This document shows positions 1 to 64,000 of a stretch of 64,000 nt of DNA, one piece after another. A model generated the notes under the pieces. The model did no database searches and was not told where the DNA came from. It saw nothing but the letters and a program-made list of their open reading frames with translations. The stretch is from Tribonema minus (Eukaryota; Sar; Xanthophyceae; Tribonematales; Tribonemataceae), in the NCBI GenBank assembly GCA_017506865.1, contig JAFCMP010000346.1:434001-498000 (forward strand). Direction: 5' to 3'. Numbering within the stretch: the first letter of the stretch is position 1; every line of letters starts with the position of its first letter. A program made the translations under genes and the position numbers.

Positions 1-200
1 TATTGCCGGACGGCATCATCATGTCGTGCATGCAAATCTGTATCTCCGACTTCAGGGACGTCGCCTGCACTCACGCCAGGGGGACAGAGCAGGGGTAACG
101 GTACGTATGGGCATATGGATATTGCCGGATGGCATGATCATGTCGCGCAGGCGAATCTGTATCACAGATTTCAGGAATGTCGCCTGCACTCGCGCCGGGG
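1..200 (-). repeat. Tandem copy of THOC2 exon-16 acceptor edge
   Basis: The exon at 64-1 with its upstream AG is repeated, decayed, at about 118-195 in the same orientation, with a period near 118 bp. The copy ends in a G run that reads as a C-rich pyrimidine tract on the transcript. Confidence 0.75.
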
Positions 201-3200
201 GGGGGGGGGGGTAAGGGTATGGGTATGCTTTGGAGGGAGGGAAAGAGCCAGGAAATGCCCCCATGTATAATCAAGGCTACTGAGGGAAAGGTCAATTGTG
301 AGACGAGGGGTATAGACTGTACACTCGCAAGTACATGGGAGTAGATGGGAGTACATCAGACAGTCGTCCAGCCTCATGAAGATGCTGACAAGGTTTGCAG
401 GCCATGTAGCTCGATGTAAAAGTGTACTGTCAAGTGCGTTCAAGTACTTCGCAGCATCTGTCCTGAAGTATATTGTTCAATCGGAGCTTGCGCTGACGCG
501 AATGTCGTCGCGCTGCTCCACATTGACGCCGCTGATCTCTTGCATATAGCAGTATGGGCATGCATACTTCATACTTGCGCTTTACGAGGTGGTCTAATCA
601 TTGAAGAAGTACACCCTGGCGCGCTTACGCTCGGCACTGTCGGCAGCGCTCCACATGGCGTACTCTGGCCGTGTCATGACACACATGGCAGAATCCAGGG
701 GGGGGGGGCACATGGAGGAGGACGTAGGGGAGGACCCCGAGATGCCATTTGGCGGCGGCGGCGTTTGAGTGGTTGTCGTTGCGACACTTTCAGACTGTCA
801 TACGACATGTAGATTCCTTACAGCTAGATGCCAATCATCTGGGCTTTTTCGCGCCCTGAGCGAGAATTAATAAAAAGTACACCTTAAGTATATCCTCAAC
901 CACTTATGTCTTTGATATACTACTTGAAGTAATCTTCAACAAGAACTTCCGCTGACGCGGATATCGTCGCGCCGCTCCGCAGTGATGGCGCTGGTCTCTT
1001 GCACATAGCATCAGTCCATGCATATGAACATGCATACTTCATACTTCCGCTTCAAAACACACACAACACAGTGTCTAGGTAGTTGTTGAGGAAGTACACC
1101 ACATCTACTTCAAGAAGAACTTACGCTGACGCGGATGTCGTCGCGCTGCTCCACGTTGGCGCCGCTGGTCTCTTGCTTATATATATAGCAGAATGGGGCA
1201 TACTTGACTATTTTGACTTGCCCTTCAGAAGACAAAACACAGTGTCCATAAAGTATTGGTGAAGCACGCTTCGAGTACATCATTATGCACTTACGCTGAC
1301 GCGGATGTCGTCGCGCTGCTCCACGTTGACGCCGCTGATCTTGGCCACGACGCCCTCAAACGTCTCCATTAGCGCCTCGCCGTCCGCGTGTCTGTCAGAA
1401 TTGGCAGAAAGAAAGGCAGAACCGATGTAATGTCGTGTCTGTGAGTCGTGGCAGAAAGAAAGGCAGAACCGATGTAATTGTCACATGCCCTTGCATACCA
1501 GTGACATCATCCCATTGATCACAGTCTGTGAGCACCAGCAGCAGGGTTGTCAGTTCACTGTGCGCTTCGTCATGCTTCAAAGCATCTTCTCAATTCGTTC
1601 AGCAGCACAGCACCGTCCGCGTGTCTGTGAGTATCCAAAGAAAGATTGGCAGAAACCATGTAATTGTCATCATGTACCCTTGCATCCCCAAAGACATATC
1701 CCCAATGAATATGATCATGGTGTCCTTTGAAGTCCTTAAGGACACGTGCTCAAGTGCTCTGCAGCAGATCACGGCAAAATTCTCGAGCGCAATGCACCTC
1801 CACGGGAACACCTTGACAATGTTCTTGAGCGCGAGGTGGCCGCACTTGATGGTCAGCGACTCTGCATAAAGTCGCCACTTCAAAGCTCCTGACACACGAC
1901 GTGCGTTCGTGCGTTCCACATCTACAGCTAAACGTCAAAACTGCGCGCGCAACGCACCTCCACGGGAACACCTTGACAATGTTCTTGAGCGCGAGGTGGC
2001 CGCACTTGATCGTGAGCGACTCCTGCGCGCGGTAGCACGCCTGCAGGCTCGTCAGGACGGCGGCGCTGCTCCTGTCGAGCACTGCTGCGAGCTCCTCCGC
2101 AGGGGGCGCGTCATCAGCGCCGCCCGTGGCCTCGCGCCACGCGTCAGCGCTCGCGCTCCACCGCAGGAGTGCCGTCAGGCTCTCGCGCAGCAGCGCTCCG
2201 ATGCTGGACGCCTAGCGCATTGGGATGGGGGGGGGGGAGGGGGAGTTGGAGAGTGAGAGTGTGTGTGGGGGGGGGGGGTGGGGGGGGGGGGGGGGGTGGA
2301 TGAGGATGAGCATCATCAGGCTCTCACACAGCAGCGCTCTGATGCAGGACGCCTGGCGCGTTGGTATGGGGGGTGGGGAGGGGGGGCTAAGCGGGAGGTG
2401 GGGGGGGGGGAGGGCATGTGGCTCGTCAGTGACCCTACGCATGCAGCATGCACACGATACTGTACGGACCCTATAAGGTTTATGGACTGCCGGTGGTGAG
2501 GTTTATGCACTACCGGTGAGGGCTTAAGAGTAATTGTCGCGTTCTGGGTCAGCAAGGTGAATGTGCGGCTGGAGAAGACACGGAGGGAGGCAGCGACGAC
2601 GGCATGTCGTGACGGACGCGCCGTGCACCTGCCCTTGCTGAGCACTGTGACAGTGATTGATACAAACTGCTAGACGCCCCGCCGCGCGCAGCCTTGCCGC
2701 TCGGTGCCAAGCAAGGAGTGCTGCCTCTCCCAGACTCCTTGCGAAACCTCAAAAATCTCAGGCCTTGTGCGCACAATCGTAGCAACCTGTAGTGATGGTG
2801 GGGCCAGCGGCACCCGCAGCTTAGAGTCAGGGTTGGCAGTCAGGGGTCAGTCCTGGCCTCATGGTTCTAGACACACTCCAAGATCTCTTAATCGGCAAAT
2901 TAAAGGTATTTTGACTATGAGTTCACTGTATATATACAAATCAGAAATCAATACTTTGAAGTAGTGTAGATGTTGCTAATGACGGTCAAGATTGGAATCT
3001 CAACTTTTTCCAAGCAATTAGGCTCCCCACATCCAAAAATTATCACACATTCACGGTTTGAACGCCAGGGTCTGCACGCGCAGCACCGCTCAGCACGCAC
3101 CTCCGTCTCCGTCGAGCAGTGCAGCGCGGTGCTCGCCTCACGCTCTAAACATCAACTAGGGTTAGGGTCAGGGTTTGCAGCAGCGCTCAAAAGCTTACCT

Positions 3201-6200
3201 CCATCTCCGTCGAGCAGTGCAGCGCGGCGGCGGCGCGCGCGACGCCGCGCTGCAGCAGCGGCACTGCGGGCCACGCAGCGAGGCCCTGCCGCAGCAGCGC
3301 GAGCGTAAACTGCGCCGCGTACGCAGCGTCCTCCTGGCTCAGCAGCGCCCGTGGCATCACCATGTGCTCCAGGATGGCGTCGGCGGCGGCGGCGGGGTCG
3401 GCGGCGGCGGCGGGACCCATGAGCGAGGCCGCCTCCGCGGCGATGTGCTTGAGGACCGCCGGGACGTGCGCGGCGTGCTCCTTCAGGTCGTGGTTCAGCT
3501 GCGCAGGAAGGACCACGGGTGAAGCGAGACAACTCGTGATTCGGATCTGCGAGCCGTAGTCTAGGCGCCGCGCGTAGTGCGTGGTGGCGTCAGTAGCGCG
3601 GCATTACGGGACGCCGCCTGCGATGTGCTTGAGCACTGCCATGGATCAGCTGCGCGGGAACGAGCGGATGAAGTGTGAAAACGACGCGCATGATGCAGTT
3701 GCGTGTGAGGCGTTGACCGCGTGGCCATAATGGCAGGCAGCGCTTATCAGAGCAGTTCCATGATATAGTTATTGCCTGTTGACAGCGCAAGACTGGCGTT
3801 GCACTGCAAGAGGCAGACACGTTCCTTCGCGCCAACATCGTGCTGCAAACGTGGATGCGGCGAAGCGGTGCGCATGCCTTGCGTGGCCATAGTGCGTGGC
3901 GGCGTCACGACAGCGGCGTTGCGGTGATGGGGTCTACTAGGGGATGCTTTCGCCTAAGGAATGTACCTGAGCACTGGGTGTGCAACGGTTGCAAACTCCA
4001 AAGTCGTGGTTCAGCTGCACTTTAACCATCGCCCTATCATGAAGCTCGAGGTGGTTGCGTAATACATGGCACCATGCCGTCTGCGCATGCAGATCTCATT
4101 TGACCGCAAGCACATAAATATGAAACAGTTGAGCACCCTGGGTCTAGCACGATGCTTCTGGGCAATGAGGGCACATACTGGCCACTGCTACCTGAAGTAT
4201 ACCTGGTGGTCAGATGGACGAGGACTTTTCATTAAAGCGCGGAAGATGCCACTTGGAAATGTCATGTCACAGTGATTGTCGATTCTTCCAAGTTTTACAG
4301 ACACGTGTAACTTCTGGTAGCAAGCTGAATATCTACCAGCTAGGCTGTTTCACACCTCAAGCAAGAAATCATTTTAAGTACACCTGTCGCTCTAGGTTTG
4401 ACGGCCAGTGCCCTTTTAAGAAATAGGTGCAGGTGTTTTTGGAAAGTGTGGTCTAAGACACTGTTGAAGGATATCGGTGCGACACCTGCGCAATGAATGC
4501 TGCTGCCCTCTCGACAACAGCACTGACTCAGACTTGATGACTCAGACATTGTAACTGCTTGATGAGCGCAGCTGCCTTCTCAATGACAGCACTGACTCAG
4601 ACTTGCCGACTCAGACTCTGTACCTGCATGATGAGCGCTGCTGCCCTCTTGACGATTAGCACTGACTTGGACTTGCTGACTCACACTCTGTACCTGAGTG
4701 ATGAGCACTGCTGCTCACTTGACAACAGCACAGACTCAGACTTGCTGACTCAGACTCTGTACCTGCATGATGAGCGCTGCTGCCCTCTTGACGATTAGCA
4801 CTGAATTGGACTTGCTGACTCAAACTCTGTACCAGAGTGATGAGCGCTGCTGCTCACGCGACAACAGCACAGACTCAGACTTGCCGACTCAATCTGTGTA
4901 CCTGCCTGATGAGCTTTGCCGCCGTCTCGACGATGGCACCGACTCAGACTTGTCGATTCAAACCGGTCCATTCAGACTCTGTACCTGTGTGATGAGCGCT
5001 GCTGCCCTCTCAACGTTGGCGTTGCGCTTGCGGCGCTCCTCGCGCGACTCGGACTGCGGCGCCACGCGGCAGCGCTCCGCCAGCCCCTGCAGCTTCTCCA
5101 CCTGCCGAAGCGCAGCGAGTAGGGTTAGGGCTAAGATGTGCCGCTTCAATAAATGAAAATGTGGTACTTTGAAGAATGGCCACGTACCGAGAGCACAGCG
5201 CCCGCGGTCCCCCCCGCGGTCCCCCCCCCCCCCCCCAAGGAGCATCAACACGCAGCACCAAACGTAAATCATGCCCCCATCTGCCGATGTCAGCAGGACC
5301 ACGTCGCTCTATACATACCATTATCTGCACTTCAAGGACTTGAACTGGATGAAAGTTGATAATAATTACCAAGCCCGCCTGCTTGCCGTACTTCGCCCTG
5401 CGCAGGTGCAGCTTGCCACCACGCACACACCTTGCGCAGATGTACTGCTGGAACTTTCTCTTCAGAGCGTAGGCGGGGGCACTTGAACCAATAAGGATCA
5501 TGGGGACACAACCGCACTAGATGCAAAAGTTGAAGGCTTTCTGCCACACATGTTTGAGTGAAATGACAGGGAAACCCACCTGCTTGCCGTACTCCGCCTT
5601 GGGCAAGTGCACGTCGTACAGGCGCAGCGACCAGAACAGCAGGTACAGGCGAGGCGTGATGAAGCGCCGCGCGTCCGCGGGCAGCGCGGCGTCGAGCGCT
5701 GCTGCAACATGCGGCGAGTCGTGCGCCCACGGGGCGAGCGCTGTCTCCGGCACCAGGAGCGTCGTCACACTGCGTCAAGGAGGGTCGAGGGGGGAGTGGG
5801 GGGGTGAAGTTGACGTTGAAGTTAGCAAGTGACCAATGCGCTGAAAAAAAGTGATGAGATTAGGCACCAGGAGCGTTGTCACGCTGCGATGAGGAGCATT
5901 ACAGGGGGGGGGGGGTGAAGTTGAGTTGGCAAGCGACCGATGCACTGGAGAAGGGGGGGTGAGATAACGCGCGGCGTCGAGCGCTGCTGCTACGCGCGCA
6001 GAGTCGTGCGCCCACGAGGCTGCAGCTGAAACTAGAGGCGAGCGCTGTTTCCGGCACCAGGAGCATCGCCACGCTGCGTTGAGGAGATTGTTGAACTTGA
6101 CGTGCAGAGGCACACCGGCTGCAGACCCTGTGCACGTAGCCAGTCATCGAGACGCAAGAGCGGCATAGGCATCACCCAGCTTCTTGCCCGCAGGTGGCGC

Positions 6201-9200
6201 CCGCCAGCAATGCGAGCGCCATCGGTGTGAGCGCGCTGAACCCTAACCCCAACTAAGACCGACGCACCGACGTCTGACTTGCACGCTTCAGAGGCGCGCC
6301 AGAGCAGCGCTGGGACTATAGGGCGGCGCAGAGGTAAACTTCAACTTTGGCACAGATGAAAACTTCAAGTGCACAGCGCGACGCAGCAGCTCAAGCGCGC
6401 CGGCCGCAGCACCGCAGCAGGTGATGTCGCGCTGCACACCGTGCCAGCAGCCACCGCTCCCATTCCGCACGAACATCGAGTACGTGATGAGCCAGCAGTG
6501 TGACTGACATTCTGACAACCGTTGTCATTCTAGAAATCGCGACTGCAACTGTTGCATGGCCCGAGCGACTGACGTGCTATGCCGACATCAGGAATGCGTC
6601 CAAGCCAGCACTTGGCTTCAAGTCCAAGCACGTGCCTACCAACTTTCAAGTGCTAACTTCAACATATGCGTGGCTACGCCCAGGCAGACATTGCTGATTT
6701 ATGAGGTTTGACCCCCAAGTAGAGTTGCCGGGGTGACTTGTGAAATCCGAGTCGATTTGTCACCGAGTAAACTCCCTCTGCCAAACAGACCGAGTCATGA
6801 TTAATGTGATCAGCCAAGAAGCGAGTCGATTTTTACTCGGACCCCCGAGTAAATGACCAGCAGCTCGCCAGGCGAGTAATGGCGAGTAATGCGGCAACAC
6901 CCGATTCTATACCGATTTTCACGATTGCATCGCATGTCCATCGTCGTTCCGGAGTCCTTTCTCGTGCCTCAAGCAGGAAGTTGCACTTCTGAGGCACAGG
7001 CTATTGCTGGTTTTGTCGAAATTGATGTGACGAGTGATGTCGCGCTTCTCGCCAAGCTTTCATGCTGCAGCAGCTTACAGGAGGCTCCCAAGAGCTTCCT
7101 CTCTTCCGTGAGATGCTCGTCCTCGACCTCTGAAGCATTGGTTGTTGCATGACTGAGTACACTAAACTCCATGCACGTGCATCCCCTTCATGAGGGGGCT
7201 TAAGTAGAGCATGTGGCTGCAGGCATTGGGGTGAGAACTCCAGCTCTTCCACCCTCAGTAAATCTGCTGCTGCAGCTTCTGCTACTTCATTGCATGGTAT
7301 TTTTTGTCACAAACCCCAGAAGTCGGCCCGACTTCGGAAGAATAAAAGGATTCGATTTCAACCTTTCGGAACTTCCGTCTGTCGGCTTTCGGAAAGGCCC
7401 CATCCCACACATGTGCAGCTTTGAAAAGAATCGGTGTTGGGACACCACACCGAGTAATTTTTTTCAGCATATCTGGCAGACCGACTGATTTAACACCGAT
7501 TTGAAATCGGTGTGTCCGGGACCCCGAGTTGCGAGTAAAACTCGGTCAAAAATCGATTCGCGACTCGGTCTGCCGAATAAATCGGCAATGTCTGCGCCCA
7601 GGCATGTGCACACTTCAAACTGTAAAGTTCAAGACAAACCTGGCCTGGTCAATGGGCGCCGCGGGAACCTTCTTGCCGGGCGGCAGCGGCGCGGCGTGGT
7701 GCGCGAGCCCCCACTCCTTGAGCAGCGCCTCGCGCAGCATCAGGCGCGCAGCGCTCAGCGCCGCTGGCACCGGCACGCCGCACTCCATCTGTGAAGGAGG
7801 TCGGTTGGCGAAATAGGTCAGTGCGCGGTCAAAGAGCTTAGGCGAGGGTTGGGCAACAGCAATGCAGCGTGCAGCGTGGGAACAGCAGAGTCTGGTCGAT
7901 CATGGAGGTGTGTTCACTAGCTTCCACTGGCATCAGGCGCGCAGCGCTCAGCGCCGCCGGCACCGGCACGCCGCACTCCATCTATGAGCAAAAAAAAGCA
8001 GACCGGAGGTAAGCGCCATGTACGTGCACGTGCGGCTAGTGTCAGGACAGCGTCGGGTGATCTGATTGAAGCTTAGATGTCATCAGACTGTCATTGGACA
8101 CGCAGCGCTCAGCGCCGCCGGCACCAGCACGCCGCACTCCAGCTGTGCCGTAAAGAGTGGGCGTTGGGTGATGAAAGAAGTCAGTACGCAGATAAAAGGC
8201 ACGGCAATGCGGCGCGGCAACAGCAAGTATGGGCGATGATGAAGTGGTGTTCACACATCCCCATTGGCATCAGGCGCGCAGCGCTCAGCGTCGCCGGCAC
8301 CGGCACGCCGCACTACATCTGTGAGCAAACAAGAGCAGCCACCCACAGGAAAGGAAGCCAGGAAGCATGTGTAACGCGCTCTGTACGTGCACGCGCGGCT
8401 AGTCTCATGGACAATGGGAACAGCAAAGTCTGATCGATGATGAAGCGGATGTGGCTCTACACTTGTAGAAGAGGGCGGCAGTGGCGATGCCCAGTGAAAG
8501 GAGTTCACCAAAGTGAGTTAGGGGGATTGGAAGAGCACCACGCCGTGAACATTCACGTTGCCCATTCTCAGCGTTGCCTTACCCCCAGTGTGCTCGCTGT
8601 GAGCATCTTATCACCGCCGCCTGCACAGCTGCAGCACCGTTAGATCTGGGTTAGATGCAGTCCCAAACCCTAGCGCTACCCCTAACCCTAACCCTGCGAG
8701 CACACCTACTCAACCTTGAAGCAATCCCTAATGCACCCCACAACTGAGCCCCAACGCCACCCTAGATCCCGCGTCCAACGCGCACTTAAGCGGTGGGTAG
8801 CGCACCTGCTCGATGAGCTTGGGCACACGTCCGCATTACCACTGCCCATATGTACAAACAGGATGCAGTCATGCAAGCCACGACAGCACTTCAAAATGTG
8901 AAATTCCCCGCAACTCTAGCCCTAGCCCTGAATCCAACTCAAACCCTAACCTCCCACCCTGGCCCCCACCACACACCCGAGCGCACCTGATCGGTGAGCT
9001 TCGGGCACACATCCACATACTGCGCCGCCAGCGCAGGCTGTGACGCAAAGTCCACCAGCTGCATGTGCGCTGCGACAAACTTCAACTTCAATGTTTCCCA
9101 ACCCTAGCCCAAACCTGACTCAAACCCTATTCCGCAACGCACACCCACGCACCTGCGTCCGCACACTGCGCCGTGAGCGCAGGCTGCGACGCGAAAATCC

Positions 9201-12200
9201 ACCAGCTGCATGTACGCCGCGACAAACTTTAACGTCAATGTTCCCCACTCTAGCCCTAGCCCTAGCCTTAACCCTGAACCAGACTCGAACCGTAACTCCT
9301 CACCACCCACATACGCACGCACCTGATCAGTGAGCTTCGGGCACACGTCCGCATACTGCGCCGCCAGCGCAGGCTGCGACGCAAAGTCCACCAGCTGCAT
9401 GTACGCCGCGTGCACTGTGTCGGCGCCGGCGCAGTACAACTTCAACAAGTTCTCGCGGCCCTTCTGGAACGGCCTTCCGGAGTCGTCGCCGGCGCCTTTC
9501 CCCGCCTCCCTGTACATAGGGTTGCACAAAGTAGGGTTGCACAAAAACATTGTTGGCCACATAAGCACGGCGTATTCACAGGGCATTTGGTGACCAAAAG
9601 GATGTCTTCAGCAAAACTCAAAGGGTTGCACAGAAACGTTGTTGGCAAGTACGGCGTATTCGGGGCGCATTTGGCAACCGAAAGTATGTCTTCAGCAAAC
9701 CTCAACATGGTGGCATTGCGCAAGAGGCGTATTCGTGGGGCGTGTAGCGAGTCTGCTCATTCCGAGCATACAGTCCACTATAGAAGGCACTTGAACTCAA
9801 CAATGAACTTCAACATACGCTCTTTTGTGCAACCGTACCCAGATATCCATGCCTACCCCTCCGCTGCCCCTTTAACTTAGAAATCAACTTCAACATGCGC
9901 TTGTGTGCACCTACCTGTACATGACGGCGCGTTGCAGCTTGGGCAGGAGGATCAGCAGCGGCGCGAGCGCGCCCGTGTGCTGGTTCAGGTTCCTGAAGAG
10001 GCTGCGGATGGCCGACGGCTTGGGGCGCTTGGGAATGTCGCCGAACGTCTCGGAGGTGAGGCGGAGGGCGTGGCTGCCGGCCTTGCCCTGCGCGCGCGCG
10101 CGTTTGTGGCAACGAGCAGCAGATATGATTAATTCAAAGCGTAGTTTCAGTATGCTGATGGCTGCACTACTGCTAACTATCGACGTGCACCTGTCGCAAA
10201 GCCACGGCGACGCACAGCAGATATGCTTGATGTAATGCCCCATTATATGCTGTTGCCGAAGTCTCGGAGGTGAGGTGGAGGGCGTGGCTGCCGGCCTTGC
10301 CCTGCGCGGGCGCGTGCATGGCCACGCACAGCGGATACATTCAACAACACTCAGTCACTGAGCATGGGCGGCGGCGCCTGGCGACCGAGGTTATTGCCGG
10401 AAGGCATTGGCGGCTAACCACACCTTGTCACCTAGAGCACTACGAGCTTTTGATTCCCTCACATGATCAATGGCAAGAGTGACTGAGCATGAGCGGCAGC
10501 GCCTGGCTGCAGGCCTTGTCATGCGCATGCGCGCGCGTCGTGCGAGGCAGCGCAAAGCACATATGCTTGACGTAATGCTCGATGATGAGATGCCACCGAA
10601 GGCCTTGTGCGTGGCAGTGTGCAGCAGACATCATTTCTTTCGAGAATAAGGTACTTCTAAGTATACTGATGGCTGTACAGCGCACCTGTCGCACAGCAGC
10701 GGCGAAGGGACTTGAGATGCAGCGTTAGTGCGTACGCATATATTCTACAACGTAGACGTCTTACTGTGTGCTGATACTATGCTTGGCGACGCACACTTTA
10801 TAAAAGTGATATTGACGTTGCACAATACCACATCCAGCTGTTCTGCATTGGCGCCATGTCACGCCGCCATCCCCCTGTGGTGAGGCAGTCTGGGGGCTAT
10901 TGCTATATCTACTGTCCCCCTCAATCACACGCCACCGCGCCTCAGCGCGCCCTTGCTGCCGCCATCTGTCTTTGACAACATGCCGCCAGCAACTCCAGCT
11001 TCGGCTGGTGCTGCTGCCGCCGGCAGCAGCGCCTCAAACTACGTACTGTACACCTCTGCAATACATTGCTGTATACCACTGGCGCACACGAACACATGTC
11101 CGGCTGATCGGCAGTATGTGTGTTTGGCGGACATGCCATCTGCCTGCGCCAACAGTTCAAGGTATGAATTGTATACTCAGTATGTACACTCCATCGCGGC
11201 GCACAATACGACGGCCAGCTGATGCGCTTTGGAGTACTGTATGATGCACACGCCGGCGGACTGCAGCAGCAGCTGAAATCATATACTGCACACTCGATGA
11301 AGCACGTTAAAGCACTCGCACGACACACACCACATTGAGAGTATACTGTACTGCCAACGTGCGCGCACATTATCACCTCCAGCTGATCAGCATTGGCGTC
11401 CTGTATGATGGAAACGCTGCCGGCCTGCAGCAGCAGCTCGCGCAGCACATACCTGCTGCATACTCATACCACTCACGATTGGCACTTCAAAGTACAGAAC
11501 TAATATGGATACTTTGAAGTACTTCTTTGAGGTACATGATATTACCTCCAGCTGATCGGCGTTCGCGTCCTGTATGACAGACACGCCGCCGGCCTGCAGC
11601 GGCATTCCGGAGCACATGCCTGCTGTATACTCACACTACTCATGCACGGCATAGGCTACACCTAACGTGCACCGCAATATCACCGTACCTCCAGCTGATC
11701 AGCGTTGGCGTCCTGTATGATGGACACGCCGCCGGCCTGCAGCAGCAGCTCGCGCAGCACGACCGCGCGCGGCGTGTCGGACGTCGACGCCGCAATGTTG
11801 CGCAGCAGGAAGTACACCATGCCGCGCATCTCCACGCCCGAGTACTGCAACAAGTTCAAGTTGAAGTTGACGCAGCGAAAGAGAGGGGAGGGTTGGGAGG
11901 TCAGGAGGGGAGGGGGAGGTCAAGGGGTGTGTGGGTGTTACAGGCGCGTATTCTGGGCGCATGGCAGTAACAAAAGCACGCCAATGCCAGGCTGACGTGC
12001 CACGCGCACGCGCGCTGACACACTGCGGAGGAAACATAACGATGCGCGCACATTGGCGTAGAGTCTGTCCACGGACATCGCGAGGTGCGAGAGCCACGGC
12101 GTGGTGCCCACACAAAGCCCAACTGCGATCCTGCAACCTCAGTATCTAGCAAAACACACCACAGTATAATAAAGCGCGCACCTTGGCGTAGAGCCCGCCG

Positions 12201-15200
12201 ATGAACGTCGCGAGGTGCGCGAGCCACGGCGCCGCGCCCATGCCGCCGGCGCTGCTGATCTCCTTGCCCGCGCGCGCGATGCGGCGCACGAGCAGCCACG
12301 ACAGCACGTCGTACGTGAGCTCCGACAGGTCGCGCACGGCGTCGACCAGGATCGGCACGAGGTTGTCAAAGCGCTCCAGCTGGTGCAGCGCGGTGTCGAC
12401 CTGGAGGGGGTTGGCGTGCGTTAGCTTGGCCAGGTGCGCGGGCCCGAACTGGGACTCGGTGGTGCGGGTGACGCGCCTGGGGGGAGGGGGGAGGGGGGGG
12501 GGTAAGTATGTGGGCGAGGGAGGGGGGGGGGGGGGGGAATAGGAGGGCGGGGGGGGGGGGGGTTGTATGGCGGTTGACATAGATTGACCTGACGTGGGAA
12601 TCAAGCAAAGTATGCATAGTCAGTGAGCAATGTGGAACTACTCAAAGGCAAGTAATTAGTGCACGGTACATGAGGGTGGCACTGCGCGTGCCAGCGCCTC
12701 AGGCCTGCGCGTCGCTGTGCAAAGTGCGGTTGTACGTGGTAGCTTCGCAGCACTAACGATCAGCTTGCGCTTTGAGCAGAAAGTGATCTGCGACTGTTTG
12801 GGCTGCTGATGGTCCCAGAAAGTTTGTCCTTGAGGTATGCAAGGACAAAGTTCACGGGTAGCCAGAGCAGAAGACTCATGATGCAGAGACTGCCGCCGTG
12901 GCGTCCGCGGCCGCATGCATTGTGCACCGAAACAAGCACTGCGCAGGGCATCGCGTCTGCCAACCGCGATTCCGTACATCGCCGCAGGCACAGATGAGAG
13001 TCCAAAGTTACTGTCCAGTTGTTGTTGGAAGGATGTGCTCCAGGGCAGTACGTACTTAGCGTATGTCTTCATGTCGCTCTCGGCGAGCGCCTCCGCAGCG
13101 CGCAGTCGCACCGGCCGCTCGTCCGCACCCTTAGCCGCGTCAGCGCTCCACTGGGCGTACAGCTCGTACCTGCGAGCGTGCACACGCGAGTGATCGGCGG
13201 GGGACAGGGGGTGGGGGATTAGGGGGAGACGAAGGGGGGTGAGGGGGCAGGGGGGTGAGGGGGCAGATGCTTCAATCAAATGACTGCTGCTGTAACCTAA
13301 ATGAGCACTACGGTGCACTAAACAGCCGCGGCGTCAGCGCTCCACTGGGCGTAGAGCTCGTACCTGAGAGTATGCGTGCGCGAGCAAGCGAGGGGGGTGG
13401 GGGGTGGGGGTTGGGGGGACCGGGGGGTGGGGAGGAAGGGGGGGGGGGGGGCAGATGCTGCAATTAAACGACTGCTGCCGTGACCTGGATGAGCACTGCG
13501 GTGCACTGACAACCCTTGATTGCATCAGCGTTCCACTGGGCGTACAGCTCGTACCTGAGAGAGTGCGTGTGCGGGCGAGCAGCATGGGGATGGAGGGTGG
13601 GGGATGGGGGGGGGAAGATGCTACAAACAAACGACTGCCGCTGCCTGGATGAGCAGTGCGGTGCACTAAACCAGCCCTTGATTGTGGCAGAGCTCGACTG
13701 GACATAGAGCCAAGGGCGTGCGCGCACGTGAGCAGGGGAATGCAACAGACAATACTTACTTTGAACTTGAAGTTGCAGTATTAGATTTGTTGTTTGAAAT
13801 GCCTCTTGACCTGCATGCGATGACCTAGTGTGCTCGATCAACGCTGATGCGACAGGGCAGTTCGTCGCCGCATGAGTGTGGGAATTGCCGTCTGCAAAGC
13901 CATGAATGGCAGAATGACCAGTTAGCACCCCTTCGCAGTATCGGTGCCATACAGCGCACGCATTGTACATAGCTGAGCAGGCGTGGCACTCTCAACAAAC
14001 AGCCATCACACACTGCGATACTACTGGACAACAGTCGTCAGCTCTTCCTCACAGGCTTGCCAGCAGCTAGCAATGTGTATGCAGCGCAGCGTGGACGCGA
14101 AGCCGCAACGAGCAGGCGCAACGCCATGGCGCAATGACACACAGCGGTCCTACCAAGCGCATGTTTATATTATGTACATGTAGTATACATGTATACTTCA
14201 AGATGTGTGCATTGTATGTATGTGAGCGCATGAACACAGACGCACCAGCCAACCCTAACCCCAACCCTAACTCGAAACCACGCACCTCTCCTCGTACGAC
14301 AGCGTGCGCAGCACGTCCCACACCTCCAGCGACGCCGCCGCGTTGTAGTGCTGCAGCTGCAGCGCCGGCAGCACACGCACGCGCACAATCTCCACAATCC
14401 GCCGCCGCAGCGCCGCCGCCGCCTCCCCCTCCCCGCCGCCGCCGCCGCCGCCGCCACTGTGGTGCGCTGTCTCCGCCATCACCGCCGCCATCACGCGGCA
14501 CAGCTTGGCGAACAGCGCCGCGTCATCAGCAAGGCCCAGACCGAGCGCTTCCAGCACAGTGTCCAAAAGCTCCGCACGCTCCAGATCGAACGCCGCCGCC
14601 GACGGCGCCGCCGCCGCTGCCGCCGCGAGCTCCTCCCCCGCCGCCGCTGCCGCCGCCGCGCCGGCGGTTACGGCGGTTACGGGCGCCTCCTGAGCGCTGT
14701 CGTCGCTGGGCGCGAACAGGTCCGCGTCCTCCCACCAGTTGAGCTCCACCTGGCGGAAGTCCTCGGCTTCGCCCTCCTCGCGCGTCGGCGATGGTGCCGC
14801 TGCGTGGCCGTTATGCGCCGTCAGCGCCGCTGTTGCCGCCGCCGCCGTCAACGCGGTGCTGCTGGTGGCAGCGGTGAGGGAAACCGGTCGCGCAGCGGCG
14901 GTTCCGCCATACGTGGGTCAGTCGCCGGAATACTTGTACTGCTGGCGGCGGCGCGGAGAGAGTCAGCTGGTTGCGCGGTGGCAGACAACCACACCCGGCT
15001 GAGTCATCAGGATGCGTATGCTTTGGGTGCTTGTGGCTTCTGTCGCGCGTAGGCAGGGCCGCATCAAGTCCGATTCGCTGCCGTCAGGGCAGTGCAGGTT
15101 GAAGTGGAACTGCCAGCCCATGATGAAGTTGAAGTTGAAGCTGTAGTTGATTTGCGGAGCAAGCTCGGGCCATCATGCTGTACAACAGGCACCTCAATCG

Positions 15201-18200
15201 ACGCAAGCGGTGGTGACTACGGGCAGATGTGACTGCGGGGTTATTGTGGCATGGCTCAACCTCGTGCACCACGGTGCACCTACTGCACAGCTGTCGGCAT
15301 TGTACTATCAGCCCTTGAACACTGCGAATGCCCCACAAACGACGTCTACACTGCAGTGACTACTACCACACAACGTGATCTGATGGCGCCACCATCGCTT
15401 CATGACCGCAGGAGCCCACATATGCGGCAGCGGCGGCGGCATCGCGGTGGCGCTGCGGCAGTGGCGTCTCGGCAGCGGCAACGCAACTACAGTCGCCTTA
15501 CGAGCGGGGCGGGTCGCGAGCAAAAGAGGAAGAGTTGCCGACAACGTGCACAAGGAGAACCTCCACCCTGGCTGTGACTACACCGCCATGGGAGGCGTGC
15601 AGCATCATGTCAGCGTGCGCACCGCGCGTGCGCAGACGCAGCCATCCCAGTGTGCAGCGCGGCTGCCTCGCCGCTGGTGCGCCTGTCACTCCCGCAGTAC
15701 GTGCTCGGCGGCGAGCATGGAAGGCATCTCGCCGAAAGGAGTCCTTCCGTCAAACCGCTCGGCAGCACCTGCAGCTGCGGCGGCGCAGTCGCCAATGGAG
15801 CCCCGGCGCGCATGGGAGCTGCCCATACAGGCGGGCGCCAACGTGGTGGCCGCATGGCACGTCAGCGCCGCCTTTGCCACCGTGTCTATGCCCCCAGTCT
15901 CTCGCACTACTGGAAGACTCTCGCCACGCAGCACATGCAGCACATGCTTGATGAAGCACGCGTTTCAAGCAAGCGCGTTGTGCGTGTGCCAGCCGCAGCG
16001 GCGGCGGCAGCGGCGGCGGCGCGGACAACTGGAGCACAACAGGAGGTCGGCCGCGCCTCCTGCAGGCGCCGCCGGTGCAGCGCTGCCTCTGCCGCCGCCA
16101 TCTACCACACCCGCCCGCCATCGCGACCACACCACAAAGCCGGAGAGCACTCACGTTGCGGCGGCGGCGCCGGCGCCGGCGGCGGCGCCAATAAAGTCCA
16201 GCCGCGCGGGGTCGTCGGCGTACGCCGGCGCCAGTATCCGATGTGCGGCACGGCTCAGCGCCGCCTTGGCCGCAGGGAAGCGCGCCGCGTCCGCGCCCGC
16301 CTCCGCGAACTTCAACACCAGCGCCCCCACCACCCCCCACAGCTCCATCTTCACCGCCGTCGCCAGCAGCCCCACCACCTGGCTCTCCGCCTCCGCCGCC
16401 GCCGCCGCCGCCGCCGCCGCCTCCTCGAGCGGGCCGGAGGTGCGGCCGGATGCCGCGGCGGCAGCGGCGGCTTTTCTGACGCGCTCGGCGGCGGCGGCGT
16501 GCTGCGCGGCCGGCAGCGCCTGCTCGTACGTGAGCGACGGGGTCTTGGCCATGTCCTGGCGGGCAAACATCGTGCGTGAATGGACATGCGAGATTGTTGA
16601 AGTAGCTGCATGGGATGACGGGTGAGGCGCGTGCCGAAGTGAGCGGCTGCGCGCGCGCCAGCGAGCGGCGCACCGCCCATGGGCACGTCCGTCCTGGCGA
16701 GATGTTTGAAGTTGACCCGAGGCAGGGGCGCCGCGGGAACACATGTCGCGCATCGATTAGGGATAATGCATATATACACGATTCGCTGCGGAGTGAGTCT
16801 TGGCCATGATGCTGTACTGCACTCTGGTCACAGAGAAGCTCAGCACTATTGCACTCCTGCACTCCTGATGAGCCATGCATCTGGCGGAATGCGCCGCAGT
16901 TGCAGCACATACTGCGCTGCCCCCATAGAGCATTGCACTGGCGAAGGAGCTCGCACCGGGCTCAAATGTTGCCAGCATGGTGCTGGTCGCAATGACAGCA
17001 TCATACTTGCTTCTGCGCAACTGTGAAGCATCATCAACAAACACGGATCCGCCTCGCGAGCAAGGTGCCGGCGCACGTGCAAGCATCCGACAGTCCCCGA
17101 TGCCCGCTCAGTGCCCGCCCTCCTGCACTCGCTCAGACAGCGCCGAGGGAGTGAAACAGTCAGTGCCAAAGCGCCAGCACCCGCGCCGCCTGCCCCTAGT
17201 GCTCAGCACACCCACATAACCCCTTGCAGCAACGCCGCGCTCGCTCGCCCGCTACGTACCTCGCGCACGCGCCTGTCGACGTCGCTCTGCTGCGCGGCGA
17301 GCGCCGGCAGCGGCGGCTCCAGGTACGCCAGCAGCGCGTCCAGCGGCAGCAGATCCGCCTCTATCAGCATCGCCGCCATCGTGTATAGCGTCTCGGGCGT
17401 GACCGTATGCCGCGCGCCGCCGCCGCCGCGCGCCGCCGCCGCCAGCAGCCTGTCCCTGACCACCGGCCGCCGGTAGTGCTCGAACTTGAAGCCGACGAGG
17501 TGCGGCAGCGCCGCCGGGTTGAACTCGGCGGGCAGCAGCGCGAGCAGCGGCGCCGCATCGGGGTGCGCCTCCACTGCGTTCAGCAGCTGATCGTAGCAGC
17601 GGTTCGGATCGAGGTCGAAGTGGCCCACGTACGCGAGCGCCTTGCGCCGCAGCGCCGCCGCCGCCGCCGCCGCGTCAGCGCTCCGCCCGCTGCCGCCGCC
17701 GCGCTGCGCGGCTGCCGCGCCACCGCTGCTGCTGCCGCCGTCGGCGAACAGGTCTATGAGCTTGGCGTACCCCTCCGGCTCCTCGCGGAACAGGTTGAAC
17801 TTGTTCTGGCGGTAGACGAGGGTGGTGAAGCGCTTGGTCATGGCGCGGATGTACTCGTGCGCGGAGGTGAGCAGGCCCGCTTTCTGAGGGGGGGGTGCGG
17901 AGCGGGGGGGGGGGCAGGGGGGAGGGGGAGGGGCGGCTCAGCGGTGGCGGCGGCGGCGACGCGTGGCGGTCCGATGGGACGCCACGTTGGATCGCCTCGT
18001 CGTCACTCTCTCACGCATGAGGACAGCGTTAATGCCATGAAGGGGGTGGGGGGGGGGGTGCCGCACCTGCAGCAGAGGCCCGTCCAGGATGGACTTGAGG
18101 GTCTTGGAGGAGATGACGTTGTCGGCGAGGTCCTTGACAAACTCTCCCAGGGTCTTCCACTCGTCGTTGTTGTCGATGTCCTGCGTCTGCAGGTCCTGGC

Positions 18201-18531
18201 TCACGCCGTATAGCACATCCGCCAGGGCCACCGCCAGGGGCCCATCGGTGTTCGCTGGCCTCAGTACCGTGTCCAAGAACTCCACCATGGGGGCACGCTC
18301 CAGGTAGCCATTCACCACACGCCAGCAGGCCTCGTTTAAGAGGATCTTCAGGGGCGGCACCAGGCTCGACACGCTATGTTTCTTGGCGTGTGCTACGCCT
18401 GCTGTGGGATGGGTGTTGAATTTGGTGACTGCATCTTCGAATGCCTTGCGGATGACCTCGGGGACCCCTTTGGTCCTGCGCCAGTCTTGAATGCTCTTCT
18501 CCGTCAGGACGGCATACTCGCCAGGCCCCAT
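1..18531 (-). CDS. THOC2: THO complex subunit 2 (THOC2), 3' end beyond left edge
   Basis: THOC2 is the large scaffold of the nuclear THO/TREX complex, which couples transcription to mRNA export. Exons from the N terminus: 18531-18067, 17883-17260, 16555-16155, 14858-14286, 13169-13056, 12476-12182, 11844-11689, 10087-9915, 9509-9323, 7788-7640, 5769-5580, 5101-4985, 3498-3199, 2203-1958, 1391-1295 and 64 to beyond position 1. Adjacent exons keep phase except between 3199 and 2203. Family landmarks in order: QNKFNLFREEPEGYAKLIDL, FDLDPNRCYDQLLNAVE, YELYAQW, AKLTHANPLQVDTAL followed by ERFDNLVPILVDAVRDL and LTYDVLSW, LYLLFWSLRLYDVHLPKAEY, and IKCGHLALKNIVKVFPWR. These parallel the human protein along its length. 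The start at 18531 is the first ATG; no plausible upstream exon was seen. About 1,380 codons are visible. Ala-rich stretches (exons 2-4) are insertions relative to animals. An exon is probably missing from the model between 2204 and 3198. Confidence 0.9.
489..1176 (-). repeat. Three copies of THOC2 exon-15 donor edge
   Basis: The 3' end of the exon at 1391-1295, with its donor, recurs at about 489-540, 944-1005 and 1119-1176. All copies have the same orientation and lie downstream of the real donor inside the intron. The nearest copy keeps the GTAAG donor; the others have diverged. Confidence 0.75.
685..874 (+). pseudogene. Decayed copy of an unnamed small-ORF element (copy 1)
   Basis: This lies antisense inside the last visible THOC2 intron. 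It starts with an ATG at 685 coding for MAESRGG, continues with an acidic stretch and MPFG, loses frame after a run of 11 G, and ends in another frame with NHLGFFAP and a stop at 857-859. An AATAAA follows at 869-874. The start, the acidic-MPFG stretch and the NHLGFFAP end match the intact ORF at 52333-52506. I do not recognise the family. It could be a mobile or retro-copied gene fragment. Confidence 0.5.
1783..1872 (-). repeat. Copy of THOC2 exon-14 donor edge
   Basis: A copy of about 85 bp of the end of exon 2203-1958 and its GTGC donor. It lies directly downstream in the intron and is highly similar to the true edge at 1953-2040. Confidence 0.8.
2290..2372 (-). repeat. Copy of THOC2 exon-14 acceptor edge
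   Basis: This matches the 5' end of exon 2203-1958 and its upstream acceptor, including the flanking G-rich (C-rich on transcript) tract. Long G runs at 2224-2300 and 2371-2412 flank it. Confidence 0.65.
2373..3198 (-). other. THOC2 intronic stretch likely hiding an unrecognised exon
   Basis: Exon 3498-3199 ends in phase 0, but the next recognised exon (2203-1958) needs two preceding bases. The human alignment also lacks about 90 residues here. A donor-side copy of exon 3498-3199 lies at 3086-3150. I could not pick out the missing exon. An open stretch on the minus strand at about 2630-2760 has no clear family similarity. Confidence 0.45.
3590..4022 (-). repeat. Two decayed copies of THOC2 exon-13 acceptor edge
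   Basis: The sequence around the acceptor of exon 3498-3199 recurs at about 3600-3665 and 3950-4020. Each copy keeps the stretch that pairs GATGTGCTTGAG-like exon sequence with CAGCTGC at the junction. Deletions interrupt both. Confidence 0.6.
4485..4984 (-). repeat. Minisatellite of reiterated 5' splice sites (exon-12 donor edge)
   Basis: Seven decayed units of about 68-83 bp lie directly downstream of the true end of exon 5101-4985. Each is built from the last 30 or so exon bases plus the start of the intron. On the minus strand five units keep CAG|GTACAG-like donor sequence. The landmark GATGAGC (plus strand) recurs near 4562, 4630, 4700, 4769, 4840 and 4909, then at the true edge near 4991. 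A more diverged unit sits near 4491. Confidence 0.85.
5385..6110 (-). repeat. Copies of both edges of THOC2 exon 11
   Basis: A donor-side copy of exon 5769-5580 lies at about 5389-5500, downstream. Two acceptor-side copies lie at about 5860-5900 and 6035-6100, upstream, with a further piece of the exon body at 5965-6025. The true exon sits between them. Confidence 0.7.
6685..7594. mobile_element. Non-autonomous hAT-like DNA transposon (MITE)
   Basis: A 910-bp element inside the intron between THOC2 exons 10 and 11. The ends are 18-bp terminal inverted repeats with one mismatch: CAGACATTGCTGATTTAT on the left, and CAGACATTGCCGATTTAT on the right when read inward. A perfect 8-bp duplication, CGCCCAGG, flanks it at 6677-6684 and 7595-7602. 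Subterminal CGAGTAAA/CGAGTC motifs recur near both ends, and the interior is more AT-rich than its surroundings. No transposase is visible. Eight-bp duplications fit the hAT superfamily; P or Merlin elements are alternatives. Confidence 0.85.
7930..8330 (-). repeat. Three copies of THOC2 exon-10 acceptor edge
   Basis: The first 50 or so bases of exon 7788-7640 with its ACAG acceptor recur at about 7930-7987, 8097-8146 and 8268-8322. All lie upstream in the same orientation with a period near 170 bp. The intronic parts between copies are also related. Confidence 0.85.
8666..9235 (-). repeat. Three copies of THOC2 exon-9 donor edge with CCCTAA spacers
   Basis: The end of exon 9509-9323 and its GTGCG donor recur at about 8800-8840, 8985-9085 and 9148-9235. 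Degenerate CCCTAA/CCCTAG runs (for example 8666-8696, 8917-8950, 9103-9128 and 9245-9280) separate the copies from each other and from the true edge. Confidence 0.85.
10258..10560 (-). repeat. Two copies of THOC2 exon-8 acceptor edge
   Basis: Copies at about 10258-10330 and 10492-10560 of the region around the acceptor of exon 10087-9915. They include the GC-alternating tract just upstream of the AG. Confidence 0.75.
10975..11620 (-). repeat. Four copies of THOC2 exon-7 donor edge
   Basis: The last 60 or so bases of exon 11844-11689, plus the donor and intron start, recur at about 11545-11612, 11365-11447, 11213-11280 and, faintly, 10985-11035. Period about 160-180 bp, all downstream of the true donor. 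The two nearest copies keep an intact GAG|GT-type junction. Confidence 0.85.
12035..12110 (-). repeat. Copy of THOC2 exon-6 donor edge
   Basis: A decayed copy of the end of exon 12476-12182, about 130 bp downstream of the true donor. Confidence 0.7.
13325..13720 (-). repeat. Three copies of THOC2 exon-5 acceptor edge
   Basis: The acceptor and first codons (YELYAQWSADA) of exon 13169-13056 recur at about 13325-13390 and 13515-13575, and more diverged at 13670-13720. C-rich tracts (G-rich on plus) and a conserved intronic block lie between copies. Confidence 0.85.
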
Positions 18532-18966
18532 GGCCTCAGCGCCTGTCTCCAAGGTGATCAAGTGATCCTGCCAAGTCTCAAGCGATCAAGTGACCCTGCC
18601 AGAAAAATGCTTGATGTCCGCGCCTTGAAGAGCTGCTGCGAAGCTCCTGCGACCAGACCGATCTGAGCACCAGCGCCAACTTGCAGAGCGCTTGCTGCAG
18701 TAATACACACACCTTAATAGCTGCTGTTGAGAACCTAGAGACTTGAATGATCTTATTAGAATCAGCATCGCGCAGGAATGGAGCAGTGTGTATGAGGTGC
18801 ATGCATCGCTATTGCTGCAGGTGCTGACACTGAAAGATCGCCGCCGTGTGCAGCAGCTGGCGCGTGCGGCCAGCCGCGGGCCCCGCAGCATCTGAGAAAC
18901 AAAAAAAATAGCCGTGTGCTAGGTTCGTGTGCTGCGAAGTCTGCTGCTTTCCGGGGGGCCTCCGCC
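18532..18966. promoter_or_regulatory. Shared divergent promoter of THOC2 and the ankyrin gene
   Basis: 435 bp separate the two start codons, which face away from each other. A short tandem repeat of a GATCAAGTGAtCCTGCC-like unit lies at 18551-18602 next to the THOC2 start. No TATA box is obvious. Confidence 0.5.
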
Positions 18967-21914
18967 ATGCCGCTGGACACGGAGCTGCACAAGTGTGCCA
19001 ACAAAGGTGAGTTGGCACCGATGGCGAAGGCGCGGGCGGTGTTGGTGTGCGTGCGGGGATTGTGCGCCGGGCAGGTTGAAAAAAGCCGCAAAAGCTTGCA
19101 TCCTTGGTGTATCCTGGGCTTCGGGAGCCGATGATGGCGGTGACATTTTGCTGTTACTACGACGCTCGCGCTTCTATCTCTGAACCACCAGCGAATGGAG
19201 TCACTTCAGCGCGTCCTTGTCTCTGCTGACAATCCATTCATACACTGATTTTGTGGCGCATAATGAAGCAAGCTGGTCGCAGAACGGCCTGCAGCTGCTT
19301 GTGCAGAGCGCTCCCTCATCAACATCATTAGTCGTGCTGCCTCTTAGTTTGATGTTTTCTAAAATAGGGATCATCGTTCTTTCGGGTACCGCAAACCACA
19401 ATATTGCCGAGCCAACAGATTACCATCGCGCATCGCAGCCTCTGTGTCAGCCAAGCAGAAGTGCTCGCAATCACCTGTCCTCTGCACAACCTCTGTCTTT
19501 GCGCTTATCGGCCAGGCGACCTCGCTGGCATCAGGGAGCTGATTGAGACCGATGGCGCAGATGTCAACGCCCTCGGCGCCAACGACAGGACGGCGCTGCA
19601 CAGAGCCGCCGGCGCCGGCCAACTAGAGGTGCTGCAGTACCTGCTGAAGGCCGGCGCGGCGCTGGAGGCGCTCGACCGCTACTCCCGGACACCCCTCTTC
19701 TGGGCAGCGATAGGGGGACAGACGCAGTGCCTGGAGGAGTTGTTGGCGGCGGGCGCCAGCCCCATAGTCTCCACGACAACGGGAACGACGGCGTTTATGG
19801 CGGCGGCGGGGGTTAATAGCCTGGCGACGGTGGAGGCGCTCATAGGCTGGGTGGAGGTGCACCCCGACAAGTACGAGATGAGGGACCTGGTGGGGGGGGT
19901 GGACAATGAGGGGAAGGGCGCGCTGCAGATCGCCAAGGAGGCGGACCCGGCGCTGGCAAAGGCGATCAAGGTCAGCGCTGCTGTTTATTGCATGCACCGC
20001 ATCTGTACAGCTTTCACAAATCGAAGTGCGCAACAAACTTCAAATCAATGTCAAGGGCGCACTGCAGATCGCCAAGGAGGCTGACCCGGTGCTGGCGAAG
20101 GCGATCAAGGTCAGCGCTGTTGCTTTCCACATGCACTGCATCTGTGAAGATTTCAGAGTGGGATGTGCGCAGCAAACTTCAGTCACATTTCAGGAGCAGC
20201 AAGTTGAACGCCCTTTATCCTCGAGTCTTTTGCGAGGTTTTTGGGATGGTCATGCACAGGTGCAGAGAGGAGGTGGAATTTAGTTGGCAAAATGCACAAA
20301 GGTCAGAGTCGGTGCCTGTTTGTAGCGCACCACACTTTGCAAACAGTAGCATAAGAAATGGCACAAATCTAATCCGCAGCTTCAGGCTGTTGGCAGTGCC
20401 CACCACGCGGGGTCGGGGGACGGGGGGGGTCATCAGTATTTGGATTTCTGATGGCGATTGAGCGCGCGCACTGGATTGCAGAGTCGCACACCAATTGCGC
20501 CAACTCAAAGTTCGTCAGTGATTCTCAGCAGGCCACTCTATGAGGGTCAAGCTCTCAACACGATCTTATCATAATGTTTTTACCATGAAATCTGGCCTGC
20601 TTGTGGCCATGAGGCCCGTTTCTCGGAGGCTCAGATTGGCGCACGGCGGTAACGCCAACAGACTTACGAAAGAGTTGTAGCTCGAAGGCGTGTGTACACA
20701 GAAGCTGCATGCGCTGGTGGAACAAACTTCAAATGTAATGGATCATTACTTCAAGTTGTTCACATGTTCCGTGTCGATAGGCAGTTGCATCTTTCGCGCA
20801 GTGCACACCCAGCGGCGGCCACAGCAAATTTGACCTCAGCAGTGGCCAAAGCGGTTCTTGTGCTTTGAGGTGTGTCTTTTATGCTTGTTGTGGTTGGGCC
20901 TGCTCTAACGCGCTGGACCTGACGACGTAGACTGTTGAACTTAGCATGTTGGCGTGGGGGTGGCTGGCTGCATTGATGCCAGGGTACATACCCCCTGAAG
21001 CCTTGGTCGAAAAGGGTTCCTAGGTCCGTGTCTCTGGTCACAGTAATGATCTTGGCAAGGTTTCTGCTTACACCACGCGAGGTCGTCTTACTTTAGCCAT
21101 CAACAGTTGCACTTCATCACATCCCGCAAATCGCCTTTTTGAAGGCTTCGGTGTTACTTTCAGGCAACATAATGTGTGCACTGATGGTGGGTTCCCTCAA
21201 ACCTTGAGATTGCAATTGATGACCGACTTGAATCAGGGGGAGGGCATGGTCAGCATGTGGTTGTATGACTGCATTTGACCGCTTTCAGCGCGACATGCAC
21301 CAGCCACAGTTGTCCTGTCCGACACGATCTCTGGGTAGCCGACCTGCGGGCGTCATGATGACTTCAACTACTCAACCTCAATTACTCAATTTGAACTCGT
21401 GCTCCTCCATCAGGCGCGCGCACCGGACTGCTTCGCCTCCCCGACCCGTGGCCTCAGTGTCCCCAACCTCGGCGGCGTCGTCGGCGCGGGCACAGGCATG
21501 CTGCGACGGTTAGTGGGCTGGCTGCGAGGGCTCTTTGCTGCCGCGCCGCCGCCGGGCGCCAGCGCAACAGCCAGCGGTGACGCAGCAGCAACAGTAGGCG
21601 CGAATGACGTGGCGGCAGCGGCGGCGGCTGCGGAGCCAGCAGCAGGCGCCTCCGCTGCCGCAGCGGGCGGCGCGGGGGCTGCGGCTGCGGATGGCGTGCC
21701 GGCGGATTCCAAAGCAGCAGCGCTCGGCGAAGGACGCGGCGACGCCCCTCCCGCTGCTGCCGCCGCTGCTGCGCAACCAGCCGCCGCCGCCGCTGCGGCG
21801 CAGAGCGCAAAACCTGCGGCGCCGGCGACGGTGGCGGCGGATGACAAAGCCGGCGCGGTGCGCGCCGCCACCGAAGCCGCGCCGCCTGCGGAGGTGAACA
21901 CGGCGCGGGAGTGA
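18967..21914 (+). CDS. Ankyrin-repeat protein with Ala-rich C-terminal tail
   Basis: Three exons (18967-19006, 19516-19970, 21414-21914) join in phase to give 331 residues. Residues 6-36, 37-69, 70-102 and 103-135 are ankyrin-like repeats, with the hallmarks DRTALHRAAGAGQLEVLQYL and SRTPLFWAAIGG. A fifth partial repeat, GALQIAKEAD, closes the exon. The last exon encodes an amphipathic stretch, GMLRRLVGWLRGLF, then a low-complexity Ala/Pro tail. Ankyrin repeats mediate protein binding, so no enzymatic role can be assigned. The short first exon ends AAAG|GTGAG. The last acceptor (ATCAG at 21413) was chosen because it restores phase. No signal peptide is visible. Confidence 0.85.
20053..20195 (+). 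repeat. Copy of ankyrin exon-2 donor edge
   Basis: The last 58 bases of exon 19516-19970, its GTCAGC donor and about 80 bases of intron are repeated once, 139 bp downstream. The copy still translates GALQIAKEADPVLAKAIK and keeps the donor. Confidence 0.9.
20196..21413 (+). other. Rest of ankyrin intron 2
   Basis: About 1.2 kb, more AT-rich than the surroundings. I see no conserved coding sequence. Several TTGAAGT/ACTTCAA motifs occur, including two close to the 3' splice site. Confidence 0.4.
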
Positions 21915-24406
21915 CGGGCGGGGCGTTGGCGGCTTAGTAGGGCGAGCCTCACTGAACCCTAGGCGCTGACAGTGCGTGCGCACGGCCGGCGGAGCGAGTC
22001 CCTACCGCTGAGCAGCAGCGGTGCGAAGGCTGCAGCAGCGCTGCCTGCGATGGGGGCGCGCGGGGGCGAACTTCATATGTGACGCCCGATAGGCGGCGCC
22101 AAATTCAACCGCGGACGACGGGCGATTTGCCAGATCGGATCTGGCGCTGTCTTGGATGTGCAGACAGGGGTAGGGGGGCAGGCGGCACACTACGGTGTGC
22201 GTACCGTGAGGCTGCGGGGAGGGAGGCTGTTCAACCATCGCGTCACGCCTGCAAGCGAGTCGCCTCTTGCAGCAGTGCTCCGAGCACTGCACCATCATAG
22301 AGAGGGCCAGGATGCGGGACGAACGGCGGCACAACAGTGGCGTTTAGCGAGCGGGCGCACGCGTGCGCTTGTATGGGGTGCGGCGGCGTGTCGCGCGCAG
22401 CTGGTGTGTGTGTGTGTGTGTGTGTGCGGGCCAGGGGGGTGGGGGTGGTGGGGGGGGGCTCCCTGTGTCCCGCATGACACGATTTTGCGTTGGTCTTGGC
22501 TGCACCAGGACAGCATCAGCAGCCCCCCCCACGCTTGCATACATTGTTAGTATGGTCTATGTGCTCGTCGGCTGGACTTGACACACAGCTGTCCTGTCTC
22601 TTGTGTTGATGTGCACTGCCAGGGGGCTGTATGTATGTATGTATTGTATTCACCTGCCCGCTCTGGGCGCTAGTCGCAGCACTGTGCCCAAAGAGTTGTC
22701 CGATGCGTACTGCAGCTGTTCTAGCTCGGCTCCACTGTGGAACTATGCGAGGCGCTATATGAGGATGGAGTGTAGTGCGGTTCTGCGTTTTGAAGTGCGT
22801 GATGAGGCAATGGACCCTCCAGCTGTACTAATCATTGATCGTGCGCCCTCGTTGAAAATGGCAAGTAGAGAATCAAGCTTGGCGCGACCACTCCCAAGTT
22901 AGAAAGACTACGGTCTACATGAATCCACCAGGTACTGGATGTCCATGGCACCAGAAAATCATGCTCAAAGAAGTACCAGTGCAGAGCCGCAGCAAGCATG
23001 TAGCAAACTCTGACAGTCGTGCTGGCTTTGTCCACACACGCAAAAACAACACACGTACAAACCTACTGGATGCAGAGCCCTGACAACGAGGATCCTGATG
23101 TCCAAGCTTCGTAGGCGTGCAAGTAAAGTGTATGGTGCGGTCATACAAAGTCGTTTTGAAAGGAATTTTCAACGTGCATTGACCACCACACTTCTGGCAT
23201 CCAAAGCAGTGCTCATCTGGCAAGTGAAGAACAGCGATGTAGCAGCGTCGCAGCTAGCACTGCCAACGCTTCGTGCAGCAACACACACTCACATGCATGT
23301 GCATAGAGAAGTATGTGCGCATACCTCAAGGGCCACGTGTCATGATCATGGTGTGTTGCTCGTGCTGCCAATGTTGAGCGATGTAGTCATGCATTCAATG
23401 CATGTGCAGCACCACCAAGCGACTCACATGCCGCCACTGACATGCGCCTTTGTTGACGCAGTTCTACGCTGTGACAGAGCAGGTGACTGGGAGTTTGTAT
23501 AGACGCACACGCAGCAGCAAGGTCACGGCACCCAGGCTCACATTCGATTTCGACACAAGGCTGCGTGCATTACGGTGATTGCTCGGTGCCGAAGCCTACT
23601 CTACCACTGCAAGATCCGGTCGTTCCCTTCTTTTGCCCTGAGGTAAATCATCGGAACCGCTTGGGAGGTAGGCTGACACCCCTTGCAGCCCCGCCCCTAC
23701 AGGCTCCTGCCCAAAAACATACATCACACGCAGCGCGCCTGCCAGGCACGAGCTCACGCGAGCGCGCCGTGTGGCATGACAGCAGTCACCGATCAATGCA
23801 ACTCCAAACAAAAGGGAGTTGACCACACACATAGTCTCAGCCTTGAGGGCGGGGGGGGCGCTGAGTAAGGGCCATGATCCGATACCCTACATACCCCTAG
23901 ATTCCATCCCCCCCCCCCCACGGTGCTCCCAGAATAGGGAGGTGGCCACGCACACACATAGCGCCAGCAGCAGGCGACCGTGCAGCAGTCGTACACGCTT
24001 GGCGGACAGTGTGGCGGCAGCGGAGCACTGACTCGCTGACCCTTGCTAGGGTGACACCCAAACCCTACGGCTCACACTGAGAGCTCGCGGCGGCTGCTGA
24101 CTAGACCCCAGGGTATGGGGGTATAAGGGGGTCAGGGGGGGCAGCTGCTGCAGCGCTCAGCAATGGCACACACACTCTCTCACAACTGCAGCCGCCGCAA
24201 CGGCTTCTTCGAAAGGGGGAGGGGGGCAACGCACAATTGGGAATGGTATCAACTGAAGGGAATCCAGCGCATCTAGCGACCGGGGGGGAGAGGGGGGGGA
24301 GGGGAGGCGAAATGCCTCCCTAACCCCAGCCAGCACCGCATGTTACTCTGCGCTTCTCATGTACGCTGCAACTGTTGGGCAAGGACAGGGTGGCGACACT
24401 CCTGGC
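21915..24406. other. Convergent intergenic region (ankyrin / GH26)
   Basis: About 2.5 kb between the stop codons of two converging genes. It holds a (GT)n microsatellite at 22404-22426, G-rich runs near 22434-22460 and a C run near 23910-23922. I find no supportable gene. The short open frames here have no family signature. Confidence 0.5.
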
Positions 24407-27400
24407 TCAGGCCGCCAGCGGTGTGGTCACGGCGTGGAATTCGTACCACCCTTCTAGCCATGATGCGAGGTCGTCCTGAGAGCAGCAGTGGCGGCAGCAG
24501 CAGCAGCAGCACGAGAAGCGAGGCGCAGAAGCTGAGCAGTGATAAGAGGTTCGACTATTCACACTCTTCACCGCGTGAAGGCGCCTCGAGGAAAGTGCTG
24601 TCATTGTCGTCATTGTGCTCGCCAGCACAAGTAGAAAAGGCGTGGGGAACAAGTGGCGTCGCCGCGCGCTTGAGCTCACACGTCACTTCAAGCAAGATCT
24701 TGCGCTTCATGGGGACGCCTCGGTGGACAAAGCACTATGGGCGGCCCGTTAGTGCTTAGAGCAGGCGCCAGCAGTTGGCGCTCGCAGCTTGTGACTCTCC
24801 ATTGATTAGTCTAGAAGCCCGATGACAACACACACAGGAAATCTTCTGTCCCGTACCGGCGCTTAGGCGATAGTGACTTCAGGACTCCGAAGTGTGCCAA
24901 GCCAAATCTACCTCTTCCAGAAGATGGTCAACCAGTCTACCAAGTAGCCCGTAGAATGCATTCATCCTCGCTTAGGGCACTAATAAGCCCAGGTGATGGT
25001 TATAAAGCCCTAAAATTCAAAACAATGCCTGGACCAAGAGGGGCTAATAAGCCCAGGTGATGGTTATAAAGCCCTAAAGTTCAAAACAATGCCTGGACCA
25101 AGAGAGGTCGATGTCTCGCTATGAGATGACGCAATGCTAGACTCTGGTCAACGCCATCGCCATGTTGTTGCACTTGGTGTACTTCCGCGTGAGGGGCGGA
25201 GACCCTACTCTGCACGAGGTGATGGTTTTAAAGCCCAGAAGGTCCGTACAATGCCTGGACTGAGGGGGGTCAATGTCTCGCTATGAGATGACGCAATACT
25301 AGACCCTGGTCAACGTCACCGCCATGATGTTGTGGCACTCATCGAGGACTCCGCAAGTACAAAGTTGAAGTACTCACCGGCGAGTTGAGGTCCCAGTCAA
25401 CGCCCAGGATGTCCACCTTGTTCTCAAAGAACCAGTTGATGTGCGTCACGCGCGTGAACTGGTACGCAAACGACTCCCACGTCGCGAGCATCCACTCCGG
25501 CTGCGGAACAAGAGCGCAGGCAAATGCCGAGTCAAAATGAGTACTCCAAAATGAGTACTTCAAGTATATGGTTAACATAAGTTATAGTTGTGGGCGGCTG
25601 CACGACTCCGCCGTCTGCGGAGCGAAAACGCATTTGCACGCAAGGCCGAATGAATGCATGAAGTTCGTGTTTGACGTGCAGGGCAGTCAGCGATGATGGC
25701 GATGCGGTCACAGCCTGAGCATAACATGCCAGAGCACGTTGATTCGGAAGAGCCGGCTCTGCTACGGTCATGAACCTAGATTGCCGCGTTGACATGCTGC
25801 CGGTTGCTATGGGAGCTGCAGAGTCGTGTGGATGCTGCAGTGGCCTGACCAGCGAGGCGCGTTCAAGCCGTGCTGAGCGGCCTTGCAGTCGACGCCCCAG
25901 TCTGACCACTGCGCCATTCGCCATTATCAGTGAACCCTATTGTTAGGGCATGAGCAACGCTGGAACGCCACCCACAGAGCGCCGAGCGATGTTGCTCTGA
26001 TTTGGAGCGCCCGTGCCTCGGACGCTGACCGCAACCCTGCCCCTTGCTCTAGCTCTAACCCTAACCCTAACTGTACCGCCAACCTCAAGCTGGCATGCAG
26101 CACATCGACTCAAAAGCAGAAGCCGGCGCTCAGAGTCTACAGATGGTCCATGAACTGGACGGCAGAAATCCAAAGCATGCACCGTTAGGCCGCCTCTCAA
26201 GATGCAAACTTCAAGTAAACACCCTGGTACCCTCACAAGGCGCAATTGCATGATGACCTCACATTAGGGCGTAGACGACGCTAATTAGGAGTGGTGGCGG
26301 TCGGTCAAGGCGTGTTGCCGTGTCTTGCCAGCAAATAGGGCGCTCTGGCATTCATTGCAACATTGACTGAGACATGATCGGTGTACTCGGCAGCGACGAC
26401 AAGCTGGGCGCTGCAGTTGCAGCATTGTGCACTGCGTAAAGTGACTCTCCAGGCAGATCAGGCATGACTGCGGTGACAATGCACCGGTAAGCAACCTATG
26501 CCGGGACCTGCACAAGCTAACCATTGAGTATGCGATCAACCATGAAGAGTCGGGGACCACCCTAAGGCTCACGGGAACCGTGTTTCCACGAAGTTCAAGG
26601 CTTGTTTCAAAGTGTACATGACGCACGGTTAGGGTTGGTTGCTACGCACCTTTCCCCCGCAAAAGCTGGTGCTGCTCATTTCTGCAAAGATGAGCAAATG
26701 GCAAGCACAGACAGAGACCCAGTGAGTCGCACCAGCAACGCTGTGTTGAACACGGATCACCCATCCCTTGAGGTTAGATAAGAGAGCATTTGAGCAGCGT
26801 TGGGAGGGGGGGAATCAGGGTTGAAGTTGGGTTGACACGGGCGCTGGCTCCTTGCTTTGGTCGTTGTCCTTTCGAATAGAGTAGTGACTGAGCATATCTT
26901 AGATGTATGTATGATACATTGTGATGGGGTTCAAGACTGTCACTGCCAGACTTTGAAATGCTGTTGCTGAATGTGCAGTTGGTGGTCGCGTTTGCGACAA
27001 ACGAAAAACTCAATCAACAATCAAGATATGCAACTTCAAGTTTGCAACTTTAAGTTCCAAGGGCAGCATCTGATGTTGGGAGGTAGTGGCACCTGAAATT
27101 CACATCGCAAGCTTCGCTTGTCGCACTTTTGAAATCGTGTGTCGCACATAGGACTATTTGACTACAACCTCGCTCCTAGCCCTTGCCAAAACCATAACCC
27201 TACTTGAAACGGGCTGCACCTGACATGTTACGGCGCTGATGCCATGGCCATACTGCTGGTCTAGAGAGCAGCAACCCACCTTTTGCCAGGGTAGCTCAAA
27301 CGCAATGGCAGACCTTGCTTACCTCAGGCAGCCTCATGCACCAGACACATGGCAACTACCTTGTAAGGATAGGCACCTGACACCGCCAACTTCAGTTATA

Positions 27401-30400
27401 TGCAAGTCACCTGACACCGCCAGCGCGCGCTCACCTGCTATGCACAAGCCCATGCCAGGGGGCGCGAACTGCGTTATCTGTGACAGCCATCAGACAGAAA
27501 CGGAAGCAAGGTGTCAGTTGGAGAGTCACAGTTGCAGAAGCACCAGGCACTGTGGGTTTCCCCCTGTCAAACATGCTTTTGAGGGCATGGAAACATCAGT
27601 ATCAAGAGGAGTAGCTCAGACTTGAACTGGTAGCACGAACGAGCACTAATTTCATTGCCCGAATTCATTGCTGACGCAGAAATGCCTGGCTGGCACTGGC
27701 GGCAGCACACACTATCAACATATCCAGCTTCAAGGTGATTGCACATGTTCAACAGCGACTGTGCATCTGCGCACAGTATGCAAGCACCGCGTTCGTCGCG
27801 GTCACCTGTGACAACAAATAAACTTCAAGTCGTTGCGCGTGTGCAACAGCGACTGTGCATTTTTGCATGGTATGCGAGCACCGCATTCATTTGTGGTCAC
27901 CTGGTAGTACCACTCTCCCAGTATGGTGGCCATGGGCCTGTTGACCAGGTAGCGCGTGCCGCACATGTTGTACGCCGACGTGCAGATCTGGTTATGCAAC
28001 AGGCGACAGACGCGACAAGGGGAACCAATGAATGTAATATGGAACACAACAGGCACGTTTGTGTGCGTGTGTGTGCGCGCGCGTGTGTGTAGCGCGTGCC
28101 GCACATGTTGTACGCCGACGTGCAGATCTGTTGGGGTTAGGGTTAGGGTTAGGGTTAGTGACCAGGTAGCGCGTGCCGCACATGTTGTACGCCAATGTGC
28201 AGATCTGTTGAAGTAGGGTTAGGGTCAGGGTTAGGGTAAGCGACGAGTAAGGAAAGCGGTAAGAAAATCAAAACAGAAGAGAATGAAGTACAAGAGGCCT
28301 ATGGTGCATTGCATGTGGGGGGGGGAAGCGGGGGGGGGGGTACATCCAGGCGTTGTCACTGCGTTGCACTAGCGGGCAATTTGACAACGGCAGAAGTGCG
28401 ACACGGTGCAAGCAATTGCAGCGACAGCAGCCGGAAAAGTGTGGCCAGCAACGTGAAGTGTTACATCACGTAGCAATCAATGCGAATCGAGAGGGGGCAC
28501 TGCAGGCATTCCGCATGGCTTCACTGATCGTACGCATTGTAAACCTTACCCTAACCCTGACTTTTTGAAAGACTCCAGCAGTGCGCGTGCTATCAAGGCC
28601 TGGCACACGTGTGCGCCACTTTTTTAGAAAACAAGCAAATTCCATCAACTGCAAATGCAAGTGTGCTGTCACACCGGATACACGGGCATGCGGATGCGTC
28701 TCAGCCACTGGCCAATGTGCACGCTGTACAAGATAAGGAGTACTGTGCTCAGAGGCTCTGGATGCATCTGAACTCTGTGGTGGCAAGTCTTCAACGAGAG
28801 TATCAAGGGTGCAGCGAGCATATGCAAGACCATCCGCATGCAAGTTGCAGTTGACACAGCTCGATGCTCTCAGAAGCGCTGTTGAAGTGGCTACGTCTCG
28901 CCTCGTCTGACCAGCTACATGGCCCACACCACAGGCATTGAGACTTGTGCAATGACGCACTCCAAAGTCAGAGTCTTGCATTGACAAAGGCACAAATAAG
29001 TGGGCAGGGGGTCGCTGTTGAAGTTATGACATTGAGGTTGCGCCTCACCTGGTCTACCCACTGGTCACCCACGTAGAACGCCTTTCGTTCTGGCTGCGTC
29101 TCACCTAGTCTGACCAACTGGTCGCCCGCACAAAAGACCTTGATAAGTGTGCCAGCGCACTTGAAAGTAGAGGTTGTGCATTGACACACGTTGACTCACA
29201 GGCACAGTCAAGAGGGCAGGAGCGCTGTTGAAGTTATGAAGTTGAGGTTATGCCTCACCTGATCTACCCACTGGTCGCCCACGTAGAACGCCTTGAACGG
29301 CGTGGCGTCATTGCCGACATTCTGCGCGGCGCGTGGGGGGGCAGCAGGAAGGGGGTGGGTAGGTATGGTTAGGGTTAGGGGCAGGGTTAGGGTTGTCAGC
29401 AAGTGCTGGCCGTACGCGGCAGCGCTGCCAAGGGAATGCACTTGAGGGTTAGGGTTAGGTTAAACCCTAACCCTACCTATAGCCCCATCTCTAGTGCTAG
29501 GGTTAGTGCATCAGAGCTACTGCACAGTTGCTTGCCTCGCGTACCGGGTTTGCCAAGGGACTGCCGACGCAGTCCGCAAGTTCTCTTAGAACTGTTGGGG
29601 GTAGGATTAGCATGCGCACGCACGCAGTGAAGTTGGCATGAAGTTCAACAGTTTGAAGTTCAACACATTCGCATAGCAATTGGCTGCTGTGTTCAGCATG
29701 GGATTCCAGCTCACGCTCACTGACAAGAGGCCTCTGCAGGAATCATGTGGCACACGACCATACCTGAACGGCGTAGGAGAACTGGTACAGGAAGTTTGCG
29801 CCCGTCGCGCGCAGCACCTGCACCACGTGCACAAACGCCGACCTGAAGTCTGCGAGGCTGTTGCCGTCCCTGAAGACACCCCACGGGTACCAGTCGGCTG
29901 TTGCGCGGCAGTTAAACAGTGTGCAAGCGTGCGCATGCAGGGTCAGCACACGTACACTCGCAGCGACTCAAAGGTGATCGGGTTCATGCAACATGCAGAC
30001 CGTCTTGCTGACATCTATTGCTTTCAACAGTTGGCGTTGCCGCCGATGACTGCACATCGCAGCCAACGACATGGCTCGCTTGCAACAACCCTGGCTAGAA
30101 CTGTGGTCTACACGGCTAGTCCCAACTTCAACTTGAACCTGACCCTGTAACCCCAAAGCTGGGGTGTTCAGATGCGTCGCGCGTCAGGGGCCTGGCAGTT
30201 ACACTAGGGTGAAGTTCCGGCCAAAGTCGCTTTCCACGGCAGAGCGCGCCTGCAATCGAGACTCCCTTGAGATATGGGTTACTGCATTGCATGCGCAAAC
30301 CGACAACCACGAGCTCTTCCGCACCCTGAACGGAAGGGATACTTGAAGCAAAGTTTGCTGAGTGAGGCGTCATGGCACACACACACCCCTCGCCCCCCCC

Positions 30401-33400
30401 TGCCCCTACACACTGGTTTATCACCACCCACCATTGAACTCGTGCAGGGGCCGCACGCGTATCTGCCTGCCGTCGAGGGCGGCGGCGGCGCCAAACGCCT
30501 TGAGATAGTCATCGTATTTGCCGCCCGCCACCATCCTGCACAGGAGAACAGAATCACAAGATCCTACGTCAGATACGCCTGAAAGTACTTGACGTCCTCG
30601 AAACTCGGTGCCCTTGCTACGCAGTGCAGCTCAATGGCTGTGACGGCACATGCAGTGCAGCCTCTATACTTGATGTAGAAACGAATTCGTAGTCATCGTA
30701 CTTGCCTCCCGCCACCATCCTGTGCCAGGGAACAGGGTCATGGGATCCTACGTCACATGTGCTGAAAGTAGTTGAAGCACTTGAAGTGCGGTACGGGCAC
30801 TAGAGTTCAGGTCAATTGCTGTGACGGCACGTACAGCTGGACCACCATACTTGAAGTGCATACAAAAAATGCCTTGAGGTAGTCATCATACTTGCCAACA
30901 GCCATCATCCTGCACCAGAGAACCGGATGCGGTGCCCTCGCTAGTCAGTTCAGCTCAACGGCTGTGGTGGCATGTGCAGCGCAACCACTACATATGCTCG
31001 AAGTGTGAAAAAATCTGAAGTACATAACCGCTACATATGCTCAGAGTGTATACAAATCTGGAGTACATACAAATGCCTTGCGGTATTCGTTATACTTGCC
31101 CCCCGCCACCATCCTGCACCAGAGAACACGGTCATGGGATCCTACGTCAGATAAGCCTGAAAGTATATCAAGCCCTTGCAGTACGGTACGCTTGCTATGG
31201 TTCAGTTCAGGTCAATTGCTGTGAAGGCATGCACAACGCTATCACTATACATACCGGTGCCCTGCAATAGGCATTGTATATGCCGCCCACCACCATCCTG
31301 CAATAAATCTGCAATACCAGCAGCGCCGTCATTCGATCTTGCACCAGACGTGCGTGCCAAACACTTGTGATGCATCAGACAGTGTACTCGCTAAACATCA
31401 GCTTCAGAATTGCTGGCACCCATCCGACCAGGCAGCGTCCCACCGCCTAATTGCAACGATACACTTCAAAGTACATCAACTAAGGGGAACGGTCAGGGTT
31501 AGGTGCCTTTGCGGCGCACAATTGATGGACGCGTAGGGTTAGGGTTAGGGTTAGGGTTAGTGTTAGTCAAGACCAATCTCCGTGAAGCGCACTTCGGGCC
31601 CCTGTACCGCCCCCCCCCTCTCTAGCAGTCAACTTCAATTGTGACAACTTGCAAGTGCTCAAAGGTACACCACTTCAGTGCGCGATGACCGCGAGCAGCG
31701 TGCAGCCGGCAAGAGCATGCAGCATTGTGAATTCACGGTGAATACACTCACGCCAGGTTGGCCGTGCTGTCGACGAACTCGATCACCAGCTGAACGTCCT
31801 TGTTGAGGTCCAGGTACGTCTTGACCCACCGCCAGTTCAGGTACTGCACCATGGGGAAAGAAGAGGGCGAGCTATTAGGGGGATGCAGATGGCTCACAAA
31901 AGGTTCACGCAGGTGTACACAGAGGTCAACTCGAGCTGCACAGTTGCTGCGCATGCCTCAAACCCGCACTCGCGATCTGAGGCAACGCAGTTTCAAAGTG
32001 ACAAGAGGAAGAGTGCCACGCTAGGCGGGTCCATCTCGCCAACCATCAGGCGCAGCAAGTGTTCATGATGAAAGCTGCCTGCACATTGTTATCTGCAGGT
32101 GCTAGCAGGAGAAGTGGTACCAATGTGACTGAGCAGACAGCAGAGGTCGCAATTGAGCAGCGCTCGCTCGCAGGTGCCTGTTCCAGCTGCCATACATGCT
32201 GCTTGACTGGCACCACACAGCGCAGCAACTGCTGGGGCCGCTGTCAACACAGCCGAGCTGAAGAGGTGCACGATGGAGTGTATCAAACAATAATTTCAAC
32301 GGTATGTTCCAGGCGGCCAAGACGAGGCACCAACGCGACAGCATGCGATTTCCCATGGCACGTCCGCTCAGATCTCCCTCTGCGAAAATTGGAGGCTGAT
32401 AGTGGACTGGGAGGCTTCTGCAGCACCTCTCAATTTTGTACTTCCAGTTGAAGTTCAAGATGAACATTTGAGGCTGACAGACAGTGACCTGTGCAGCAAC
32501 TTGAAGTACACTGGTACTTCAAGATGCAGTTCAAAGAAGAGCAGCCTCACCTGCACGGGCAGGTACATGAGGGTATTGTCCCACTTGATGCCCCACGCGG
32601 TCTGGCGCTTGGAGAAGGTAAAGTCGCTGCCCGCCAGCACCCCTATCTGGGTGTTGCGCCGTATGTACGCGGGGTCGATGACGATGGACCTGCAGGAGTC
32701 AAAAATGAAGAAAAAAATCATTGAATTCTGGCTCTTTGGTTCTGGAAAGGAGATGAAGCGGTTGAAGTTGCACATATGAATGGCGTGGGCGAATGGCACA
32801 ATGCACTGTTGAATGCAGTCTGATGAAAGCACTACAGTCAGAAGAAAACATGTTGTCAAGGAGACAACACTTGAAGTGCGACGCTCCCCCAGCGAAGACG
32901 CCATCTTCAATCCCTACATCCAATGAACCGCCGCCACGAACGGCAACACCTTTGACAAACTTTACGTTGAAGTTGACCGTCCCCGCCGTCGTCTCACTTT
33001 GCCGTGTTGACAGTGCATGGGTACGTGGTGTTGTCGCAGGACCGCCCCGTCGCGTAGATGTTATTGGACAGCACTTGTAAGCAATTGAAGTTTCCAAAGT
33101 GGACAGCGTGGACGAACAGCGCCATGCAGTCCGATGAACGCATCACAAGGGATGACACTTGAAGTGTGACGCTCCCCTGTGAACGCGCCACCTTCAATCC
33201 CGACACCCAATGAACCGCCGCCACGAACAACAACAACTTGACCCAGACTTCAAGTTCAAGTTGACTGCCCCCCTCGTCTCACTTGGCCGTGTTGACGATG
33301 CACGGGTACGTGGTGTTGTCGCACGAGCGCCCCGTCGCGTAGATGTTCTTGAAGCAGCACTTGTCGGGGCCCAGGGGGTCCGTCGCGCATGTGCTCTTGC

Positions 33401-36400
33401 CGCACAGCGTGCAGCCGGGGTCGCAGCAGATGTCGTTGGTCGCCGCCAGGTCGCCGTCCACGCAGTACGGGTCGCCCGCCGGGTTCGCTGCGCAGAATGG
33501 AAGTCAAGAAAAGTTAACATGAGTACTTCTGAAGATCAGGGTTTGAGGCCAGCGCCAATACAGGTTAACATGAGTACTTCTGAAATTCAGGGTTTGAGGC
33601 TGGGGCGCCAAGAAAGGTTAACATGAGCGAAAAATAGGGTCAGGGATAGCGTTGGTCACCGCGAGGTCGCCGTCCACGCAGTAGGGGTCACCCGCCGGGT
33701 TCGCTGCGCAAAGTGGCAGTCAAGGAGGGCTAGCCTCGGCTAATGTGAGGGTCATTTCCGAGGGTAGAGGCTAGGGTCGAGGTAAGGATTAGCCGTAATG
33801 GTAAAGGCGAAGACGCAATCCACGCCTCAGGGGTCACCAGCAGCGTTCGCTGCGCACGATAGCATGTTTGAAAGCAGGGCTAGGGAGCCAAGCTGCGCGG
33901 CGCGGTGCTCTTGTGCAGAGGACCAAGTTCAATACTTCAAATCCAACCCTTCATGTTCAACGCTTCAAGCTCATATACGTCGGCTTTAAAAACAAACGGA
34001 TGGGCACGAACACTCACACGGCTTCGTGGGCACTGCCGGAGCGATGACGAGTTCAACCGCAATCGCAAAACTTCAGATTCAAAACTTCAAGGTCAACAAC
34101 AGGCGCAGACAATCGTGCAACTCCATGGGCACCACCGGGGCGATGACAGGTTCAACACATTACTCTCAACACTTCAGGAAAAACTTCAACTTGAACAGCC
34201 GGCGTGCGGATACTCACGCGGCTGCGTGGGCACCACGGGGGCGATGACGCACGGCGCGGTGCTCTTGGTGCAGACGACGCCCGACAGCTTGATGGTGCCG
34301 CCGCAGCAGTTGGCGGAGCCGCCGGGCAGGTTCTGGCAGCCGGTGCCGCCGCACACGCCATTGCACAGCTTGGTCGGGCAGCACACGGAGTTGTCCTGGG
34401 GATAGGGGGGCGCAGCGGCGGCAGCGTGTGCAATTGATAAGTGCGTGGAGTGGGAGGTGACGCAGTTTGTTGCAGTGTGCGTGACTGCACACGCCGTTGC
34501 ACAGCTTAGTCGAGCAGCACACGGAGTTGTCCTGGGGGAGTGAAGCGGTGGGTGCATTGTTTAGTGTCTGAAGTAGGGGATTGAAAGTAGCGCTGTGTTG
34601 TGGTGCGTGACTGCAGTGGCCGTTGCACAGCTTGGTCGGGCAGCACACGGAGGTGTCCTGGGGATAGGGGGGCGCAGCGGCGGCAGCGTGCGCAACTGCT
34701 GAGTGCTTGAAGTGGGAGGTACCAAAGTTTGTTGCAGTGCGTGTGACTGCAGTGGTGTGCAGGTGCGAGAGTCTGGTGTACGGGGCGGTGCGTGCGCACG
34801 TACTGTAGGTATCTGAGTCGTCCTGGGTGAGGCGAAGCGGTGGGTGCATGTTTCAGGGGTTGAAGAAGGGTGTTGAAAGTAGCGCTGTGTTGTGGTGCGT
34901 GACTGCAGTGGTGTGCAGGGGCGTGAGTCTGGTGTGGGGGGCGGTGCGTGGGCACGTACCGTAGGTATCTGAGGAGTGACGGTGCTCAGACGAATCAATG
35001 CCAGCGCCGGAGCGCACGTCACTACGCATCTCTGTCAGACAGCACACCCAGTCTGCAGCAACCGCAACCTGTCCCGCTGATCCAATCAGAAAACCCTGAC
35101 TCTAAGTCTGACTCTCTGGAGCGCACTCACACGCCCGCGCGTGCCCCTGGACCCTGACTCTTACTCTGGCACGTGCGCTGTACTCACCCAACCAAGCATG
35201 CCTGCTGCGTACCACTGAGTCTCTCTGCCCCTCTGAAACTGACCTTTGCCTCCGACGTCTGGAGTGACCCGATGAAACGTACGCGCCACTGACTCTCTGT
35301 CCCTGACTTTGACTCTGACTCTAGTAGCCACCCAATCGAACGTGCCCCTTCCCCACACCCACATATTCTCTGACCCCGATTTTTACCCTGACTCAGACTT
35401 GAAGACTCACCCAATCGAACGTGCCCATCGCGCACCACGGGTCCGCAAAGATGCTCTCTGATCCTGACTCTGACCCCGACTCTGACTTCAAGACTCACCA
35501 CATTGTACGTGCCCATCGCGCACAATGGGTCCGCAAATATGGAAGGCGCGGGCGTGGGCATCTGCGTCGGCGCGGCCGACTCTGACACTGACTCTGACTT
35601 CAGGACTCACCCAATTGTACGTGCCCATCGCGCACCATGGGTCCGCGAAGATGCTCTCTGACCCCGACTCTGACCCCGACTCTGATCTCGAGACTCACCA
35701 CATTGTACGTGCCCATCGCGCACCACGGGTCCGCAAAGATGGAAGGCGCGGGCGTCGGCGTCTGCGTCGGCGCGGGGGTCGGCTTGGGGGTGGGGGGGAT
35801 GACACAGGGGGCCCCCTGTATCGCGCACGTCACGTTGGCGGCAAGGATGCCGTTGGGGCAGCACTCGTTGAAGCCGCCGGGCAGCGCGCTGCAGCCGCTG
35901 CCGCCGCACTGGCCGTTGCAGCTGTCGTTGGGGCAGCAGACGGTGTTGGACTGCGGGGGAGGAGGCGGGGGGGGGGGGGAGGGGGGGTAACATTGATGTC
36001 AGGATTATTGTTTGCGGTCAGGACCAGGGGGTTGGGGGGGGGGGGGCAACATTGATGTCAGCATCTACGTTCAGAGTTAGAGCTGAAACCGGTCAGGGCC
36101 ATGTGAAGGGAAGCAGTCGTGTGAGTTGAGGTTGTGGCAGTGCTCAGCACCCGGCACATCCCATCGGGGGGGATGGCGCCGTAGCCGACGCTGCTGCCGT
36201 GTCGGGAGCTGCAGCCGGAGGCAGAGCAACAGCGTAAGCGACGGCGGCGGACCATGGCACGGGCGCCGGTTCCAATATGACAGAGACATTGCCCCCCCGG
36301 TATAGTGCAGATGCGTACATCATCTAGGCAGCACAATGGAGAGGCGCACTGCATAGCTCTTTTCGAGGTCATCTCTGATCACCCATCAAGCTGGGCATCC

Positions 36401-36960
36401 CATGCAGGCACAGCGGGTCCGGCGGCGATACTTATGTGCGGCGGCGAAGGGCGTCAGCACTGGCACGGTTTGCTCGTGATGGAGAAAATGCCCCCGGTAA
36501 AGCACAGGTGCACGAGAACTTTTCCCAGTGGAAGCAAAAGCATTCCGCAGAGTCCTGGCCTCAACGATCCGCTTTGCCACCTACGAGATGCGGCATCAAC
36601 AACGTGACTTGCTCACGATGGCGAACACGACCCTCCGTCAAGTACTTACACAGCGGAAGCAGAAGCGTCATGTATGTACACAATCAACACGACGTTTGCC
36701 AAGTACCAGATTAGGAGTGCCGAGCAGGCACAGCGGGTCCGCCGGCGACGGGATGCGCGTCGGAGACGGCGTCGGCTGGGGCGTCGGCTTGGGAGTCGGG
36801 GGGATGATGCACGGCGCACCCGTGTTGGCGCAAGACAGGTTGGTCGCGAGGACGCCGTTGAGGCAGCACTCGTAGTAGCCGCCGGGGAGCGTCTTGCACG
36901 TGCTGCCGCCGCACACGCCGCCGCACGTGTCCTTGGGGCAGCACACCTGGTTGGACTGCG

Positions 36961-36993
<33 letters not shown>

Positions 36994-39900
36994 TGAAATT
37001 GAGGACTGTCATGTCAACAATTGGGGGGAAAATTGTTTTACGAGAGATCTTCCCAAGTGCCTCTGTAACGGAGGATGACACCTACATGCCCTATCCTGCA
37101 TGTGCCTACGTACTCTCGGTAAAGGTTTATCCGTTGTGGAGTGAGTGGCGTTATTGCACCATTAAACGGCCTTGCGTCAGTTCGTCAGAACACCCTCTTT
37201 GCGCGCACAAGCGCCTGCGTTGCTTGGGGCACACTCATGTCCTGCACTTCTGCACGGGCTGCACCTCACACACCCTGCTCTGCCACCGCCATCATTTTCA
37301 TCGCCCAAACACAGCACACCTTCAAGCCAGCGTGTCGCTTATGGCGCTTAGCACACGCACCTGTCTTGGCCCAACTTCAAACCCTTAATCTAACCCCAAC
37401 CCTAATCCTCACAAGCTCAACCCCACCAAGCCCCAGCTCAAACACCCTACTCTGCCACAACCATAACTTGCATCGGCACCTCAAAGCACACCAAATTCAG
37501 CGAACGCTCACCGTATTGGGCGTTCCGAGCAGGCACAGCGGGTCCGGCGTGCTCGGCGCGCGCGTAGGTATCGGCGAGGTCGGCGCCGCCGTGGTCGGCG
37601 CAGCCGTGGGCACCGCGGTCGTGGGCGTCGCGGTCGGCTGCGGCACCGTCGGCGGCGCAGTCGGCGTGGCAGTGGGGGTGGCAGTCGGTAGTGCCGTTGG
37701 GCTGGCGGTGGGCACGGCGGTGGGGAGCGGTGTGGGAAGCGCGGTCGGCTTGGCGGTCGTGGGCGCGGCGGTAGGGGTTGAAGTCGGCTGCGCGGTGGTG
37801 GGGGCCGCTGCGAGTGGCGAGATTTGCAGGTGGGGGCGGGTGAGTACAACAGGCAGGTACCGAAAGCCAATTGCAAGTATTTCTTGAGAAACAGCTTCAG
37901 ACGTGGTGTCGGCACTGGACTTAGCCTATACATTCTTAGGTGTAAAGTTGTTGAAGTTGAAGTTGGAGGCTGCTGGCCGCCCCGCTGGGAAGCAGAGGAG
38001 GACTCAGCCAGCACCCACAGTGTGCGCTTCGGCTGTCAGCGACGGACGTTGCATGCGCTCGCCACCGTTCATCACGCCATCACAGTCATCGCTGTATTGC
38101 GTACCACAGGTGAAACACATACGTCAAGAATGAGTACTTCCAGGAATGCAGTGGCAGTGGCAGCCTGCCGTCACTCGCCAACAGTGTACAACACGTGATT
38201 CAAGAACCACAACAGACCGCACGATGCAACCTCAACAAGTACTTTCAGAAAGGACTTGAAGTTTACAGCGCAGCAGCGCTCACCCATCATCAGCAGCGCG
38301 GTGGGCACCGCCGTAGGCCTCACGTAACTTTACAAACCACTTGAACTATTCGTGTCACCAAATCACATCTATGGAACACAACTTCATGAAGTACTTCAAG
38401 AAGTACTTGAAGTATACAGCACAGCAGCGCTCACCCGTCGTCGGCGGCGCGGTGGGCACCGCCGTGGGCCTCGCGGTCGTCGCCAGCGCTGTTGGCACAG
38501 CAGTCGGCAGCGCAGTAGGCACAGCAGTCGGCAGCGCGGTCGGCTTGGCCGTCGTGGGGGCCGCCGTCGGCAGCGCAGTAGGCAGCGCAGTAGGCACAGC
38601 CGTGGGGGTTGAAGTTGGCTGGGGGGTGGGTACCATGGTGCACGGCGCCTCGAACGCGGTGCACAGGCGGTTGAGGCTGTAGACCCCGTTGAGGCAGCAG
38701 TTGAGGTAGCCGCCCGGCTGCGCCTTGCACGTGGTGGCGTCGCCGCCGCACTGCGTCGTGCACACGTCCGAGGGGCAGCAGATGGTGCCGGCCTGTTGCG
38801 GCGGGGGGCGTGGCCAGAGAGAGAGAGGGGGGGGCGCGGCGGTTGACGATCACATCTCGTGCAGACGGAAATGCGTGTGTCTGGTGGCGTCACGCCGCAC
38901 TGCTTGAAGTTGAAATGTGAGTTGAAGTTGAAGACCGGCGTCATTATTAAGGCCAGGCGACTATGACAAGTGCGCTGCGTGGGGCGGGCTGATGGCCGCG
39001 CGCTGCAGTGTTTGAAGTTCCAGAGGAGAGTCACTTCGACGGGGCAAAACACGCGCAGGCACTGCATGAATAGCAGCAGCCTGGTGTGGCTGTCTGCCCA
39101 GCGGTTGCACGTAGTGGAGCGAGCACTGCCTCACTGCGTACTCGTAAAGTGAAAGTATGGGTAGAGCGACACGTAATACCCTCCTTCAAGCCGCCGAGGC
39201 GTGCTGCGTATGACACCAACGTCGAAAACAAAAAGGGTCCTGGCAAAGGTTGAGATGGGGCTGCAGAAGAGCACTGCTTCGGGTGGTTCTCTCTCTAAGT
39301 GGAAAGCCTAGCATAAATTCCTCAGCAACTGCTTCGGTCTGCTTATTGCGCGATAGACTCTCCACTATACCAGACTGTAGTGATGTGAGCTTTTACAGCG
39401 CACAGGAGAAACTTACTTTGAGTAGTCTGCGCAGTGCAATACTCTGCGTGCACGCTCGCGCTCGAACTCAACATTTCATGTTGAACTTAGCAGGTCCCAA
39501 AACTGCTGCCGCACGAAGCAAGCGGGATCCGTAAATGCAGCGGTGCTGAGCATTGCTGTGGAATCGCTCGTGTACGGCTATTAGGTGCTCAAAATTCCAA
39601 CAACTTCAACTTTGAACTTACCGGATTGAGCCGCCCGCGCGCGCACGTCGGGTCCGACGGCGTCACCGGCGTCATGGTGGTAGGCATTGCAGTCACCGGC
39701 ACCGCCGTCGGCAGCGCCGTGGGAGTTGAAGTTGTTGGCAGCGCGGTGGGAGTTGAAGTTGTCGGCGGCGACGTGGGCGTTGAAGTAGGCACGGATGTCG
39801 GCACGGCGGTCGGCAGCGCAGTCGGCTTCGCCGTCACAGTTGCAGTTGTCGGCAGCGCCGTCGGCTGAGCAGTCGTGGGCACTGCCGTGGGGGTTGAAGT

Positions 39901-42900
39901 TGGAGTTGAAGTTGGCTTGGCGGTCGTCGGCGCGCCTGTTGGGGCAGCGCTCGGCTTGGGGGTGGTGGGCGCCGCTGCAAGGGGGGGAGGGGAGGGGGTG
40001 GGGGGGGGGGCAACGCGCAAGTGGGGCAGGGAAGAGGGCGCGGTGACGAGTTTGCCTGCGCGGACGGTAACCCTGTTTCATCACAGACTGCCCCTCCACA
40101 ATGCGGGAGTAGAAGAAACACGTGTTGACTTGTGTGACTGGCGCAGCAACAGTTACTGCGGCAGGCTGTGCCCCCATCCCATATGAGCATCTATACTAAC
40201 CTGAACCCAAATCGTCAATCCTAACCCTCAACCCTCACCCTATTGTAGCAAGCAGAATCACGTCACAGGCTCAATCCCGCGCGCCGCCACAAAAGCACAT
40301 CTTACCCGTGGTAGGCACGGCAGTGGGCACCGCAGTGGGCTTGGCCGTTGTCGGCGCCGCCGTCGGCTGAGGGGTAGGTACCATTGTGCACGGCGCCTCG
40401 GCTGCGGTGCACAGCTTATTGAGCCCGAGGACCCCGTTGAGGCAGCAGTTGTAGTAACCGCCAACCTGCGCCTTGCAGTTGGTGGCGTCGCCGCCGCACT
40501 GGTTCGGGCACAGGTCCGCTGGGCAGCAGATTGTGCCGGCCTGCGCATGAATTAATGAATGGATGGATGGATGAATGAATGAATGAATGAACTAATGAAT
40601 GAATGAATGAATGAATGGCACGGCGAGGCAGGTTGATGAGCACTGCTCACAAGTTGCTAGCGGTACGTAGGTATAGTGCCTTGTAACAGTATGGGGGCCA
40701 AGTAGCGACGGCGGCGACTGGGCAGCGCCTCAGTATATTGTGGACTTCATGGTTGCTGCTAGGGTAAGGGCGGGGGGTAGGCAGGTATACGTTGTGGCAA
40801 TAGCTCACCCGCGCCCGGCGGTTGAAGGCACCGCTGCTGCGCTGATCACCGCACAGATGTGCGCACTGACCCCAGACCTAACCCCAATTCTAGCCCTAAC
40901 CCAAAACCTGAGGGCAGCAGGCAATGAACCAATCCATAACCCAACCGTAACCTAACCTGACCCTGATTTGAACCCTGTGCATGACTCAGGCACAATGACT
41001 GATGACTCATACAGCACCTCATAAGTGATACCGCGCAGGATTATCCATCACCGCCGCGTTATAAACAAATGTACGTGGGATCCACATTAGCCGCCTACGC
41101 CCCCCCCCCCCCCCCCCCCACCTTCACCCCTCAAGGGCAGCATGGGCAACAGTCAGAAATGCGCTTCCAGAACATGAGTGCATTCATGGCGTAATGTGGC
41201 CGTAAAGTAAGACAGCAGGGCATGCGGCAAGAGCCCAGGTGCTGTTTGCACAAACAGGTGTGTTTCATGAGGTAACTAACCCTAGCGCTAGGGCCACCTG
41301 CCCGTCTCCCTAACCCTCAGGTTGATAATGATCGCTACACTGCACTCACCCCGTTGCGCCTCCCGCGCGAACATGTTGGATCCGACACTGCCGCTGCCGT
41401 TGGCGTGGGCGTCGACACAGGGCACAAGTGCAGCTTGAAGTGCTGTTTGACAGCACAGGTGCGTTTCATGAGGTCACTAACCCTAACGCTAGGGTCACCT
41501 GCCCCTCGCCCCGCCCCTGAAACTAGACTCACCGCGTTAAGTCTGCCGCGCGAACACGTTGGGTCCGACACTGCCGCAGCCGTTGGCGTGGGCGTCGGCA
41601 CAGCCGCCAGCGAACACGGCGCCTCATTGGACGAGCAGGGTCGCGCCAGTTCATTGATGCCTGTGGCGCGGGACATCGAATGCGCAAGTGTGTGAAAGAG
41701 CGGTTTCAATTAGTGCATCTGCTGCTGTTGTGTTTCAACTGAGGGGCAGCAATGTCAATGATGACCGATTGCATCTGCCCTTGCCATCGTCAACTTTATC
41801 AAGCAGCGATTTCAGCGACGATCAGTTGTAAACATCTGCAGTGATCAGTGAGGACTGTGTAAGCCCAGTTTGGTGGCGCAGCGCCCAACTGCGAGAGGTG
41901 ACGTGCCTCGCTCCGCTGCAGCACCCCGTTTGCGCCACAGGCCAGTGTTCTGCCATCTTAACGTACGGCCTGGTATGTCTGTGCGGTGCCAAGCCCTAAT
42001 CCGAAACTCCGCAACTGCAAGTACGTAAACCCTAACCCGAACCCTCTCCTTACCCTTACCCTAAGCCGGCGTGCGTTAAGGCGGTAGCTGTGCACTGTGC
42101 ACAACGCAACTGCAAACAATACGTATCACACCACCGGTCCCTCTTGAAGTCTTCGTCAGCAAAGGACAGCACATGCCCTATGGGGTGGCATGCCACGCCC
42201 AAAGTTACATTACTGCAGCGCCGCCACGGCGGAGTTTGCGTCCTGCCTGCCACGCAGCAGTAACCCCAACCATAACCTCAACCCTGACCCTAAGTAGCCG
42301 CCAAGGAGCGTCCCACGACGGCAGCAGCTGCGCTCAGGATCTGCTCCGGGTTAGGGCATAGCTCAGTTCTGAATCTGCTTAGGGTTAGGGTTAGCTCAGG
42401 TTAGCCTGACCCTGAGTTAGGGTGCGCATCCCACGCATGTCATGGCACACCGTGAAAGCCCTTCCCAGCATCTGTCGTTGCAGTGCGCCGCCCTCATCCT
42501 AACTGTAACCCTATAGTAGCTGCCGGCCGCCCTGACCCCAACTCTAACTCTAGCCCTTGTCCTAACCCCAAGCAGTGCTACTGCAGTGGAGTTTGGCAAG
42601 CAGACTGACTGTTCACGCTACTTCATCTTTGCTACTTCATCTTTGCTACTTTAATGTACCTGCGCACAGCAGTTGTAGTAGCGCCGGCCGCCCTGACCCT
42701 GCCTTCAACCCTAGCCCCAGCCCTCATCCCAACGGTGTTGCCGCACTGGAGCTTGCATCTTTGCTACGTTCACTTCATCTGTGCTACTTCTGTGAATGTA
42801 CCTGCCGCGAGTTGCAGTAGCCGCCGGCCGCCCTGACCCTAAACCTAAACCTACATCTAAGCCTAACCCTAATCCTAAGCCTACCGTAATTGAGTTTGCA

Positions 42901-45071
42901 CTTTTTCAATTCTCTATGTACCTGCCGTGCAGCAGTGTAGTAGGCTTAGGGTTACGATTAGGGTCAGGGTTAGGGAGTTTGCATTTTTAAATCCCATGTA
43001 CCTGCCGCACAGCAGTTGTAGGTAGCCGCTGGCCCTGACCCTAACGCTGACCCTAGCCCTAACGCCAACCAGTGTGTTTTTTTGCATCTTACTACTTCAT
43101 CTTGCTACTTCTATGTACCTGCCGCGCAGCAGTTGTAGTAGCCGCCAGCGAGCGTCTCGCAGCCCGTCCCGCCGCACAGCCCGCCGCACGCGGCCGTCGA
43201 ACAGCACACCGCCTTGGTCTGCGTTGTCAGCGCACGTTGGACATGGACATGGGTGAGATTGCGTAGATGTGTATGCGCAGGCAACATTAGTGACATGATG
43301 CGGCCGACGGTCATCAATGTCAATCTGACTGAGCGTATGTATGCCTGGAAAACGCAAATCTTGACCATAGCAACCTTGAGTGTCGTTGATAGTGAAGAGC
43401 TGAGGTATTGTAGCATGTACCTATGTACTTTACGTATGACACGCCTGACCGATGCTGAGACGTCAGCTGTGCCAGCGTGCCCCATTTACACCGCATTCAG
43501 CACATGGGCGTCACGGCACGCAGCATGGAAGCCCAAAAGCCCACCACAACGAGGCTTACGCAATGGCGCACATGCAAGCATACACTGTCACTTCCTCAAT
43601 CGTGCGTACGGTCACTCACAGAGTCGATGACTCCCCGCAAACACGTAGGATCGTCAGGAATGACGACAGGCTCCGCCTGAGCTGCCGGCGGCGTATCATG
43701 TGCCATGATACAGGGCGCGTCAAGCGTGCTGCACACGCGCGCCGACGCTGCTATTCCAGATTCGCAGCAGCTGCCCTGTCCTCCCGGTAGCAATCTGAGC
43801 ACACCGCAGAGAGCGTTGGAAGCATAGACAAGGGTGTCATCGGCATTGCGTGCAATCGTGCACGCACTGCCGCGCTGCTGTTCACTGTGGCTAGAGCGGA
43901 TTCAAGAGCATACGGTATCCCGCAGTGTACATACAGACACGCACTTGTCAATATGTAATGATATGCAGCCGTTGTAAACGCATATTCCCTGGCTTGGCAC
44001 GTACTTGTGTGTTTTGTTGCAGTTTCCTGGATGCTGTGATGATGCTATTATGAGCTACAGCATTGCCTCGTTTTGTGATGCAGGAGTAGTGCATTTCACT
44101 CTTACGTCTGTAATATCACAAGGTTGGATTTTCTTCAAGTTGCGAGCCGTGCTTCAGCCACGGGGACATGCACCACAAAACCTGGACCCTTGACAATAAG
44201 AATAAGAAAATGAGAAGTGACCAAATCATGTTTCTTGAGTGTGAGCTTCACCTCAGGGCAAATAGATACACGCCTGAAGATGGCGCAGCTTCACTTGCAG
44301 CATTTGTACAGGGCCAAACTTCTGGCAGAAGTTATGATCCGATCGGCCATCATGCAGGCCTCAATTTGCAAGTAGATCGTCAAATACTAGCGAGCGTCCT
44401 GTGAATTAATAGGCAAATCATGCTGCAAAATCAAATTTTGTCCTCTACTGCGCAAGTTACAGGTGAGTCAGGCAGATCTACCCGTCATCTAGTTGGTAAA
44501 CAAGAAATCAAACCGAGATGGTTCTGCAAGGTGGGGTACTCACTCGCATGCGGCGCCGCCACATCTAGTACAGCTCGCCGGGCAGCATACAGCGCGATCC
44601 TGTCGACGAGACACAGAACACGAGCAGTGGAAGCGATCACATCATCAAAATCTACTGCAGAGACGGCTTACTACCGTGCATGTCCCTGCTTGTTGGCAAT
44701 TCCGTTTGCAGGCGCCTCCCATTAGCCCTCACGCCATGGCTACGCCTAGGCACCAGCTGGCACTCCGATTCTAGCTGTCGACTCATCATCAAACGCTTGC
44801 CATCATATCTGGATCGAGAGAGCTGTTCAGATATTGCTACCACCGCGAGATTGCACTTGACGGGTAACGTCCGGTTGATCCTGTGTGATCAAAAGCATTG
44901 CCGCCTGCTGGCAACGACCTGATCACGAAAACACATATGGAGCAGCGGCATATCCTGCTAGCTGCTGCTGACCTGATCGAGCAATCCAGCTGTACATCCT
45001 GGATCTGCTGCATTGACAGCCACTGCGCAGCAGGCCACAGAAGCCAGTGCAGCTTTGAGACCAAGGTGCAT
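24407..45071 (-). CDS. Secreted modular GH26 (mannanase-type) glycoside hydrolase with eight Cys-rich modules
   Basis: A complete 21-exon model of 1164 residues; every junction keeps phase. Exons: 45071-44973, 44599-44544, 43794-43620, 43218-43119, 41660-41533, 40540-40306, 39974-39622, 38792-38435, 37807-37512, 36955-36707, 35950-35699, 34395-34218, 33487-33283, 32689-32551, 31843-31752, 30535-30432, 29897-29764, 29321-29259, 27987-27901, 25500-25378, 24475-24407. Residues 1-21 form a signal peptide (MHLGLKAALASVACCAVAVNA). Residues 22-895 carry eight CC...CGG..C..LPGG...CC...APC modules joined by Pro/Thr linkers. Residues 896-1164 follow GH26: HEFNADWYPWG holds the expected acid/base Glu1004, and ILGEWYYQ the expected nucleophile Glu1097. 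The likely role is cleavage of mannan or a related glycan outside the cell or in its wall; the exact substrate is unknown. The module function is inferred as wall binding or spacing. Confidence 0.9.
24980..25330. repeat. Nested tandem repeats in the last GH26 intron
   Basis: A 63-bp unit (landmark AATAAGCCCAGGTGATGG) occurs twice in tandem near 24982-25105. A longer unit of about 165-180 bp, ending in a CGCTATGAGATGACGCAAT block, is also repeated, with copies near 25050-25165 and 25218-25330. These do not resemble the flanking exons. Confidence 0.75.
25501..27900 (-). other. Large GH26 intron
   Basis: 2.4 kb with no recognisable coding sequence. It has a CCCTAA run at 26053-26072, several ACTTCAAGT motifs, and a short copy of the donor edge of exon 27987-27901 near 27780-27800. 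Confidence 0.45.
28089..28240 (-). repeat. Two acceptor-edge copies of GH26 exon 19 alternating with TTAGGG arrays
   Basis: The start of exon 27987-27901 with its CAG acceptor recurs at 28089-28130 and 28166-28207. TTAGGG repeats follow each copy (28131-28159, about four units; 28214-28240). Confidence 0.9.
29036..29145 (-). repeat. Two donor-edge copies of GH26 exon 18
   Basis: The end of exon 29321-29259 and its GTGAGG donor recur at about 29040-29080 and 29096-29130, downstream of the true edge. Confidence 0.75.
29366..29476. repeat. Telomere-type motifs, including a head-to-head inverted pair
   Basis: TTAGGG-type repeats lie at 29366-29395. At 29445-29476 a (TTAGGG)-like run is followed directly by (CCCTAA), that is TTAGGGTTAGGTTAAACC and onward. 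Both are inside the GH26 intron between exons 17 and 18. Confidence 0.8.
30683..31312 (-). repeat. Four acceptor-edge copies of GH26 exon 16
   Basis: The first codons of exon 30535-30432 with its GTGCAG-type acceptor recur near 30690-30730, 30870-30920, 31080-31125 and 31262-31312, spaced about 180-210 bp. All are upstream of the true acceptor. Related intronic blocks and TTGAAGT motifs lie between the copies. Confidence 0.85.
31534..31565 (+). repeat. TTAGGG array
   Basis: About four near-perfect TTAGGG units plus a variant, in the GH26 intron between exons 15 and 16. Confidence 0.9.
32920..33072 (-). repeat. Donor-edge copy of GH26 exon 13
   Basis: This repeats the last 80 or so bases of exon 33487-33283 and the adjoining intron block of 33190-33282 with moderate divergence, about 290 bp downstream. 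Confidence 0.8.
33650..33865 (-). repeat. Acceptor-edge copies of GH26 exon 13
   Basis: A clear copy at about 33657-33715 and a weaker one near 33825-33862 of the start of exon 33487-33283 with its TGCGCAG acceptor. Confidence 0.75.
34013..34160 (-). repeat. Donor-edge copies of GH26 exon 12
   Basis: Two short, decayed copies (about 34015-34055 and 34120-34155) of the end of exon 34395-34218. Both are set in ACTTCAA-rich intron sequence. Confidence 0.6.
34487..34850 (-). repeat. Acceptor-edge copies of GH26 exon 12
   Basis: Copies at about 34490-34545 and 34618-34672, and a weak one near 34810-34840, of the VCCPTKLCNG-coding start of exon 34395-34218 with its CCCCAG acceptor. Longer intronic blocks are duplicated too (34545-34640 and 34850-34935 match each other). 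Confidence 0.8.
35160..35655 (-). repeat. Four or more donor-edge copies of GH26 exon 11
   Basis: The end of exon 35950-35699 (DPWCAMGTYNV and its GTGAGT donor) recurs near 35602-35655, 35492-35545, 35405-35455 and 35325-35345, and faintly near 35185. The copies alternate with CTCTGAC-type repeats. Confidence 0.85.
36386..36440 (-). repeat. Donor-edge copy of GH26 exon 10
   Basis: The end of exon 36955-36707 (DPLCLLG) is repeated about 320 bp downstream in the intron. Confidence 0.65.
36962..36992 (+). repeat. 31-base G homopolymer at a splice acceptor
   Basis: On the transcript this is a C31 tract a few bases upstream of the acceptor of exon 36955-36707, so it acts as that intron's polypyrimidine tract. 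Confidence 0.8.
38240..38332 (-). repeat. Donor-edge copy of GH26 exon 8
   Basis: This repeats the end of exon 38792-38435 with its GGGTGAGC donor and the following AGTACTTcaaG-rich intron block, about 155 bp downstream. Confidence 0.75.
40549..40618 (+). repeat. (GAAT)n/(GGAT)n microsatellite
   Basis: About 70 bp of GAAT/GGAT tetranucleotides just upstream of the acceptor of GH26 exon 40540-40306. Confidence 0.9.
41240..41440 (-). repeat. Donor-edge copy of GH26 exon 5 with CCCTAA motif
   Basis: The block 41430-41600 (CCCTAACGCTAGGG-containing intron plus the end of exon 41660-41533) is repeated about 185 bp downstream. The copy includes the DPTC-coding edge. Confidence 0.8.
42360..43060 (-). 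repeat. Donor-edge copies of GH26 exon 4 alternating with CCCTAA/TTAGGG
   Basis: The end of exon 43218-43119 with its CAG|GTACAT donor recurs near 43000-43040, 42915-42945, 42796-42835 and 42655-42700, and weakly near 42515-42530. Each is followed by degenerate CCCTAA or TTAGGG runs. Confidence 0.85.
43800..44540 (-). other. GH26 intron 2 (AT-richer)
   Basis: About 750 bp noticeably more AT-rich than the average for the window. No coding signature, terminal repeats or exon-edge copies were found. Confidence 0.4.
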
Positions 45072-46817
45072 GGTCCCTGCAAGCACCCGCGCAGGGTCAG
45101 CCGCTTTGCCTGCTTCCTGCCGTTATCTCACTGCCTCTCCTCTTTTGCCCTCGCAGCCAGCTTTTTTTTTTTCAATCGGTTGTTCAACGGAAAAAACCGT
45201 TTCTCAAACAACGAAACCGACATCCCGACATCCCGGCTCCGTGCGGAGTGCCTTTCGCGAAGTCCGATATATCGGTCTTGCTCTTCTTTTGTCAAAACTG
45301 AACGAGAGAGAGAGGGGGAGAGCGACACCATCGTCCAAGGAGCGCGCAGCCGAGCTTAGCCTGTACATACATTTCTGGCGGCTTGGCCGTACGCAGGTAC
45401 GTGCCCTCTATGCTCTTTCCGAGCCCCAACGCCTCCAAAATTTTTGCGTAACCTCCATCGCATCCAGCACCAACAGGTAGTTTTCTCTCTCGCTCTCTCC
45501 TGTTACTGGTCCAAATCGTGGATCATAAAGCTCTCCGGCCTTTGCGCTGCGCAGCTGGTGGCCCTGCTTGCCCTTTCTACCTCTTTTGTGGCAAAAAACG
45601 CAAGACGTCGTTTGCGCAACTGTCTGCGAGCAGTCGTGAGTTCAGCATCTCACTCCCACAGCACACGAGCACAATGAACCAATGCTGGCCAATACCTTTG
45701 CAGCCCATTCACGTTCCTGGAGCTGCTGTAGGCTTTGTGGACCGTGCAGTCGGGCCACCAGTCCGCCAGCTCTGGCGCCGTACACCTTTTGACCTGTTTC
45801 ATTGGGATACTGTGACTAAGCAGTGATTTTGGTCCTGATAGTCTGGTGCTGCAAAGCCTGTGTTATATAGCTGCCCTTCACAGATCTTTCTGTCAATACC
45901 ACAAAACATGTCGATTTCTCCCATCTGCATCTCGACCGGCCCAGTTCCCTTGATCAAATGCTACTCTCACATAGATCTGTGTGCACAATGCGGTGTACGC
46001 GATGTGTCACCATCATTGCGAAGCTGACACATCGACTGACCAGTTTGCTGTGTCCTCTACACTGGGCGTCTTATGCTCATTCTGGTAGCTACAGTGGTGG
46101 ACGATTTTAGCAGCTGGCAATGTCAGTTGACGATTACCAGCAGTAGCGATGATGGTGAAGCAGTGTCAAGCGCTTTGTCACCAACCTCTGTGTCGCGCGG
46201 GGCAGCGTTACCACGTGCGCCGCTGGGCTGTCCGCAGATCCCCCATTTATGGTTATGTGTCACGCAAAGGACACCCTAGCATCCCCTCCTTTCCACTTCC
46301 AATCTCATGCATTCACTCGATGCTGCCAAAACACGCCACCGCGTGGCCTTGCGTAATGTCGTTTGGATGTTTACGTGCGCAACCTGTCGTGGCACCCTCT
46401 TTGACGGCAAAGGCGCACACGCAAGAGGCCAGTTGCGGACATGAACAGACGGGTGCAAGAGACACTGGGCAAGCACGCAGCAATGCTCAGTGGCCCTTTG
46501 TTACTGTCACTTACACGTGTGTCCGATCATGATGATGCCAGCGCATTCATTCACCGTTGTGAGTGCCCTGCCCGCAACCTCGGGCCTCGCGCTTTGCTAG
46601 CAGTCAGGGTGCGCACACTTCAATGGGCGCATTACCCATATCGCTTTGTTTTCAGGGAACCAGAATCAACTAACTTGCGCCTTAAACCTCTGCTATGCAT
46701 CGTGCTACGGCGGCTACTGCAACCCTCTGCATATGGTTTCACCCGTTTGACAAAAACAGGCTGCGCATGATGCGGCACAAAGAAATCTCACAATGCATCT
46801 GCATGGGTGCCAAAGCA
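45072..46817. promoter_or_regulatory. Divergent intergenic region between GH26 and ARF1
   Basis: About 1.75 kb upstream of both the GH26 gene (minus) and ARF1 (plus), so it should hold both promoters. It contains a T11 tract at about 45163-45173 and a CT-rich block at 45125-45150, with no clear TATA box. A weak third copy of the ARF1 leader lies at about 46546-46605. Confidence 0.45.
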
Positions 46818-48025
<1,208 letters not shown>

Positions 48026-50687
48026 GAGGGCGCCGCCCCCCCCTGGAGAGGGGAGCAAGAGGGGGGAGCGGGGGGGGGGAGTTGGAGGGGAGATGGGGGG
48101 GGGAGGGGGGGGGGTAAGGAGAGAGAAGTAGTGTGGGGTGGCGGCGGCAGGAGCGCTGCTGCTGCTGCTGCGTGAGGTTGGTTTTGTTCTCTTTCGGTGT
48201 TGGCGCGGGACGCTCAATGTGATGTCACCTCTGTATGTGGCATTGTCATCTCTCGCTGTGTGCCTGGCTGGTGCCTTTGTGGTCTGCAGCGTTGAAAGTG
48301 TTTGTGGTGATTGTGATCCCGCGTGTATGCACATACGTGACCGCCATGTGTATTTGGTGGTGTGTGCACGGGTCGTGCGGAGTGAAGTCATGCAGTATGC
48401 TGTCCTTGGTGTAGGTGAGCTCATTGTGAGGCCAGCCTCTAGGTACGTCCTTCAAAGTGTGATGGTTTGACACAGTAGAGTTTCACAGAGACGTCGCCAC
48501 CAATGCCATGTCATGATGCTTGTATGGAGGGCATGCACCAACCTTCTGCCATATAGCAGTGAGAACATACATTTGAATGACACATGCATATGCACATGGT
48601 GGCAGCAGCGCACACCGCTGAATTGGGCGCTCCATACTCTGCGGCAGTACGGTTTTGCTGACAAACCTTGTTGGCAACTTCGACAATCACCGGTCAGGCA
48701 ATTGTTGCGGCACACGCCTCTCTAGTCACAACGCTGCATCATGAAGCACCTGGTCCGATACAATGCAAACACGCCAGCATGCACATGGCTGCGATTCAGT
48801 AGGTTTGGCACACTTCAGGTGACACAGAAGCTCCAAGCCTCACTGTGGCAATTTACGACAGGTGTGCGTCTAGGTGGGGCAAAAACAATGCAAGGCAGCT
48901 TAGTCCTCGACAATTGTGCTGCATGTACACATGCAAGGGTAAATGTAGACATTGCATATATGCGCATGGTGGCTGACTCATGCTGCATGCATCTGCGTGA
49001 GCAAAATGTACAAACACAGGGCATTCGCCTACATAGGCCCACCGGCACTGTGCTACTCATTTCACCAAGTAGTTATGTATGACATAGTAGATGCGAGGAT
49101 GCAATGTTAACACTGCTCAGTTGCTGTTCAAGTAAGAGCCTCATGAATGTTGTGATTCAAACACACTTCAGGCATGCAGCAGCTGACTAGTTGCTTGCAG
49201 ATTTTGCCTGGCTCTCATAACTTTCTGTGCCAGCCCCGACATGTACGGCGAGCGAATGCAAAGTTAATGCTCCATTGCTGAGCTTGAGTTCTTTCCTGCT
49301 GTGATGCCGCATGTGCGCATTTCAAGGCACAAGTATGCACACCGTGGCTGTAGCAAGGTACATCAGTGTGTGGGCAACGGGCATATAAATTGCGCCGGTA
49401 CAAAGCTTTCCAGAGACAGTGACCAAAGCGCACAGCACACCGTTGAAAGCCCTCATTGCAAGTGCTATGTAGCAGCACTCGCACGCAACATGCAAAAAGC
49501 GTCATATTATTCCGGCGAGGACAGTCAAGAAAAGCTTGTGAAGGCATGTGCATGGTTTCAGCGGCGCACGGAACAGCAACTTGAAGTTGCTATGGCGGAT
49601 ATGGAGCGGAGCGGAGAGGCGGGATTGGACAAGTACCTCAAGAGTACTCCAAGAGGGCAACGCAGAAAATGGAACCGCGCAAAGGGCGGCCACCTGCGTG
49701 CAGCGGCTCAGTTGTGCCCTATTAGCGGCAGTTCGGAAGTTGGGGGGGGGGGGGAGGTGCCAACTGGGCTCGGGGGGTGGGAATGGATGTTTATAGGGGG
49801 TCAGAGATCTGCCGCGGATCGAAAGGCTAGGAGAGCTCAGGGGATGCCAGAGGGTGGCGACTGGAGTGGAGGGCTGGAATTGGGGTCAGCGGCTTGCCGC
49901 AAACCAGAAGGCCAGGAGGGAAACTGGGGGGTGGATTCACCAGCGACAAACCAGGCATGCCGTGAAGAGGCAGGCCAAGTGATGTGCCGCCCGGGGGGGG
50001 TGGACCGTCCGAAGACTATAAGCTGTGAGAATGGACGGTGGTGTGTTGGAGAGCAGAGGGGGGGGAGGGAGGGGGGGGGGGGGGGGTTGTTGGAAAAGCC
50101 TCTTGCCCGTTGTAAGAGGGTCACCAAGGGGCACGAGTCCACCAGCGCCATACAGAAGGTATAGGCAGTACCGCGTCATCTCTGTTCTCGTTCATCAGCT
50201 GGATCTCGCGCTGTGTACTCGTACCGAAGTATGCATATGTAAACAGCAGGGTCTGCCCCCAAAGGCGCGCAGCCTGTGGGCAGCCACTGGTGGTGCCTGC
50301 CCTAGCGTGATCTTGCGGGTCTCACGGAGAAAGAAGAAAATGTGCCCCCTACATGCGGGGGCGGTGTATGGGTACAGGTAATGACACATGCGGAACCGCA
50401 AGGGGGCGGGGCTGTCCGCTTCTACAACAGGCCGCACATCGCGCCTGGCGAGCAAGCGTGCGCGCCCGGATTTAAAGTTGTGGCGTGCAACCCTGGCTGA
50501 GGGCGCCGCCTCAACTTCAAAAGCAGCAGCAGCACCTGCACAGGGCGACTCTCCGCATCTTGCGCTGCCGCAGGCTCTGACGCGTGCTGCTGCGGTAGAG
50601 GACGGACAGCCCCTGGGCCGGCACTGCACTGAGAGTGATGCCGCCTGCGCCGGTTGCGCAGCGCATTGACTTGTTGAAGTTGTTTCT
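48026..50687. other. Convergent intergenic region (ARF1 / PHT1)
   Basis: About 2.7 kb between two convergent stop codons. G-rich tracts lie at 48058-48120, 49740-49755 and 50056-50088. One weak candidate gene (49301-50164) is listed separately; otherwise nothing supportable. Confidence 0.45.
49301..50164 (+). CDS. Hypothetical ORF, 287 codons
   Basis: The longest open frame in the region between ARF1 and PHT1. The middle (SQEKLVKACAWFQRRTEQQ and onward to STPRGQRRKW) has a protein-like, charged, helical composition. The second half is Gly-rich and translated from G tracts. No family is recognised and the start is uncertain. It may be chance. Confidence 0.2.
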   Translation: MMPHVRISRHKYAHRGCSKVHQCVGNGHINCAGTKLSRDSDQSAQHTVESPHCKCYVAALARNMQKASYYSGEDSQEKLVKACAWFQRRTEQQLEVAMADMERSGEAGLDKYLKSTPRGQRRKWNRAKGGHLRAAAQLCPISGSSEVGGGGEVPTGLGGWEWMFIGGQRSAADRKARRAQGMPEGGDWSGGLELGSAACRKPEGQEGNWGVDSPATNQACREEAGQVMCRPGGVDRPKTISCENGRWCVGEQRGGREGGGGGLLEKPLARCKRVTKGHESTSAIQKV

Positions 50688-53600
50688 TTAGGCGTCGAGG
50701 CTTACGCGCTTCTTGGCCATGCCAGCGTCGTCAGCGATTTCCAACTCCTCAAGGGATTTGCCTGCCAAAGATGTGAAGCGCAGCAAAATCATGCATACTT
50801 CAAAGTGAGCACAGTGATGTGTACTTCAAATGTGTACTTCCAACAGCTGGCCCTCGTCCAAAAACCAACTGTGATACTAACCCCAGATACGAACACACAT
50901 TGCGGCGCAGTGACCTAAGTAAGCGGAACCCGGCATAAGGAAGGCTTCCACCGCGCGCGTGTGCTGAGTGCTACCGGACCAATATAACTTGAAGTGATCA
51001 GTTGCAATGTGTGTGGCGATGGCATTAGCCACGCAGCGTCGGTTGAGGATGGTTAGCGCCATCATTCAACGCACACAGAAGAAGCCTGCGTCTGCTTGAC
51101 ATGATGAATCGAGAGCATGGCATGGCATACCACAAGCATAGGGTGGTATGTATGTGCGTGCGGGCGAGGCAGCGCTCAGACTGGATCTGGTGTGTGATGG
51201 CACGGCGAAACAAGCCCCGTTGTTGACGAAACGAACAGCACGACGCTTGACCGGCGACTGCAGCACATGCAGCAAGGACATCCTAGAGCACTCTTGACTG
51301 AAGACTGAAGGCCTAATACGGTTCTGATGCCAAACAAAGAACTTGCAGGGTGTATCGTGGCAGACACACAGCGCCGGTATGCGAGGCACAAGTGAATCGC
51401 GCAGCAAAATGAGGTTGAGAGCCCGAGCCACATGTGCTGGCAGCAACAGGAGTACCAAGGAATGAAGCGCTCGGACAAATATTGCTTGCTGCGGAAATTG
51501 CTCATCTGTTCCCAGTACATATCTTCTTTATCTTCTTTTTTAGTGTTGTTGAGGCAACCGCACCGCGCACACTCTGGCTCCATTCTTCGTGGCATGCTGT
51601 GCTCTACAACTTAAGAGCGGCACTGCAGCTAGCTACTGTTTTAGTGAGATTTGGCTTATTGTTAGACTTGAGGTCGTTTACAAGGCGCAAGTGTCATTGG
51701 CACTGCGTCATCAGTGACTCGTTACATGGTGAGGCAGTTGGCCTTCCAGACTGGAGAATCCATGAATCATCATGATCTGGCTTTTTGAACCTCTTAACAA
51801 GCAGCAAAAAATCCCAGTACAGTATAAGTGCATCCTAAGCCTCACCCTTAGTTTCCGGTACGAACAGCAGGGATATGATGAGTCCCAGACCATTACTCGC
51901 TGCCAGGATTGCGAGCGAGTCTTGCAGACCGATCCCGACGTCGCCGTAGTCCGCTCGGTCCTGCGGATTGCTGGGGTCCTTGGAGGCATACAGGAAGCCT
52001 GTATACATACATACATGCAGGTGGATGTGTCAATCGGTATACTTTATACTGCGCGGTCATGTGGAGTGCTGGGGCCCTTGGAAGCGTACAGTGTGTACAT
52101 ACATACATGCAGGTAGATGTGTCAGTACTAGTACCTAGTTCACACACACACATAACAAGCACCCATACATGTAGCAACCTGTTGTGCGGCAACCCAGTGC
52201 AGGGTGCTGGCCGTATGTGTAACCGTCAAAGGTTGCCGGCGACGTCTATCGCATGTTGACGACCAGCCCGGCCGCCAATGGCTGCTGGGTATGTGAGGGC
52301 ATGCTTCAAACATGCATACTAGAAGTGCATACATGGCAGACTCTAACAGGGGCGGACAGATGGACGAGGATGTAGTGGGGGAAGAGATGCCTTTTGGCGA
52401 CGTCGTTCAGATGTGCTCATCATTGAGATACCGTCAGCTCGTCACACGACACGTAGATTTATGCTATAGCATTGATGTCAATCATCTGGGTTTTTTTGCG
52501 CCCTGAGATAATTGATGAAAAGTACACATATACAAATATGCCTACATGAATACGTACATACATCTATGCCTGAGTGTACACACCTACATAAATACCACTG
52601 AACATAGTGTACAAACATACACACGTACCAAAGGCGCCAATGATGGCCCCCGCCTTGCCGCACGCTGCGCAGAAGCCGTGCGCGGAGCATCGCCACGCGC
52701 TTGGGAACACCTCAGAGGGGATGATGAAGGTGGTGGAGTTGGGGCCCCTGTTGCAGGGGTCATGTCAGAAATTTCAATGCAGCGGGACAAGGTCTTTTAG
52801 GCGTTGCTGCATTTGGGAGCAGCAGTGGTCGTGTCAGAGCTTCAAGGCAGCGGCATAAGCTCTTAGTCTTTGCTGCCTTGTGAGATCCGCCTGGGTGACA
52901 GAGCCCTAACCACGACCTTTGACTATCAGACCGCATTGCTCGTGCTCGTGTGACTACCGTACTTACAGACTTTGTGCAGAAGTCACGATGGGCGTACTGT
53001 GCGTGGCGTCATAACGTCAGTTAGGGGGAGGGCTAGGGTTAGAACGTGACACGCGCCACTCCCGTGCCTGACACTCATCAGTTGGCAAAGTCAGCGCGTA
53101 CAGAATCACAAACGCCCCAAACCCTAACCCTAGCCCTTACCCAAACCCTAGCCCTGACCCTAAGATGTGATACGCGCCACCCTTGTGCTGGGCACTCACC
53201 AGTTGGCAATGAAGGATGTCCACGCGTACAGGAACACGAACGCCCCTTACTCTAACCCTAATTCTACCTCTACCCCCAACCTAACTCTAACCCTAAACCT
53301 AACATTTACCCCATCCCTAACCCTAGCCCTGACACTAATGCGTGACACGCGCCGCCCCCGCGCTGCGCACTCACCAGTTGGCAAAGAAGAACGTCAGTGC
53401 GTGCAGAATGACAAACGCCCCTAACCCTAACCCTAACCCTAACCTCAACCCTAATCCTGACCGTAAGACGTGACGCGCGCCACTGACTCACCAGTTGGCA
53501 AAGAAGAACGTCAGCGCGTACAGAATGACGAACGCGGCGGTGTTGTCGAGCAGGTCGTTGTATGCTCCCGCGAGGATCGCCATGAACAGCGTCATGAAGA

Positions 53601-56600
53601 AGAAGCCGCCGTCCTGTATCTTCTTGCGGCCGAGGATCTCAACTGTGAAGACGGTCATCCAGTAGCCCGGGATGGTCGAGAACAGGGCGAGGATGGACTG
53701 GAAGGAGGCAGCGGTGGGGCGCGAGAGCGCGATGAGATGAGTCGCTTCAACATGGCACTCATGGACTTGAAGTCATGCACAAATAGTCAGAGACTGCCAA
53801 AACATCATGTCGAAGTCGCCTGCGCGCGCGCGATGATGAAGGTCTCGTGCAGCGGGCTCATAGAGCTCCACGACACACGAACACGTCGGCACGTGCAACG
53901 CATCGTTGCTTCAAAACACGTTTGTCCGACACTGTCCGACACTGCTGAACTGTGCCGTGCGCCACATACAGCAGTGCCATAATGCGACAAGCGCTGCAAC
54001 AAACATGTTGAACTTGGTGTTATCATGTTGAACTTGCCTGTGCACGCGCAACGAGAAAGGTCTCATACAGCGGGCTGATGGAGCACCACGACCCATGAAC
54101 ACACCAGCATATGCAACGCATCGTTGCTTTCAGAAATGGCCGTCCGGCACTGTCGCACTGCACCGAGCGCCACCTACAGCAGCAGCACCCTGACGCGACG
54201 ACCACCGCAACAAACATGTTGAACTTGCAGTAGTCATGTTGAACTTGCCTGCGCGCGCGCAATCAGGAAGGTCTCGTACAGCGGGCTCATCCAACACCCC
54301 GCATCCTTGTCGTGGCACGCGTTGCCGAGGCTGTTCTGCAGGTCAGGGGAGCAGTCAGCGGTGCCCGCAACCTCGGGGTAGGCAACGCTGGAGGAGGACG
54401 CTGAGCCTGTGCCGTAGTTGTAGCCCGCGGTGCTGCGATCGCGTAAGCGGATATCGGAGTCTGAGTCAGCTGCAGTGATGGGAATCGTGCATGCAGGCCG
54501 GCATACAGTAGCACGCAGTACCAGTGCGCAACTCAGAGGTATGCACCAGGCTCATAAACGAAGTACAGAAGTTCGGAGCAGAGTCGGCTGCAGTGCGTAC
54601 AGCGATGCGCCGCGATGAGCATCACCGACAGCATTTGTCAATTGCGTCATGGCTGTGACCGCAAGCACCCTGTGCCGCACTGCTGCACGGTAGCAGTTGC
54701 CCCAGCAGCGCTCAGCCTAATGTGCAAGCGCCAGTGCAGGGGGTGACACACATGCAGAGGGTCTTGAAAGGGTACCATGGCCAGCGCTCAGCTCAATGTG
54801 TAAGCGCAACTGCAAGGGGTGACGCACCTGCAGAGGGTCTTCAGGGGCACCATGGGCGACTGGTGGTAGATGTCTGAGTCGGGCCAGTACACGTTGATGG
54901 AAGGGACCCAGCCTGAGAGCAGCACGGGTGGCAGGCAAAACAAGTTTTTGTCAGATAATATCGGTCGATACGTTTCCAATTCAATTGGGTACTAGAGAGC
55001 ATCAGATGAGGAGTGTAGCGCGGCAAAGGAACGTCGATCAACTTGTAGAAAGCATTTGCTTCTATGTGCGGCACTGAGGCGGGGGCTGAGCAGTGACACA
55101 GCTCGTAACTTCCGACCGTGACGTGCACGCACACTACAACGATTCCGCAGCAGCAAAGGCACTTCACGTGATACACTCTCCGCACCAAGCGCCAGCGCTA
55201 GCGGCCCAGTCACGTATATACTCCAAATATGCGCACATGAGCGTGGTGGCAGTTCCAACCCCAACCTCAACCCTAAACCTTTATGTGTTGCCTACCAGCT
55301 AGGGCTCTGCTTCAGCTACGTGTTTGTGTTGTTGGCCTGTGCCAGACAACAACTTCAAGTGATGGCACCACGCCGCAAAACCTTGTCATGCTATTCCATA
55401 CGCCTGTTCTCCGTATGCCCCTGGCGGCAGCACTAACCCTACCCGAAACCCTATATCGTCGCTCACCGATGGTCTTGAAAACTTCGGACTAAAACAGCCC
55501 CTGTGAGTAGAAGGCAATGTCAAATAGGAACCAGCACATGGATCCCTACATACCTCACACATGTTTACATACCCCACACGGACGCATCACTCACCAATGG
55601 TCTTGAAGACGTCGGACTGGAACAGGCCCTGCGAGTAGAAGGCAATGTCGAGGAGGAACCAGCACATGGAGCAGCCAAACAGGCGCGAGCCGTAGACGCG
55701 CACGAACTCGCGCCACGTCGTGCGGCGCCGCGCGCTCGAGTTCTCTGCAACGACCGCGTGGCCCAGCACGCCGGTCATGTCCTTGGACGCCTTGGCCTCG
55801 TTGTGCTCCACGTGCATGGTGAACCTGCCGAGGCACGGACGTGTTGAGAACCGTTAGCAGATCAAACTTCAACTACGACTTCAACTCTGGATGACTTTGA
55901 GTTGATGCAAAGTGTCCGTGACAACGGCGTGGCCCAGCACGCCGGTCATGTCTTTAGACGCCTTGGCTTCATTGAGCTCCACGTGCGTGGTGAACCTGCC
56001 AAGGTGCGGACGAGTTGAAATTAGCAACTTCAACTGCAACTACGATGAGTGGATACATAGTGTCGGCGGCAACAGCGTGGCCCAGCACGCCCGACATGTC
56101 CTTGGACGCCTTGGCTTCGTTGTGCTCCACGTTCATCGTAAACCTACCAAGGTGCAGAGATATTGAGAATCATCAGCAGATGCAACTTCAACTTTGTTGA
56201 TGATTGTCAAGTCCTGCAACTACCTCAACACACTACTTCAACCTGTAATGGCGGCCAAAGCGTATAGCTGCTGACCTCAAGCGTACTCATTAGGGCTTGC
56301 ACTATGCATCAGTTCTTCTGCAACTACTGAATGTGTTGAGCACTGCTGTCACCTGGCCGTCTCCGGCATCTTCAGCCGCAGGTACATGGTCGCCACCGTG
56401 GGGATGGCGCTGAAGCCGAGCACGATGCGCCACACGTAATCGGCGTTCATGGGGTTCTGGTCCACAAGGTTCTTGAAGGCGGCGCTCACAATGACAGTGA
56501 CAGCGGCGGCCACCAGGATGCCCGTGCCCTGCGCAAGAGGGAGCAATCGTTGCGGTTAATTATGTAAGCTGATAAAGTTCATGACAAAGGGCACGGGTGT

Positions 56601-59600
56601 TCTGGTCCGCAAGGTTCTTGAAGGCGGCGTTTGCGATGACAGTTACGGCAGCCGCCACCAAGATGCCCGTGCCCTGCGCGAGAGGGGGCAGTTGTTGAAG
56701 TTAATCATTGAAGTACATGATAAAGGGCTTGGGGTTCCAGTGCACATGGTTCTTGAAGGTGGCGCTCACGATAGCAGTTACAGCAGCCGCGACCAACTGC
56801 TTGTTCCCTGCCGAGAGGGGGCGGTCATTCAAGTTGATAGTTGAAGTACAAGATGAAGGGAAGACCTGGCATGCCTCTGGTGTAGTGATGCGACCATACT
56901 ATCCGTATATATATCGAGAAGTATGACAGTCCAGGCACACTATTGAAACATTCCGATGATGTGGCAGGCTAATATTATATGTGTTACAGTGCTGAGCATC
57001 TCCGCTCTGAAGCACACAACTTCTGCACACCAGACCCCACATACTTCTCTCCGCAACTTCCTGAGCTGGGTATCAGTAGCCTTGCAGGTTTCTGAGCTGG
57101 GTAGCCCTAGAATGTATGACCATCTGAGTTGCAGAGACAGCCCTGAATTCTGTATAGTAGTGCTAGCACTAAAGTTGACAATGTGAAGCGTATGCACTTG
57201 AGCTACTGAATACTGGGATTGCCCTAGAAGTATGCCTGCAACACAATGGTGTCATAGGTACCTGCATGGCGAAGACAGCTGCCACAAATGCGCCGCGGTT
57301 GTTGATGGAGCTGCGACAGCAAGAGGTGTGGTAGGTAAGCGTGAAGCGTATCCTGCCGCAGCATCAGACATCAACGCCATTGCAACTGCACGCACTACAT
57401 GGACACATGCCACTGCCATGGGTCCACATATCACGAGCAGTCACAATTAAGCGGCTTGCATTCATAGATGCCCCGAACTTGTGTACTTAAATACTTGCAT
57501 TCTCAGGTCCTTGAAGCAGAAGGAGTCCACAAAGCGCAAACGGTGTAAGCAGGGTGGGCAAGGCGCAAGAGAGCGACATGCTGATCTTCAGCTCTACCTT
57601 GAAGACTTAGACATGTCTTCAGAAGAATGCACAAGCACCATCTAGTCTCACCAGTCAATTTGAAAGCGAGACATGTTGAGGTGCAAACACCCCAATCGAC
57701 TGCTGGATGCCATTACCATCGCTCGACAACACTGAGGTTCAGCATTCCAGAGTGGCGCCATACATACATAAATGCACAGATGCACGTATACTTCTGAAGT
57801 ACGAGATGACTGACTCACCTGTATTCAGACATGATGGTGGCAGAGAGCGGGTAGTCACCGCCGACGCCTAGCCCAAGTCTGCCAGACAGAACAGCCAGAA
57901 AAAAAAAAAGGCAGTGGCGTCGACAAAGCAACTAAAACCATCTGCTGCCATGCAAGGGTCACAATGTCCGCCTCTGGACGGCTTCATTTACAGTTGCAGG
58001 CGATGATCACGTCAGATTGCGAAAGCGCAGCGCATGTGAGAAGGTTTGCGGTATCAGTTGACTCCATAAGAAGCGGTACAGAACGGACACAAGCACGGCT
58101 AACCCCAACCCTAACCCTAACACAAGCACAACATACCCACCATGCAGCCAAACTACATCATGGACTCTTGTGGACACTACAAGCGTCCACATGCAGAGTT
58201 TGTGTGTGTGGGGGGGGGCACACACATTGTTGGGTGTGGAGCGCTGCCGCCCCAGTGTTGCTGGCGTTTGTGTGCAGCATGGGGCAATGACACAGGTCCC
58301 GGTTGCTTCACACTGTTACATCGCAACTTCAACTTCACACAAAAACTTTAAAGCTGAGGTGCCAAAGCATGCGGTACTCAGGCACAGCCATATAGAGCAC
58401 GATTCACCGACATGAATCACAAATGTGAATCATGAACGTGAATTCACGTACAGGAATCGCCAGAAGCACAGCGTGCCCACGACGGCGTCGGGAGAGTTCC
58501 CAAAGGACAGGGACGAGCCAACGCTTGCCACCACCATGAGCCACAGCGTGAGGCCGTAGACGGCTCTGCGACCGAAACGGTCACCCTGCACAGCGCCAAA
58601 AGTATCGCGTTAACGTGAATTACATCGAGCTTCCCTAGAACCTGTATAGTGTTTGCGTGCGTAACGTCAATTGTGGCATTTGGTTTTCCTCAGAATTCAT
58701 GTTGTGGTGTAAGAAGGTGGGCGCGGGACGCGCCATTGACCATGTGCACGTGGTGACGCAAGCGATGGGAGTGCAGCAAGACACGGCTGCGCAGACGGTA
58801 GCAAACGTCGCCGCTGATGATGGAGTGTACTCTGTTCGTGCGTGCAATGCACAACGATGACATGAGCTCTGTTTGTATGAGGCCCACTGCCGTTGACAAA
58901 AACCTCCACATTGGCAATCCTGATGGAAATTGATGGCAAAGCAATATGTATGTGTTACGTCTACCACAACATTCCACATGGACACTGAAAGTCGTGACAA
59001 GCATTGGATTGGTATTCCATCCATCATGGGCGCACTTGCTCATGAACATCACAATGAACATCAGAGGTGAAGTTACAAGCTAAAAAAGGAGAACTTCAAG
59101 TTGAAGATCCTCACCAGGTAGCCGAACAGAAGCTGGCCCGCGAGCGTTCCGCACAGAGCCACGCTGGTGAGCGCGGCGGCGATGTTGATGGGCATATGTC
59201 CGCCATAGCTGCAGCAGCGTGACCACATGGCATGATTGGCAGCAATTGCACTAGTGTCAGCGGCCATAACAGACAGGGTGCACGCTGGTTAACAGCGCGG
59301 CGAATAGAGACGCCCTTGATGACAACCTACATTGAGGCCCGCTCAAGATTACAGTGGCGATGTGATGCTGACCCCAGCATGAAGGAGGCTTTACTTGGGT
59401 ATGTATGTATTGCGCACACCGTCCAGAACCCTGAGGTGCACAAGGTTCACAGTTTGCTGGTAGATGTGCTGGATTGGATACTTCAAAGTACTCTGCCAGT
59501 CACCAGTGGCTGATTGAATACTTCAAAGTACTTCTCAGTACTTTGCTAGTCACCAGTAGTCGAGCTGTGTGCGGACATATTGTATGCAAAGAGTGTGGTG

Positions 59601-61915
59601 CACGCCTCAGCAACCCTACATACTTGAACTGTGTGCAATTCAGCAACTGCAACGGAAGACCCCAATCATCTTGTGCAACCTGCCGGTCTTGCAGTCTTGC
59701 AGAAGTGATGATGAGATTTGCCGACAGAGCTGTCGGCAGCACTTGCATTGGCGCGCGCAGCGTGCAGGTGTTGAAAATTAGGGCTAGGGCTAGGGTTAGC
59801 CCCCTGGCCCTGAGTGGCGCGCACCGCTCAGCAGCTTACTTCACCTTGCACATTGCTCAACACATATGCGGGCAGAGCGTACAGAAGGCCTACAGTAGCT
59901 GCGGCTGCTGAACGGGGTGCGCAAGTATGGATTGCGAAGTACAGGCGCCACTCACTAGATGCGGCCGATCAGCTTGGTCAGCAGGCCAATGGAGAACAGG
60001 TCATCTGCGGGAGGGGGGGGCAGCACCAGAGACTCAACGTGTCACTCACGGATGAATTGAATGCAACAACTCCACCATAAGAAAACTTAGTGCGAGACCC
60101 TTGATGCACACGAGTTCGCGAGAGATGCGACGCCTTCCCCACAACAGGCAATACGTGAACTCCGAGTACATTGGCATACAGCCCTTGCTTGAGAAGCAGG
60201 CGTGGCTGTCAAGTCAGAAATGCTGAGAAAGCCTGTACCTCAAGGCAACTGGCGCTGTCCGATGTGTCACATGGCAGCCCTTCACCTTCAAGCTCTGGAG
60301 TGTACAGGATACGGCAGCGGTACAAAAACGTGCATTCACGCATTGCAACCACCGGCTTGCGTGCAATGCACCGACAGTCATGCAGCATATGCGTCTGATG
60401 ATACGAACCGCTTAAAGAGCAGCACTCACAGGAGTCGGTGAAGAAGCCCATGCCCGAGATGACGATGGTCCGGATGTGGAACCAGCTGCACAAAACACAT
60501 CCATTAAGGTTAGGGTTGAAATTAGGGTTAGGGTTAGGGTCAGGTTAGGGATGGTTAGGGCTCTATTACTCAGAGTGCTATAAGCATCGCCACTATGGTC
60601 ACCGCAACCGCGTGCTTTTTCACTTGCGAGCCTGTGCCTGCTGCTGGTGGCCCAGTCTGCATACAGCATCGACACCATTTCGGATGGCTTGGCGCACCTC
60701 ACAAACCAGCGCAGTGCTAGAACTTCAACACTGTAGATTGAAACTTCTCTGACGTGCAGAGCTGAGATGGCACTGCCGTGAACCATACGCCGTCATTAAG
60801 CAAGCGTTAGATTGACTTTGGTGCCGCTTCTTGCTTACCGCTGAGTGCACACTGGCACGCTATCACAACATCAATGAGCTCTGCACAGGTGGGCTCATCT
60901 ACTCCAGCCCTACAAGCCTACATATACCAGAGACATGATTCGCATGCACAGAGCTAAAAAGGTTAAGTTGATTGTAGTGACGTGCGCACAACTTTGCTCA
61001 GCACTGCAGATAAGGTCAGCAGCGCAGCAATACGCCACGCTGTCAGTGCCGTGCGTAGTTACTGATGCAGCGAGAGTTTAAACGCTAGCCAGTGTTCACG
61101 AGTCACCTGCAGTGAGCCAGGTGATTGACCAATTCGGTGAAGACATTGCGATTGAGGAGCAAACTGAGAGCTGCTACAACTTGAAAGTGGGCGCACCCCG
61201 GTGCACGTCCAATAACTTGAAGTTGAAGTAGAAAGATGACCAGCGTCACATGAGGATATTCGGTTGTGCATCTGCAGCGCATCGCTGACCGTTGTTCATC
61301 CTGCTCTGTAAGCGCAGTGCATTGTGCACTTCACAAATGCATGATGCAGTTGACAAAGCAACCCCCCCCCCGGGGGGGGGGGAGGGGGGGGCATCAGCTG
61401 TGCCAGCTCCTGAGCCACCCTCAGAGAACCTTGTGGGCTATGAGTCAATAATCATGAGAACAGAATAATAACTTTTGGCTGGATTTGTTTACTCGCCGTT
61501 TCTGAACGCATCACTCGAGCTTCAACATCTGGCCGTGATTACCGCAACAACACTACTACTATGGGGGTTCTTCAAAGTCACTACTGACGGGTAGCAAAAA
61601 TGTGTAAGCCGGAGGTAACAGCGCTCATGGGCAGCTACAGTCCTGATCATCAGCAAGCACTCGTAGTGTAGCGTCACACGACGTGAATCAGGCCTTTGTA
61701 ATTCCGGATCCAGCGAGCTCAATTTTGAACCTGGATTTTTTCCTACATGCACCGCTCAAGCACCTTGTTTTGGCAGCATCCAAAGCAGCGAGCACACCCT
61801 TCTGGCCCTGGCCGTCGTCATCAACATCATGAATGGGCGCAGTGGGTGGGTCCACAGCATCTTTTACATCGTGGGTGGCTCCAGCGGCGCTGTGATGAAA
61901 AAGCCCAGGCGCCAT
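50688..61915 (-). CDS. PHT1: PHT1-type H+/phosphate symporter (major facilitator superfamily)
   Basis: Fifteen exons, all in phase, give 606 residues: 61915-61764, 60485-60430, 60004-59956, 59208-59115, 58585-58452, 57878-57819, 57310-57262, 56528-56353, 55824-55595, 54912-54828, 54432-54249, 53697-53492, 52747-52629, 51998-51846, 50761-50688. It imports inorganic phosphate across the plasma membrane with protons. Seen in order: [29 protein letters not shown], the PHT1 signature [13 protein letters not shown] (168-180), [60 protein letters not shown] and a C-terminal KGKSLEELE. Residues matching the phosphate site of fungal PiPT are present (Tyr171, Gln198, Trp312, Asp316, Asn491). Odd points: the intron after exon 54432-54249 uses a GC donor, and residues from about 334 carry a long hydrophilic insert before GCWMSPLYE. 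The ATG at 61915 opens the only frame joining AAKT in phase. Confidence 0.97.
52005..52115 (-). repeat. Acceptor-edge copy of PHT1 exon 14
   Basis: The start of exon 51998-51846 with the GTATACAG acceptor and a TACATACATGCAG intron block is repeated at about 52068-52112. Confidence 0.75.
52333..52506 (+). CDS. Small unnamed ORF inside a PHT1 intron (copy 2 of a dispersed pair)
   Basis: 57 residues, antisense to PHT1 within the intron between exons 13 and 14. It starts [20 protein letters not shown] and ends VNHLGFFAP. It is intact here and broken in the related copy at 685-874. The homology covers the start, the acidic MPFG block and the end, and continues past the stop into GAAAAGTACAC-like sequence. 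The function is unknown. It could be a gene fragment, a microprotein or part of a mobile element. Confidence 0.4.
   Translation: MADSNRGGQMDEDVVGEEMPFGDVVQMCSSLRYRQLVTRHVDLCYSIDVNHLGFFAP
53040..53490 (-). repeat. Three donor-edge copies of PHT1 exon 12 separated by CCCTAA arrays
   Basis: The end of exon 53697-53492 (FFFANW and its GTGAGT donor) recurs near 53077-53117, 53197-53245 and 53370-53418. CCCTAA-type runs lie between them at 53119-53164, 53250-53336 and 53419-53460. Confidence 0.95.
53808..54115 (-). repeat. Two donor-edge copies of PHT1 exon 11, GC donor retained
   Basis: The end of exon 54432-54249 ([13 protein letters not shown]) and its CAG|GC donor recur at about 53815-53880 and 54031-54100, each with about 150 bp of related intron. 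All three junctions keep GC rather than GT. Confidence 0.9.
54720..54775 (-). repeat. Donor-edge copy of PHT1 exon 10
   Basis: The CTGCAGAGGGTCTT edge of exon 54912-54828 with flanking intron (landmark AATGTGYAAGCGC) is repeated about 80 bp downstream. Confidence 0.75.
55455..55548 (-). repeat. Donor-edge copy of PHT1 exon 9
   Basis: A copy of about 85 bp of the end of exon 55824-55595 and its GTGAGC donor. It still reads much of the [14 protein letters not shown] segment with changes. Confidence 0.9.
55915..56160 (-). repeat. Two acceptor-edge copies of PHT1 exon 9
   Basis: The start of exon 55824-55595 ([20 protein letters not shown]) with its GGCAG acceptor recurs at about 55920-56003 and 56066-56150, period near 150 bp. 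ACTTCAACT motifs lie in the intronic part of each unit. Confidence 0.95.
56575..56830 (-). repeat. Two acceptor-edge copies of PHT1 exon 8
   Basis: The [21 protein letters not shown]-coding start of exon 56528-56353 recurs at 56590-56680 and 56725-56812. The second copy is more decayed. Confidence 0.95.
60486..61763 (-). other. PHT1 intron 1
   Basis: 1.28 kb with TTAGGG-type repeats at 60507-60560 near the 3' splice site and a perfect C10G10 palindrome at 61362-61381. No exon-edge copies were recognised. Confidence 0.6.
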
Positions 61916-63192
61916 TTCAGCCTTCTCGTTCGTGGCCCAGCTCCGTGCTTCTCAAGGCAGCGGTGCTAAGCTGCGTTACCGCAAGAGAAGACCCAGTTGT
62001 TGCCGTCAATCATCCAGGGGGAGAGATTCGCTTACTTTCTTTTTTCGAATCAGAACAGACATCGGAGGTTGAAGTTGAAGTTGAGCAATGAAAATTCCGA
62101 CTTGACTGTGAAGTGGTAAAACCTTGTTTTTAGACACAATTTGGCACTCTTATGGAAGGCTCATTTTGAGATGCAGACCAAGCATACATCGTGGATGTCA
62201 AGCAAGCATCATTACTCACACAGCATGAGGCACCACGTACCAGGGCCTGCCTGAGCATGATCGGTCAATGGCACGTAGTATTTCAGCAACCATAGGCAAA
62301 GCAGCAGTTGCTGAACCAAAGGCAGGGCGCAAGTGTGCCCAGAAGAGCGTTTGTGCAATGCAGGCAATGCCGGTGGCAACCGCCAGCATAAGCCTTCACA
62401 ATTGCCAAACAGCTGCGTGTGTGAGTGGTGTGCAAATCTGCACACAGCTCATGCACGTGCGACATTCATCAAACAGGCATCAGTGAAGGCAATAGCAGGC
62501 ACCGCAGCATGTCAAGACCAAGAGGAGATCTGTACATTCCTCCAGGCGTGGCCTGGCTTGAAAATAGGGCAGTTGCACCGCCCTTTCCGCATGTCAGCCC
62601 TGTAGATCTGCCAGGGCTTTTGTGTAACCGACTTGTGTCGTGCGTCCTCAAAAACACTACAAGCGGCGCCTCTTGTGCGCCGGCACACAACACACATGCA
62701 CACATATAGGCCCCACACAGCGGCGTGCACATGCCGCGGGGAGGCTGAGAAAGGGAGGCACACGGGGGCACTGCACTTTACGTACTTCAAGTGGCACTGC
62801 ACTTCAAGTGGAGTAGGGGGGCGTCTAAACAGTCTGCTACACGAGGAGGGCGCTGCTGTGTTTCTCGGCAGCTGCTGAAGCCCTGCTGCTGCTGCTGTTG
62901 CACCACACACTGAGCGCTGCTGTGTGGCAATCGCCGAGCACTGCTGTGCTGCCGCCGCGGCAATCGCCGAGCACTGCTGTGCTGCAGCGGCGCCCTGCGG
63001 CGGTCCCTCGGTCCCAGCGCTATGGCATTGGCGCACACACAATATGCAGCAGGAAGGCGGGGGGGAGGGGGGTCCCATTACCAGGGTGTCGCAGGAAGTG
63101 CGTTGCCTGTTTGAACCCATGTCACGGGTCCTGTCCTGTCCGGGCCTGCTGCTGGGAGCAGCAGTGGCAGCGCCGCTATGACGGCGATGCTG
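61916..63192. other. Intergenic region upstream of PHT1 and downstream of a second GH26 gene
   Basis: About 1.3 kb; the PHT1 promoter should lie here. It contains a short tandem repeat of a CAATCGCCGAGCACTGCTGT unit of about 24-30 bp near 62925-62985, next to CTG-rich sequence at 62880-62900. No gene was recognised. Confidence 0.5.
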
Positions 63193-63740
63193 CTATGGCT
63201 TGGTGACCTTCTCGAACTCATTGTATCCCTCCACCCATGCTTCAACATCGGCCTGTCGAAAGAAGAGTATCAGGAGAGGCAGATCAGAGTTGAAGTACTC
63301 CGGAAGTTCTCGTCTAGTTCAGTTGAACTACTGCACGCAATGGGGGATCACGTCCGGCAGTCAGATTGGGTGACACTGGCTGTGTTCAGGCCAATGAACA
63401 CGTGGCAATAGCACAGTGCACAGAAGGGTAGCGTACAGTGTGCTCGGACAGACGTGGCTCACAACAATCACGACTCGTGTTCGGGCATCTCTTGCAGAGG
63501 GGACGCATGTGACCATGCTGCTGTGTGCGACTGCCGTCAGAGTGATGTTGAAGCTGAATTTAAGTTTAAGTTGGACCTAGGGATTAGCATGGGCCACAGA
63601 GACGGTTTGCTGCGCACCTTTGAGTTCAAATCCCAGTCCCTGTTGAGTGAGTCGATCTTGTTCTCCAGGAACCAGTTGATGACGGTCACGCGCGTGAACT
63701 GGTACGCCAGCGATCGCCACGTATCGAGCAGCCATTGCGG
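63193..63740 (-). CDS. C-terminal exons of a second GH26 glycoside hydrolase (5' part beyond right edge)
   Basis: Two exons, 63740-63618 (41 codons) and 63252-63193 (19 codons plus stop), both phase 0. They match the last two exons of the gene at 24407-45071: QFTRVTVINWFLENK and DWDLNSK in the first, EAWVEGYNEFEKV in the last. The longer exon shares 29 of 41 residues with its paralogue and has the identical length of 123 nt. The catalytic residues would lie in exons to the right of the window. No further exon was recognised in 63741-64000. Confidence 0.88.
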
Positions 63741-64000
63741 CTGAGGGCAGACAGCAGTTGAAGTTGCAACGGTTGATGCGTACATTGATGCGGGTCACTG
63801 ATTGCCGAAGGTGAGGCAGTCCGGAAATGTGCATGGAAAAATGTGGCTCAGCACAATGTGGTTCAAGACCGGTATGCGACAGAAGAGAACAGGACCTTCA
63901 TTTACTTCCGCTTAAGGGGGGAAAATCCTATGCAACATGCAAGCTAGATCAAAACGTTTAGTGGGACAAGCGTTTGGTGACAAAGGTGCCAACATGCACT

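What the first reader, a model, noticed from the sequence alone, without database searches (positions are those of the whole stretch)
1..63260. Introns built from decayed tandem copies of their own exon edges
At least 30 places in five unrelated genes contain one to about seven decayed copies of a flanking exon end together with its splice junction. Copies of a donor edge always lie downstream of the true donor. Copies of an acceptor edge always lie upstream of the true acceptor. All keep the orientation of the gene. The simplest explanation is repeated tandem duplication across splice junctions, leaving the outermost copy in use and the inner ones decaying as intron. This is a genome-wide-looking route to intron growth that I do not know as a described feature at this density. 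Tandem duplication of AGGT-containing exon sequence has been proposed for intron birth, but not this self-derived satellite pattern.
Basis: partly seen in the sequence, partly recalled or inferred. Interest (0 to 1): 0.9.

Follow-up and report, generated by a model that had tools for sequence, protein, structure and literature searches.

The report
Introns grown from duplicated exon edges
In this stretch of an unnamed eukaryote's genome, many introns contain decaying tandem copies of the exon end next to them, and the copied pieces straddle the exon-intron boundary far more often than random duplication would produce.

Summary
At 73 splice junctions placed by protein homology or reading frame in four genes, the exon edge recurs inside its own intron at 36 (shuffle p≤0.01). 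The reverse complement recurs at 0 of 73. Repeats within 3 kb are direct: 113 pairs against 0 inverted. An ankyrin gene and the start of ARF show the same pattern.

The copies are tandem units of about 160 bp that straddle the junction, with about 50 bp of exon and 105 bp of intron, alike at donors and acceptors. They look like freely decaying DNA: exon and copy differ by 6.1, 6.9 and 15.4% at codon positions 1, 2 and 3. Units make up about 30% of measured intron length.

Random duplication plus purifying selection predicts mostly intron-interior duplicates; 32 of 37 arrays have 20-90 bp of exon and 5 do not. None of 314 presumed-intergenic probes repeats locally, against 221 of 1053 non-exonic probes in gene spans. 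Something focuses the duplications on exon boundaries.

Nine literature searches listed no description. Organism, transcripts and genome-wide extent are untested.

The parts
46963..48025 (+). ARF1 gene: exon 1 (first intron base 47221), intron, exon 2 (from 47738)
   Evidence: assembled 181-aa protein aligns without gap over 180 residues to ARF1 3aq4; Pfam Arf
47159..47542 (+). ARF1 donor-edge array: true edge plus 2 downstream copies (P 167 and 304); first copy's donor reads AT, second has no donor at the aligned place
   Evidence: 60/62 and 61/72 identical in the exon part
47574..47796 (+). ARF1 acceptor-edge array: one upstream copy with AG kept
   Evidence: 55/59 identical, P 161
46826..47008 (+). 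ARF1 first coding exon start and preceding CGCGCAG copied 93 bp upstream; candidate 5'UTR-intron acceptor, not among the 73 junctions
   Evidence: self-BLAST 85.6% over 90 bp; sequence
464..1341 (-). THO2 T16 donor-edge array, 3 copies with the same 47-bp exon part
1380..1702 (-). THO2 T16 acceptor-edge array (weak: exon part 12/12, p 0.008)
1771..2022 (-). THO2 T15 donor-edge copy
   Evidence: 66/68 identical
2175..2414 (-). THO2 T15 acceptor-edge copy
3080..3227 (-). THO2 T14 donor-edge copy
4484..5020 (-). THO2 T13 donor-edge satellite, about 69-bp unit; 6 junction-reaching copies, 5 with GT
5371..6086 (-). THO2 T11 donor-edge copy (5371-5611) and acceptor-edge copies (5684-6086)
7737..8445 (-). 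THO2 T10 acceptor-edge array, 3 copies
   Evidence: 51/52, 49/52 and 39/41 identical
8799..9410 (-). THO2 T9 donor-edge array
   Evidence: 76/80 identical in the best copy
10036..10586 (-). THO2 T8 acceptor-edge array
10820..11760 (-). THO2 T7 donor-edge array, 3 copies
   Evidence: 69/72, 63/70 and 52/60 identical
12036..12240 (-). THO2 T6 donor-edge copy
   Evidence: 47/58 identical
13134..13710 (-). THO2 T5 acceptor-edge array, 2 copies
19914..20181 (+). Ankyrin gene donor-edge copy (GCGATCAAG|GTCAGC repeated, P 139), fifth gene, not among the 73 junctions
28888..29294 (-). CYSGH G29b donor-edge array
30492..31302 (-). CYSGH G30 acceptor-edge array, 4 copies, all 4 with AG
32857..33856 (-). 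CYSGH G33 donor-edge copy (32857-33364) and acceptor-edge copy (33434-33856)
34012..34973 (-). CYSGH C34 donor-edge (34012-34249) and acceptor-edge (34351-34973) arrays
35286..35775 (-). CYSGH C35 donor-edge array
   Evidence: 72/77 identical
41239..41603 (-). CYSGH C41 donor-edge copy
   Evidence: 61/69 identical
42514..43149 (-). CYSGH C43 donor-edge array; 4 copies keep CAG|GTACAT
51953..52124 (-). PHT P12 acceptor-edge copy, no AG at the aligned place
53045..53535 (-). PHT P10 donor-edge array, 3 copies, TTAGGG-like runs at unit boundaries
53804..54301 (-). PHT P9 donor-edge array (GC donor), 2 copies
55459..56193 (-). PHT P8 donor-edge copy (55459-55670) and 2 acceptor-edge copies (55750-56193)
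56450..56860 (-). PHT P7 acceptor-edge array, 2 copies

Best explanation
These introns have grown by recurrent tandem duplication of segments of about 160 bp that straddle an exon-intron boundary. Steps shown: the unit contains about 50 bp of exon, the splice site and about 105 bp of intron; it is repeated head to tail in gene orientation, often with the same exon-side end in successive copies; exon and copy differ as expected if the copy decays freely while the exon changes mainly at third positions. Steps inferred: the outermost donor or acceptor stays in use, because only it leaves the mRNA unchanged, and the inner copies become intron. In this window the duplications are concentrated at exon boundaries rather than scattered through introns or intergenic DNA. 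The cause is unknown. My working guess is a boundary-focused DNA lesion: paired nicks, or replication slippage, with one end in the GC-rich exon and one in the AT-richer intron, repaired by fill-in. Selection against long exon copies that could act as pseudo-exons may trim the exon share.
For: Direct pairs within 3 kb 113, inverted 0. Copies at 36 of 73 junctions, reverse complement 0 of 73. Homology continues past the junction in 46 of 60 copies. Exon-copy differences by codon position 61/996, 69/996, 152/986; 143 synonymous, 134 non-synonymous, 5 stop; 21 indels in the exon parts (66 copies). Unit step median 161 bp; exon part 21-88 bp in 32 of 32 first copies, at most 0.48 of the exon in the 26 with known exon length. 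Donors and acceptors have the same geometry: exon side 47 and 52 bp, intron side 105 and 104 bp. Of 38 repeat clusters in or overlapping the four gene spans, 34 contain a known junction (3 of these 34 lie in the paralogous or Pro/Thr-rich part of CYSGH). Hiding all known exons and exon copies still reveals 19 of 31 junction arrays, so most interior arrays would have been visible. Chance of at least 32 of 37 arrays having a 20-90 bp exon part: 6e-14, or 3e-6 if only a tenth of interior arrays were detectable (intron lengths with the copies taken out). Non-exonic probes with a non-exonic local copy: 221 of 1053 in gene spans, 0 of 314 presumed intergenic.
Against: No transcripts, so actual splice-site use is unproven. 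One 64-kb window, 4-5 genes, organism unknown. 37 of 73 junctions show no copy, with long blank stretches (5' PHT, 5' THO2). Junction focus was measured on arrays found partly through exon-edge queries; BLAST was the check, and 5 arrays inside the gene spans have no exon part (3 of them within 24 bp of an acceptor). Exon parts may be under-measured where decay stops the alignment; one later, doubtful copy (C38d, second) has 195 of 358 bp. Partial coding constraint on copies is not excluded: non-synonymous differences are 47.5% against 64.7% under random placement, which third-position change in the exon would also produce. Unrecognised exons inside gene spans count as non-exonic. The intergenic sample is only 9.6 kb. 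No breakpoint motif was seen, so the initiating lesion is speculation.
Confidence: 0.72

Rival explanations
1. Unbiased local tandem duplication everywhere. Exonic and exon-destroying events are purged, and exon-edge copies are merely the most visible survivors because exons change slowly.
For: Tandem structure, gene orientation and free decay all follow. Exon flanks mismatch less than intron flanks (0.106 and 0.260 in 43 copies chosen by the exon side; 0.122 and 0.195 in 25 chosen by the intron side), as one-sided decay predicts.
Against: Predicts about 61% interior duplications and exon shares spread from 0 to 1. Observed: 5 of 37 arrays without a 20-90 bp exon part, and no first copy with an exon share above 0.59 of the unit. 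0 of 314 presumed-intergenic probes.
Confidence: 0.17
2. RNA-templated local insertion: unspliced pre-mRNA is reverse transcribed at a break in its own gene, producing junction-spanning copies only in transcribed DNA.
For: No local copies in the presumed-intergenic stretches. Junctions with copies lie further 3' in two of three genes (permutation p 0.003-0.006, found after looking). TTAGGG-like runs occur in introns and in none of the 9.6 kb intergenic sequence.
Against: Copies are tandem and include intron; CYSGH shows no 3' bias. Does not by itself explain the junction anchoring.
Confidence: 0.07
3. Copies are kept by selection because extra splice-site contexts help recognition or allow alternative splicing.
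For: 32 of 37 donor copies keep GT or GC, and 21 of 23 acceptor copies keep AG.
Against: That retention is about what 6-7% change per site predicts (my estimate: 0.935 squared is about 0.87). Exon-copy differences fit free decay. Use of the inner site meets a stop in 54 and a frameshift in 5 of 60 cases.
Confidence: 0.03
4. Assembly or sequencing artefact.
For: None found.
Against: Exon parts of junction-reaching copies are 79-100% identical to the true edge, most of them below 100%, and the differences fall mainly at third codon positions, an evolutionary signature.
Confidence: 0.01

Closest known systems
Intron gain by tandem genomic duplication of an AGGT-containing exon segment (passages seen in PMC3443670; PMC4974935 seen only in search listings)
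   Same: Local tandem duplication near splice signals; the copy becomes intron while the coding sequence is unchanged.
   Different: There the duplicated unit is exonic and creates a new intron that is itself the unit. Here existing introns grow: the unit spans an existing junction, and no copy ends flush with the far end of its intron (0 found among the copies at 73 junctions).
Introners and introner-like elements (PMC9860276: search listing with start of abstract, and two reference-list passages)
   Same: Mass change of introns within one genome.
   Different: Introners are one sequence family spread over many introns. Here each junction has its own private copies.
Intronic minisatellites (general knowledge, recalled)
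   Same: Head-to-tail repeats inside introns; the THO2 T13 array is a 69-bp satellite.
   Different: Each unit contains an exon end plus a splice site and is anchored to it.
Tandem exon duplication and mutually exclusive exons (general knowledge, recalled)
   Same: Local duplication of exon sequence within a gene.
   Different: Only one exon edge is copied, at most 0.48 of the exon in 26 of 26 first copies with known exon length; copies show no clear coding constraint.

Membership tests
Tandem-genomic-duplication intron gain | intron equals one duplicated exonic unit, so an exon copy ends flush with the far intron end | tested here: not met
   0 flush copies among the copies found at 73 junctions
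Tandem-genomic-duplication intron gain | local tandem duplication in gene orientation | tested here: met
   113 direct, 0 inverted pairs within 3 kb
Introner elements | similar sequence shared by many unrelated introns | tested here: not met
   pairs 3 kb or more apart: 10 direct, 3 inverted; exon edges exceed threshold in non-cognate regions in 127 of 4222 comparisons. One window only.
Introner elements | terminal repeats or target-site duplications | not tested
   no element body was recognised
Intronic tandem repeats (minisatellites) | head-to-tail units with a regular period | tested here: met
   steps 56-695 bp, median 161, quartiles 120 and 191; T13 steps 83 then 69-70
Tandem exon duplication | whole exon with both splice sites copied | tested here: not met
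   exon part at most 0.48 of exon length in 26 of 26 first copies with known exon length
Tandem exon duplication | copy under coding constraint | tested here: inconclusive
   differences fit free decay of the copy plus third-position change in the exon; partial constraint not excluded
Tandem exon duplication | copy spliced into mRNA | not testable with these tools
   no RNA data; an inner site would meet a stop or frameshift in 59 of 60 cases

The most novel reading that the evidence does not exclude
This lineage has an active mutational process aimed at exon-intron boundaries. It duplicates segments of about 160 bp centred about 30 bp into the intron, equally at donors and acceptors, fast enough to mark half of the junctions examined and to supply about 30% of intron length while the copies changed by only about 6-7% per site. 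Intron length here would be set by a boundary-guided process (chromatin, DNA composition or transcription), not by transposons or random indels.
Probability: 0.4. Interest if true: 0.85.

Novelty: new variant of a known kind. Interest (0 to 1): 0.7.

Why it matters
How introns lengthen is usually attributed to transposons and random indels (general knowledge). If duplications are aimed at exon boundaries, intron growth has a traceable history: each copy is a datable fossil of its own exon edge. It would link DNA damage or chromatin at exon boundaries to gene architecture, and give a natural series of duplicated splice sites for testing how the spliceosome picks the outer one. The test is simple in any assembled relative: dot-plot each intron against its flanking exons.

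Tried and rejected
Tried without result. The window's genome is not held. Rfam found nothing at the gathering score. Relatives were sought in viral contigs with ARF, part of PHT, one THO2 exon and one Cys-rich exon and in prokaryote genomes with ARF. A haptophyte guess was dropped as untestable. A PDB search with the last PHT exon alone gave one match at E=0.086, taken as chance.

Considered and rejected. Inverted repeats: none within 3 kb by BLAST. Intron birth by AGGT duplication: no flush copies. Conserved or functional copies: no clear sign. A GC step deciding which junctions have copies: p=0.30; exon GC alone is borderline, 0.684 with and 0.654 without copies, p=0.052. A hexamer filler at unit boundaries as the cause: 15 of 62 boundary windows against 13% of random intron windows, and two arrays supply 7 of the 15. 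No motif was seen by eye at the exon-side breakpoints of 32 first copies.

Rows dropped. C40d, C38a, C37d (and C38d) were left out of the unit and flank analyses because of paralogous or Pro/Thr-rich exons. Copies whose alignment stopped more than 6 bp from the junction were left out; one search used stricter limits (2 bp, 30 bp aligned). In the intron-side choice, gaps were commoner on the exon side (0.177 per bp) than on the intron side (0.078), which I put down to imprecise placing of the copied junction. One search used 66 copies aligned over at least 20 bp. One search failed on a script error and on a write error; both were rerun corrected. Two earlier tallies of mine are replaced. An earlier count gave 33 of 37 clusters, and a recount gives 34 of 38. 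One search used 35 arrays; one search added two without an exon part, so one search used 37.
Full report
WHAT WAS CHECKED. The window is eukaryotic: intron-rich genes with GT-AG and at least one GC-AG intron, GC 51-70% by 2-kb step. No genome is held for it, so everything rests on 64 kb. Genes were identified as follows. THO2/THOC2 on the minus strand: PF16134, PF11732, PF11262. ARF on the plus strand: Pfam Arf, and the assembled protein aligns without gap over 180 residues to ARF1 3aq4. A phosphate transporter (PHT) on the minus strand: only sub-threshold Pfam matches for single exons, but the joined exons P3-P12, with P9 in part, match 'Inorganic phosphate transporter 1-11' at E=1.4e-108 over residues 15-423 of 424. 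An ankyrin gene on the plus strand. A minus-strand gene with repeated Cys-rich exons (CYSGH) has no match above Pfam's cut-offs for the five stretches tested; I read its downstream WYPWG and HEFNG motifs as GH26-like from memory. Its exons were placed by open frame, splice consensus and resemblance to each other, so they are less secure than the rest.

Self-comparison gives 113 direct and 0 inverted pairs within 3 kb at E≤1e-3. A looser probe scan gives 492 direct and 10 inverted hits among 2132 probes. For 73 junctions I compared the exon edge (up to 80 bp) with its own intron, up to 1500 bp: 36 of 73 have a copy at p≤0.01 and 0 of 73 in reverse complement. By gene: ARF 2 of 2, PHT 6 of 19, THO2 15 of 26, CYSGH 13 of 26, with 79 copies above threshold in total. 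Non-cognate regions pass the same threshold in 127 of 4222 comparisons, so about 3% is background. The ARF intron is the cleanest example. The exon 1 end recurs twice downstream (60/62 and 61/72 identical); in the first copy the donor GT reads AT. The exon 2 start recurs once upstream (55/59) with AG kept. Outside the 73, the ankyrin gene has a donor-edge copy 139 bp downstream, and the ARF start exon has a copy of its CAG-plus-start-codon region 93 bp upstream, which would fit a 5'UTR intron acceptor.

THE ORDER RULE holds with few exceptions: the predicted side of the exon shows copies for 30 of 62 edges and the wrong side for 5 of 62, three of these in the paralogous Cys-rich gene.

ANATOMY OF THE UNIT. 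In 60 junction-reaching copies the exon part is 91% identical, and the intron part predicted by tandem duplication beats all of 50 shuffles in 46. Steps between successive copies have a median of 161 bp, quartiles 120 and 191 (62 copies at 32 junctions). The exon share is 21-88 bp in the 32 first copies and at most 0.48 of the exon in the 26 with known exon length; one later copy at a doubtful junction (C38d) has 195 of 358. Successive copies often share the exon-side end (47, 47, 47 at T16d), which points to re-duplication of an existing unit. Donors and acceptors have the same geometry: exon side 47 and 52 bp, intron side 105 and 104 bp. Units account for 8166 of 27216 bp in 33 measured introns, and 21 of the 33 contain at least one.

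DECAY. Differences between exon and copy are 61/996, 69/996 and 152/986 at codon positions 1, 2 and 3, with 21 indels (66 copies). Equal change at positions 1 and 2, with the excess at position 3 that synonymous change in the true exon would add, is what free decay of the copy predicts; partial constraint is not excluded. Exon flanks mismatch at 0.106 and intron flanks at 0.260 when copies are chosen by the exon side (43 copies), and at 0.122 and 0.195 when chosen by the intron side (25 copies). That is roughly the one-sided against two-sided decay expected. Splice dinucleotides survive in 32 of 37 donor copies (GT or GC) and 21 of 23 acceptor copies (AG); using the inner site would meet a stop in 54 of 60 cases, a frameshift in 5, and would stay open in 1.

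If duplications fell at random and only harmless ones survived, about 61% should lie inside introns and exon shares should run from 0 to 1 (71% with present intron lengths). Instead, of 38 repeat clusters in or overlapping the four gene spans, 34 contain a known junction. Three of these 34, 36404-37549, 37572-38630 and 39697-40371, lie in the paralogous or Pro/Thr-rich part of CYSGH. Of the other four, two lie 6 and 24 bp from an acceptor, one is the ARF start and one (54706-54855) is unassigned. With every known exon and exon copy hidden, 19 of 31 junction arrays are still found, so most interior arrays would have been visible; that run added two further arrays without an exon part, 35968-36064 (18 bp from C35a) and 37262-37492. 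The tally is therefore 32 arrays with a 20-90 bp exon part and 5 without, the ARF start left aside. The chance of at least 32 of 37 is 6e-14 at the measured detectability and 3e-6 if only a tenth of interior arrays could be seen. These probabilities treat arrays as independent. Non-exonic probes with a non-exonic local copy number 221 of 1053 in the gene spans (91/371, 3/75, 87/366, 2/21, 36/126, 2/94) against 0 of 314 in three presumed-intergenic stretches; the 20.4-28.5 kb stretch of unknown content gives 24 of 269. Probes overlap, so these are not independent counts.

AGAINST THIS READING. Half the junctions have no copy. Two genes show a 3' bias (p 0.003-0.006, found after looking) that the model does not explain. 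The CYSGH gene inflates counts through its own repeats. I have no transcript, no second strain and no replicate genome.

LITERATURE. Nine searches of the open-access library showed listings of at most 20 papers each; none listed was one that I recognised as describing splice-junction-spanning tandem copies as a route of intron growth. I read passages only of PMC3443670, PMC8469720, PMC9860276 (reference list only), PMC4580454 and PMC12480563. Subscription journals are largely not held, so novelty is provisional.

VERDICT. A real, strongly non-random pattern. Tandem duplication is shown and free decay is well supported; outer-site use is inferred; the reason for the boundary focus is open.

Noticed in passing
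introns of ARF, THO2, CYSGH, PHT; presumed intergenic 44.1-46.7, 48.1-51.7, 60.6-64 kb: TTAGGG-like runs make up 2.7% of intron bases and none of 9.6 kb intergenic sequence; TTGAAG-like runs are 3.2% and 2.0%. Some runs sit at unit boundaries (P10d, C43d, T9d).
   Followed up: partly
57.0-60.5 kb and 13.8-18.6 kb: The 5' parts of PHT and THO2 have almost no exon-edge copies, the 3' parts many.
   Followed up: partly
54706-54855, 37262-37492: Tandem duplications inside gene spans with no assigned junction; may flag unrecognised exons.
   Followed up: no
24980-25332, 27728-27903, 27942-28247, 1-219: Local duplications (best pairs 97% over 64 bp and 100% over 42 bp in two of them) where no gene model was made.
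   Followed up: no
30036-30118, minus: ARAGORN calls a tRNA-Cys (gca) inside the CYSGH span between known exons; Rfam at the gathering score does not.
   Followed up: no
34-44 kb, minus: Gene with repeated Cys-rich exons (CC...GGxxC...CC) joined by Pro/Thr linkers, no Pfam match above cut-off for the stretches tested.
   Followed up: no
54248 (PHT P9 donor): A GC-AG intron whose GC donor is copied twice.
   Followed up: no
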